Part shown: piece by piece, positions 1 to 64,000 of the stretch
Layout of the letters: each line of letters begins with the position of its first letter
Position numbering within the stretch: the first letter of the stretch is position 1
From: Jaapia argillacea MUCL 33604
Lineage: Eukaryota; Basidiomycota; Agaricomycetes; Jaapiales; Jaapiaceae
Direction: 5' to 3'
Assembly (NCBI GenBank): GCA_000697665.1
Contig: KL197733.1
Span: 462,600 to 526,599 of the forward strand
DNA: 64,000 nt
Notes under the pieces: generated by a model
What the model saw: only the letters and a program-made list of their open reading frames with translations
What the model was told of the DNA's origin: nothing
Database searches by the model: none
Program-made: the position numbers and the translations under genes

Positions 1-171
1 CCTCTTGCCCAAATTACACTTTAACCATCCGACATCGTACCGTGTGTTACAATGTCATTCCATCCAGGATACAATTGCCCCTCTACAACACATAATACGG
101 GAACCAAAGATGACAACATGCGACAAAGATAGCAGACGAAAGATAAATATACTCTTCGTTTCCACCCCCTA

Positions 172-3100
172 TCATAATCCACTCCTAAATCTCTTTTCAA
201 TGACACCATCGTTGAGTTTGTATCCGTTGGCCGTGAATATCCTCGATCGTAAGAATGCAGCAGTATCATAAATGTCATGCTCCTTCGCCTGTTCATAAAT
301 AAGAATGTCAGTGGGACAAGTAAAGGACGAGGAGCAATCTATCGACTCACCCGCTCATCAAGTTCGGTTACCTTTACTGTGACGAGTTCGGGTTGCTGAT
401 AGCGCTGTAATTGATGGAAGCGTGCCTTGTCCTTGATGATTCCACCAAGGATGAATGCCAGTAACTCTTCGTGATCCTTTGCCTGCGTCAGGTACTTTCG
501 GAAACCCTGTGAAAAACCCGATTAGCTGATGCTCTAACGAAAAACGAAACCAAGCCGACTCACTCTTTCTAGAGTCTTCTTAATCGACATTTTCTGCGTG
601 CTCACAAAACTCCCAATGGCAACCGAAATCGCCAAATCAATATCGTCGGCCCTCACATACTCCCTCAACGCCATCTTCGCACTGGCCTCAGCCATTCGAA
701 TCATACTTTCCAGGTGACGAACGGTGATAGGATACGATCCTGTAGCCATTGATTCACGCCGGAGGTCGGAGAAAAGACGAGAAAGTTTCTCTTGGTCGAG
801 GTCGTACAGTTTCGGCCGACACTTTTCGCGAGCGTACATGATATATTTGCGGAGGAGGTCTTGTGGGATGATCTGCAGATATCAACATGTTAGCATAACG
901 AGGATTAGGAAGTCACAAGGGATGGACCATACATCGGCATCCAAAGTAGTCCCAACATCCATCTCATCCTTTTCCTCCTCAAACTTCGGATGACTCCTCA
1001 AATGACTCCCAACAACGAACCTTGCCAACAACTCATCCTTGACCGGATCCACAGTATCCTTCACAACACAAAGCACATCAAACCTGCTCAGAATCGGTTC
1101 CGTCAACTCCACATTCTGCTGGAATCCAATTGTCGGGTTATATCGTCCTCGAATTGGGTTAGCCGCCGCGATAATTGCACAGCGAGCTTGGAGTGTAGTG
1201 ACGATACCGGCTTTGGCGATGGATATCGATTGCTGTTCCATAGCTTCATGGATAGATGTCCGATCAGCGTCGTTCATCTTGTCGAATTCGTCAATTAGGC
1301 AGACGCCCTTGTCGGCCAAGACGAGAGCACCTCCTTCCAGCGTCCATTCCCTCGTGATAGGGTCCTTCCGAACGCTAGCTGTCAAACCGACCGCAGAGGC
1401 TCCTTGACCAGTGGCGTAGACCGAGCGATGAGCAGTCTTCTCGACATACTTCAAGAATTGCGATTTTGCTGTTCCAGGATCACCAAGGAGTAACACGTTG
1501 ATATCTCCACGAATGCGCATCTTTCGTTTGATGTCTTTTGACACACCACCGAATAGGGATAAGGCCAGAGCGGTTTTGATATCCTCATGCCCGTAGATGG
1601 AAGGAGCGACGGATTTGATGATACGTTTTCGAATGCGATCGTCATGAGCGAGAGACCGAATGTCCCGTTCATCTTCTTCTGTCAATCGGAAAGCGGCAAA
1701 TTGGTCTTCCTTTTTGTTGATATGGTTGGCTTCGAGGACGGTCGAGAAGACGGGGAAACCATTCTTGGAGTTCAAGGAGGCGTCAAAGTTGTTGCGGTAT
1801 ATGCCTGTGACTTCCTGTGGGTGTACCAATTAGAATGCGTGACGAATGATACGTGACTGGGCAGGACAAACAATCTCTTCCCCAGGCTTCGCGGTATCGA
1901 TAAGGTCCCAGAGAAGAATGACTTCTCGGTGCCTTGGCAGCCGACCAGCTGGGACGGAACCAGGAGATTCTTGCAGGGTCATCTTCTGGTAGTTCCTGTA
2001 CACTGTCTACGATCCCATCAGTTCCAAGAACATGAAATTCGACAAGGATATTCGCTCACCTGCTCTGAATTGACCTGGAAAGGTCCCTTCCCTTCACAAT
2101 TCGGGCAATAACTAATCCTGACCTCCTTGGTCGAATCTTGATAGAAAGGCCCCAAGACAGCTCCGCATTTCCTGCAGTCAAACTTTACATACTTCAGCTG
2201 CGGGAAAACTCCAGTCCTCCTCGTGACAACGCCAGTCACCCGGACAAGGTTGTTGAGGTTAGATCGACGGAGGTCCCGGAGGGACGTGACCAGTGGTAGG
2301 TCACTGATTCTGACATGTACTTCGGCATGAATGCGTTCGTAAGAGGGGTAGTAGACGAGGATGGCGGAGAGCGCTACTTCGTCGAAGATGCCGAGCATTG
2401 AGGAAGGTGAGTTTGTGAGGAAGTAGGCGAGGATGGGTTTGGAGAGGGCGAGGTGGAGGTATGAGACTTCGAGGGACTCAGAGTTGTCTATGGGTAGCGG
2501 TCAGGTCAGGTCCCTCTGCAGATGGCGAACGGAATGATAGCGACCCACTTTCACCCAGATGGCGAATTCTTTGTCCATATACTGAGGTACCGTTGTCGTC
2601 AACGTAAGTCATCAAGAACTGTCGAAAGTGCTTGATGATCGATCGGCGGACGCGATCAATAGCAATCCACTCCACGATAGATTTAGCTTTGATGTCACCC
2701 AACTGTTCCAGTGGTATCTCCTATGCAACGACACTAGACATCCAGCAATCATAAAAGTCGACAAGAAACTCACGTCTTCGATTCCCTCTAGGTCATCAAG
2801 ATCCCTTCTCTCATCATATTGTCTTCTCGTTCTTCTCTTCATACCTGAAAGTAGCCCTCCCGTAAGATCATCGTCCATATCAGCATCATCATCGCTCTGC
2901 AGAAATTGGGGCATGCGGCTTCTATTCGCTGCTCGAGCTCCTTTTCCACTGCCGCGTTCCATCCGATCACGTCTCGCCATCTTTGCTTCCGCCGCACGTC
3001 GCGCAGCTGCAGAGAGTTCTGGTAGCTCGTCGTCATCATTTAGTCCAGAGTCAGAGTAGCGATCGAGGGTGTCGTTCCCAGCATAATCTCTAAAAGCAGA

Positions 3101-3453
3101 GACAATGAATCAGGTTCAGGCTCGCTTTGAGAGACGACAGTAAACAATGCAGTGACGTACTCGTCCAGGTTAGCTCCAAACAAATCCTCTCCATCCTCGT
3201 CCTCTTCATCATCTTCAACGTCCCTCACTGCATCTCTGTCGTCCATGCTATCATCGGTATCGGAAAACGGAGCTGGAGGTGAGGAGGGTGGCAAAGATGA
3301 CTGCGAATCGCGACGTTGTCCATTTGGACGAGAGATGGGAGACGAGCCAGATGGGGGTGAGCCTGAGCGCGTGCGCTTCGAACCGCGAGGTGTTGAGGCC
3401 TAAGTTTTCGTTGAAGCATATTACAAGAAATAGGTGTTCAAGACACGCACCAT
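172..3453 (-). CDS. mcm2: MCM2, subunit of the MCM2-7 replicative helicase
   Basis: This is the Mcm2 AAA+ subunit of the nuclear helicase that licenses origins and unwinds DNA. I assemble ten exons: 3453-3451, 3399-3161, 3089-2774, 2720-2549, 2487-2060, 2006-1872, 1814-933, 872-564, 506-351 and 288-172. They total 2757 nt (918 aa) and all junctions are in phase. Visible features are an acidic N-terminus with the Mcm2-type [13 protein letters not shown] stretch, a zinc finger (C348-x2-C351, C371-x2-C374), Walker A GDPGTAKS (542-549), Walker [10 protein letters not shown] (603-611) and arginine finger SRFD (674-677). The [20 protein letters not shown] block near the C-terminus distinguishes Mcm2 from Mcm3-7. 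The first exon is only the ATG codon, with an intron directly after it. The gene lies head-to-head with the SDR gene about 1.1 kb away. Confidence 0.97.
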
Positions 3454-3498
3454 GTCAGTTAACAAGGTAAGGAATGGAGGAAGAGGATCAGACAGAGG

Positions 3499-3514
3499 AC
3501 GCGACGCGACGCGT
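3499..3514. promoter_or_regulatory. Triple MCB-like cell-cycle box upstream of MCM2
   Basis: Three ACGCG units repeat every 5 bp, and the last forms a complete ACGCGT MluI box at 3509-3514. The array lies about 46-61 bp upstream of the MCM2 start codon. In yeasts ACGCGT is the binding site of MBF, which drives G1/S genes including MCM genes. The sequence and position are seen directly. Use as an MBF-type site in this fungus is inferred. Confidence 0.6.
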
Positions 3515-3539
3515 CAATTTGGGCGGAGTCTAAAAGCGT

Positions 3540-4573
3540 GATGTTCCCGCGACCTTACTACGAACTACTGACAATTCTGCGCCGCGATTTTTGTTGTGAT
3601 GTCCGACGGTACTCCTCTCCAAGTCAATTGCTGGGGAGCCACATTCTGACTACGACCGCCTCCAGGAAAAATTTCCCCTCGGCAGCTAACCACCGGCCAA
3701 GTTTTTCTAGTTTGTGTTCTTTGCGCTCCTCGTTACCTCCAAGATAATTTTGCTCCGTCACTGTATCCGGTGCACTGTTAAAAATGAGCCATGGTCCTCG
3801 AGGTTCGGCGCCTTGAGCCAATGAACAAGCAGTGGCAGTACCTTGTATGGTTCAAACCTCAGGCTGCGCCCGCGGCCTTGAGGCTCTTCAACTGGTGGTG
3901 TTCCCTCTCAACGCCCTTTATCTCGTCAGTGCTACCGAGTTTTGTCCTGCAAGCTTCAGATCTTTCGCCGCAGAGGCAGATTCTCGTTGACACCATCTCT
4001 GAATGTCGTCCCCTCAGGTTATTATACACCCGGGAAGTCTCATGTTGAGTATCGCCATCTGGTGAGCTATTGTACTTGCTCGTCTCCATCCCCGATGTTG
4101 CTCAGGAGCTGATTATTTCGCAAAGAACAATAGTATCAACTTCTGTGCAATACCGTCGTTTTTGATACTATCCAGCTGATCGAGCAAGCCATTAAGGCTC
4201 GAGGTTCGCTGACAACTTCACTGGCAACCTACTTTAAGATTTTGCAAATCATCCAAGCACAACGTCCTTTCCTAGGTTATCTTCACATCTACAATCATGT
4301 CATTATTTCTCCAGAAGTTGGCAGATCGGCGACACTGACGTCTGCTTGGCCCACCCGTCCTCCGATCAGACTCATCCAAAGGTTATTAAAACACCATAGC
4401 TTGGTTATGCGCCCTCATAGATGGTCTCCGATACTCCCATCGAACAGTCTGAGGCCTCAAACACCGAGATCACGGGAGATTAGCGGCGAAGCCCACCTTT
4501 CCCCCGATTTATCTTTATCTCCCTTACCAATTCCCACCCGAACACCTATCATCTCACTCTTCGACACCTCACC
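3540..4573. other. Intergenic region between MCM2 and the SDR gene
   Basis: About 1 kb with no convincing gene. Short ORFs occur on both strands (for example 3624-3821 minus and 4242-4616 plus), but they lack domains or splice support. The last 100 bp before 4574 is pyrimidine-rich, as expected for a fungal promoter and 5' UTR. The segment probably holds divergent promoters for both neighbours. Confidence 0.5.
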
Positions 4574-5565
4574 ATGTCTGATCCTAGCTCTCTTTTCTCC
4601 GTCGCAGGGCGCGTAGCGCTCATATCGGGAGCTAGTTCAGGTATTGGTTCGTACATCGCACACGGCCTCGCCGATCATTCCTGTGCTCGGGTCTACATCG
4701 TCGGCAGACGTACCGCCCAACTCCAATCAGTCGCATCATACAATCCAAAAGTCCTCATCCCAATCGAAGGTGATGTGAGTACCAAGAACGGATGTTTGAA
4801 GATTGCAGAGACGTTTGAGAGACTCGAAAGGGAGAAGAGTGGGGTGAAGGATGGTGAGAAGGTGGGGTTGGATATTTTGGTTTGCAATGCTGGTGTTGCC
4901 ATCCTTGAGGGTGCTTGGGATCATTTCAAGGCGAGCCCAGAGGAGGTTAAGAATGCCTTGTTGAAATTAGATGACGAGGATTGGGCAACGGAGTTTGCTA
5001 TCAACGCATCTGCGATACAAGTGAGTCTTGTCAGATCCCACATCGTTCCCTCCTCAGCGTCCCAACCGCACAAATTCTATCCCAGTGGCTCTCAGCCGCC
5101 CTCCTCCCATCCCTCGCCCACGCCTCCCAAACCAATTCAGGTTTCCGCCAAGGACGAGGAGCGATAATCACCAACACCTCCGTCTCAGCCATCTACGTCT
5201 CCCCACATGCTCAAGGCCACCTCTACTGCGCCTCAAAGGCTGCAGCAGAAACAATCACCCACAATCTGGCCTCCAAATTCACCAAACATGGTGTCCGAGT
5301 CAATTCATTGGCGATAGCGAACATCCCTAGCGAGATGAACGACCCAAACAACGAGAATAGTTTCATAAGTAAGATGAAGGATATCATGCCGATTGGGAGG
5401 ATCGGGACTGAGGAAGATGCGGTTGGCGCCGTTGTTTACTTGAGTAGTAGGGCGGGGAGTTATGTTTCTGGTACGACGATAAAGGTACCACTTTACGTTG
5501 TACTTGGTTGAACGACTCACCAATTTTTTTTGCAGTTGGATGGCGGTGCACTCATTGGGATTTGA
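4574..5565 (+). CDS. Short-chain dehydrogenase/reductase (classical SDR)
   Basis: Predicted NAD(P)H-dependent oxidoreductase of the classical SDR family. Exons 4574-5020, 5086-5484 and 5536-5565 join in phase to give 291 aa, a usual SDR length. The cofactor loop SGASSGIG is at residues 18-25. The NAG motif follows strand beta-4 (LVCNAG). The catalytic Ser is in NTSVSAIY (about 181-183), with Tyr196 and Lys200 as Y-x3-K in LYCASKAA. The short last exon encodes LDGGALIGI, the usual SDR C-terminal glycine-rich end. No signal peptide is seen, so it is probably cytosolic. It most resembles fungal 3-oxoacyl-ACP reductase/gluconate dehydrogenase-like SDRs, but the substrate cannot be read from sequence. 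Confidence 0.9.
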
Positions 5566-5966
5566 GGTACCCTAGAGAAGTCGAATAACGCAATCTACAC
5601 TGTATCCGTCTCTCCCTGTGGAGATACGACCAATAGAATCGGCTTGCATGGATGTGAGTTGGAGACATTTGCTCCGGTGACAAGAGGGAAGCTGTCAACA
5701 CCTCCCATCGCACTCGCGGAAGTACTGGGTTTTCTATGCGCCATGCTTTGGGTAGCCAGGAATAACTTGGCCTAAACAATACAGGGATTCAAGACGATGT
5801 CGCATGAGCGCTTCATGAGACAGAACTTATCGCACCCCTTCCCTTCCTCCCATCGATTTCCGACTCTGCATGTCAAGGCGTACGTTATGTCGTGCACCTT
5901 CGACTCGTTATAGAAGCACAGATACGATGAACGAGGTGATCATCTCGAAGGTTACCTCCCCTCCGG
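5566..5966. other. Intergenic region, convergent 3' ends
   Basis: About 400 bp between the convergent stops of the SDR and MYND genes. No ORF with domain or splice support is seen. It is presumably the 3' UTRs and terminators of both genes. Confidence 0.5.
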
Positions 5967-6992
5967 TCAGATAAAACTTGGAAGGATCTCTCCCTCGACA
6001 AGGAACTCGTAAAGGGACAGGTTCTCAAATTCGGGATGTCGGTCTTGATAGACATCAATCGCAGTTGATAGATACCGTTCGGAACTGGTGGCAGGCCACG
6101 AATCACAGATCTTCTTGTGCTGTCCCCATTTCGCGATTTGACAATCTTTGCTGCATGATGTAATGCGTTCAATACCGTTCGAGACAATAGAGGACAGTGA
6201 CACTCACCAGCAATACATCGCCAAGAAACACTTCTTACAGAAATTCTCCGCCTTCTTTCCACAGTTGTCGCAGTTCCGATTCTTGACTTTCAACACCCTC
6301 CTCGTCGTTACCTTCTCCTTCTCCTTCTCGACTTCCTTTGGCTTCTTTCCATCTAAACTCATCAACCCCAACATCGTCATCAGCTGTTTCGTCTTGTCGA
6401 TCCGGACGGTAGCCACTCGCTGGTACTTGTCAGGCTCGATGATGGTCCGTGCGCGATGGACGAGCTCTCTCGCGTAGATGACCCTACCCTTTGATTTCTG
6501 GTTGACAAGGGCGATGCGATATGGGGAGATACTGATCTTCCCTCGGAGGTGTTTAGCATTTTCGTTCCATGTCGTGATCAAGGGGTCGTTCTCAGCGTCC
6601 TCCGCACTCTTGACATCTGTCAGAGCATACAATGCGGCCAACACCTCCTGAGCATCGTCCTCCTCCTTGTCGTCCTTCTCCACATCCCCTATCGAATCCC
6701 CTGTCCCCAATTCGGAAAGTAGTCGGAGGAGGTGGTTGACCACGCATGTCTCTTCGCTAGAGGAGGTAGATTTTATGACAGCTTGAAACCATGTGGAATA
6801 GGCGCAGCACGCGGAGAGAGCGCGAGCTGCTTGGATTCGGTCTTCCTTCGACCCTGACTGGAGCTCTGCGAAGACCTCCTCGAAAGTGTAGGATTTTAGA
6901 GAGAGAACGGTAGACGGATTCGAAGAGAGAACTGGGTATGTTTCCCCCGAAGCTGATTTAGACTTGGATTTGGACTTCTTTTTGGGCGACAT
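5967..6992 (-). CDS. MYND-type zinc-finger protein
   Basis: Two exons (6992-6208 and 6150-5967) join in phase to give 322 aa. The N-terminus is a lysine/serine basic run (SPKKKSKSKSKSASG), possibly a nuclear localisation signal. A helical middle region of about 200 residues contains an acidic stretch. The MYND finger follows, with CDNCG, CKKC, MYCCKDCQ and HKKIC supplying the Cys/His ligands. The intron falls inside the finger, at MYC|CKDC. About 45 residues follow the finger. MYND domains are protein-interaction modules. No SET domain is present, so this is not an SMYD methyltransferase. The start at 6992 is chosen as the first in-frame ATG that begins the basic tail. Confidence 0.85.
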
Positions 6993-7142
6993 GGTTGTCG
7001 GTGGCAAGGCCCGCAATTCACCGGCACAGGATTCCCACCGATCAACGGAACGTAAAGTCAATCTTATCTTATCGCACAAACCTCAGCGAGGGAGAGGGAT
7101 ATATTGGCGGTGCGCAAATTAGTAGGTCTAGTAAGGATACAT

Positions 7143-8546
7143 TCACCTGAACTTGATGAAGGTCAGAACTCCGACCAGGATACCCAGCACCGAAAGGGCT
7201 GCTGCCATATACCCTAAAAACACGATGAATAAGAATGATTTGTTACAGCATGAAAAGAGATCCCTTCACCAGCAATAGTGAAAGCAGTAGACACGTCATG
7301 AGTCAAAACAGAATAGACGATTGCGAAAACCAGCGTGGAGAATACGGCGGAAATGACCCAAAACGAGATACGACGCGTGCTCCATTGTTCGAGGAACAAG
7401 ATGCCTCGCCCTGGGTCAGCAGTCAAAGTGCCCATGAAGTCATGACGACCTCTGAATATGTCAGTCCGTTGGAGGTAGTGCTGAAAACGGAGACCTTGTG
7501 AAAGGTCTGGGGGATCCATAACCAGCTGGGGAAAGGCATGGAATGGAGTAATGTCTGACTGTTTGTGGTTGCGAACGGTGATCAGTAGATAGTCCAAACG
7601 TACGAAATAGTATGTACTCACTGGTACCATCGTGATGGCTCTGAGAACAAAGGAAGAACGTAGTGATCTATCAGCCGCGTCCATGGTGGTCAGCGACGAG
7701 CCACCAACCTAAGACACTTTAGCGAAAATAATCTTCTCAAGATGGTGCGCATTCCGTTGTATTTCTTCACGAGTTCGGTTAGAAGCACCTCATCATCCCA
7801 CTCCCTACGGACTTCCAGCCATGACGAATCTGCATCTCTGAATACCCTTAATCTGAAAGTTGACCAGGGAGGGTGCCACAAATTGTTCCGAATGGGAGTC
7901 AAAGGTAACCCTGCGGCTTCTGCGGCGTTGAAGTAAGAATTTATCCGGTCAGGCCAAGGCGAGGCAACATTCTGAAACTGCGTTCCGATGTACTCAGTGT
8001 CTTGGGGCCTGTGCCAGTGATTGAGATAACCGGGACCAGACGCCCATCAAGACCATGCTCACCGACGTGGTCTGCCCCTACCGCGCCCAGAGTCAAGGTT
8101 TCTTGGGACCTCTTCAGCAGAAGGCAACCCAACAGCTTCTGCGGCATTGAAGTAGGGACGTATCATCTCGGGCCATGGGGCAGGTGCCGGTTGCATGACC
8201 CCCATGTTTTCAACGTCTACGTGCCTATATACCCGTGATGACCAGGAGGCATCATTGACAAGAACTAGGAAAGAAGCGATGATCCATGTCAAGCTCACCG
8301 ACGACTGGGAGGCCCGCCCCGCCAATGTTCAGGATAGGGTCCTTGCTGGTGTGCTTGCTCTGGAGGAGACACAATGCTGGTCATAACCGGGGGTTCAACG
8401 ATGGATCCATCGCGCCATGAAAAATGGGCACTGCCCATGTTTTGGAATGGTATGGAAAAGAAACCAACAACTTCAGTGGCGCGCTCGAGTTGGTTCAGTG
8501 CATGGTTGGATGGCAAGGGCCAGGCCCAAGGCAACCTAAACTGCAC
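7143..8546 (-). CDS. Membrane-protein family M, copy 1 (possibly broken)
   Basis: First of three paralogues. The 3' exons are clear: 7971-7709, 7640-7622, 7558-7270 and 7213-7143. The last three have exactly the lengths of the matching exons of copy M2 (19, 289 and 71 nt). The protein ends with two hydrophobic segments, one around ISFWVISAVFSTLVFAIVY and one around MAAALSVLGILVGVLTF, so it is probably membrane-anchored. Two N-terminal exons carry a repeated PWP..I..YFNAAEA.GLP motif (about 8180-8060 and 7960-7890). The junction between these two exons is out of phase by my reading, so the copy may be frameshifted. An upstream exon beginning MTSIVSPPEQ (8383-8295) is tentative. I do not recognise a named family. 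Confidence 0.55.
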
Positions 8547-8559
8547 GACAATATTAATG

Positions 8560-8700
8560 TCGCAATGTTAAGATGGTTATGTCTCATACGCCACCTGATA
8601 TGTTTCGAGCGACTCGGACTCTCACTTTGACTCTGTCTTATGCATCTTTTGGTTCTCTTGACTTCGAAAAACTCAAGGAATTTACAGCTCATATTGACTT
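8560..8700. repeat. 5' flank of M1, duplicated at 35,735-35,850
   Basis: This stretch matches the sequence upstream of M3 almost base for base, including the shared GCATCTTTTGGTTCTCTTGA. The M gene and its 5' flank were therefore copied together. The rest of 8,700-9,396 holds no gene I can support. It is presumably the promoter of the BTB gene that follows. Confidence 0.7.
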
Positions 8701-9396
8701 CAATTCAAGTAAAGGCGTTGGACACAGCCAGCTACCCAAAGGTATCATCAGTCTCGCTAACCGACGAATCAGACTTCAACAATCTCAAGTCAATCGGAAA
8801 CAATGCCACGGATGCACCCAACTACGAACTCCCACTGGGCCACCAGCAAGCAAACCACACCAAGGTTACCGGGGGGTGAGGAGCCCATCCATGAGAAGAG
8901 GGTTCCAGCGAGTAGAAAACATTTGTCGCAGAGATGGAATAATGATGAACTCAGAGATCCTGAGGTTGATGCCAAGTGGTCCGAAAAAGGCTGTGGTCCT
9001 GTGGAGTCCTCCAACCCCACTCCAACCCTGATCCGATTCTCTTAGCTTCAGCCTTGCTTGACTTCGTTGTACCGCAACCTTCGTCGCTGAGGGCACAACT
9101 TGGACTTAAAATGGACATTTGAGCACCAATACTGTAGATCGAGGTGTCCTTCTACTTTGGAATCGGCGCCAGACAAGCAACGAGTGACGCATTGTCGAAG
9201 GGTATTCAAGGTAACAGTCGTTCACCTATAATTAGACGGTGCGCCCTTTCAAGCTTCAAATCTATGGGACGAGCGCTCATCATAACCTTGTTCTAGAAAT
9301 GAAGTTGCCGTAATTTACCTCGATCCTCCTTCGCCCCGAAACGTTCATCTGCCTCGAGGCGCACATCTCTGAGAATCCTTGCAAGTGACCACCACC

Positions 9397-10884
9397 ATGA
9401 ACTACCCCCACCAGACCGAATCTGCTATCGACGCAATGGATATTCCAGCACCCAGTTCAAAAACATGGTCAGATGCTTCTCTTTCCCCTACCCCCTCTGA
9501 GGTATCCAGCTTTGAGGACGTTGGGGAGGGTGAATCGTTGTCTTCACATGCCCTGGGTGATAAAGGATCCTTAAGCGGTACAGTCGTTGGAAAAGCTGCC
9601 GGACCTCCTTCCGCTGCCCCAGGCGCTCTTTTCGCTCCAAAGAAACACGAAACGTTCTATATCCATGACGATATGGTAGTATTCTTGGTACGCATTCCAC
9701 ATTCTGCAACCTTTTGAGTATCATTGTTCCTGACCCTACCGGAATTCTATCAGGTTGAGGACACCCTTTTCAGGCTTCACTCCTTCTTCTTCAAACGGGA
9801 TTCGGAGTACTTTAGGAACTTGTTTTCGCAACACGGCTCTTCCTCAGAGGCTCATCCCGTTAGGCTCGACGGCGTATCAGTCGCCAATCTTGAGACCTTC
9901 CTCGGAGTTTTGTACCCCTCGTGTGTCCCATTCAACCCATTATCCTCCATATCGTACCGATTTTGGTTTGCAGCGACTTCTCCAAGCGCACAGCCACGAC
10001 CGCCGATGAATGGACATCAGTCCTAGCCCTTGCGACCAAGTGGTCATTTACCACAATTCGCTCTCTCGCCATCAGGGAACTCTTTCCTTTGGCTTCTCCC
10101 ATTGAGAAGATTGTGGTTGGGCGTCAATATAACATACCCGGATGGCTTCAAGACGCTTACGTCGCCGTTTGTGAGCGCCCTGAAGCATTGACGAAGAAAG
10201 AGGGGGAACGGCTTGGATTAGACGAAGTTATCAAGATTTCACAGCTCAGACAGGATGTCAGAACACATGCTGTGTTACTCCACCGATGTGAAATACAGAC
10301 CATTGTCGGAGCGATTGTCCCGCCTATCCAGAAGGTTCCCTTGCCCGAGTTTATTGCTCCTAGAGCTACTGGTGGACTGGAAACAATCGAGGTGAGATCT
10401 TGTTAATGGACTAGTCGTAACTATTTGACTAACACGGATGTCTTATCACCAGATGCTTCATTCTGGTCTAGCTACCACCATGCCTTTCCCCAGCGACACC
10501 GCCCCCGTCTCCCCGGCACATCCAACCCCGTCGCCAGACGTCAGGCCTGAAGAGCAGACGAAGCCAGCTCCAGTCCCGATCACTTACTGGAATCAGCTAC
10601 TTGCTCTATCGACGGCTCCCACTGAGGAAGAATTCGGGGACGTTAAATATCTGGCAGCTCGCGGGATGGAAAAGGAGTTGAGGAAGATTGAAGTTTACCT
10701 AGAGACAAGCGGGAGACCGCTAGGTGCTGATAATGCTCGCCAGATGGTGGATATCAAGGCGACGCTAGGCCGTACAAGTACACATCGTGACGACCCCCTG
10801 CCCGATCTCACGTCCTTCGAGTTGTGGGCGCTGGCGAAGCGACTGCAGTATCTCCGATCACGCCTTGGTATCCGAGTCGCCTGA
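9397..10884 (+). CDS. BTB/POZ-domain protein, copy 1 (intact)
   Basis: Four exons (9397-9687, 9754-9920, 9974-10391 and 10453-10884) join in phase to give 435 aa. Residues about 85-190 form a BTB/POZ fold typical of expanded Agaricomycete families. It starts at FYIHDDMVVFLVEDTLFRLH, continues through FFFKRDSEYFRNLF and ends at LETFLGVLYPSDF. A helical region follows (WKWSFTTIRSLAIRELF-like). The N-terminal about 80 residues are Ser/Pro-rich, and the last exon is Pro-rich then helical. BTB domains mediate dimerisation or Cul3 recruitment; no partner can be inferred here. A second copy lies at 16,653-20,201. An upstream in-frame ATG at 9379 is an alternative start; 9397 is favoured because copy 2 conserves it. 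Confidence 0.85.
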
Positions 10885-11551
10885 TGCTGACTAGTACCTT
10901 ATGTGCAACATCATTTGCGTAGTTCGATGCATAGCAAACTAGGATTCATCCGATCAGAACCCCAGGACAAACCAAGGGCGGTACCGAGTACTTGAGATGG
11001 CGGGAACGGTTGGTGGTCACGGTGCGGATGGGGGAGACCAAGGGGCCAAAGTGTTGTGTCGAGTGAAAGTCTTGTGAAACTCATTTGATCCATTGATCAC
11101 CAACTCGCCTTTGGCTTGACTTCCCTTGCAGCTCGTAAAATCATGCAACTGTAAAGCCTCTCCAGCATGGGGTGCATACTAGCAGTTCCGAATCTCTCCC
11201 AGCCTTGTTAAGATGATCAGTGTTGATGTTGATGGCAGGCTGGGAATGATGTTGCTGGCGTTGGTCTCAATGCCCCTCCTCTGAGGGGTTCTCCCACCCC
11301 CATAATTCGCGTTGCTTCTCGTCCGACCCGCGTGTCTTGTTTGTACACTGTGGCGCGCACTCGGCAATTCCCGTTCTCCTGCTAACAACTGCACTACTTA
11401 TTGCACTGACTCGAAGCCAGTCGCTACGATGCACGCAATGGTGATTACTGGGGCAGGATTGAAGAAAATCGAGTGAGAAAATGTGTTCGAGTAGTACTCG
11501 ACATGTCCATTCAGCCTCCCTTACACTGAAGAGCTCGAGACTGAGAACAAT
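10885..11551. other. 3' flank of BTB copy 1
   Basis: No gene seen. Positions about 10,918-11,050 align with 24,020-24,160, beyond the pogo element. This shows the original 3' flank of the BTB unit. The last three bases (AAT, 11,549-11,551) are the left target-site duplication of the Harbinger element. Confidence 0.65.
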
Positions 11552-11785
11552 AGGGGAGGTCAGAGTGACCGATTCTGGTGTGATCCCAAGTTTGATCCTG
11601 TGACGATCCGTGACGATTCTGAAATCAAGAATCTGCACAGAATCGTTGTCAACTCTGACCACCCCCAATTCTCTGACGATTTTTGGTCGATCCTGGCCTT
11701 TGCTTATAGTCAGATATTATGCTATGGAAATACAAGAAGTTTTGTTATCTTGTCAGATCTTTGGTCTTTCCAGTCAACCATCGCC

Positions 11786-13270
11786 ATGCCCCGATACACC
11801 CCACGCACGGCCAGAGCACTCAATGCCCTCAAGGCATACACAAAATTCGTGAAGGCCCGTCGCGCTCGACACCAACGCTCTCGTTTTCGAAGGCCTCCCA
11901 TCCCCACTCAAGAAGCCAGAGGTCGTTGCTTGCACCGTATGAGCCTCTCATCTATCAGCTCCCTTAGTTCAATATCCTCGTCGTCACAGTCAGCTAGCAG
12001 GGAATCAATTACCTCGGATGGGAGCAACAACACCTCTGTCAAAGACGTACTTGAAGATCTTATGCCCGAACTTGAGCCGATCCGCCTCGATGACCCCTTC
12101 GAGTTGGATATGTGGTCCTGGGACGAGTTGGAGACCGAGTCTAATTCAGGCTCAGATGCTGATGACGAGGAGAGTGAGGACGAGAGTGGGGCCTCCGACA
12201 TTGTTGTTGCTCACGGACCCACGTGGCTTGGCCAAAGGGTCTGACATGCCGTGGAGGCCATGTACACCGATCGCTACCAGATGCCCCAAGATCAGCTTCC
12301 TCAGGGGCCTGCATACCTCATGCATGTCCTCACAGTCTACAAGCACTCACGTCCTGACCATTTCCGAGAGAACTTACGTGTCAGCCCCACAACATTCGAC
12401 AGGGTTGTCAGTACAATTGAGAACGACCCCGTTTTCTCGAACAACTCCCAAAATGCCCAAATACCAGTCGAAATTCAACTCGCCATCACTCTCTATCGCT
12501 TCGGACACTACGGAAACGCTGCGGGACTCCAACAAGTTGCCAACTGGGCTGGAGTTGCAAAGGGGACTGTTGAACTGGTGACGAGGCGTGTTATTACGGT
12601 GATCTTGCATCCGACCTTCTTGCGGACCGCAGTTCGCTATCCCACCCCCGACGAGAAGGAGAAGGCGAAGGTTTGGGTTGAAAAGCACTCGTGTAGGGCA
12701 TGGCGAGGTGGATGGTGTCTCGTGGATGGTACTCTTGTCCCACTCTATGATAGACCTTTCTGGTATGGTGAGAGTTACTTCGATAGGAAATGTAACTACT
12801 CCCTTAACATACAGGTATGTTGGCCTACATTTCATCTGATGCTGTCATTAACCAAAACCACTAATAGACGTATTAGATTATCTCGCTACCTAACCTCCGA
12901 ATTATTGACTTTGGTTTTGGCTTTACTGGGAGCACCCACGACTCCACGGCATGGGAGGAAACCCATCTCGCTCGTGAACATGATACCTTGCTCGAAGATG
13001 GAGAGTTTATCTGGGCTGACTCCGCATATCCGGTTGGTTATTACTGCTCGTAGCGAAGGCCCCTACTCATATTTAATTAGCTTGCAACATGGATGATTTC
13101 GCCTTACAAAAAGCCTGAACATGACCTCCCGAACAACGAAGTGTTCAACAACCATGTATCGATGGTTCGCATACGGTCTGAGCATGCCATTGGATTTCTC
13201 AAGGGTTGTTTCCAGTCTCTGAAGAGTTTACGTGTGAACATCAAGGACGAGACCTCCCACAAGTTCGCGA
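11786..13270 (+). pseudogene. Harbinger transposase (HARBI1-like), in-frame stop, 3' end in gap
   Basis: Exons about 11,786-12,814, 12,877-13,032 and 13,081 onward into the gap join in phase. The N-terminal region is basic, then Ser-rich and acidic. The transposase core follows: LTVYKHSRPDHFRENLRVSP, an HTH-like segment around ANWAGVAKGTVELVTRR, and DDE signatures LVDGTLVPLY, GSTHDSTAW/WADSAYP and IRSEHAIGFLKG. A TGA at 12,242-12,244 interrupts the frame between the acidic N-terminus and AVEAMYTDRY. A CGA-to-TGA transition would explain it. Translation could restart at ATG 12,260, but that loses the N-terminus. This copy is therefore probably inactive. Confidence 0.8.
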
Positions 13271-14222
13271 NNNNNNNNNNNNNNNNNNNNNNNNNNNNNN
13301 NNNNNNNNNNNNNNNNNNNNNNNNNNNNNNNNNNNNNNNNNNNNNNNNNNNNNNNNNNNNNNNNNNNNNNNNNNNNNNNNNNNNNNNNNNNNNNNNNNNN
13401 NNNNNNNNNNNNNNNNNNNNNNNNNNNNNNNNNNNNNNNNNNNNNNNNNNNNNNNNNNNNNNNNNNNNNNNNNNNNNNNNNNNNNNNNNNNNNNNNNNNN
13501 NNNNNNNNNNNNNNNNNNNNNNNNNNNNNNNNNNNNNNNNNNNNNNNNNNNNNNNNNNNNNNNNNNNNNNNNNNNNNNNNNNNNNNNNNNNNNNNNNNNN
13601 NNNNNNNNNNNNNNNNNNNNNNNNNNNNNNNNNNNNNNNNNNNNNNNNNNNNNNNNNNNNNNNNNNNNNNNNNNNNNNNNNNNNNNNNNNNNNNNNNNNN
13701 NNNNNNNNNNNNNNNNNNNNNNNNNNNNNNNNNNNNNNNNNNNNNNNNNNNNNNNNNNNNNNNNNNNNNNNNNNNNNNNNNNNNNNNNNNNNNNNNNNNN
13801 NNNNNNNNNNNNNNNNNNNNNNNNNNNNNNNNNNNNNNNNNNNNNNNNNNNNNNNNNNNNNNNNNNNNNNNNNNNNNNNNNNNNNNNNNNNNNNNNNNNN
13901 NNNNNNNNNNNNNNNNNNNNNNNNNNNNNNNNNNNNNNNNNNNNNNNNNNNNNNNNNNNNNNNNNNNNNNNNNNNNNNNNNNNNNNNNNNNNNNNNNNNN
14001 NNNNNNNNNNNNNNNNNNNNNNNNNNNNNNNNNNNNNNNNNNNNNNNNNNNNNNNNNNNNNNNNNNNNNNNNNNNNNNNNNNNNNNNNNNNNNNNNNNNN
14101 NNNNNNNNNNNNNNNNNNNNNNNNNNNNNNNNNNNNNNNNNNNNNNNNNNNNNNNNNNNNNNNNNNNNNNNNNNNNNNNNNNNNNNNNNNNNNNNNNNNN
14201 NNNNNNNNNNNNNNNNNNNNNN
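13271..14222. other. Assembly gap (952 N)
   Basis: A run of 952 unknown bases inside the Harbinger element. It hides the 3' end of the transposase and the 3' end of the accessory gene. Long ORFs that seem to cross it are artefacts. Confidence 0.99.
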
Positions 14223-15715
14223 GCCCATCGACGTATGAGGCCGAGAGTATGGAGACCAGTGGCCTTGAGAGAACGTAGGAGGAGTGCCGAAGGAGCTTGG
14301 ACCAGCGGCGGTGCTGGTGTGCTGACTGGTCGAAGCCTTCAACTTCGCAAGGTCTAACGCGAGAGCATTTTGCAACTTGATCTTCTCCAATTCGAGAGCA
14401 GCACGTTGTTGTTCCTTCCTGATGCTCCCCTTTGTCCTAATCTTCTTGATGTCGTACTGCGTTTTGCCCACGACTTTGGCCTTCTGGAGATTGATCTCCA
14501 TCTGGCGGGTCTTCTCCTCGGAGAGAGCGATGTCTTGGAAGTCAGCAATTGCCTTGGGTTTCTTCGAAGGAGCGGTGGGAGGCTTCGAGAGCTGTGTAGT
14601 CGAAGAGACACTTGGACGGGGGGCAGTCTTCTTCACGTTGGAACCCGAGACTGGGACTGGCGTTGTGGTAGCAAGACGAGCCTTCTTCGGCTTCGGAGCC
14701 ACTACACTCTCGTCCCCACTGCTATCAACAATGTCCCCCCTCGCCTTCACACCTTCCGACTCTCTAGTATCACCCTCATCGAATTCTTCATCGTTAACTG
14801 GACCACTCTCGCCATCGACATCAATCTCCTCACTGAAGCCTATTCCATCACTACTGACATCATCGTCACCGACACTGGGTAACACAACAGCCAAGTCGAG
14901 GTCACTCTGACTGTTACCGAGCCCAGTCGGAACAAGATTGGGGCGTTGTGCGATGAGCTCCCTCATCTCAAAGAACCACGGAGCTCCGAGTTCGTCTCGT
15001 ACTTCTGCTAGAAAGGTAAATCGAGTCAGGCATCTGATCATTCAGGAATGGGTGAGTGCAACACATACTCCACTTGTTGGTGAACTCATTCTCATCTCCC
15101 ATATTGATGTCGCTAGCCGTCTTGATGCCAGCTCCAGTGGCACTGAGGATCTCGATACCCTTTCGAGTCAACTCAGTCATCCTCAAGTAGAGTGAGTACA
15201 CCGACATGCTAAGCCATCATCAAGAACTCACTTGCGGAGTCTGTTCTTGATTTTGTTGCTCCAAGCCTGCCTCTCCTTCGCAGTGCCCTTCGCAGCTCGA
15301 TTGAAAGCTGTCTTGTAGTCTGCATGGTCACTAAACAGGGCAAGGCAGAGTTTCCAGTGGTGTTCCGATTTCTTCTTGCCACCTTGCCTCGGATTGGCAC
15401 CAGGAGGAGGGAACAGGCCCTTCTTGATATCGATCTCGTTACCAATCTCTCCTATCAAGGCCCAATCCAAGGCAGCATTGTTCTCGTCCCACCTACAGAG
15501 AGTTTGTGAGGTGAAAAAAGTTCGGGAACCGATTCAAGTCAAACATACTTCACGTTGACACTCTCGCTAACCTCCGTAACCTCGACCTCCTCTTCTCCGC
15601 TGCTGTCACTAATGCCACCCTTCTTTCCACCCTTCTTCGCCTTTTCGCTCGGTTTGCGCTTCCTTTTCCCTGGAGTCTGAGCTGGTGGCTGAGATGACTT
15701 TGCTTTTGACCCCAT
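14223..15715 (-). CDS. Harbinger accessory Myb/SANT-like DNA-binding protein (partial)
   Basis: Exons 15,715-15,549, 15,492-15,232, 15,181-15,069 and 15,007 downward into the gap join in phase. The N-terminus is lysine-rich (TPGKRKRKPSEKAKKGGKKG), followed by an acidic patch. A tryptophan-spaced helical domain starts at KWDENNAALDWALIGE, runs through HHWKLCLALFSDH and WSNKIKNRLRK, and ends near WTEVRDELGAPWFF. This resembles the trihelix/Myb-like proteins paired with Harbinger transposases. A Ser/Asp-rich linker and a Lys/Glu-rich predicted coiled coil follow. In plants the partner protein helps nuclear import and end binding. The C-terminus is missing in the gap. Confidence 0.75.
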
Positions 15716-16006
15716 GAGAGAGACAGAGTGAGACAGACACTGGATGGTTGAGAGCAGGCAACGGCGGCTGAGAGGATAGATGGTGGTTGATAGATAAGAT
15801 TTTATTAGAGACCTTTTGTTACATCGATAAGATAGTAAAGTCTTAGAGAGGTTATCAAGAATCACGATTCCCAACGTCGTTGCGCCTCCCGAGGCGCAAC
15901 TGCGATTTGGGTGATTCTCGATTCTGACAGGGAAATCGGGTCGAGAATCATAGTTCAGGATCAACTCAGAATCTCGTCGGAATCGTGCACTCTGACCTCC
16001 CCTAAT

Positions 16007-16652
16007 CTATGCAAAATACACTGCATGTCGATAGTCATATACTGCACCTGCCTTATGAGCCTGCCTCACAGTCTCAATAATAATTTGGGTAAATAGATTT
16101 GAGTGCCTGAGAGGAGTAAAGACGAGCAAGTATGGGCAAAGACACAAAATGTCGCTCCTGATCTGGCCAGGGTGTGACCTATTTGGTGTGAAGAAAAGGG
16201 AGTGACAGAAGGGGGTGGAAGATGAACAAAGGAAATTTGGAATTATTTGAGAAATTTGGAGGGGATAGAAAGGGGGGACAGCAATGGGGATGAGGGATTG
16301 AGAAAGTACGAGGAGTGAGTAGGGAGCCAGAGGTGAGTTTTCAGTTGAGATTGAGAGTTGAGTAGGCAGTTGGAGGGTGTGCTAGGGTCAATTTATTGGG
16401 GGAAGGTGGGTTAGTAGAATGTGACGAGGTGGATCATGATGGACCATCGCTATGTATTCCATGGTTTGGTGATTGCAAGAAGCTGTGTGAATTGCTCAAG
16501 ATTTCTCAGAATAACAACAAGACAGATAGTTCTTTTCAGAGGAGGGGTGAGCTGCTGACGCAAGTAGGTGCTTCCCAAGTTAGTCTCAATTACATTCATT
16601 GATCTGCCTCGAGGTGCACAGCTCTGAATCTCTCTGCAAGTGGCGACCAATG
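16007..16652. other. Intergenic region before BTB copy 2
   Basis: No gene seen. It is G/A-rich on the + strand in the first 400 bp. The last 50 bp matches the 5' flank of BTB copy 1, including the shared ATCTGCCTCGAGG. Confidence 0.5.
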
Positions 16653-19600
16653 ATGAACTATTCCCACCAGACTCGGACCGATTCTGCTGTTGACGCAAAA
16701 CTGGCTCCTAATTCCAAGACATGGTCAGATGCTTCTCTCTCCCCCACTGCTTCAAATGTGTCTGATTTTGAAGATGTTGGGGAGGGTGAATCGTTGTCTT
16801 CTCATACCCTGGATGATAAAGGATGGTTGAGCAGTACAGTCGTTGGGAAAACTGCCAGCGTTGGAGACGCCAGACCTCCTTCCGCTTCCCCAGGCGCTCT
16901 TTTCCTTCCAAAGAAACACAAATCGTTCTATATCCATGATAATATGGTAGTCTTCCTGGTACGCATTCCACGTTCTGCAACCTTCTGAGCATCGTTGTTC
17001 ATTAGCCAACCGGAATTCTATCAGGTCCAGGACACCCTTTTCAGGCTCCACTCTTTCTTCTTCAAGTGAGACTCGGAGTATTTTAGGACCTTGCTTTTGC
17101 AACACAGCCCTTCCTCAGAGATTCATCCCGTTAAGCTTGAAGGCGTAGCAGTTGCCGATCTCGAGACCTTTCTCAGAGTTTTGTACCCCTCGTGAGTCCC
17201 ATTCAACCCATTATACTCCATATCTTATTGATTTTGTTTTGCAGCGACTTCTCCAAGCACACAGCCACGACCGCCAATGAGTGGACCTCAGTCCTATCCC
17301 TTGCGACCAAGTGGTCATTCACCACAATCCGTTCTCTCGCCATCAGGGAGCTCTTCCCCTTGGCCTCCCCTATTGACAAGATTGTACTCGGTCACCAATA
17401 TGATATACCTGAATGGCTTCTGGATGCTTACATCGCTGTTTGCGAGCGCCCTGAAGCTTTGACGAAGAAAGAAGGAGAACGACTTGGATTAGATGAAGTT
17501 ATCAAGATTTCATCAGGAAAATCCCTAACTGAGAATTGTCAAAAATTATCAAAAATTATCAACAATTGGCAGATTGGCATGGTTTTCACCAATTGGACAA
17601 AGTTGAAAATGGTGTCAACTTTGTCGACATATTGTCGCCAAATGTTCGCTGATTGGCACTGTGTTGTCTCAATTGGCATCTGTTCTTTCACTGATTTCTT
17701 GGATCACACTTCTCAAGGAGGATATTTGTTACAAAAGAAAACTGTATTGTGAACAACGTAGGTTACAAATGAACATATATGCTACCGACCTATATAAGAG
17801 CCTACTACCTCAAGATTGTCCTTCACCAAATCCACAATGCCCAGGTGAGGCTTATCTGGCTTGAGTGTGGACCACAGGACAAAGAATAGGTGTTGGTAAC
17901 AACACCGGAAATGGGGCGAAAAGCGAGCAATGGGTCAAGAGGGAAGGGGGGTGGGGGATATTCCAGACTCACAGCCAATCACCACCTGACTGTCGTAAAA
18001 GGGGTACTTGACACCCTCTGGTGGAGAAACGACACACTCGTTGTGGATATGAAGGTTTGGGATGGTGGGGTGATGAGTCACTATGGAACTGATGGGTTAA
18101 CTTGGGCACAGGCCCCTGGAAGGACACATGGAACACTCCCTGAAATGGAGCCCATCCATTGATGACAAGAGCTGGTGTCTGAGGTGATTAGAGAATATTA
18201 CATACAGGGGTGGATATGGTGGGGGGTGGGTCTCATACCCAGGAGTGCTCTGTAAGAAGTTCTCAGTTGGGAACCTGTGTTACTAAAATGGTGATAGACC
18301 AGGGGGAGAGGGCTTACATAGTCCGAACCCAGTCTGAGAGTTGTATCAGCTCATCAAATCAAAACCAATGTGTCCCTGTGATGCCATTGTAAGTGGAAGG
18401 CAGCACACAGCTGGAAGTCAAGCTGACAGAGGGTAATCGATACTTAGCGGCGAGGACGACGGTGAAGGAAGGCGAAGTGGACAAAGTGGGAGGAGGAAAG
18501 CCCATGAACATTGAACGGAGAGCTGAGTTTAAACTTGGTGTTAAACCTAAAGCACGTGATGTTGATGATGAAATTCACCCCAAGTCCAATTCCAGTCCCT
18601 GAACAACAGTGGCAACTTGCAACCTGTGTGTCGTGATGCTCACTCACTCAGTCTTACCCTGCCAGCTTTGAGCCCTGCCCGCAACCAAAGTTCGACTGTA
18701 CTCAGCTTTCCTACTACTCTCCTACTGGTCATCTGGCAGCCGACTGCCATTCGAACGATACCAATTCATCCTATCCCCCATACCTCACGGCAATTCATTG
18801 ATACCCACAGTGTTGATCCCCACCGCAAAACCAAACCCAAACCCAATTGTACCCATCATTCCCGCTCTCACATCTGCGTTTGGACCCATCGCTACATTAC
18901 AACTGGTCACTGATATCCTATCACACCACACCTCACAACCCCCCCTTTCAACACTTGTCCTCTTGAGCCCTTTATCTGTGATGTTTCCTCCCTTGAGCAT
19001 CCAACTTGGGGAGGAATTGGGTATCGGCATGGTGTTAGTGAATTGGGGGTGAAGTGGGAGAGACATGGGTATCGAAGGTGAGTGTCCTTTCCAATGATTT
19101 CATTGCCCCCAGTGATGAAATATGTCCCTTTGTCCTGCCAGGCTACCATGTCGCTTGGTGTCCCTGTCTTTCAATTATGTGAGTCGTTCTGTAAGGAGAG
19201 ACTCACCAACCTCCCCAATCTGTCGCGAATGTGATGGCATGATGCCTGTGTCCCGTCCCTGTCTCCGATCTCCACTGTGGTATATTACTTCCCCATGAAT
19301 TCATACCTGTTACTCCCCATGAATGGACATCCAGCACCAGTTTGAAACAAGCCATGACTTTCAACATAGATATCAATTATATTTCGAACCTCATTCATTG
19401 AATTTCGTTTGTTGCCATATTCTAACGTTGTTGAATGTATCATGGTCCAGAGTCATTGATTGGCAAGGATTGTCTCCAGTGGTAGGAGATGGCACTCAAT
19501 TGTCGCCAATTTTCGACAATTTTCGACAATTCTCATTTAGGGATTTTCCTGATGTTCACAGCTCAGACAGGACGTCAGAACACATGCTGTGTTACTCCAC

Positions 19601-20201
19601 CAATGTGATATATGGACCATTGTTGGAGCGATTGTCCTGCCTATCCAAAAGGTTCCCTCACCTGAGTTTCTTGCTCCTGGAGCTACTGGTGGACCACAAA
19701 CAATCGAGGTGAGATCTCGTTGATGGACTAGTTGTAACTATTTGACTAACACGGATGTCTTATCACCAGATGCTTCATTCTGGTCCAGCTGCCGCCATGC
19801 CTCTCCCCAGCGACACCACCCCCGTCTCCCCGGCACATCCAACCCTGTCGCCAGACGTCAGGCCTGAAGAGCAGACGAAGCCAGCTCCAGTCCTGATCAC
19901 TTATAAAAACTGGAATCAGCTACTTGCTCTATCGACAGCTCCAACTGAGGAAGAATTTGGGAATGTTAAATATCTGGCAGCTTGGGGGATGAAAAATGAG
20001 TTGGGGAAGATTGAGGCTTACCTGGAGACAAGCAGGAGACTGCTAAGTTTTGAGAATGCTTGCCAAATGGTGGATATCAGGGCGATGCTAGGTCGTACGT
20101 GTATATCTTCAAGCGACTCCTGTCCTGATCTCACGTCCTTCGAGTTGTGGGAGCTGGCGAAGCAACTGCAGTATCTCAGATCACACCTTGGTATGGCCTG
20201 A
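16653..20201 (+). pseudogene. BTB/POZ gene copy 2, broken by a stop and a transposon
   Basis: This copy is colinear with copy 1 through the same four exons. An in-frame TGA replaces an Arg codon in exon 2 at about 17,066 (copy 1 FFFKRDSEYF, copy 2 FFFK-stop-DSEYF). A 2,043-bp transposon splits exon 3 after DEVIKIS (17,510), and the exon resumes at 19,554. The last exon (about 19,770-20,201) is still open. Most differences from copy 1 look like C-to-T or G-to-A changes, which is in line with a decayed duplicate. Confidence 0.88.
17511..19553. mobile_element. Non-autonomous TIR DNA transposon in BTB copy 2
   Basis: About 2.04 kb bounded by inverted repeats of about 50 bp starting CATCAGGAAAATCCCTAA at 17,511 and, inverted, at 19,553. 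Arm differences are mostly A/G. AATTGTC-type short repeats recur inside both arms. Copy 1 of the BTB gene (around 10,240) gives the empty site. Comparison shows a duplicated TT, or TTCA if the element starts two bases in. No transposase ORF is present. The superfamily is undecided because the duplication is ambiguous. Confidence 0.85.
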
Positions 20202-20772
20202 TGTTGACAGGATTCGGGGTTTTAGCATATTTGTGCTTTGTTGGCGGAATGGCAATCGAGTGGTTTGCAGTTGGGGGATGGGTGGGGATGGGTGGCAGAG
20301 GATGTCATGCTTGGGAGACTGTCGTACAGATTCGAGAGAGTAGTTTTGGGAGGATGAGAATCAAGAAGGGAAAATGCTCAAATTCCATTCAAGTCGACAA
20401 TGTTTGCACATACTGTCACAGGTCTAGAACTCGGTCACATAAGGGTTTTTCGCCCATATCATGGTTTTTACTGGATCAATGACTTCCAGACGTGTATCAC
20501 CTTAAAGCAGACTGTCTTGCATATGTACTCCAGGTCTTCACAGATTTTTATGATGTGTGTGAGGACTACTATGAATATTCTATGATGAGGTGCCGAAAAT
20601 GGATCTGGACCATGAACTTGGTCACGCGTGGGAACACTGTAATTTCCAGTCATCCCACCAATGCTTGCACGTCCTCCTTGCCCAGCACCCATTCTTGCTC
20701 CTGGAATTCAACAAAAATGCTTATTGAAGGTTCCTAGCTGAAGACAGAATGTATATCAAGTTGTTTTTACAC

Positions 20773-21381
20773 CTATTTCCATGTGCCACACCTAGGATTT
20801 CTCCGGACCGAGACAGATTCAACCACAGGCTCCTCTTGCACCTCAACCACATCTTTGATGGCTACAGTTGCAGCGGATATCCTCGCAGTCAAGTTTCTCA
20901 CTCGACCTGACCACCTCACCGTGACAACCTCAACAGCAACCCCTTCAGAATCCGAGGAATCACTCTCCTCCACCATCACTGGGCATCGCTTAGGCACCGC
21001 TTTTCGCCCTCCCCCACGCTTCTTGGAACCTTCAATTGCCTTCCGAGCTGCCTCCATTGCTTTCTCGGCTTCCTTGCATTCCTTCTCTGCCACCTTCTCC
21101 GCTGCCTTCCTCGCTTTCTCCAACTCCTTTTCCACCTTCTTCGCAACCTTCTCTGCTGCACGTGCTGCCTTCGCAGCCTCAACTTCAGCCTTCTTCCTCT
21201 CTCGCTCCTCTTCCTTCTCCCTCTGCACTTTCGACTTCTCTGCCTCAGCAATCTGCTTGTAGTGATCAGCTATAGCATTCCGCCTCTCCTTCAACATTGG
21301 TCCTAGCTCATCAAACACCTTCTTCATCTCCGACTCCCAATCTGCTCGAGCCAACAAAGTCAAATTTTCGTCTGAGGTCAT
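20773..21381 (-). CDS. Probable C-terminal coiled-coil part of the pogo transposase
   Basis: An open frame of about 200 residues directly downstream of the transposase stop. It has a long Lys/Glu/Ala-rich coiled coil (about residues 45-120), then a basic KKRGGGRK patch and an acidic Ser patch. Basidiomycete pogo transposases often end in such a segment, so this is probably a spliced 3' exon of the same gene. I could not fix the donor: GTGAAG in the LFVKD codons is a candidate but its phase does not fit. It may instead be a separate ORF. Confidence 0.55.
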   Translation of the reverse strand: MTSDENLTLLARADWESEMKKVFDELGPMLKERRNAIADHYKQIAEAEKSKVQREKEEERERKKAEVEAAKAARAAEKVAKKVEKELEKARKAAEKVAEKECKEAEKAMEAARKAIEGSKKRGGGRKAVPKRCPVMVEESDSSDSEGVAVEVVTVRWSGRVRNLTARISAATVAIKDVVEVQEEPVVESVSVRRNPRCGTWK

Positions 21382-21406
21382 ATGTCATGAGTGAGGTGGT
21401 ATCCTT

Positions 21407-23044
21407 TCATTTCGCCTTGTTCTGGTCCTTCACGAAGAGGTGCCCCCTCAGCCGCTTGTTCTCGCCATCCATAAGCTTCATAAGTGCATAGTCCTTCTGC
21501 AACTGGATGCGGGCGGCTTCAATCAAGTCACGGAGTTGAGCATTTTGTGCTACCAGCTCGTCTCGACTTGCATTGGTGGAGAGTGGAGGCGGCAAGCTGA
21601 CGATGACAAGGCGAGTTGGCTCCTCCTCACTGGATGGCTCCCATGATGCAGAAGAGCGTGCAGAAGTGGTTTGGTGTGTGGTGGTTGGTGGATGAGATGG
21701 GGGGGAGTTGGAATTACTTGTATGCGAAGAGTTCTCAGTTTCGGTGAATGCGAGGAGGGGGGGGAGAGTTGCCAGGAGGGGCTGTGCAGCCTCAGTGGTT
21801 GTATTTAGTGAAGGTTTAAATGCAGTCTTGTCGATTGCAGAGGGATTCAAAGGCCAGATCCCAGTCTTTGTGAAGGAAGACTTGATAGTTGATGGTTTGA
21901 ACGTGCACACCCGAGCCTTATGGTAGTAGTGGAGGAGGTTGGATTTACGAATAGGAATGTATTGGCGCCCCGCCTCATTCACTTCGGCTTTCCAGCAAGA
22001 TGCCAAGGGACCGAAAACACCAATGTCGCAAGGCTGAAGCCAATGCATAGTGTGGGAGGGAAGACACAAGACGATGATACGATGATCTGCAGCGAACTTG
22101 CAGAAGCAGTAGGTGCAGTGTGAATTATGGCCATCGAGGATAAGGAGACGGTAACCGTCAGTTGAATTACAAGCAGCTGTCGCAGGCTCGAAGTCACACT
22201 CGAGCCATTTGGTACCCAGCTCCTGATCAGTCCATCCTTTTGGCGAGTGCAAGATGCTGAGAGAGAGGTCAGGACAAGGGGCCAATATAATTCATCGCCA
22301 TACTTACCTCGCATTGCAAGGGTTATCCCTACCCCACTCGAGATTGCGACGCTGCCCCTGAAATATCACAGAGGGATGGAGTGCAGTCCCATCCACACAC
22401 ACTGTCTCGATGACCATAACTAGCTCCCGATTTCCATCCTCAACATGATAGACATCCTTTTGGTCACAATCGACCAACGCTGCAACACGTTTCCCAATGC
22501 CTAACTGAATCCCCTTCTTGTCCATGTTGTAGATATTCTCAGGTACAATCTGATACTGATTAATTGTCGATGTCAAGTTATCATAGAACTCCTTGACAAG
22601 AGTGGGGTTCATGGAACGAGCGTGGGAGCTTTCGAGGCTTCTCGTCCACCGCACCTGGATATCAGGATGTCGAGCGATGAATCGTTTCGCCCACGACTGA
22701 CCAACCGGTTTCCCTGTGACATCGGACGCATAATCGAGAACGGTCGTGGGCATCAGTGGGATACCTCGTCGACCCATCTCCTTTACCCACTCCACCAATA
22801 CCTCCTCCTGGGCCACAGTCAGCTTTTGCTGAGTGTCGTGCGCCTTCACACGAGTAGCCAGCCCATTATACCTGTCAGTCAGCGTTGCATGAGGGACATG
22901 AAAGACTTTTGCAGCTTGCCGCAGTGATAAGACTGTCCTCCCATCAGGGCGGAGGCCAGACTGTCGGACAGCATGGAGGGTGGCCTGGAGGCGCTCCTCT
23001 TGACTGGAAGCTTCAGAGTTTGGCTGGGAGGCATTGGGGGACAT
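21407..23044 (-). CDS. pogo-like transposase (DDE_1 family)
   Basis: Exons 23,044-22,308 and 22,256-21,407 join in phase to give 528 aa. The N-terminus carries a Psq/CENP-B-like helix-turn-helix (LSLRQAAKVFHVPHATLTDR) and a Tc5-type HTH (VAQEEVLVEWVKEMGRRGIP then WAKRFIARHPDI). The catalytic DDD-type core shows YNMDKKGIQLG, LLILDGHNSHC and LQPCDIGVFGPL. A Ser/Pro-rich tail and a short predicted coiled coil follow. No internal stop is visible, so this copy may have been active recently. The start at 23,044 (MSPNASQPN) is the first ATG after the upstream low-complexity region. A further 3' exon probably exists at 21,381-20,773. Confidence 0.85.
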
Positions 23045-23968
23045 GGTGCGAGTGTCGGAAAGTGGCAAAGGGGGGTTGGGAAGGGGTTTGGGACTACAGT
23101 CACCCAACTTCGCTCTTATGTGAAAACGGTCATACCAATTCAGTTTTAGTGCATCGAGAGTGATGACACAGAGGAAAATATGTTTGTTGTTCATGAGAAC
23201 GAAGTTCCTACACGACGGGTGCAGAAATGATCCAACTAAAATGAAAATGAATTGCACACAGGCATACACCTGTCCCATCGGGATGATTTGAGTAAAAGAC
23301 CCTACCAACGGATCTCAGTATGCTTGAACATGAGTGATATAGGCTATGACAACCAAGACGCACCATTTTCCATAACCAGAACCCCCCACCTCGCTCCCTA
23401 CTCTGTGTATGATCCGAAAACAACCCAAATCTTTGGAACTGCCCTACGACGTGTACGATGGCGTAAAAAATCTGAAAAATTCAAAACATGTTGTCCAGGG
23501 TCTGAATTAGACGATGCACACCTGTTTGGCCATGGGGACAATGGGCTGTGTTCATTCATCCCCATCTAGTTCGGTTGTGCGACGCGGCAAGTTGGAAGTG
23601 TCGGCCATGCTTCAGACTAAGTTCCTTTCAGAAATCGACTAGTAGCAGGCCAGAAACAGACATTGCAGCATAGCAGGGGTGCGACTGAACCTCAGGGCAA
23701 CTTTTTGGAGGAGTAGAGTGAGTTTGGGCGAAGGGAAGGAGCCTCAGAGGGTGGTCTGTCATAGCCACGTGGTGATTTTGATCGGTGGCTGGTTGCAAAC
23801 GGGTACATTTTGGCTTATATCTCAGTGAGGATGGGTCGTATCCGCTCCAGATTTTGGATATAGCATTACAGAGGTGTCTATTCTGTGGTACAGACAGTTG
23901 TTTCTGAGTTGGTAGGCGTAGTATGGAGAAAACGAGGATGTGACCGAGTTCCGGGTATGACCGAGTTC

Positions 23969-24350
23969 CTGAACTCCGACAGTAACTTTGTACCATCATG
24001 AAACAGCCTTTGCGTCCTAGTTTGCGTAGTTCGATGCATAAAAAACCAGCATTTATCGGCTCAGAATCCTCGGACCCAGCAAGGGGAGTATCCAGGAATT
24101 GAAGGAGTAGGAATTGGTGTCGTAGATAGGTGAAAACGAAGGGGGCCAAAGCCAACCTGGCTTGGTTGAATATTGTCCCGCTGGGACGGCGCTCCTAGGC
24201 CTTCGTCCACTCCCTGTAAAACCCAACGACCTCCTTTAGACACCGACAGCGTCAACGATGCAATCTGAAGTAGACCCGGATCCCTCGCTCTGAGCCAACG
24301 CCAACATTGGACTCTATAGATTCTAAAATCTTCTCGGACTGCGAGCCAGT
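23969..24350. other. 3' flank of BTB copy 2 beyond the pogo element
   Basis: Positions 24,020-24,160 match the flank of BTB copy 1 at 10,918-11,050, including the shared GCGTAGTTCGATGCATA. The last 80 bp reads toward the start of BTB-2A but has no sound start codon. Confidence 0.6.
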
Positions 24351-25168
24351 GTACCACCCGTTGTTCTCCTCCCCCCAGGCGGACATCGTCCTCGGCTCGA
24401 AATCCAACAGTCTCTTCCGAGCTTCGGTTACTCTCAAATCCACATCAGGATAATTCAGAATCATGTCCTCTCTCCCCAACATCCTTCCTCGGAGACCAAA
24501 ATCATCCTCGACGAAACGACAGAAACCCTCACCTCCCTCCTCCTCATTTCTCATTTCTGGTCTACCGCTCCCTCCTTTGACCTCGTAAGGCGTCATCGAG
24601 CCCATCGTGTACGCAGCAGAGAAATACGACATGCCAGGCCCACTGTCCATAGTCTGCGCCTTATCCATGGCCCCTCACTTTCTCTCCGACCCTCTCCGTC
24701 TCTACTCCATGGCATGCCGCTACACCTGGTCAGAAGAAGCCCGTTCCGCATCAACCCTATCCCTCTCTCTCCCAATCTCCACTCCCCCGAACACCTCCCC
24801 ACTCTCCACACCCTCTCCACGTCCGCTTTACTAGCTCTCTTCACCCTCCACAGAACCCGTCGTAAATCTCTCCGAATGAGATTGAACCAGCCGCCTTTCG
24901 TATCTAATACCGGCCCCGCTAGTTGTTCGACTTGTGGGAGGGCGATTAGTTATGCGACTTGGAGGGAACTCAAGTATGTGATGATTTTGGAGATGGATTA
25001 CCGCTTGGGGATGGGATAGTGAATGCGGGGTCAGTGACTTGGAGAGAGGCGAAAGCTTGTTGGGATGCCAGGTGTGGAGGTCAGGAGTGTAAGAGGGTGC
25101 TTTATGATGAGGCGGAGACTGTTAGGGTTGTTAGGGAGTGTATTGAGCCGCTGCCCAAGTGCATTTGA
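24351..25168 (+). pseudogene. B2 family BTB gene, copy A (degenerate)
   Basis: Recognisable as a BTB-type protein by VYHPLFSSPQADIVLGSKSN, typical of Agaricomycete BTB proteins. A helical C-terminal half follows: YAAEKYDMPGPLSI, YSMACRYTWSEEARSAST and CSTCGRAISYATW. The frame is broken. A TAA replaces a Trp codon at about 24,450. Another TAA replaces a Tyr codon at about 24,588. Small indels occur near 24,480-24,560 and 24,760-24,860. It is the first gene of the left cassette arm. Confidence 0.75.
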
Positions 25169-25407
25169 ATGTGCGAGGATTTGATGAATGGGATGAGATG
25201 GGATAGAGGAGGGTCAAAGGGGTTTTCGGTCGAGGGCGAAGGGAGGATGGGGGCATTGTATCGACTCGTTTTCGATTTTTGTCTTTGACGTTTTACGAGG
25301 GTACGCATCCCCGTACTTATCCTCCCAATGCAATGTGATTCATCCCTACCCTTCGATCCAGCCAACCCTGCAAGTTTACCTCCTCGAGTCTCTGATTCCG
25401 TTACTTG

Positions 25408-25788
25408 TTATATGCTATCAAGGCAAGCGTCCATGTATGCTTTCGAACTCGGGCGAGAAAGCTTCTCTCGACCACAGATACGAATCAGATCGCTCGCCTG
25501 AACAGACCCCTTCCAAATACTATTTATTAAGACTCTACCCGAATCTGCATCCAGCCCTTTCATCCCCTCAAAACCTTGGCGTTCATAATCAACCCCTCCG
25601 ACGTGAACCAAGGTGTAAGTTGTGAACTCTCTTTCGTTGGGCGCCAAGGATAACTGATCGTGGTTTTCTCTAGGTCGAGGCGGTTGTCTCGGAATGTGCA
25701 GTGCGCTGCGGGATTGGGAGGCTACATCCATCTGATCTATCCTCCATTTCAGTTGTTCGGGGCGCTGCTGGTGAAGTAAGTAATTCAA
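25408..25788 (-). CDS. Cassette unit P, copy 1 (unknown)
   Basis: An open frame of up to 126 residues with no domain I recognise. It is homologous to 60,437-60,760 (+). Shared blocks include KWRID, a YTLVHVGGVDY-like segment, VFEGMKG and CGREKLSR. In both places it lies beside a B2 gene, on the opposite strand. A remnant of its edge is also seen near 53,480-53,590 beside B2-D. It may be a real small gene or the 3' region of the B2 unit. Coding status is unproven. Confidence 0.35.
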   Translation of the reverse strand: MNYLLHQQRPEQLKWRIDQMDVASQSRSALHIPRQPPRPRENHDQLSLAPNEREFTTYTLVHVGGVDYERQGFEGMKGLDADSGRVLINSIWKGSVQASDLIRICGREKLSRPSSKAYMDACLDSI

Positions 25789-25789
25789 C

Positions 25790-26400
25790 TACTATAGGCT
25801 CCCTCGTTTGTATATAGCAGGTTGGATTGACCACCTACTTGACAGCCCCCAGTCAAACAATCCCCAACACCCTCCTCCCATCCTCGCACCCAAGTGATTC
25901 GGACGTACATCGAACCTATCCTCTTGATCATTGAGGACGGCACTTGAGTGTTAGCATCCGCCCATCCACCTTGACAAGTTCCCCCGTTTGTGTGTTCACC
26001 TTTTGGTGGTGGGTCTATTAGCCTGAAGGACTCATGTCCTTCGTCGTCTCGCTGGGCTGGTGTCATCTATTCAAGGGTATATGCCGCGAACCTTGTGTTT
26101 TCATAAACTGTATCCAGTGACTGGGTCAACAAGTAGTTCAATTCCTGAGGGCTTTTAGCCCTCTCGCATTTATTTATAGTGGGTTCGATTGACCACATGC
26201 TTTCACGACCCCCAGTCAAACAATCCCCAAAGCCCACCTTCCATCCTCGCATCCGGGTGATTCGGACATACCCTACATGAGTTTGCAGGTTCGCTGAGCA
26301 TTTTACCAGTGAGTAGTCGTGTTCGTTGGGAGAATTGTAGAGTGGGAGGAAATCCTTCCAATAGTCTATCCACCCCCCGAGCCGCCGTCGTCACAACCCC
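25790..26400. repeat. Cassette repeat R, left arm copy
   Basis: A degenerate segment containing two internally similar stretches (25,800-25,960 and 26,150-26,290). Both carry the shared GGTTGGATTGACC/GGTTCGATTGACC and AATCCCCAAMNCC-type blocks. It sits between unit P and gene Z1, as R does in the right arm. Frames are broken and I assign no product. The stretch 26,400-26,660 continues homology to the sequence upstream of Z4 (about 58,100-58,190 inverted). Confidence 0.45.
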
Positions 26401-26660
26401 TGGCGTGGCAGAGTATGCGTCGTCGCCATGGGTGGGTCAGGCTCTATGACCAGCGATGGTGAATTGCAAAAAAATCCTCTCATAGAAAGTCTCGTTGTTC
26501 TCTCGATCCACTTAATTATATCGGACTCGAGCCTTTGCTATGTAACGATGAGGAGCAAGGTGTAAAAGGAGATGTTAATTTGTTTGGACGGGTGGGAATG
26601 AGAATGGTAATTTGAATTGTACTTAATGCACATTGGTCCCCAGCCACGAGTTGTCAGCCC

Positions 26661-27783
<1,123 letters not shown>

Positions 27784-28041
27784 GGCGAATCACCCTCGAT
27801 GTTTCTTAACCAACGCGCCCGTTACACTCAGGCTCCTCGGATTTGGCATGCACTCTATGTGTTGCTTCATCCTTTCGTACCAGAGCCCACGCACAGTTCC
27901 GTGATCATGATTGCACTGCAGTACTGCTTGGCTCAGTCGAGTCGAGTCACCTCCAGGTAGAACCCTCTCACACAACCGTATCGCCCCCCAGCTTTATTTT
28001 CGTTTCCTCCCCTACAAACATACCTACTCTGGGAACCAAGG

Positions 28042-30926
28042 ATGCAACGTCCACAAGGAGGCTTTGGCTATGATCACCACGACGGTAGGGGCCCGTCCGA
28101 CTCTGAGTCCGACCACCACCACCCCGAGATCATCATCTTCAACTCCCAAATCTACCAACTACGACGTGTCGAAACCAGTTCTACAATATCAGACTTACCA
28201 GGTCCCGGTCGTACCCTGGGCAATGCCCTATCAAAGCTTGGTCGAACACTCGAACATTGTTTGACCGTTTGGGCCGAAAGACTTGGTCGTGGTCCCAATG
28301 CCGCTGCATTGCGTATCTTGCGTATCTTGGAGGACCTCGAATGCTGTCCTTGTGTGAAACCCAAACCTCGGTCGGCCTTCGTTGAACCATCGCCGACGGG
28401 CAAGACGTTGCAGTTTGAAGCGATCCTCGTTAGCTTGTTCAGAACTATCTTCCAGAAATCTTCCACGAACTCTTCCTTTTTGCTTGACGGCGAATCTGGA
28501 TCCCGGAAGTGTGCAAATTGCGGGCAAGCCAGGAAAGCCAAGCGTTTGTGGTCGGATAAGGAGAGGAAGGCTCTGCTTATCGAATGTCAGCGACTCGTTT
28601 CGATGATCAGGTCTGTCTTGTCGACTGTTTCGAGTTTGACGGTTCCACTGACATCGTTGATGACACCACCAATAGTCAGGGCAATTTCTCGACGCAAACG
28701 CTTGCCGTATCGTACATAGCAGCCCTAGCCCCCTCCCATCCCTTCTTTCAATCCTCCTTCATCTCCGTCGGCACCATCGAAGCCCTGGAAGCCATACTCT
28801 CCACCGATATCCCATATAGTCGAGACTTGGATGCCTTGTTGTTTTCCGCCAGACGTGCTCTAGTGGCCATGACAGAAACCAAGGTCCTCTCGATAGCAAA
28901 ATTGATGGGACACCAAAAAAGGATTATAGAGGGGAGTTCTTTCCATCCCATAATTGCCTCTACAGGCGCTTCTGGGTTCTGGGATGTTGAAATTCATTCA
29001 ACGCCGTTTCGTTATAGTGAGTGAATACATCATTCTCTTGTGTTGTTGCTCCGAATTTAAACTGGTATTATGGTAGAAATCAAGGTCATGTCGGCATGGA
29101 AAGGTATTGCAGAGAACAATCAGAATTTGATCCAACTTTTACGGCAAGTCATGCCCCTCCTGTGTTATCACTGATAATATTGATCGAGAGGAATTGGTTA
29201 CAACAACAACAGTGACCCACAGACTCGAACACTGGCAGCGGCAACTTTCGCCAGACTCTATCCTCCCGTTTCTCACCAACACACAATAACCACCTTTCCT
29301 ATCGTTCCCGCAACCACCTGGCCTCAGCGTGCTACCAAACCCGACTTTCTTCTCTTTGCCAAAACCACCTTCCGTGATCCAGCTACCATTGAATATTTCT
29401 GGTTTGAATTGTCTCGGGCGAAAGACGCGTTTGATCAAGTTGTATTGTTACATCTTTTGGAGGTTCTTATGGACATGTAGAGGCGGATTTAGAGCGTGAT
29501 GTCACAATCAATTGGAAATGGAGAGCTTTCTTCGAACCTGCGATGAGGTTCTGGTGAGCCCCTCATTTCCTTATTCCTGCCCGAATTATTTTTTGACTGA
29601 GGTTTTACCTGTGAGTATGTCGATGCCAAGTTTCTCCTCCCCTTTCCTGGATCGACTTTTCCAGCAGTTATTGGAATTGATGGAGGTGGCTCCCTACAAG
29701 ATTTCGTACATCTTCCCTTCCACTGTCAATTCGTCCCCTTCGTTCCATCCGATACTGGGGTTTGATCGTTACCAGACACAACCCCTAGCCACGGACCAAC
29801 GAACCTCGACTACTTACTCCCTCGCAAGTCGTGCAATTCAAACACTCCTCGATCCATTCTTTCATTATCGGATTCAGCTTTTTCCTCGACTCCCACTATT
29901 ACAAGACTCCTAAATCACGAAAGGACGTGTGGGTGGACGTACGGTCATTTAGGGTCAAGAAGGCTTTGGAGAAGAGCGTCGCTGATGTCTTGGCTAGACA
30001 GCTTGTCTCGCTTTTCGAACGGTATGTCCACAATATTTTTTGTGGGTCTTTGCCTAGTTTTGTCGTGGTTTCTCATGGGACGATGGTTGTTATAGCGGAC
30101 ATTGTACCGTCGATCAGGTCATGCAAATCTGTACAGAACATCCGGATTGGAGCGGCCTGTTAGAGAGGATGTATCGTCATCTGGCCGTCGTGACATAGCC
30201 TCAAGTGCGGCGCTTCTCCAGGGCTTCAAGTCACGATTGCCACTTCGCCGCCTTCGCTGCACAGGTATCTTCAGGCTTGATTGTACAAAGTAGGTCCAAT
30301 GATGTAAGACATTCTCATATCCAAACTGACTTCCTCCCAAGGGGGGAACCTGGATTGTCAGAATGCCTGGTAACGGATAGCCAACACCTCCTTTGTTGGT
30401 TGGAAATCTCAAAAATAGAGAATCAATCATATGACAAGTCTTGCCAACCTCTCCCCATCTTCCATCATTCCCCGGTGGATGGTCAAGGACCATTCTACGT
30501 GTTGCGATACAGCGGCTGGGGGTGCTGGGACCTTTCGAACACACGAATCATCCGGTCTCTTACGGATAACGGTCTACAGTCTTCCAACTGGTTCGTTTTG
30601 GCAACTCGATGTGACGAGGGCAATATCGCTCTGAACGGAAGGTACTTTTGGCAATCGGGTGATGGGTGAGCTTGGCTTCTTTGATATGAACGACATGCAA
30701 TTGTACTTTACTCTTTACTCACCTCTCACGCAGACTCTTGACTGACGTCTTCACGGGCCAGCTGGGTCTCCCGCTCGAAGAAGCTCCTCGCCCTCACTTC
30801 CACAACCCAGATCAAGATCGGCCAGTATTCTGGGCCCGTATGTGGGAGCACCCTGCCTGGAAAGACAAAGCCGACATTCTCAATCCCTCTGAATATCACA
30901 TTGGTTTTGATCCTCACCAAGACTGA
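28042..30926 (+). pseudogene. Z family gene copy 1 (two frameshifts)
   Basis: Paralogue of Z4 with the same eight-exon plan; the first exon (28,042-28,610) is exactly as long as Z4's. Exon 2 runs 28,676-29,016 and exon 3 29,077-29,143. The intron after exon 3 starts with GC instead of GT. One base is missing near 29,466-29,471 in exon 4. One T is gained in a T-run near 29,877-29,886 in exon 5. The last exon ends the protein at YHIGFDPHQD (30,926). Apart from these two indels the reading frames are open. Either the copy is newly dead or the assembly has single-base errors. Confidence 0.7.
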
Positions 30927-31135
30927 GCCTACACCCGAAGGGTAAAGCATGTGGATTGGTCCATTGTGTACAGAGTAGATTCGATCCATTCCGGAGTATA
31001 GGAACCCAGACTACAAAGTCTCTTCTACCAAGCTCGTTCACATCTCTAGAGGGTCACGTTGGGGATAAACCGTCTCCGATCATGGTCCTGCCAATTTTAT
31101 GTCTGTTTTGCATTTGATCAAATATCCTATCACCA

Positions 31136-31200
31136 TCGTAGCGGCGGCAAGCACCAGTCCCCGATTCCGTTATGGTTGGCGGGATGGCGAAGCTCGAGTT
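31136..31200 (+). repeat. Dispersed GTAGCGGCGGCAAGC repeat, copy 1
   Basis: About 60 bp beginning GTAGCGGCGGCAAG and running to GGTTGGCGGGATGGCGAAG. It recurs inverted at 62,548-62,612 and, shortened, at 58,206-58,235. All three lie at edges of the duplicated cassettes. Confidence 0.7.
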
Positions 31201-31316
31201 GGTCTGAGGTCCTACATTGGGTTTTCAACCCGGCGATGGTGAGTTGCACTTGGCAGGTGGCACGTTCTCTCTACACCGACGCCAGCAATCGACTCCCTCG
31301 ATTCTGAAATCTTCGA

Positions 31317-31630
31317 GTCAGTGTACCACCCATTGTTCTGCTCCCCCGAGGCGGACATCGTCCTCGGCTCAAAATCCAACAGTCTCTTCCGGGTGCATTC
31401 GGTTACTCTCAAATCCACATCTGGATGATTCAGAACCATGTTCTCTCTCGCCCAACATCCATCCTCTCCATCCTCGTCCGCCGACACAAAAATCATCCTC
31501 GACGAAACCGCTGAAATCCTCACCTCCCTCCTCCTCCTCATTTCTGGTCCAACGCTCCCTCTTTTGACCTCGTACGACCTCATCGAGTCCATCGTGTACG
31601 CAGCAGAGGAATACGACATGCCTCTATCTA
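31317..31630 (+). pseudogene. B2 family BTB fragment, copy B
   Basis: Homologous to the first third of the B2 genes (VYHPLFCSPEADIVLGSKSN to YAAEEYDMP). A TGA replaces the conserved Trp codon (about 31,424-31,426). The match stops abruptly at 31,630, where the M2 gene begins on the other strand seven bases later. It marks a duplication breakpoint. Confidence 0.75.
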
Positions 31631-31636
31631 GGTCGT

Positions 31637-32771
31637 TCATCGAAACTTGATAAAGCTGAGAACACCAATAAGAATGCCCAACACGGATAGAGCAGCTGCC
31701 ATATAACCTGACATACACGATGTCAGAACACTTGAGGATGAAGTGAGACCGTATCCTGCTCACCAGCAATTGTAAAAGCTGTCGAAACGTCATGAGTTAA
31801 ACAAGTATACACGATAGCGAGAACCAAAGTCGAGAGCACAGCGAGGATGACCCAAAAGGTGATACGAGTGGCACTCCACTGCTCGAGGAGCATAACACCC
31901 AGGTTTCTGTCTGCTGTCAAGCTGATAAGAAAGTGTTCTCGACCTCTAAGCTTATCGGGATGTCGGAAATAGTGACGGAAGCGTAGACCTTGCGCATCAC
32001 TAGGTAACTCCATGATTCGTTGGGGAATAATACCGTAGGTTTCAATCATGGACTAATCAATGAAGAGATTGAAGATGAATGTCAGATAACTCGACCATGC
32101 AAGGTGATGTGTTTGATCTACTTACTGGAACCATAGTAATAGCCCTGAGATTATATCCAGATCAGACATGAATCGTCCATGAGAGGATAGCTCTTCGCTT
32201 GCCTAACGCTCTTAAAAGAGAACAACCTCCTCCATATCGTGCGCAATGAATTGTACTTCCTCTTGAGCTCAATGAGAAGCCTCTCGTCATCCCAGCCTCT
32301 TTGCAACTCCAGCACCAACATTGATTCCCCTCTAAATACTTCTAGGGAGAAAGGGAGTTGTGGATACTTTTGGTTGCGATTATAAGCCAGCCCAACCGCC
32401 TCTGCGGGGTTGAGGTAAGACTCGTGACGGTCTGCGCCGGGCCATTCTGCGTAGCGCCACGACACACTACCATACATTTGCATCGGACTTATCATAGAAT
32501 GATTGTATTGGTGAACTCACTCATGGTAAGCTCCGGAATCAAAAAGAGGATAGGAGTGCTCAGGCTCCTGCCTTGGTTGTGAATATCCTGGGTATGTTTG
32601 CGGTAGGAAGGGGGCTGGTTGGGGTGCAAAATATGGCGGTGGTTGAGGCGCGAAGCCTGGAGGTGGTCAAATTGCAAGAATTGGAGCTGGAGGTTGCGGA
32701 GGTATGTAAACCACATAGGGAACAGAGCCGGTTCGACGCCGTGGTCGTGATCGTGGCCTACCCCCAATCAT
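31637..32771 (-). pseudogene. Membrane-protein family M, copy 2 (one in-frame stop)
   Basis: The most complete M copy. Exons 32,771-32,521, 32,487-32,203, 32,144-32,126, 32,052-31,764 and 31,707-31,637 sum to 915 nt with every junction in phase (304 codons). The N-terminal 80 residues are Pro-rich (PYVVYIPPQPPAP, PPPGFAPQPPPYFAPQPAP). The middle holds one WPGADRHESYLNPAEAVGL motif and a charged helical region. Two hydrophobic segments lie near the C-terminus (TFWVILAVLSTLVLAIVY and MAAALSVLGILIGVLSF). A single TGA at 32,669-32,667 (codon 35) interrupts the Pro-rich part. The intron after exon 2 uses a GC donor. A type II or hairpin membrane topology is plausible; function unknown. Confidence 0.7.
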
Positions 32772-33754
32772 GAAAAATGTAGTCAGTTGCACGAATTTGG
32801 AGATTAATGAGGGCAATCAGTGCTGCCAACAGTATTGGTACAAGAGGCAAACAAGATTGCGATACAAGTCAATCGGCGCAATAGCGGGGCTGGGATGTCA
32901 CTCGAACAAGCAAGCGCGAGAAGTCAAGAATCAGGAAGGGAGATTGGTCAAGTGCTGGTTCTGAGATTGCCGGAATCGCAACAGATGGAGTACGATCTGA
33001 ACATCATGAAGCATACGTTGCAACGTTCTTCAAAATCCCGGGCTGCGAGCAAGATTGGCTCTGATGGATATCGGTGCGAGGTGGGTCCGACAAATGATAA
33101 GGCTAGCGCAGATGACAAGCGCTCAACACGAGCGCTTGAGCCAGAAGGAGCTTGCATTTGGCCGTTGAGCGCCGGCGCTGAGGAGGAAGTATGCCACACT
33201 CGTCGAAGGACTCGGAAACGGCAGTTTAGCAATCCCCGAGGTCTATGGAAGAAGCAAACCATAGCTAACGAGAGGTGAACCCAGAGAATGTGACAGTCTC
33301 AAGGCCACCTTGTACCCTTCATCGAGATACGTTTGGCAGCGGATACGAAAGTTCAAAGGAGGACGGAAGTTGACCGGTCCCAGCAGGATTGATTTAGGTC
33401 CATGGACTACCGTGAGACTGTCGTGAGACCGCTCTGTTGGTCTTGCAATCCATATTCCAGATGTTTTCAACAACTCCGCAGGCAGATGAGAGCCGTCTGA
33501 AGAATGGCCAGAACCACCACCGATACAAATGGGTAGAATTCACAAAGGTTCATCGCGCTTGATTGCACACTGCCGCAGTGCGCGCAACGGTCGGAAACCT
33601 TCGAGGACCAGGCAGCCATATCCATTTCTAGAACGAGAGGACCCTCATAGCTTTGCAGGGGATAAGACCAAGAGTTGGAAGTCTCTGACTTTGCAATGGA
33701 ACGAAACTTGAACGCCATGAACGCTCGCCTCACTGCCCAAATCTTCGGGGTCAT
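32772..33754. other. Region between M2 and M3, no clear gene
   Basis: Open frames occur on both strands (33,467-33,754 minus, 95 aa, with a CAHCG and a hydrophobic stretch; 32,820-33,278 plus). None has a paralogue in the window, a recognisable domain or a splice pattern. I leave them unassigned. Confidence 0.4.
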
Positions 33755-35140
33755 TCACCTAAACTTGATGAAGTTCAAAACTCCGACCAGTATGCCCAGA
33801 ACGGATAGAGCTCCCGTCATATACCCTAGAAAAGTACCATGCATAAGAATCATTTGTCACAGGATGAGGAAAGGTCCCCCTTACCAGCAATCGTGAAAGC
33901 AGTAGACACATCATGGGTCAAAACAGAATAGCCGATCGCGAAAACCAGTGTGGAGAACACGGCGGAAATGACCCAAAACGAGATGCGACTGGCGCTCCAT
34001 TGTTCGAGGAACAAGACGCCTCGCTGTGGGTCAGCGGTTTAAAGTGGTCATGAAGTCATGAAGACCTCTGAACGACTCGGTCCGTTGGAGGTAGTGCTGA
34101 AAACGGAGACCTTGGGAAAGGTCTGGGGTATCCATGACGAGCTGGGGGAAGGCATGGAATGGCGTAACGTCCGACTGTGTGTTGTAAACGATCGTCAGAT
34201 AGTCCGCGCAGATGACATTGCATGCCACTACGACTCACCGGTACCATCGTGATAGCTCTGAAAATGAAGTGAAGTGGTTATCTGTCAGCCGCGTCCATGT
34301 AGTTCAGCGAAGAGCCACCAACCTAAGACACTTCAACGAAAACAATCGTCTCGGAATGGTACGCATTTCATTGTATTTCTTCACGAGTTCGGTTAGGAGC
34401 ACCTCGTCGTCCCACTCGCTATGGATCTCCAGCCACGATGAGTCTGCATCTCTGAACACCCTGAGGCTGAAACTCGACCAGGGAGGCTGCGACGAATTCC
34501 TTCGAACGGGAGTCAAAGGTAACCCAGCGGCTTCTGCGGGATTTAAGTAGGGGTATACCCAATCGGGCCAAGGCTCAGGATGGCGCTGTGATCTGGCGTA
34601 TTGCGTGTTTTTGGGCCTGTGTTTGTGGTGAGATAAAAGGGACCCGGAAGCAATCTACCCCGTACTTACTGATGCGTTCTACCCCTGCCACGCCCGAGGT
34701 CACGACCGCTCGGAATGTCACCGGTTGAAGGTAACCCAACTGCTTCTGCAGCATTGAAGTAGGGACGTATTGTCTCGGGCCAGGGGGTGGGTGCCTGTTG
34801 GCTCGCCATCTTTTCAAGATTGTACAACTGGATTCCCGCGATGACATGAGAGGTTAGCGAGGAAAATCAGCAAGAGATGATTTATCTCAGACTTACCGAC
34901 GAGGCCCGCCTCACTAATGTACAGGATAGGATCTTCGAAGGTTGTCTGTTTCGTAGGAGACACGGCTTGAACGACGACAGGCATTTCCACGCCGCACCTA
35001 CCCCGCAGCGGAAAATGAGCGTTAGATATATACAAGAGATGTTTCAAGGTCACGGTAGTAGCGAATAGACAGCATAGAGAGTACTCACGAGGTTGTGGGT
35101 GTTTGGTTGCAATCCGCAGGGGAGCAGGCTCTAGTCGCAT
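33755..35140 (-). pseudogene. Membrane-protein family M, copy 3 (frameshift)
   Basis: Closest to M1. It keeps the same 3' exons, ending in FIKFR and TGA at 33,757-33,755, and the repeated PWP..I..YFNAAEA.GLP motif in two exons (34,800-34,690 and 34,580-34,500). One A is gained near 34,035-34,045, so the main exon runs into a TGA just before the conserved ADPxRGxxFLEQW block. Upstream exons with MPVVVQAVSPTKQ (about 34,991-34,910) are tentative. Its 5' flank matches that of M1. Confidence 0.7.
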
Positions 35141-36103
35141 GAGAGTGGCTAAATCACTGCTATCCCATGTTTGGGAGGATGCGACGAAGAAGCAAACAGC
35201 CTCAGCGTCTCGCTCGAGTACTTACAATGAAGACACATATCCTTGCACGTATCCGCAGGTTTCAAGTGCTCGTGGTGAGCGCTTGAGTTGGATGGAGTAC
35301 GAACTTAACAAATTTTTGATTGCCTGCTGAGGGGAGGGTGCCAAGGACTCGGTGGTTAGCAATCTCCGAGCATTCCACGACTAGGTATTCCTGACTGTTC
35401 CTCGATGGCGAGCGATTGTTTGTGAGCGAGGACAGATCATACCAGAAGTTCATGATAACATAACACGTCTCACAGAAGATCTTTGAGGCCTATATACAAG
35501 TCAACGATGCCGCTTATTCACAACTCCTACTAGTGTCTGGGAAGCGCCTCATTGCCATGGGCGCCTCCTTCAGTACTAGTCAAGTCGGATCCTTGAAGAC
35601 TTCACGAGCTGAGTCATAATTCTGGGATGATGACATTCCACAGAGGGTATATCGTTGAGAATCATTCGACGGAGACAAGATGGAGAGTCGAAGTTGAAGG
35701 CCGAGGAGGTGTCTGAGCCGAACCGTGATGTCGGGATGTTGAGATGGTAATGTCTCATCCGCCACCCGATATGTTTAGAGTCTTCGACTGTTACTCAGTC
35801 TTTTGCATCTTTTGGTTCTCTTGACTTCGAAATACTCAAGGACAATCCTTCTTCGGTGGTGTCGGGCGTAACCATGAATACTCCACGGCTCTTGCATAAA
35901 TAGTCCCGTCCTCCATTTTTTCCCCTGGACCGTTCTCCACCTCGAATCTTCCAAGCAGAGTTTCGGTCGCTGAGCTACTAGCATCGCACGTTCAACCTCC
36001 AACCCGTCCAGACCAGGTGAGGAGGCCTAACTTTCTTCCATCTCTGCCTATATACTCACCCGTCTCTATTTCCCTCTCTCACCTTGTCCTAGACATCACA
36101 ACG
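35141..36103. other. Region upstream of the tryptophan gene
   Basis: Holds the 5' flank of M3, duplicated at 8,560-8,700, to about 35,850. The promoter and 5' UTR of the downstream gene follow. The ATG context at 36,104 (ACGATGGC) is good. I see no other gene. Confidence 0.5.
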
Positions 36104-37738
36104 ATGGCGACTCCAACTGCAGCCTCCGCTCCGACAGCGGGCAAGGGTCTCCCGACAATCCTCGAAAAGATCCAAGCCCAACGCCTCGTCGACATCGCAC
36201 AATCCAAACGTACACCAGGCACAACACCCACAGACCTAACCACCCTCCTCTCTCTCAACCTCGCACCACCTCTCATCCCCGTCCTTTCCCGAATGCGATC
36301 TTCCATAACCCCAGGCAAAACTCCAGCTCTAATGGCCGAGATCAAACGCGCTTCCCCGTCTAAAGGCGATATCGCTCTCGACGCCAACGCCGCCAGTCAG
36401 GCTTTGACCTACGCCCTGGGAGGCGCTAGCGTCATCTCCGTGCTCACTGAGCCGACCTGGTTCAAAGGGAGTTTATTGGATATGCGACTCGCGAGACAAG
36501 CTATAGACGGATTACCCAATCGCCCTGCCATCCTTCGTAAAGAATTCATCTTGGACGAATATCAAATCCAAGAAGCCCGTCTTCACGGCGCCGACACCAT
36601 CCTCCTCATCGTCGCCATGCTCTCCCCAGCCCGACTCAGTGCACTCTACCATTTCTCCTTAAGCCTCGGCATGGAACCTCTCGTCGAAGTAAACAACGCA
36701 ACCGAAATGTCTCTCGCCCTCTCCCTCCCCGCCAAACTAATCGGAGTCAACAATCGTAACTTGCATGATTTCAATGTTGATATGGGTACTACGACTAGGT
36801 TGGCTGATATGGTCAAAGGGAAGGATGTGACGCTTTGCGCGTTGAGTGGGATTATGGGGAGGGGGGATGTGGAGAAGTATTTGGAGGAAGGGGTTGGGGC
36901 TGTACTTGTGGGCGAGTCATTGATGAGGGCGAAGGATACGACTGCCTTCATTCGGGAGTTGCTGGGTTTGGAACAGGGGCTGGGGAGGACCGGCTTGGGG
37001 TTGTGTCGTGTCAAGGTTGATGGAGTTGTCACTCCAGAGCAGGCGGTCAAGGTTGCGGAAGCAGGAGCCGAACTTGTTGGAGTTCACCTTTCGTTCGGAA
37101 AGAAGAACCGCGTTAGCGTCAAACAAGCTTCTGCGATTTCGTTGGCGTTGAGGAAGGTCCGTTCGAGGTTCTCGGACACTTCAAGACCTCCATCAGCCAC
37201 TACCGTCTCACTCGGGAACGAATCTTGGTTCCAAGCTCAAGCGCGCCGCCTCTCTGCCTCGTTAACCATCTGCTCACCATTACTGGTCGGAATCTTCGAC
37301 GGCGACACCACGTTGGAAGAAATCATCCGAACAGTCCACCTAGCCCAACTCGATATCGTCCAACTACCTCCCTCCGCCCCCCTCCACTACTCATCCCACA
37401 TCCCCGTATACACAATTCGTACCCTACAAGGAACGTCCAACACCCTGTCCCTCTCCCTAGCGCAAACACCCGGCTACCATCACCTCGTCCTACTCGAATG
37501 CGAAGCAGAGAATTCCGACGCGGCCAAATCCGTCTCGGAACTCGACGTCCCGTTGATCTTGAGTATCGTCGGAGAGACACTGACAGCGGATAAAGTTCAG
37601 GAGGTGGTGGAGGTTGTTAGGCCTTGGGCAGTTTGTGCGAGTGGGAATGTGGAGATTGATGGTGGGAGCGTTGATGGGGAGTTGGTGGGTTCGTTCGTCC
37701 AGGCTGTCAAGGCTGCCGGTGAGGGTTCGCCTTGGTGA
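36104..37738 (+). CDS. Indole-3-glycerol-phosphate synthase / PRA isomerase fusion (TrpC-TrpF), PRAI half degenerate
   Basis: Single-exon gene of 544 aa for two successive steps of tryptophan synthesis. The first half (about 15-290) is a well-kept IGPS barrel: AEIKRASPSKG (79-89), LRKEFILDEYQI with Lys146, LVEVNNAT with Glu195, GVNNRNL with Asn217, and ALSGI with Ser248. The second half (about 300-540) aligns with PRA isomerase, but hallmark residues are changed. The KxCG catalytic cysteine motif reads KVDG (304-307). The LLD catalytic acid reads LLE (463-465). The QLHG motif reads QLPP, and the GGxG phosphate loop is absent. The glutamine amidotransferase (TrpG) domain that precedes these in most fungal TRP1 proteins is also absent. 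IGPS activity is likely; PRAI activity is doubtful. A start at 36,017 is possible but less well placed. Confidence 0.92.
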   Translation: MATPTAASAPTAGKGLPTILEKIQAQRLVDIAQSKRTPGTTPTDLTTLLSLNLAPPLIPVLSRMRSSITPGKTPALMAEIKRASPSKGDIALDANAASQALTYALGGASVISVLTEPTWFKGSLLDMRLARQAIDGLPNRPAILRKEFILDEYQIQEARLHGADTILLIVAMLSPARLSALYHFSLSLGMEPLVEVNNATEMSLALSLPAKLIGVNNRNLHDFNVDMGTTTRLADMVKGKDVTLCALSGIMGRGDVEKYLEEGVGAVLVGESLMRAKDTTAFIRELLGLEQGLGRTGLGLCRVKVDGVVTPEQAVKVAEAGAELVGVHLSFGKKNRVSVKQASAISLALRKVRSRFSDTSRPPSATTVSLGNESWFQAQARRLSASLTICSPLLVGIFDGDTTLEEIIRTVHLAQLDIVQLPPSAPLHYSSHIPVYTIRTLQGTSNTLSLSLAQTPGYHHLVLLECEAENSDAAKSVSELDVPLILSIVGETLTADKVQEVVEVVRPWAVCASGNVEIDGGSVDGELVGSFVQAVKAAGEGSPW

Positions 37739-38216
37739 TTGGCTGATATTCGTCAGAGAGGTTGATTGCGAGAATAAAGTTCAATCTTGTATGTTTAACA
37801 CACGTTGTATCTTGTATCACGATCATGCATTGGAACCTGTTTTCCGATCTGACATCCCACTTGACCTTCGTTAGACTTGGCCACGATCGGTAGTCTTCGT
37901 GCGGATGGGTTTAAGGACACGATCTTATATCCTTGCAGATTAAACCCTTGATTACCACCCACAGAAGCACACTTATTACTATCGAGCTTCAAGAACCAGG
38001 TGCATTGATCGAACTCGTGCAAGGGCGGAACAGAACTTCGGAGATAGCATATGGTAGCCACGTGCCAAGTTCGAACTCGTCCGTTCCGAGTTTTCTTGCT
38101 TTGCTCCGACCCCAAATCCAACTTTCCATCGTCTTGCGCCTCTTGTCATTAAACCATCACCACATCTTGTATATTCTCGAGCTTTTAACGTTCCCTTCCA
38201 ACCCACTCTGAACCCG
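37739..38216. other. Intergenic region between the Trp and RING genes
   Basis: About 480 bp with no gene. It should carry the 3' end of the tryptophan gene (an AATAAA-like GAATAAAG at about 37,772) and the promoter of the RING gene. Confidence 0.5.
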
Positions 38217-39662
38217 ATGCCAACCACTCGTTCAAATAGCAACCAACCCCCTCAAGCACCTGCCGGGAGAAAACCTTTCCAAGCCAAGAACCACACGCAT
38301 CCTGCTGTTCGTGGACCAGGAGGCGCGAGGAAAACTAGAGCGGCAGCCGCTGCTTCGAAAACCGTCACCGACAAAATTGGAGCCGCGAACCCGAACCAGA
38401 ATACCCCTGCCGCCGACAATCCAATCGCAGAGCCAAACGTCAACGCAACCACGAACACCAATGCCAAGACGCTCCCCGTCCGCACCGAGATGGACGTGAT
38501 CATCATCGATTCCGATGACGAAAATCCCCCTCCGAGGAAACGACAAGCTCGGGCGAAGGTCATCTCAAAATCGCGAGGGAAGGGGAAGGCGATACCGATG
38601 GACGACGTCGTCGAAATTAGTTCTGACGAAGAGCCGGAGAGTCAGTCGAAGGAAGGAGGGGCTGGAACTAATTTGGATGGACAGGCTGGTGGGAGCGAGG
38701 ATGTCTGGAAGGAGAGGATACGGAAATTAGAGCAGGTGCGTCCATCCTTTCGCTGTTATTTCTCTTGTTGATCTCCGACACGTAACTAACTATTATGTTT
38801 CCCGTTCGTGGCGCATACAGGAAGTCACGCGTTGGAAAACACAAACTGCTCGCGAGAGTTCGAAGCGGAAGGCCCAGGCGAACGACGACAAAGCTAAACT
38901 CACCTCGCTGATGGATGTATCCGATGAGTTGAATAAGGTGAATAAGAACTTGATCGACGAGAAGGCGAGGTTAAAGGCGGAGATCGAGGAGTTGAAGAAG
39001 GCGAAGGGGAAGATGGTGAGTTCCTTTCCTGAGGCTGCTTCCTTCTCCCTTTCGTTTTCGTTTCGTTTCGTTTCGTTCTTTGCAGGTCGGCCCTTACGGA
39101 GGACTGATGTTTCTCGTTCACTCTAGGACCTATCGGCATTGGACGACCTCGCCTCTTGCGAAATATGCACATTCAAGATGTGGGAGCCTTACACGTATGT
39201 CTCCCCTCTCCTCTCTTCGGCATATATTCAACTCCTCGAAGCCTCCCAGCCTGCGGTCACACGTTCTGCCAGTCCTGCCTAACCGATTGGTTCAATACGA
39301 CTCTGGCCCAACACCTAACCCTACACCCTAACTACACGGCGCTCCCTCATATCCCCCACAATTACCTCCCTTACATCCAAAACCCCACCTTGAATCCCGT
39401 GGTTACGCAACAAATAAAGACTCACCTGAGGGCACAGATGGAAGCAAGAGTGGAACCAGGGTATTCATGTCCGAGTTGTAGGGAAGTGGTCAAGGGTGGC
39501 GCGAAGGGTGGGAGGCCTGTTCGGGTCTGGGTGTTGAGGGATATGGTGCGGGAGGTTGGGAGGTTGACTGGGGAGAAGGGTCCAGATGAGGGGAAGATTG
39601 GGAGGGGAGGAGCTAAGCAGGAGGGAGTCTGGGAGGGCTTTTGGCCCTCTTTGTTGGATTAG
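38217..39662 (+). CDS. RING-finger protein with two SUMO-interaction motifs (STUbL-like)
   Basis: Four exons (38,217-38,735, 38,821-39,015, 39,127-39,194 and 39,242-39,662) join in phase to give 400 aa. The basic, disordered N-terminus contains two SUMO-interaction-like motifs, VIIIDSDDE (94-102) and VVEISSDEE (131-139). Each is a hydrophobic core followed by acidic residues. A Lys/Glu-rich coiled coil covers about 174-238. The RING begins CEICTFKMWEPYTLPACGHTF and CQSCL, and closes with CPSC after an insertion of about 50 residues. The C-terminus is basic then Gly-rich. SIMs plus a RING define SUMO-targeted ubiquitin ligases (Slx8/Rfp/RNF4 type), which act in the nucleus. Assignment to that class is inferred from architecture. 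Confidence 0.85.
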
Positions 39663-40205
39663 TTGAGAGGAGATGAATCATGCATCCTTGTTCATGGCAC
39701 CCTTCGTCGAGAACGGATTGCCGTTGGTTATAGTGTCACATATTTTTATTCATATTGTATGTCCATAACTGTAATCATCACGTCGGATACGTTATTGTAA
39801 TTCCACAGATTGGACATAGCCATCCCCTCGAAACTCACTTTGAACCTGGGGCATTCGAATTCTGCTGGGCGTGGGTCTCTTCGCCAGGTCTGCGGTGTTA
39901 TCGTCTTCTCCCCGTGGCCGCCGTCTGCTGCGCTCACCTACTTATTCCATCACCATTGTCGCTGTGTTATGGCAGTCAAAGTGTACTATGTTCAAGTCAA
40001 ATGTTGGGCATAAAAGTCCCCGTCGCAATCAGAACATAGCGACCTTCTCGAGATATCGATGAGAGTCTTCCAAGGAGCCAATACGGTCAACTTGAGTAGG
40101 TGAGAGAAGTCATTTGATTCAGGTTCCTACACTCCTGAATGTTTCTTTGCCTACACTTATCCACATGCCATCCCCTTCGCATGGTTGCTTAACTCAGTCT
40201 AGACG
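39663..40205. other. Intergenic region between the RING gene and Z2
   Basis: No gene seen. It lies between the convergent 3' ends of the RING gene and Z2. The last part belongs to the 3' flank of the Z family. Confidence 0.45.
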
Positions 40206-43007
40206 AGGGTCAAAACCTATGTGATACTCAGAAGGGTTGGAGAATATCGGCCTCGTCTTGCCTGGGGCAGGTCCGCCATCCGCGGGCGTGTATTACTGCC
40301 CACTCTTTGTGTGGGTCGTGGAAGCAACGGTGAAGAGCATCTTCGAGTGGGACAGCCCGTTGGCCCGTGAAGACATCGCTCAAGACTCTGCACAACATGG
40401 GAGTAAACGAAACGACATTTCCAGTGAGGAGACGAGCTCACCCGTCACCCGATTGCCAAAAATACCTTCCATCCAGGTGGATATCACCCTCGTCACGTCG
40501 AGTTGACAAAACGAACGAATTGGAAGATTTAGGCCGTTATCCGTAAGGGACCGCACAATCCGTGGGTTCATAAAGTTCCAATATGCGCAGTGGTTGTTTC
40601 GTAACGCACAGAACGGCCCTTGACCATAAACTGGGGAAGGATGGAAGATCGGGAGAGGTTGGCAATACTCGTCGTATGATCGACTCTCCATACCGGCGAC
40701 TTCCAACCAACAAAGGAGGTTTTGGCTATCCGTTACTAGACATTCTGACAATCCAGGTTCTCCTCTTGGGAAGAGGTCAGACTAAAGGCGAGACAATATC
40801 TGACATCAATTGACTCACTTTGTACAATCAAGCCTTACTATACCTGTACAACGAAGTGAGCGATGTAACAGGTGTGAATCATCCCCGTGGAGAAGTGCAG
40901 CATCTAAGACTGGGTAACGACCAGCAGACAACCTGACAAGCTCTCTAACTGGCCGTTCCAAATCCGGATGTTCTTCACAGACCTGCATCACCTGGCCGAC
41001 ATCACAGTGCCCGCTGCGACAACCATGGTTGATAAGCAAACACGGCGTAACTGGAATTCACCCAGGCGAAAATGCGGACATACCGGTCGAGAAGCGATAC
41101 TAGCCTTCTAGCCATCGCGTCGGCGACGGTCTTCACCAAAGCCTTCCTCAATCCTAACGTCCACATGTCTCGCCCATCTTCCTGGAGATGGTTACACGTG
41201 TTGTAGGTGGACTCGAGAGAAAGTTGGATCCGATAATGGAAAAATGGATCGTGGAGCGTTTTCATCGCACAATTTGCGAGGGAGTAAGTGGTGGAGGTTC
41301 GTTGCTCAGTGGATGGAGGTTGCGCCTGATAACGGTGGGACTCCAGTATCCGACGGAAAGAAGCGGGCGAAGTGGTGATGGAAGGGAAGATATACGAAAA
41401 TCTGTCTGGAGTTTTCTCCGCCACATCCAATAAATCCTGAAAGAGTTGGTCCAAGAAAGGCGAGGAGAAGCTTGGTATTGACATACTAACAAATATGGAG
41501 AGGAGTCGTAAATATTGGCCCACAGACGACGTATGAGAAGGAGAGCACCTACCAGAACCTCAGCGCAGGTTCAAAGAACGTTCTCCATTTCCACTTGATA
41601 GCGATTTGGTTCATAAAACCCATGGGGGACTCCACATATCCACAAAGAATCTCCAAAACATGGAGCAATGCAAGTTGATCGAGAACATCTTTTGCTCGAG
41701 ACATCTCATACCACAAGTATTGAATGGTAGTTGGATTGCGAAAGGTGGTTTCAGTGAAGAGAGCATTTATGAGTGCGGATGATATGCGTTGACGAGAAAG
41801 AGGTGCATAGAGTCTAGCGAATGTCGTCGCTGCAAGTGTTCGGGTCTGAGTGCTACTATTCTTTTTGGACGATATGTCAATAAGTACCAACAGTGATAAT
41901 GCGGGAGAGTGACTAGCCGTAAAAGCTTGATCAAATTCCGATTGCTTTCTACAACGCCATCCCATGCTGACATGACTTTGTTTTCTACAAGTAAAAAATA
42001 TCAGTTGTTGTCGAGGCACAAGATAATGGTAATTTCACTCACTAAGATCATCAGATTGCGTTGAGCTATCGTGCCGTTCAACATCCGAGAAGCCAGACAT
42101 AGGCACCCATGAATAAACGAGGTGGAGCGCATTCTTCTCTAAAATCCTTCGGTGGTGCTCCATCGACTTGGCTGCCGAAAGAACTTTGTTTTTGTCATGA
42201 CTACCAGAGCACGTCTGGCGGAGAATAACAAAGGATCTGAGTCTCGATTATACGAGATATCGGTAGAGAGTATGGCTTCCAGAGCTTCGATAGTGCCGAT
42301 TGAGGCAAAAGAGGATTGAAAAAAGGGATGGGATGGGGCCAGGGCTGCTATGTAAGATATGGCAAGGGTTTGCGTTGAGAAATTGCCCTGACTTTTGGTG
42401 GTATGATCAACGGTGTTGGTGGAAGCATCAAACTCGAAATAGTCAACAAGACGTACCCGATCATCGAAACGAGTCGCTGACATTCGCTAAACACAGCTTT
42501 CCGAGTCCTCTGCTTATCCGACCACAGACTCCCCCCATTTCTAGTATTCCCGCAATTCGTACACTTCCAAGATCGGGATTCGTCCTCGAACAAAAACAAA
42601 GGACCCTTAGTGGATTTCTGGAATATGATTCCGAACAATGCAACGAGGATCGCTTCATACTGCAACATCTTCTGCGCATGCGATTGCCCAGCAAACGTAG
42701 ACTGAGGTGCAGGTTTCAGGCAAGGACAACATTCGAGGTCCTCCAAGATACGCAAGATGCGCAATGCAGCAGCGTTAGGGCCATGACCGAATCTTTCGGC
42801 CCAACCGGTCAAACGACGTTCGAGTGTTCGACCAAGTTTTGATATGGCGCTGCCGAGGGTACGGCCGGGACCTGGTAAGTCTGATATTGTGGAATTGGTT
42901 TCGACATGTCGTAATTGGTAGATTTGAGAGTCGATGAAGATGATTTTGGGATAGTGAAGTTGGGACAGGTCGATATTGCTATCAGTGCCTCCGTGTGGGT
43001 GTTGCAT
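40206..43007 (-). pseudogene. Z family gene copy 2 (frameshifts)
   Basis: Same exon order as Z4, starting MQHPHGGTDSNIDL at 43,007 and including CCPCLKP and WKCTNCG. A base is missing near 42,175-42,195 in exon 2, where the MTETKVL block of the paralogues becomes MTKTKFF. A base is gained near 40,240 in the last exon, so the conserved ADILNPSEYHIGFDP end is read out of frame and a stop follows. The other exons remain open. Confidence 0.7.
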
Positions 43008-43636
43008 CTTTGCCAGCGTATCTTTGTAGGAAGGTGGGAGGGATGCTGGTGGTTCGGGGCCTGACCTCGTCAGACTTTCAAGAGATCTACAAGGCTGAAT
43101 ATAACGAGACTAGGAGTGGGTGCTTGTTTGAGTTCGTTGATTTGGAGGTGACTCGAGCAAAGGGATCAAACCCAAATGAAGCTGCTCACAGGTCTGCACT
43201 GCAATCGGAGAACAGGTGCAGAGCGTTATCATCGCGATGAAGTCACGAAAAGAGCCTGGTGTTTGGGTATGTAGGGGCAGTGGGGTTGTGTGGACGTGTA
43301 CAAACCTCTGCCACATTCGTCAATAATCCGATTAGATCATAATCAGTACCTTGTCATCCATTCTTCAACCAAACCATTTCACATCCTGAATGACTTCGCA
43401 ATTCGCCCCTTCGAACCATCGAATCCACCATTCAAAACCCTATCCCAACAGGATCTGCGCCTATCTCATAACAATATGATATTGGCAGGGACCAAGATCG
43501 GAGACATTTGAATGCCCAATAACCCTCGAGGGATGTCGATGAGTCTTCCGAGCGTGGAGAAGAGATATACTCCAGAGTGGCTCGAATCTACTCTGCGCAA
43601 CGGCCAATCCACATGCTTTCCCCTTCGGCTGCAAGC

Positions 43637-46517
43637 TCAGTTTTGGTGAGGATCAAAACCAATGTGATATTCAGAGGCATTGAGAATATCGGCCTCGTCT
43701 CTCCTAGAAGAGTGCTCCCACCCACGGACCCAGGATACTGCCCACTCTTGTTGTGGGTGGTGGAAGTGATGGCAAGGAGTCTCTTCGAGTGAGAGAACCT
43801 GTTGGCCGGTGAAGACGTCGGTTAAGAATCTGCATGAAAGTTGAGCAATACGATTGCATGTCACTCGCATCGAAGAAGTCAAGCTCACCCGTCATCCGAT
43901 TGCCAGAAGTACCTTCCGTTCGGGGATATATTGCTCTCGCCACGTCGAGTCGCCAAAACGAACGAGTTGGAAGATTTTAGGCCGTTATCCGTAAGAGACT
44001 GGACGATCCGCGGATTCGTAAAGTTCCAATATTCGTAGCTGTTGTTTCGCAACACGTAGAACGGACCTCGACCGTCAACTGGGGAAAGATGGAAGATTGG
44101 GAGAGGCTGACAAGACTCGTCATATGCTCGGGCCTCGATTCTTGAGACTTCCAACCAACAAAGGTGATGCTGGGTATCCGTCACTAGACATTCCGACAGT
44201 CCAGGTTCTCCCCTTGGGAAGAGTTCAGCCTAGGTCCGACAATGACCGTCATCAACGGACTCACTTAGTACAATCAAGCCTTACTATACCCGTACAACGA
44301 AGCTGGCGGTGTAATAAATATGACTTGGACCCATGGATAAACGCTGCGTGTAAGGCAGGGTAACGACCGGCAGACAGGCCGACAAGCTCCCCGACTCGCT
44401 GTTCCAAATCCGGAGATCTTCACAGACTTGCACGACCTGGCCGGCGGTACAGTGTCCACTGCAACCACCATAGTTGATAAGCAACACAGCAAAAGTGGGA
44501 ACCACCCTAGACGAAAAATAATGTTGCGGACATACTGGTCGAAAAGCGAGAGAATTTGATGAGCCAACGCATCAGCGACGCTCCTCACCAAAGCCTTCTT
44601 CACCCCAAATGAGGATGTGTCTCCCCCTACGTCTTTCCGTAAACTATGAGACTGGATATAGTTGGAGTTGAGGGAAAGTTGAATCCGATAATGAAAGAAT
44701 GGATTGAGGAGTGTTTGAATTGAACGACTTGCGAGGGAAAAAGTAGCTGAAGTTGGTTGGCCCGAGGCTGGAGGTTGTGTCTGGTCAAGATCGAGCTCCC
44801 GTATCGGATGGGACGAAGGAGACACATTGAAAACGCAAGGGAAGATGTACGAAATTTTGTAGGGGGTCATCTCCATCACGTCCAATAAATGCCGAAAGAG
44901 TCGGTCCAGGAAAGGGGAGGAGAAACTTGGCATCGCCGTGCTAATAGGTAGAAACACGATGCAATACAAAAGATCCGGAGGGAATCGTAAGTAAAACCGG
45001 CCAACAGACGATACAAGTGCGCTCACCAGAGCCTGAGCGCAGGTTCGAAGAATGCTCTCCATTTCCATTCGATGGAGACTTGGTTCATCAAACCCATAGG
45101 CGACTCCAAAAGCCCACAAAGAATCTCCAACAGATGTAACAACGCGAGTTGATCGAGAAAGTCTTTGGCTCGAGACAATTCATACCACAAATATTGGATA
45201 TTAGCTGGATCGCGAAAGGTCTTCTCCGCAAAGAGTGCATTGGTGAGCACTACTGGTATGTGTTGGTGAGAAAGAGGGGTATATAGTCTAGCAAGAGTTG
45301 TCGCTGCTAGTGCTCGAGTCTGGGGGTCACTGTTAAGACGGTTCTTGATGAATTCCAACTCCGCCAACACAGGAGAGGAGTGACTGACTGTAAAAGCTGG
45401 ATCACATTCCGATTATTTTCGACAACACCATCCCATGCCGACATAACTTTAGCTTCTACAATAAACATCAGTGGTTATTTAGAGTAAGAACGTGGACAGG
45501 GGATTTACTCACTTGGGTCATGAGAAGGCGTGGACCTGTCGTACCACGAAATGTCCCAGAACCCAAGAATACGTACAGGTAAGCACGCAGGGGAATAAGC
45601 GAGATGGGGCGAATTCATTTCTAAAATCTTTCCTTGTTGCCCCATCAACTTGGCGGCCGAGAGGACCTTGGTTTCTGTCATGGCCATTAGAGCACGTCTG
45701 GCGGAGAATAGCAAGGGATCCGAGCCTCGATTATATGCGATATTTGTGGAGAGTACGTTTTCTAGAGCTTCGATAGTACCGGTCAAGATGAAGGAGGATT
45801 GAAAGAAGGGATGGGAGGGAGCTAGGGCTGCTATGTAGGATGTAGCAAGTGCTTGTGTTGAGAGATTGCCCCGACTTTTGGTGGTGTGATCAGTGGCGTT
45901 AGTGAAACCATCGAGCTAGAAGTAGCCGACAAGCCATACCTGATCATCGAAACGAGTCGCTGACATTCGTTAAGCAGAGCCTTCCTCTTCCTATCCGACC
46001 ACAAACGCTCCATTTTTCTAGTATTCCCGCAGTTCGCACACTTCCAAGATCCGGATTTGTCGTCAAACGAGAAGGGAGAGTGCGAGGGAGATTTTTGGAA
46101 GATAGTTCTGAACAAGGTAACGAGGATCGTTTCAAACTGCAACGTCTTTCCCGTCGGCGATGGTCCAACGAACGCAGACCGACGTTCGGGTTTCAGACAA
46201 GGACAACATTCGAGGTCCTCCAAGATACGCAAGATACGCAGCGCAGCAGCGTTGGGACCATGACCAAGTCTTTCAGCCCAAAGAGTCAAACGACGTTCGA
46301 GTATTCGACCAAGCTGTGATATAGCGTTGCCGAGGGTACGACCGGGACCTGGCAAGTCTGATATTGTAGAGCTGGTTTCGACACGTCGTAGTTGGTAGAC
46401 TTGGGAGTTGATGAAGATGAACTCGGGATCGTGGTCGTGGTGGTCGTGGTGGTTGAACTCGGAGTCAGACGGGTCTCTACCATGATAATCGTCAAAGCCG
46501 CCGTGTGGACGTCGCAT
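43637..46517 (-). pseudogene. Z family gene copy 3 (frameshift)
   Basis: Starts at 46,517 with a His/Asp-rich N-terminus; the HHDHHDHD run reflects a TGG/TGGTCG tandem repeat near 46,434-46,452. It follows the Z4 exon plan and ends YHIGFDPHQN at 43,637. The frame is lost near 44,411-44,420 in exon 6, where VCEDHPDLE of the paralogues becomes VCEDLRIWN. Z2 and Z3 are head-to-tail with about 630 bp between them. Confidence 0.7.
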
Positions 46518-46799
46518 CCTTAGTTGCCAGATAGATACTGTACGTTTGAAACGAAGATAAGACTGCAGCTGGGAGACGATAACTTGAAGGTTGTGTCAGA
46601 AGCTTGTACTTGACTTGAGTATCAGGATAGAATTCCGTCGAAGCAGCCAATCAGTCCAGGTCCTTACGGAAAACTCGTACGTGGGTGATGGGAGTGGAAA
46701 CGACGAAGCAACATATCAAAGTACATACGACTCCGTGAGGAAACCATTGTCCCTCTTTGAAGCGAGTGACTAGTGACGAGTCCTAGTCATGGCGAATAA

Positions 46800-48010
46800 T
46801 TCTACAAAACACCATTTCTATTCCCATTCCCATTCCCGCCTCCACCCAAACAAGCATCTCCTTCTCCACACCCTTCTCACCGTACAGTTAGCGAAGGCTC
46901 GAGCCAGATATAATCCGGTGAGATCGAAAGATTATTTGAGAGGATATTTTCCAATTCACCATCGCAGATCATACGGGCCATTTCACTCATGGTGACGGGG
47001 CATACTATGCTGGGGAGGGTGATGACGGCGGCGATCAAGAAAGGGACCGACCCCCAGGAATCCCGAGTCGTACGATTGGATCCAATCAAGAATGGGTCCG
47101 AAAACGCTCGAAGCCTGAAGGACGAGGTAATGATAGCTAGGCACATTGAACACCAAAGTTTGGTGTCAAGAAGCGAAATCGTCAAGTTTTGGGAGGGTTG
47201 AAATGTCGGAAGGATTCCCTCTCACTCGGCCATTCACCCGAACGAAAGAGTATATCGGCGAATACGACTAATCAAAACGGTAAAACGGTCAGCGAACCCT
47301 CAAACTCAAACTCAACCCTCACCCATCCCCCCAAAACACAGCCGGGGGTTCTCTCGTACGAGCGGATCCAATCGAGGATGCTCAAAGCCTGAGGAACGAG
47401 GGGATGGTAGTCAATCACATCGGCGATGGCAGACTTCTGCTGATAAGCGAATCCACCAAGACTCGGGGGTGGATAGACTGTCGGAAGGATTTCCCTCCAC
47501 TCTTCCAATTCCCCAAAAGAAACACCAGCAAACACGAATAGTCAAAGACTGGTAAAATGCTCAGCGACCCACAAACTCACATTTCCAAATGAAACACTCA
47601 CTCATCCTCAAAAAACGACCGGGAGGTTTGGTTATCAGTTACTCAAAGTGCATACACCAAGGTATCATTCATGATTCGATAAACCCGGTCCTCAAGCTGT
47701 TAAACACCCGGTGTTCGAGCGGGAAAGATTTTGCGCGGAGCACGTACCGAGGGGATGGACTACACTTGCCCGTCCACCTCCAGGGTTCGCAGAGGCAAAT
47801 GGCTTTGATAGGGCACCTTGAACCTAACAGAGACCCAAATCGAGTCTGAAAATCAACGGCGAGAGAAAAAAGTTGGAGTCCTTACCTGGCCATTTCCCTC
47901 GGAAAGAACGAACCGAAATCATGTCCTATCCACTCCAGCCGCCACAAAACCCATATCATGCCTCCGAGACTGGAATGATTCCTCTGCCTAAAAACAGTTA
48001 ACCCAGAAGA
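46800..48010. repeat. Cassette repeat R, next to Z3
   Basis: A degenerate segment homologous to 52,920-53,480 and 58,130-60,130. Shared blocks include GAATCCCRRGT...TACG, TTCGAGCGGGAAGGATTT-like and GAGGGTGATGACGGCGGCGA-like sequences. Inside it, 47,040-47,240 and 47,340-47,540 are also similar to each other. On the - strand hydrophobic frames such as SVPFLIAAVITLPSIVCPVT recur, so R may be a ruined membrane-protein gene. No intact frame is left. Confidence 0.45.
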
Positions 48011-48129
48011 GTTTGAGAATCGCAGAGAGGGAAGTTGGATTCCTCACCTGACTATCCCCAGAGAAACAGCGGTATTAGAACAAATCGAAATCAAGACCTA
48101 TCCACTCCAACCTCCCAAAACCCCATCAG

Positions 48130-48460
48130 CGTTCCTCCAAGACTGGACCGATCCCACAGCTCCAAGAAAATCTCCAAAAAGAATGTTCATAGCCTGGCCT
48201 GTCGTATTTCTCTGCTCCGTACACGACTCGACGTCGTCGTACAAGTCAAGGAGGGAGTGGGAGACCGGAAATGAGGAGGGAGGTGAAAGTTTCAGTAGTT
48301 TCGTCGAGGATGATTTTGATTCTGACGAGGGCGGAGAGGAAGGATGTTGGGGGAAAGAGAACACGGTTCTGAACTATCCTGATGTAGAGCCTAGGGCGCG
48401 GAACTCTTGTGTTGGATTCTGAGCTGAGGACGATGTCCGCTTCGGCCTTCTTGAACTGGA
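48130..48460 (-). pseudogene. B2 family BTB fragment, copy C
   Basis: Holds the BTB-like EADIVLSSESN and FSFPQHPSS...ILDETTET blocks and breaks off near YDDVESCTEQRNTTGQAM (about 48,185). A TAG replaces the conserved Trp codon near 48,373-48,375, and small indels precede it. Truncated at both ends. Confidence 0.7.
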
Positions 48461-48469
48461 GGTCTCCCA

Positions 48470-49067
48470 CCAAACTTGCTCACGATTTTGGGTTACTTTT
48501 CCAAGTCAACAAACGAGACAAGCCCCAAGCCGCCAACGAAAGAAATTTGTAGTTATGCTGATGCGCTACTCCGCGCTGTCGGCAAAGGCTCGACACCGAT
48601 CGGATATAATTTGGTGTGCTCCAGAGAGTTTCTTTCAGAGGCTTTTTTGTACAATTCATACAGCCCGGTCCACTCTAGCAGGTTAGCGATCCGGCCCGTG
48701 TTTGTGTACCGTCGGGAGAATGAACTTTCTCGCAGGAGCTGTACTCGAACATGGCATTTTGGTATGTCCTGTTTCAACCTCACTGTTCCGACTTTGTACA
48801 TGAACTGAAGACCGATTTTGAGACTATGCTTCCCCATCCACGCACAAAAGCTATCTCAAGTTCTATTCTGGGTCAAACTGTCAAAGAAGGTCGCGGTTTA
48901 GGCTCCTCCACCCGTACTATTCATGGATTGTGTATCAGGAACCGCTCATGCGCGTGCTCGTGGGCAACTGGTGAAGCGCCTGCACAGCTACGACAGGGTG
49001 TCTGGCTATGCGGTGACCCGTCGAGGCGACTGCACCTCCATTCACCCGTTTTCGCCTCTGTGCCCCC
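48470..49067. other. Upstream region of the tandem-kinase gene
   Basis: No gene I can support. Short ORFs on both strands lack domains. It is probably the promoter and 5' UTR of the kinase gene. Confidence 0.4.
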
Positions 49068-52000
49068 ATGGCCACGCCCGAGGGCAAGGATGACTTCGTC
49101 GAATTCTCAGCAAGTCTCCAGGCCATCATAGAGAAACTTCAAGATAATGTTGATCATATCCTGATCCACAAGGTGCATCTTCCCGTCGGTACCTACTTCA
49201 AACTGTCGGGCTCACCAATAACACATTTTGTAGCAATTGTATAAGAAACTTGTTGTATTGTGCGAGAGATATGCTTTCGCTATTCGACGTGGCCTTGCTG
49301 CTGTCGAAAGAGATGATTGGTCTGGGGTATTGGAGTGAGTTTATACCTCCAGCGAAGTCCAACCTCTTTTCTTATTCTCGTCAGGTGGTATGAAGAGTTC
49401 CTAGATTCCTCTCAGAGATGGGTATCAAGGGATCCGCTCGCACTACTATCAAGTAGGGATGTGATAAAAGAAAAGTTCAGTGATTTCGTGCGGGTTGCGC
49501 CGAAAGGTATGGCACAAATGGTTCGTTGAATACTTCGACCTTTTTGTGTAATTCTAATTTCGAGTCGAAGATGGACTGGCGGGAACCACTCTCTGTGTTA
49601 CTCACCCTCACCAGAGAGGATCTCGAACCAGTCTTGAACAAAGTTTTCCGGATGGACGAGTCCAAGGTTCGACTACTTCCCAAGGAAGATATTTATTCTG
49701 TGATCGACCTCCTTGATGCGGTTCGTAGTCTACGTTCAACATTTCGCCCCTTGCCGCTCATCGCCTTCCCCGTTGTCAAGACTCCGAATCTATTTTCTCC
49801 AAATGATCGCATCTACGTCCAATCTCTCGATCTACAACGGCGACTCTGTTCGGATGTCAAGTACTTGCCATCCCGTTACATGCTGAGTGGAGGTATCCAA
49901 ACAGACGAACAAGTGGCTAGGAAAGGTGGATTCTCCGATGTGTTCAAAGGGACTTGGAACGGACGAGATGTTGCCATAAAGTCGCTTCACAAGCTGAACA
50001 AGGCAGGTGGGACAACGAAGACAGTTTCAAAAGCTTTCTGGAGAGAAGTTGTGACTTGGAGACGGCTTTCACATCCTAATATCCTCCCATTCTTCGGAGT
50101 TCTTAAGCACAACGAAGGTGCCAATAATGAGGCGAGACTCGCAATGGTTGCTCCTTGGATGAGTCGTGGCCATCTCATCCAGTACTTAAGACAATTCCCA
50201 AGTGCCAATCGTGTTCAACTGGTAAGTCACTATTTGATCTGCAGAGGATATCTTTCAGATCTTTTCCCAGTTGGTCGACATCGGAGAGGGTTTGCGGTAT
50301 CTCCACAGTATGAGTATTCTTCATGGTGACCTGAAAAGTGTAGGAAGGCCGTGGAGCTCCGGAGAACTCTTGCTGACTAGTCTATGCAGCGTAACACTCT
50401 AGTTGACGATATGGGCCGTGCCTGTTTGGGTGACTTCGGCCTCAGCGATGTCCAGGGCTACGACTCCCCGTATGGATCTGGGACGGAACCTCTCCGTGGT
50501 GGATCTCTTCGATGGATGGCACCCGAACTATTGGAAGACGACCAACAATATCGGTCAGTATCGAGTGATGTATACGCCTTTGGGATGGTGATGTTCGAGG
50601 TGAGGGTTCTTACCTCTTTGTGGAGACTGAGAATGACCCCGCACATCAGGCATTTTCTGGACTTCCTCCATTCACAGAGCTTCGGGATGAAGTGGCTATT
50701 ATTAGTTTGATCAAGTCTGGCAATACACCTACTCGCCCACCAGATACGACTCCTCAACTTTCCGACGAAATATGGTCAATTATAGAAAGTTGTTGGAGCT
50801 ACGTTCCACGAAATCGTCCATCTGTTACATACTTGCTACATGTCCTGTCAAATGCTCTCAATGCATCCAGCATTGTCGATTCGGGCGAACAAAGAAGAGT
50901 CCCATCCACGCCAGGAGTAACTCAGTCCTGGACAGACATCGACAGGGTGTACATGGTAGGTGAATTGGATGACTCTATAAGTTGCTGCTGTCTGAATCTC
51001 TCCAAAGACCGTGAGTGATGGTGACTTGTACAGTCGCATTCACACCAGGTCTTTTGCATCCCTCCAAAGGTTGTGTGCCGAAGAACATAGGTTTCCTTCA
51101 CCGTGCACCATCACTACTGGTGTTGAAGTAACGAGTCAATATCCTATTGGCTTCGGTAGATATGCCGATGTTTACCAAGGTCGGTACAGGGGGCAGGACG
51201 TTGCGCTGAAAGTCGTGCGTCGCGTTAACCCGTTAAACAAGGAATACGGAAATATGATCCGGGTATGTCTTCTACTTGGGCACTTGGCAATTATTTGACG
51301 TCGAACAGGGGTTTTTCAGTGAAGCCCTGCTGTGGCATTTTATGTCTCACCCTAACATTGTGCAATTCATTGGAATTTCTACAACACTCGTTGTTCCTGT
51401 TCCAGGGAATACGCCACCCTTCTGCTTGATCTCGGAGTGGATGCCACAAGGGACTCTGGCTGAGTACCTGAAAGCTCGTCCAGAGACTTCCAGGCACGAA
51501 TTAGTGAGAAGCCTTTCTTCAATTTCCCAGCCTTTTGAATTTCATCTCAGCTCATAACTAATCTAGGCGCTGGATGTTGCCCGCGGTCTCCACTACCTTC
51601 ATTCTCAAAGTGTTGTTCATGGCGATCTAAAGAGTGTTCGTCATTATTTTTCCACTCTGAATGATTGCTTTGGTTAAACCACCCACCAGTCCAATATATT
51701 GATTAACGAAAGGTCTCGTGCTTGTCTAGCTGACTTCGGCTTGACAACCCTATCCTATCGTCAGGATCTCTTTGACCCCATCAAAGATACAGACATTGGA
51801 GGTGCTCCGGGGAGCCTTCCTGGGAGTGTTCGGTGGATGGCGCCAGAGCTACTTTTCCCGGTTGAGAATCATCCTCACTCATCCATCCAGAGCGATGTTT
51901 ATGCCTTCGGAATGGTGCTGTGGGAGGTAAGTACTCCCTTCATATGTATGCATCGGTGCGGCATTGGGTGTGGGGTTCACACCTATTTGTCAGATATCCA

Positions 52001-52374
52001 CAGGTGAAATCCCATTCCCCCGAGACGGAGATGGATCTGTCATCATCCACGTTCGTGCTGGGAGGCGTCCAGAACGACCTAGTGTGGTACCGTTGACAAA
52101 CGATACATGGGATATCATCCAACAATGCTGGCGAGGAGATCCTCGACTGAGACCTACCACCGCCGGAGTGCTCTTTCGTCTTGACTCGGCCTCAGCTCCC
52201 CAGAGAGAAGTGACTGCCTCAGCACATCTTGAACGGGCAGGGGTGGAAAATGAGGCGGTGGCGGTTCACCAGCATGACCAAACACCTGCCGACTCCGGTC
52301 AGGAATCGATCGAGTCCTCACCCACAGTCACGGAGTTGTATTTCGGCTTGGATGTTGAGGATGACACTTCTTGA
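49068..52374 (+). CDS. Tandem double protein kinase (TKL-like)
   Basis: Twelve exons (49068-49172, 49234-49334, 49385-49520, 49565-50221, 50271-50339, 50390-50599, 50650-50955, 51008-51262, 51309-51503, 51567-51635, 51690-51926 and 51994-52374) join in phase to give 906 aa. The N-terminus (1-230) is helical and resembles the adaptor regions seen in fungal TKL kinases. Kinase domain 1 has KGGFSDVFKG (about 233-242), VAIK with Lys253, HGDLKS with Asp353 and DFGLS with Asp371. Kinase domain 2 has IGFGRYADVYQG (about 575-586), VALK with Lys596, HGDLKS with Asp698 and DFGL with Asp716. Both have RWMAPELL. HGD replaces HRD in both, but the catalytic Asp is kept. Both domains look able to bind ATP. 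The acidic Ser-rich tail has no domain. Substrates are unknown. Confidence 0.88.
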
Positions 52375-52639
52375 ACACTGGAATAAGAGTTGGTTACAAT
52401 GCATGTATTTTGGAGTTTTCCCTCGTCTTCTAAGTACCAGGACTCGGATATGATAATATTTTCCTCACTTCAAGTCCCAAATGGCTTCGCCCTTGGAATC
52501 AACTAATCCAGGGTTTAAGACGGGGCTACCTGCAATGCTCCACATGATCTCCCCTTTGTGTGGTACGAACATGTATCTCAGTTCAAATGAGGGTTTAAAC
52601 TGATATAATACTTGGAGGGATTAAGAATATCCATTTCGT

Positions 52640-52870
52640 CTCGCGTGGAAGGGCTCTACCGTCCCCAGACATGTATCACTGCCCACTCTTTGTGTGGGTT
52701 GTGGAAGCGAGGAAGACAAACTTCTTCAAGTGAGCCAGCCCGTTGGCCGGTAAAGACGTCAGTCGAGACTCTGTGCAACATGGGAATAAAGCACAATTGA
52801 GCGTCATTCTCGTCAAAGACTCGATTTGGAACCAACAAAGGTGATACCGGCTATCCATCACTAGACATTC
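52640..52870 (-). pseudogene. Z family remnant (last exons)
   Basis: A fragment with the LTDVFTGQRA...SLEE...FHNPHKEWAV block of the last Z exon, and a trace of the ECLVTD exon at its 5' side (SLVMDSRYHLCW-like). Both sides are truncated. It marks the Z position of the cassette that carries B2-D. Confidence 0.65.
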
Positions 52871-52919
52871 CTAAAGTCCAGGGGCTTCCCTTGGGAAGAG
52901 GCAGTCGAGCCTGAGTCAT

Positions 52920-53480
52920 GGCGTGAATGACGAAACATGTCGTTCCCATTCCCGCCTCCGTCCAAACAAGTATGTCCTTCTCCACGCCTCCCTCCACACT
53001 GTTAGCAACGGCTCGAGTCCGATAATATTCAGCGGGATCGAGAGAATCATCGAGAGTTTCTCCCAAAGGATTTTTAGCAGTTCACGATTGCCGATCATAG
53101 AGCTCGATCCACTCTTGGTGATGGCGAAGGTAACGAAACCGCCAGGGAGGGTGGGAGTGAGTCAATTGACCCATGAACACATCATCGAAATATACCTACT
53201 AGTTGGGTGGGTGAGCCGTACATTTCCACCGAAAACAAAACAAAACAAGGCTCACCAATTGGCCAGGGACCGACCCCCAGGAATCCCAGTTGTACGGCAG
53301 ACCCAAACGAGAATGTACCATGGGTCCGAGGCAATCACAGTGGCTCAAGAGCGCATACACCAAGGTATCGTTCATGATTCGAGAGACCCGAGTCCTCAAG
53401 CTGTTAAATGCCCAAGGGTTCGAGCGAGAAGGATTTCACGCAGAGTACGAACCGAGGAGGATGGAGTCATTTAGCCGAGC
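52920..53480. repeat. Cassette repeat R, next to B2-D
   Basis: Shorter copy of R. It shares the SRIMNDTLVYALLSH/GPMVHSRLGLPYNWDSWGSV frames (- strand) and the LEKLSMILSIPLNIIGLEPL-like frame with 58,130-60,130 and 46,800-48,010. Stops and indels break it. Confidence 0.45.
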
Positions 53481-53719
53481 GCCTCGATAGCATACAACAA
53501 GTAATTGGAGCCAGAGGTGAACTTGCAGCGTTGACTTGATTGAAGGATATACATGAATCGCGTTATATGGAGGATAAGTACGGGGATGCGTACCCTCGTA
53601 AAAAGTCCAAGACACAAATCGAAAGTGAGTGGATACAACATCCTCACCTCCCTTCGCCCTCCTCTATGACAATATCGTTCCGGCGCCCTCCCCAATCGTC
53701 ACCCCACATCCTCGCCCAT

Positions 53720-54400
53720 TCAAATACACTTGAGCATCTGCTCAATACACCCTCTAACAACCCTAACAGACTCCGCCTTATCATAAAGCACGCTCTTATA
53801 CTCCTGACCTCCGCTCCTCGCATCCCAACAACCTTTCGCCTCTCTCCAAGCCTCCAACCCCGCATTCAATATCCCATCCCCAAGCGATCTACAATCCATT
53901 TCCAAAATCATCACATACTTGAGTTCCTTCCAAGTCGCATAACGACGGGTTCTGTGGAGGGTGAAGAGAGCTAGTAAGGCTGATGTGGAGAGGGTGTGGA
54001 GAGTCGGGAGGTATTCAGGGGAGTGGAGGTTGAGAGAGAGGGAGAGGGTTGAGGCGGAACAGGCTTCTTCTGACCAAGCGTAGCGGTATGCTATGGAGTA
54101 GAGATGGAGAGGGTCGGAGAGAAAGGAAGGTGTCATGCACAAAGTGCGGATTATGGATAGTGGGCCTGGCATGTAGTATTTCTCTGCTGCGCACACGATG
54201 GGCTCGATGACATCGTAGGAGGTCAAAGGAGGGAGTGGGAGACCAGAAATGAGGAGGAGGGAGGCGAGGGTCTCTGTCGTTTCTTCAAGGATGATTTTGG
54301 TTTCGGATGGACTGGAAGGATGTTGGGGGAAAGAGAACATGGATCTGAACCATCTTGATGTAGATTTGAGAGTAAACGAGTGGACATGGAAGAGGGCGTT
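53720..54400 (-). pseudogene. B2 family BTB gene, copy D (degenerate)
   Basis: The most open B2 copy, with about 200 codons running from FTLKSTSRWFRSM to IEQMLKCI. It keeps the conserved Trp. It has lost the ADIVLGS block to indels near 54,395-54,420, and it lacks the CSTCGRAIS segment of copy A, apparently by a clean deletion. The start codon region is not recognisable. Confidence 0.7.
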
Positions 54401-54439
54401 GGATTTAGCCTAGTAAAGCCGAGGATGAGGAGAGCGACT

Positions 54440-54840
54440 GGCTGAGTCTGGCAGCTGGCTTGAAGATTTCAGAATCGAGGGAGTTGACATTTCCTTCCTC
54501 CCTCCTTCTTTCACTCCTTCTTTACCCCAACTCGCCTGCCCCTTTCCCTCCCTAAATTCCGTGTCTTCTGCTCCCTGGCCTGCTCTCTCCTACCCTCTCT
54601 CTCTCGTCTCTCCTTCTCCATTGTTAGCAACCACCCCACAGCCATAGTCTCAATAAATAACCTCATCCCCATCACCACTTCGACATAATGAGATTTGCTT
54701 TTTGTGACTCATGTGCTATTCTATGATACATCAACGGGCTATAATGTAACCAACCTCTCCAAGTCAAAACTTAGCCCTCAGATTCCGAGCTGTCCCAGGA
54801 AATCCCCACAAAAAAAGAAATCAGAGGTCAGAGACGCTTG
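54440..54840 (-). repeat. 5' flank of B2-D, duplicated at 61,890-62,510
   Basis: A pyrimidine-rich tract on the + strand followed by a well-conserved block (CATAGTCTCAATAAATAACC, then ATACATCAACGGGCTATAAT). The same order follows B2-E, so the flank travelled with the cassette. Confidence 0.75.
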
Positions 54841-54986
54841 ATCCCCAACGTGACCCTCTGGATGTCGATGAGTCTTCGAAGCTTGGTAGAAGAGATTTGT
54901 TAGTCTGGATTCCTATACTCCGGAATGGTTCGAATCTACTCTGTACACAATGGGTGAATGCACATGCTTACCCTTTGGGTGTAGGC

Positions 54987-57834
54987 TCAAGGTTGGCGAG
55001 GATCGAAACCAATATAGTATTGAGAGGGATTGAGAATACCGGCCTGGTCTTTCCTGGTGGGGTACTCCCGCACTTGGCTCCAGGGAAATTTCCAATGGTG
55101 TGGGTCGTGGAAGTGACGAGGAGGAGCTTCTTCGAGCGAGACACTGCATTGGCCCGTGAAGACATCAGTCAAGATTCTGCGTGAAGGGTGAGTAAAGTAC
55201 AACCGAGAGTCATTTCCATGTAAACAGCCAAGCTCACCCATCAACCGATTGCCAAAAGCATCCTCCGTTCGGAGAGATATGGCCCTCGTCACGTGACTCA
55301 CGTCGAATCGCCAAAACAAACTGGTTGGAAAAATTTATATCTTTATCCATGAGAGACCGGCCGTGTACGATTAGTAGGTCTGGGTCGAAAGGGCTGTCGT
55401 CGTCTAGCAACAGGTAGAACGGACCTTGACCATCAACTGGGGAAGGATGAAAGATCGGGAGTGGCTGAAGAGACTCATTGTATGTTTGAGTCTCGATTCT
55501 CGTGACTTTCAACCAACGAAGGGGATGCTGGCTATCCGTTACTAGACATTCCGGCGATCCAGGTTCGTCCCTTGGGAAGAGGTGAGCCTGAGTACGACAA
55601 TGTCCGACATCCATGACTCACATTGTATCCACACGCCTCAAGATACCTGTGCAACGAAACTGGCGACGTAATAAGCATGACTTGGACCCATGGATAAACG
55701 CCGCATGTAAGCCAGGGTGGCGACCGGCAGACAGCCCGACAAGTTCACTGACTGGCCGCTCCAAATCTGGATGTTCTTCACAGACTTGCATGACCTGGCC
55801 AGCAGTACAGTGTCCACTGCGACAACCATGGACGATAAGTACATACGGCACAACTGGAAATGGCCTGAGGCGAAAGACAATTTTGCGGACATACCGGTCG
55901 AAAAGCGAGACGAGCTGTCTAGCCAGTACATTAGGGACGCTCTTCTCCACACCCTTCTTCACCCCAAGCAAGCATGGGTCTCTCCATCGGTCATTTGGTA
56001 AACTGTGATACTTGACCCTAAGGCTGGAGTCGAGGGAAAGTTGAATCCGATAATGAAAAAATGGATTGAGGAGTGTTTGAATTGCACGACTTGCAAGGGA
56101 GTAAGAAGTCGAAGTTCGTTGGTCCGTGGCCAAAGGATGTGTCTGGTAACGATAAAAATCCAGTATCAGATGGAACGAAGCAGACAAATTGACGATGGAA
56201 GGGAAGATGTATGAAATCTTGTAGGGGGTCGCCTCCATCACTTCTAATAAATCCTGGAAGAGGTGATCCAGGAAAGGGGAGGAGAAACTTGGCATCGACA
56301 TACTAGCAGGTAATAAATCCCAGTCAAAAAACAATTCGGGGAGGAATAAGGAAATGAAGGGCTCACCAGAACCTCATCGCAGGTTCGAAGAATGCATTCC
56401 ATTTCCAATTGATTGTGACTTGGTTCTCTAAACCCATACTCGACTCGACATGTCCACGAAGAACCTCCAAAACATGTAACAACGCAATTTGATCAAGAAC
56501 ATCTTTCGCCCGAGACAATTCAAACCACAAATATTGAATAGTAGCTGGATCACGAAATGTGGTTTGGGCAAAGAGAGAATAGAGGAGGGTCTTCGATATG
56601 TGTTGGGGAGTATAGAGTCGGGCAAAAGTTGTCGCTGCTAGTGTTCGGGTCTGTGGGCCACTGTTGTTTTGGTAACCAATTCCTCTCGATCAATGCAATC
56701 AGTGATAACACAGGAGGGGCGTGACTTACCGTAAAAGTTGGACCAAATTCCGATTGTTCTCTACAACACCTTCCCATGCCAACATAACCTTGATTTCTGT
56801 CATAAGACTAGTTCCAATTCGGAGTAGCAACACGAGAGAATGATAGATTCACTCACCGGGGTCATGGGGCGGCGTTGGCTGATTGTACCATCTAACGTCC
56901 CAGAACCCAGACGTGCCTGTATACGAGAGATGGAACGAATTCCTCTCTAAAATCCTTCCTTGGTGTCCTATCAATTTTGCTATCGAGAGGACTTTGGTTT
57001 CTGTCATGGCCACTAGAGTACGTCTGGCGGAAAACAACAAGGGATCCGAGTCTCGATTATATCCGATATCGGTGGAGAGTATGGCTTCCAGTGCTTCAAC
57101 CGTGCCGACGGAGATGAAGGAGGATTGAAAGAAGGGATGGGAGGGGGCTAAGGCTGCTATGTAGGATGTAGCGAGGGTTTGCGTTGAGAAACTGCCCTGA
57201 CTATTGGTGGTGTGATCGATGGTGTTGGTGGAAATATCGAACTCGAAACAGTCGACAGGACGTACCCGATCATTGAAACGAGTCGCTGACATTCGTTAAA
57301 CAGTGTCTTCCTCTGCTTTTCCGACCACAAACGCTCCGATTTGCTAACATTCCCACAATTCGCACACTTCCAAGATCGGGATTTGTCGTCAAGCAAAACG
57401 GGAGAGTTCGAGGGAGATTTCTCGAAAATAGTTCTGAACAAGCTAACAAGGATCGCTTCAAACTGCAGCGTCTTGTCCGTTGGTGATTGTCCCACAAACG
57501 CAGATCGAGATTCGGACTTGGTGCAAGGACAACATTTGAGGTCCTCAAAGATACGCAAGATCCGCAATGCCGCAGCGTTGGGACCACGACCAAGTCTTTC
57601 AGCCCAAACGGTCAAACGCCGTTCGAGTGTTCGACCAAGCTTTGATATGGCGTTACCGAGGGTACGGCCAGGACCTCGTAAGTCTGATGCTGTGGAACTG
57701 GTTTCGACACGTCGTAGTTGGTAGATTTGAGAGTTGAAGATGATGATCTCAGGGTGGTGGCGGTCGGATCCAGAGTGGGACGGGCCTCTATCGTCGTGGC
57801 GATCATAGTCAAAGCCTCTTTGTGGACGTTGCAT
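54987..57834 (-). CDS. Z family gene copy 4 (intact), protein of unknown function
   Basis: Eight exons (57834-57266, 57200-56857, 56796-56730, 56660-56367, 56302-55895, 55816-55622, 55570-55238 and 55176-54987) total 2400 nt, i.e. 799 aa, with every phase matching. I recognise no known family. Visible features are a charged N-terminus, CCPC at 101-104, a CANC pair at 157-160 that could form half of a metal site, helical middle exons (WKWNAFFEPAMRFW and FLDHLFQDLLEVMEATPYK), and a conserved C-terminal module LTDVFTGQ...FHDPH...ILNPSQYYIGFDP. No signal peptide or membrane segment is obvious. Three decayed paralogues and one remnant share the window. Confidence 0.8.
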
Positions 57835-58090
57835 CCTTGGTTCCCAGAGTAGCTATGTTTGTAGGTGAGGGAACGGAAACAAAACTGGGGGGATACTGCT
57901 GTGTGAGAAGGTTCTACTTGTAGGTGACTCAAGGCTGAGCGAAGCAGTAGTACTGCAGTGCAATCATGACCACGGAATTGTGCGAGGGCACTGGTACGAA
58001 AGAATATGGAGTGCATACAAATTCCGATGAGCCTGATCATGAGTGTGATGGGCGCGTTGGTAAGAAACATTGAGGGCGTCATGAATATTT
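57835..58090 (-). promoter_or_regulatory. Conserved upstream region of Z genes
   Basis: The 250 bp upstream of Z4 closely matches that upstream of Z1 (27,784-28,041), including TTGCACTGCAGTACT and CTACTCTGGGAACCAAGG just before the ATG. Conservation of the flank with decayed coding frames suggests recent duplication, not selection, but it is where a Z promoter should be. Confidence 0.5.
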
Positions 58091-58129
58091 CGCCAGGAGT
58101 GACATCTCGTGCAGGCACCGAAGTCACCT

Positions 58130-60330
58130 AATTCCAATTACCATTCTCATTCCCGCCCCCGTCCAAACAAGCGTCCCCATCTACACCTTTCTCCACACTG
58201 TTAGCAATTGTAGCGGCGGCAAGCGCCCATCCCCGACTCTTCACAAGTTCATGTGGTGTCATACGGTTTCAAGCCATGCATTTTGCATTGCGAGATAATT
58301 TACATATTACATAGTGGCCACAAACGACTTCAGATGCGGATCTACCCTTGTAGTTGCCATTCGACGATCGCTACGAATCCTCACTACTATACAAATCGAG
58401 ACCGCAGCACACCATAAAATCCTGCAATTATACTAGCAAGTGAGAAGACGAAGTATGGCTGAGACATATCATGAACACGCACGATGATAGACTTCAAGTT
58501 CACGCAGCAGCACGAACAATCTGGATCGACCAGTGACCAGTTGAGCAACAAGATACGAGTGAATCAGATGAGCCAAGGGCACAAAGACTCAGACAGGATT
58601 GATCTGGGACAGAGGATAGCACGAGACGGACACGCCGAAACTGTTGCGATTAGAGAGCAGGCCAACGATCGGGCGAGATAGATGCGTGGCGTAGCCCCAA
58701 TGATCGATCCAAAGGTGACAGCGATGACGAGGCAAATGCAGATGATGAATGTTCTCACTGCACACCCTGAGATGAGTAGCAGGAAGTGAAAAATACCGTT
58801 TGGTGCGTTCAGTGTGTCGACGTCGTCCATCGGTTACTGCACGTCACCAACCAGCTTCAACGACTCAAAAAACGTCCTCAAACCAATAAGGGAACTATGA
58901 TGCGAGGTGACCGTCACAACGTCTGCTCTTTTGTATTGAGCGTGTTCATTTCCCCTCGCCAGAACCCTCCTTTGAGTCGGGGAAGACTCGAGCCCGATAT
59001 AAGTCAGCAGGGTCGAGAGAATCAGCGAGTCCCTTTCAGAGGATTTTTGCAATTCACCACCGCAGATTATAGAGCGCGATTCACTCTTGGTGACGGCGGC
59101 CATACTAGGCGGCCTATGTCGGGGAGGCTGGTGACGGCGACGACCACGAAAATGCCAGGGCAATTTGGGAGGGGGGAGCGAATCAATTGACCATCATCGA
59201 AATACGTCTACGTACGACGGGCCTGAGCCGCATACTTTCGCCCAAACCAGAAGAAAAGGGCTCATCAATCGGCCAATTCAATTAAGGGCACCCCCAGGAA
59301 TCCCAGGTTGTACGAGCGGATCCAGTCTATAATAGATCCGAGGCCTGAAGAACGAGGGGGTTGTGGTGGCCGCTTGGAGATAAGATCAAAGATCCATGGT
59401 GATCAGCGAAATCGTCAAGGCTCGGGAGGGGTTAGAACAACGGAAGGATTCCCGAGAATGTGCCATGGGCACGAGGATGCTCAAAGCCTGAGGAAAGAGG
59501 GGATGATAGTTAACCACATTGATAATGATAGACTTGTGGTGACAAGTGAATCCACCAAGACACGGGGGCGGATAGACTGCCGGAGAATGATTTCCTCCAA
59601 CTCCCGATTCCCAAACGAAATACCAGGGAACACGACTAAATCAAAGACGGGTAAAACGCTCAGTGAACCCACAAACCCACATTTCCAAACGCATCACTCA
59701 CCCATCTCCCCAGAACACGACCCGGGGGGTTGTTTATCAGTAACTCAAAATGAGGCATCATTCATGATTCGAGAAACCTGGTCATTGGACTGTTCAACAC
59801 CCAGGAGTTCGAGCGGGGAGGATTTCGCGTAGTTTACGAACCTCGCAGAGGCGGATGAAGTTGATATCGTCGTAACTTGAAGCGAGAAGGGACCCAAATG
59901 AGTCTGAAAATCAACAGCGAGAGAGAGATAAGCTGGGTTTCTCACCAGCCATTCCCAAGCGGAAAGGAAATCAATTCCAACCTCTGCAAAACCCGTATCA
60001 GCATTCCCATGAGCTTGGAACGATACCCACGCCCAAAGCCAGTTTCCGCAAAGAAGGTTCCTAGCATATACCCTCGAAAATTTGATGTACTTGCAATCAC
60101 CCCGCTCGGGAGGGTCATCAACGCATAAATAGCACTAACTCAGCCTGAGCGAGATGATGAAGCGCCACTTGTACATTCGTCCTTCAGGTTAACCGACCCA
60201 CCACCAAAAGGTAAACTTACAAACGGGGGTAACTGTCGACGGGAATGGGAGATGCCAACGCTCAAGTGCCATTCTTGATAATCAAGAGGGTAAGCTCGAT
60301 GTAGGGAGTACGTCCGAATCACTTGGTTGC
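58130..60330. repeat. Cassette repeat R, longest copy
   Basis: A degenerate 2.2-kb segment between Z4 and unit P. It contains the same blocks as the other R copies, among them CCCAGGAATCCCAG and ATTCATGATTCGAGA. Hydrophobic frames occur on the - strand, but none runs beyond about 100 codons and no splice model works. A shortened copy of the GTAGCGGCGGCAAGC repeat lies at 58,206-58,235. Confidence 0.45.
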
Positions 60331-60436
60331 GAGGATGGGAGAAAGCAGGAGGGGGTTCGGGATCGTTTGACTTGACGGTACGAGGGTAGGTGGTGAATCC
60401 GACGCACTATAAACAAACGAGGAAAGGGCTAATACC

Positions 60437-60760
60437 TCAAGAAGCAGATGAACAAACGAAATGGAGGATAGACGAGATCTCAGTAACCTCACACACCTGC
60501 AGCACACTCCCAACTCTGCATCCACCTAAAGAAACGCGGTCAGCTATGCTTGGCACCCACCGAAGGAAAGCTGACAACGTACAGCTTGGTTGACGTCGGA
60601 GTCGTTGATTACGGATGGCGAGCTCGAGTTTTTGAAGGGATGAAAGGGTCGGATGTAGATTCGTGTAGAGTCTTGAAGCTTTTGAAAGGGTATGTGGCTT
60701 GCAAATCGATTTGTATGTGTGGTCGAGAGAAGCTTTCTCGCGAGAGTTTGAACGCATAGG
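60437..60760 (+). CDS. Cassette unit P, copy 2 (unknown)
   Basis: Homologous to 25,408-25,788. The frames TKWRIDEISV and TEGKLTTYSLVDVGVVDY...VFEGMKGSDVD...CGREKLSRESLNA are split by an apparent intron or frameshift around 60,520-60,550. Same position and relative strand beside a B2 gene as copy 1. Function unknown. Confidence 0.35.
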
Positions 60761-61045
60761 CGCCAACTTTGATAGCATATAGCCAAGGCATCGGAGCCAG
60801 AGACTCGAGGAGGTAAACTTGGAGCATTGGCTTGATTGAGGGATACGCATGAATCACGTTGTATTGGGAGAATGAGTACGGGGATGCGTACCCTCGTAAA
60901 ACGTCCAAGACACAATCGAAAACGAGTCGAACAAGGTCCGCCTCAATTCGCCCTCGACCGAAACCCCCTTCGACCTCCTCTATTACAACAGCATTCGGAA
61001 TAATTCCAGCACCCTCACCAATCGTCACCCCACATCGTCACCCAT

Positions 61046-61804
61046 TCAAATACACTTAGGCAACTGCTCAATGCACTCCCTAACGACCCTAACAGTCTCC
61101 GCTTTATCATAAAGCACCCTCTTACACTCCTGACCTCCACACCTCGCATCCCAACAAGCCTTCGCCTCTCTCCAAGTCTCCAACCCCGCATTCAAGATCT
61201 CATCCCAAAGCGGTCTACAATCCATCTCCAAAATCATAACATACTTGAGATTCCTCCAAGTAGCATAACTGATGGCCCTCCCACATGCCGAACAACTAGC
61301 AGGGCCGGTATCAGATACGAAAGGCGGTTGGTTCAATCTCGTTTGAAGAGATTCGCGACGGGTTCTGTCGAGGGTGAAGAGAGCTAGCAAAGCTGATGTG
61401 GAGAGTGGGGAGAGTGGGGAGTTCGGAGGGGTGGAGGTTGAGAGAGAGGGATAGGGTTGAGGCGGAACGGGCTTCTTCTGACCAGGCGTAGCGGCATGCC
61501 ATGGAGTAGAGACGGAGAGGAAAGGAGAGGAAAGGAGGGATCATGCACAAAGCGCGGATTATAGATAGTGGGCCTGGCATGTCGTCCTTCTCTGCTGCGT
61601 ACACGATAGGCTCGATGACGTCCTACGAGGTAAGGCCTGGGACTGGGAGACCGGAAATGAGGAGGAGCCTGAGAGGTGAGGATTTCGGTGGTTTCGTCGA
61701 GGATGATTTTGGTTTCGGATGGAGAGGAAGGATGTTGGGGGAGGGAGAACATGGTTCTGAACCATCCTGAAGTAGATTTGAGAGTAAGCGGGTGGAAGTG
61801 GAGC
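61046..61804 (-). pseudogene. B2 family BTB gene, copy E (degenerate)
   Basis: It keeps the conserved Trp (STSGWFRTMFSLPQHPSS), the YSMACRYAWSEEARSAST region and the C-terminus with CSACGRAISYATW and CIEQLPKCI. A few extra bases near 61,665-61,672 shift the frame. A TAG replaces the Tyr codon near 61,622. A further frame change lies in the PSELPTLPTL region (61,400-61,430). Confidence 0.72.
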
Positions 61805-61889
61805 ACGAGCCTCAGACGTGGGCAACATGTACAGATGCGGCCACACCCTCTTCACGGCGTGCACGCTGCGGTCAGTTTGCCCCTCGCTC

Positions 61890-62510
61890 GCCATCTACTC
61901 GCCACGCTCACTGCAAGAACGGATCCTATTTCCCATCACACCATTTCCTTGATTCCCCTTCTGACCAGCTCCTTTTTCCTCCTCCATCCCTCGACTCTTT
62001 CCCCTTTCCTTCTCCAACCTCCTCCTCGTACTGCCTTCCTTTCCTCCCTCGCTCCCTTACTCCCTCTGTCCCTCCCTCTCGTCTCCCCATCTCCCCCACT
62101 CCTTCCCCGTTTACTTCGCTATTTACTCCTCACCCTCTACCGGCATTGCGTTCTTCCCTGCCTCTTTCGCTCCTCCTTCTCCTCTCTTCTACCCCCTCTC
62201 GCCTGCCCTATTCCCTAAATTCCATGTCTTTTCAATGCTCCCTGGCCCGCTGTCTTCTCTCTTCTCTCTCCTCTCTCTTTATCCATAGTTGGCAACCATC
62301 CTGTAGCCATAGTCTCAATAAATAACCTCATCCCCATCTCTATTTCGACACAATGAGATTCAGTTTTTGTGAATCGTTATATGATGTATGATACATCAAC
62401 GGGCTATAATACAACCAATCTCTCCATGTCAAAACTTAGACCCTAGATTCTGAGCTGTCCCAAGAAATCCCGACACGAAAAGAAAGAAATCTGAGGTCAT
62501 GTTCTGGCAG
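61890..62510 (-). repeat. 5' flank of B2-E (pyrimidine tract plus conserved block)
   Basis: Counterpart of 54,440-54,840. It begins with a 300-bp tract of almost pure C/T on the + strand (61,960-62,280). The ORFs through it are low-complexity and not believable. The CAATAAATAACC and CAACGGGCTATAAT blocks follow. Confidence 0.75.
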
Positions 62511-62547
62511 CCTGTGTTGAAAACTCAACGTAAGACTTCAGATCCAC

Positions 62548-62612
62548 TCGAGCCTTCGCCATCCCGCCAACCATAAGGGAGTCGGGGACGGGCGCTTGCC
62601 ACCACTACGATA
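62548..62612 (-). repeat. Dispersed GTAGCGGCGGCAAGC repeat, inverted copy
   Basis: Inverted match to 31,136-31,200 through GCAAGC, CCCCGA and TTATGGTTGGCGGGATGGCG. It marks the outer edge of the right cassette arm, as its partner does near the left arm. Confidence 0.7.
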
Positions 62613-62886
62613 GTAATAAGATAGGGCTCGTCCAAATGCAACTACTCTGTGACGCTCCGTGACATCACGTGAATTCAGGGACTCCGAAACCACTCACTGC
62701 TCTCCTAAGTGCTCGTTCGTTCTTTTCAAATGCGAGAGGGTGTACAATAGCTTGAGACAATCAAAAAAATATGGAATATCAGTAGAAATGGTATTCTATC
62801 AACACTAGGAAGGGAGTGTGCTCCAAAATGAAGTTTAAATCGGGAAGGAGCGAGGACAGCCGGGGAGGAGCGAGAACGAGAACCAT

Positions 62887-63470
62887 TCAGGTGGCTACAG
62901 CGGAGGAGATTGGTTGTTCAACAAGGCCAGCAGCATTGAGTTCATCAAGAATGGAGTTGGGGAGGACTCGATGGCCGCGGTATTTTTTGCCAGCCCATGC
63001 AGCTTGTCGACCATTGAGGCCTTTCCGATATGCATCCATGAACCGCGATGCACGTGTTGCAAACCTGTGGCACCAAATGAGAATTTAGGAAAATAAAAAG
63101 TGAAGAGACGAGAAACTTACTTTCGCATTTGAGTCAGAGGGATGGAGTCAAGGGCCGAGACGACATTGCGTTCGAGATCGGCTTCGGTGGATGAGGTGGG
63201 ATTGAGCCTATATTTCCGCTTCGCAGCTCCCCAGCATTGCTCGATGAAATTGAGCTCACAATGAAATTTTGGAAGGAATACAACCTGATAGCCTCGGGCC
63301 TTGCACATCGTCTCAAGTCGAGATTCAACATTGACAAAATCAGGCTGGTTGTATAACAGCCTTCGACAGCAGCAAGGCTTTCGCTCGTCAAAGCCTTTTG
63401 GGCACTTGAACCCTTTGCATTCGGACCGGAGGGATTGCATCCCAGGGAGAGCCCCTTCAGTACTTTTTAC
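62887..63470 (-). pseudogene. 5'-truncated DDE transposase (IS630/mariner-like)
   Basis: Two in-phase exons (the first ends near 63,117; the second runs about 63,066-62,887) encode the C-terminal part of a DDE endonuclease. FLPKFHCELNFIEQCWGAAK corresponds to the PELNPIE motif holding the last catalytic acid. FMDAYRKGLNGRQAAWAGKK and YRGHRVLPNSILDEL follow, a tail common in basidiomycete genomes. The frame runs upstream to about 63,470, where the minisatellite starts. The first two catalytic acids are missing, so the copy cannot be active. Confidence 0.8.
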
Positions 63471-63474
63471 CCGT

Positions 63475-64000
63475 ACCTAAGGGTATACCCGGGGTGTACA
63501 GATTGCGTATTTTGCGGCCTACCCGGAGGCCACCTGGAACACAAATGTACCACAAAATAGGGTATATCCAGATTACAGCCAGTCCCTAAAGCAGGGTATA
63601 CCTGGTTGATAATGGATACAGACTGTACCTAGCCCAGGGCATACCTGGTAGGATAGTCAATACAGGTTGTACTGACCATAGTGCTTACCCGGTCCCATGT
63701 TCAATACATATTGTACCTTCCCTAGGCTATACCTGACATGCTAGGGATACAGGTTGTACCTTTGCTAGGCCACACCCAGTCAGGTCTCCAATACAGACTG
63801 TATGTAGGATCAGGCCATACCCGATGTACTCATCTATACAGATTGCATGTAACCCTAGGCCATGCCCAGTGGGTTCAGATATACAGACTGTACGCACCAT
63901 ACACCATACCTGATGTACTCAGGTACACAGATTGTACCTACCCTAAACATACCCAACATAATGAGCTATACAGACTGCACCTATCCTAGGCTATACCCAG
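63475..64000. repeat. About 44-bp tandem repeat (minisatellite)
   Basis: TACAGAYTGTACC-type cores recur at 63,617, 63,661, 63,705, 63,748, 63,792, 63,837, 63,882, 63,926 and 63,969, a spacing of 43-45 bp. Between them is a second conserved block, AGGCYATACCCRGT. Two more diverged units lie at 63,490-63,600. The array continues past the window edge. The period is not a multiple of three, so the ORF across it (63,738-63,989) is not coding. Confidence 0.88.

Follow-up and report, generated by a model that had tools for sequence, protein, structure and literature searches.

A partly inverted array of duplicated units in Jaapia argillacea, with decayed BTB genes and a better-kept orphan gene

Results

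We have analyzed 64,000 nucleotides of contig KL197733.1 of Jaapia argillacea MUCL 33604 (positions 462,600 to 526,599); the whole of this stretch is termed the window. When the window was compared with itself by blastn, two main blocks of the plus strand were seen to recur on the minus strand, 24425-26037 matching 61790-60173 with 78.2% identity, and 27793-31079 matching 58076-54828 with 79.0% identity. Overall, the arms extend from 24.4 to 31.1 kb (plus) and from 61.8 to 54.8 kb (minus), with 78-79% identity in these two blocks. The blocks lie in the same order on opposite strands, from which it follows that the inverted colinear arms are real. An earlier sequence-only reading had proposed such arms, built from a cassette of about 7 kb in the order BTB - P - R - Z, and the colinearity, relative strands and approximate size are borne out by this comparison. 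It had also proposed that the cassette was duplicated repeatedly, which the self-comparison, an alignment of four copies and the trees described below all support. The minus arm carries additional copies of the R and Z sequences at 46612-43566 and 42956-40159, matching those of the plus-strand unit A with 75.3% and 73.1% identity respectively.

The plus strand contains unit A and a truncated unit B, and the minus strand contains units E, D, C and F, the last comprising the R and Z sequences alone. The junctions between units are defined by self-blastn of the inter-unit spacers. The spacer before the BTB sequence of unit B (31123-31229, plus) matches 62623-62516 upstream of unit E, and that upstream of unit D (54488-54830, minus) matches 62144-62499. 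The spacer upstream of unit E (62144-62623, minus) thus has one part in common with the region upstream of D, and another with that upstream of B. These common spacers indicate a head-to-tail repeating unit of spacer, BTB gene, P stretch and RZ gene, where RZ denotes R and Z taken together.

The region between the arms had been thought to contain just two single-copy genes. Both are present and lie outside the cassette, and two copies or fragments of a further sequence, M, are found there too (31636-31892 and 33749-34963). The Trp gene (35904-37735, plus) encodes IGPS and PRAI domains at 36.2-37.7 kb, and a scan of the frames upstream gave no glutamine-amidotransferase match. The RING-like gene (approximately 38070-39662, plus) has a partial RING match at 39225-39296 (zf-RING_UBOX, 25.9 bits against 25.2). 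The M sequence, judged membrane-like by eye and having no Pfam match, occurs at 7140-8679, 31636-31892 and 33752-35842, the matched pieces being 71-82% alike; the last of these duplicates stops just before the Trp gene.

Within the minus arm, two protein-kinase domains on the opposite strand separate units D and C (49922-51935, plus; these are the limits of the Pfam matches and motifs and not of full genes). The first has HGDLK at 50322, DFG within 50429-50443 and RWMAPELL at 50510; in the second, HGDLK is at 51618, DFG within 51729-51743 and RWMAPELL at 51831. The repeated unit does not include these kinase domains.

BTB-like sequence is present in the units, as first read, and is recognized by Pfam in the copy of unit B, but none of the five copies (termed B2) is intact. 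The copy in unit A is a pseudogene (24295-25165, plus) with two in-frame stops and four frameshifting gaps against that of D, and the copy in E (61049-61806, minus) is likewise a pseudogene, with an in-frame TAG and three such gaps. That of unit B is truncated and has an in-frame stop (31276-31622, plus), while unit C retains a truncated fragment (48192-48445, minus) with an in-frame stop and frameshifting gaps. In unit D the 3' part (53720-54409, minus) is open over 229 codons, the 5' part is broken, and 87 alignment columns are missing relative to A and E. An intact frame through the BTB domain was therefore found in none of the five. The top-scoring copy, B2-B, reached 22.8 bits for Pfam BTB (PF00651; cut-off 20.5) with stops read as X, and B2-D gave 12.1 bits, below the cut-off; three-frame scans of B2-A and B2-E gave no Pfam BTB match.

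Read in the frame of D, which itself sets the reference, the other four copies all contain nonsense codons: 2 in 222 aligned codons for A, 1 in 225 for E, 1 in 77 for C, and 2 in 85 for B, the second of these lying in a poorly aligned tail. At one shared Trp codon, copies A, B and C each have a different stop, and a common Tyr codon is replaced by a stop in both A and E. Both codons are a single step from a stop, making repeated hits plausible without selection. The dN/dS ratios among A, E and D are 0.25-0.41, which indicates that the BTB genes were constrained earlier. These ratios are no higher than those of RZ (see below), a point against the view that selection kept RZ and not BTB. A tree of the BTB copies separates A and B from E, D and C (ultrafast support 82; 57 for E with D). 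Among A, E, D and B, 8 sites favor the split AB from ED, against 3 and 1 for the alternatives, and B2-A is equally similar to D (0.864) and to B (0.865), so this grouping is weak.

The stretch P between the BTB and RZ sequences had been listed as an element of the cassette, but shows no recognizable gene. No Pfam family was matched by P itself in units A, E and C or, within D, from 53200 onwards. On the strand of the unit, no stop-free stretch between BTB and RZ is longer than 152 codons in A, 142 in E, 114 in C or 80 in D. P may nevertheless hold a small gene, or one with many exons. An open stretch of 201 codons on the opposite strand of E (59227-59829) was judged by eye to be due to chance. 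Conservation of P is piecewise between E and C, at best 79% over 370 columns. Self-blastn finds traces of P in unit A (26278-26618, plus) and unit D (52943-53465, minus), and the trace in unit C (46820-47866, minus) has an internal repeat (47068-47308 and 47354-47579). The P region of unit E (58130-59924, minus) has acquired an insertion of ~780 nt (58208-58986) that is absent from A and D. An insertion of ~1.2 kb (26620-27790, plus) is found only in A, and includes a broken piece resembling rRNA adenine dimethylase, whose score of 19.2 bits for Pfam RrnaAD falls short of the cut-off of 24.

R and Z had been read as two separate genes. When the four copies A, E, C and F are aligned, the R frame is seen instead to enter a conserved intron and to go on in Z; a single gene of eight exons thus has R as its 5' part and Z as its 3' part. 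Copy E (R and Z4; 54987-57834, minus) is open throughout its 799 codons, with seven GT-AG introns of 65, 60, 69, 64, 78, 51 and 61 nt. Taking the splice columns from E, all 28 introns of the four copies (seven in each, E included) end in AG; 26 begin with GT, and the donor of exon 3 is GC in A and likewise in F. Our home-made gene finder split RZ and fused unrelated exons, and the model comes instead from the four-copy alignment. One orphan gene of 799 amino acids thus replaces two unknowns, and automatic annotation could make the same mistake of splitting R from Z.

The remaining copies with both parts of the gene are A (R and Z1; 28042-30926, plus), C (R and Z3; 43637-46517, minus) and F (R and Z2; 40194-43007, minus), the last having no upstream BTB or P match. 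An R sequence had also been placed in unit D. It was not found there by tblastn of R exon 1, whose strong matches, at E 1e-73 or better, were confined to A, E, C and F; two further matches were weak (E 0.031 and 0.28) and lay outside D. What unit D does retain is the end of the gene (52574-52916, minus), with exon 8 of Z at 52769-52590 by tblastn, and short blastn matches reaching 52916.

The 799-amino-acid product of copy E matched no Pfam family at E values up to 10, and had no significant relative in the PDB (four weak matches, the best with E 0.33). Pattern searches for relatives of exon 1 gave 120 matches in viral contigs and 85 in bacterial and archaeal contigs, none of which was confirmed by tblastn. 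An AlphaFold2 model of exon 1 made from the four-row alignment had a mean pLDDT of 39.8, too poor for use.

Relative to E, the other copies of RZ contain a small number of net single-base frameshifts. In A, exons 4, 5 and 6 have one apiece, three in all; C has a single one, in exon 6; and F again has three, one apiece in exons 2, 7 and 8. Copies A and F also have paired insertions in exon 2, of five bases and one base, which add up to six and remain in frame. Counting gaps common to several copies once for each, 29 of 40 exon gap runs are multiples of three (10 of 15 in A, 9 of 10 in C, 10 of 15 in F). No stop is present in the frame of E among 783 aligned codons of A, 787 of C and 778 of F, although the actual frame behind each frameshift does meet stops in that copy. 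The frame of E being the reference, its own lack of stops and lesions is no test.

How many stops should have arisen by chance? Over the 768-769 codons ungapped in every copy there are 623 changes confined to a single copy (128 in A, 133 in E, 138 in C and 224 in F). A simple neutral model of random substitution predicts ~4.8, 5.1, 5.1 and 8.5 nonsense changes respectively, ~23.5 in total. A one-step count gives 0, 1, 0 and 1; no copy has a stop at either of these two codons, each of which must therefore have changed more than once. The ratios of replacement on the four branches are 0.94 (A), 0.81 (E), 0.64 (C) and 0.56 (F), and the values for A and E, being near neutral, suggest that RZ may by now be under relaxed selection. 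Pairwise dN/dS (NG86) is 0.33-0.50, and below 1 for all six pairs.

The RZ tree groups A with E and C with F (bootstrap 100 in 200 replicates; 105 site patterns against 54 and 49). Synonymous divergence dS is 0.35 between A and E and 0.57-0.61 for the three pairs that include F. The introns of A and E are 0.789 identical, i.e., ~21% divergent. RIP, which would be recognized by a strong excess of transitions and by shifted dinucleotide indices in the repeats, was rejected as a source of the changes. The transition/transversion ratio in RZ is only 1.46-1.76, and TpA/ApT is 0.60-0.65 in the arms, compared with 0.63 for 14223-64000.

Discussion

Head-to-tail units, common spacers, and a mixture of open and broken copies are all seen here, and are what a tandem family evolving by birth and death should present. 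The reading that we favor, with a probability of roughly 0.8, is an old tandem array under birth-and-death evolution, of which a part is inverted, and in which the BTB gene has decayed while the reading frame of RZ was kept by selection. On this account a unit of spacer, BTB gene, P stretch and RZ gene would have multiplied, most simply by unequal crossing-over. Part of the array would then have been turned round by inversion, or copied in inverted orientation, such that the arms came to face each other across unrelated genes. Tandem growth followed by inversion fits the data; against a single inversion, the missing 3' part of unit B was not found beyond 62.6 kb in the window. The copies would subsequently have decayed, to leave all five BTB sequences broken and one of four RZ genes fully open.

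The two genes of the same duplicated units have decayed very differently, and this provides an internal comparison in what is otherwise ordinary turnover of a gene family. RZ is free of in-frame stops, whereas the BTB sequences of the same units contain several, and it is chiefly from this contrast that selection seems to have kept the frame of RZ rather than that of BTB. The frame of RZ would have been selected until recently, and the BTB gene let go. Unless they are sequencing errors, the three, one and three net frameshifts in A, C and F argue against current function of these copies. If RZ does make a working protein, this is most likely to be intracellular and restricted to the lineage.

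Could the frameshifts in RZ be base-calling errors of an unpolished assembly, all four copies being live? The net shifts are all of a single base, several of them in or next to short runs, and such errors would agree with the absence of in-frame stops where ~23.5 nonsense changes are expected. The BTB copies of the same arms, however, have nonsense codons and multi-base losses, and copy A alone would require three errors within 2.4 kb of exon sequence; we therefore regard this explanation as unlikely. That the arms themselves were created in assembly, from mis-joined haplotypes or contigs, is improbable in the extreme. Units A and E are ~21% different in both the aligned blocks and the RZ introns, which makes either an artefact or a recent event unlikely; a difference of this size exceeds expectation for alleles. 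The sole run of N in the window (13271-14222) lies outside the arms, with none from 14223 to 64000, and the arms contain insertions and deletions that are specific to individual copies.

It had been suggested, as a guess, that BTB, Z, M and the double kinase may form a fast-evolving interaction or recognition locus at this site. With the BTB gene broken in five copies of five, P showing no gene, and RZ intact in one copy of four, a cassette of four working genes in such a role is not supported. In a broader form of the idea, a fast-evolving recognition or interaction locus, RZ would diversify under selection, with or without BTB adaptors and kinases. The branch ratios of RZ, from 0.56 in F to 0.94 in A with no in-frame stop, would be in keeping with this, as would the retention of HGDLK, DFG and APE by both neighboring kinase domains. 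Set against it are the state of the BTB copies, the frameshifts in three of the four RZ copies, and values of dN/dS that are below 1 in every pairwise comparison, and we consider such a locus improbable. The sole hint of a fast-evolving protein is the near-neutral rate of amino-acid change on some RZ branches in the absence of an in-frame stop, and relaxed constraint explains this equally well. We give similarly little credence to a related proposal, that RZ is the founder of an undescribed fast-evolving fungal family that is diversifying with its frame kept, where the array would supply variants of, e.g., an intracellular self/non-self protein.

Several known systems resemble parts of this locus. 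One is the birth-and-death evolution, or genomic drift, of F-box and other ubiquitin-adaptor genes, treated for the F-box genes of plants (PMC3030570); there too a family has grown large by duplication, in part in tandem, and includes pseudogenes. The present array differs in that the better-kept gene is the orphan RZ, and it is the BTB part that is dead. FslK is a lineage of fungal kinases that is reported to have been retained and expanded in the Agaricomycetes (PMC3937382). The two adjacent PK_Tyr_Ser-Thr domains in the minus arm, recognized by Pfam kinase matches and motifs, belong to a genome of the sort in which kinases of this type expand, and might be members of that lineage; they lie outside the repeated unit. 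BTB/POZ is named among the domains whose abundance differs in arbuscular mycorrhizal fungi (PMC7550596). The array is not described in the parts of these three papers that were available (PMC3937382, PMC7550596 and PMC3030570), nor among the matches listed in word searches of the open-access literature.

Other Features of the Window

The window is eukaryotic and, in our judgement, basidiomycete-like: the genes predicted in it have short introns, and it contains the Trp gene and the kinase domains described above. No tRNA genes were found in the window, nor any match to Rfam at gathering scores. A gene at 0.5-3.2 kb is MCM-like, named by eye from its translation. An older pair of BTB-like genes lies at 9344-10891 and 16599-20208, 82-88% alike in DNA; with 26.4 and 22.9 bits, both exceed the cut-off for Pfam BTB. 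The second member of the pair is split by a transposon-like insertion of ~2 kb (17511-19554) with inverted ends of 58 nt that are 87.9% alike, and the corresponding empty site is visible in the copy at 9344-10891. Beyond it, at 20776-23373, is a transposase-like gene with DDE_1 and Tc5-type DNA-binding domains.
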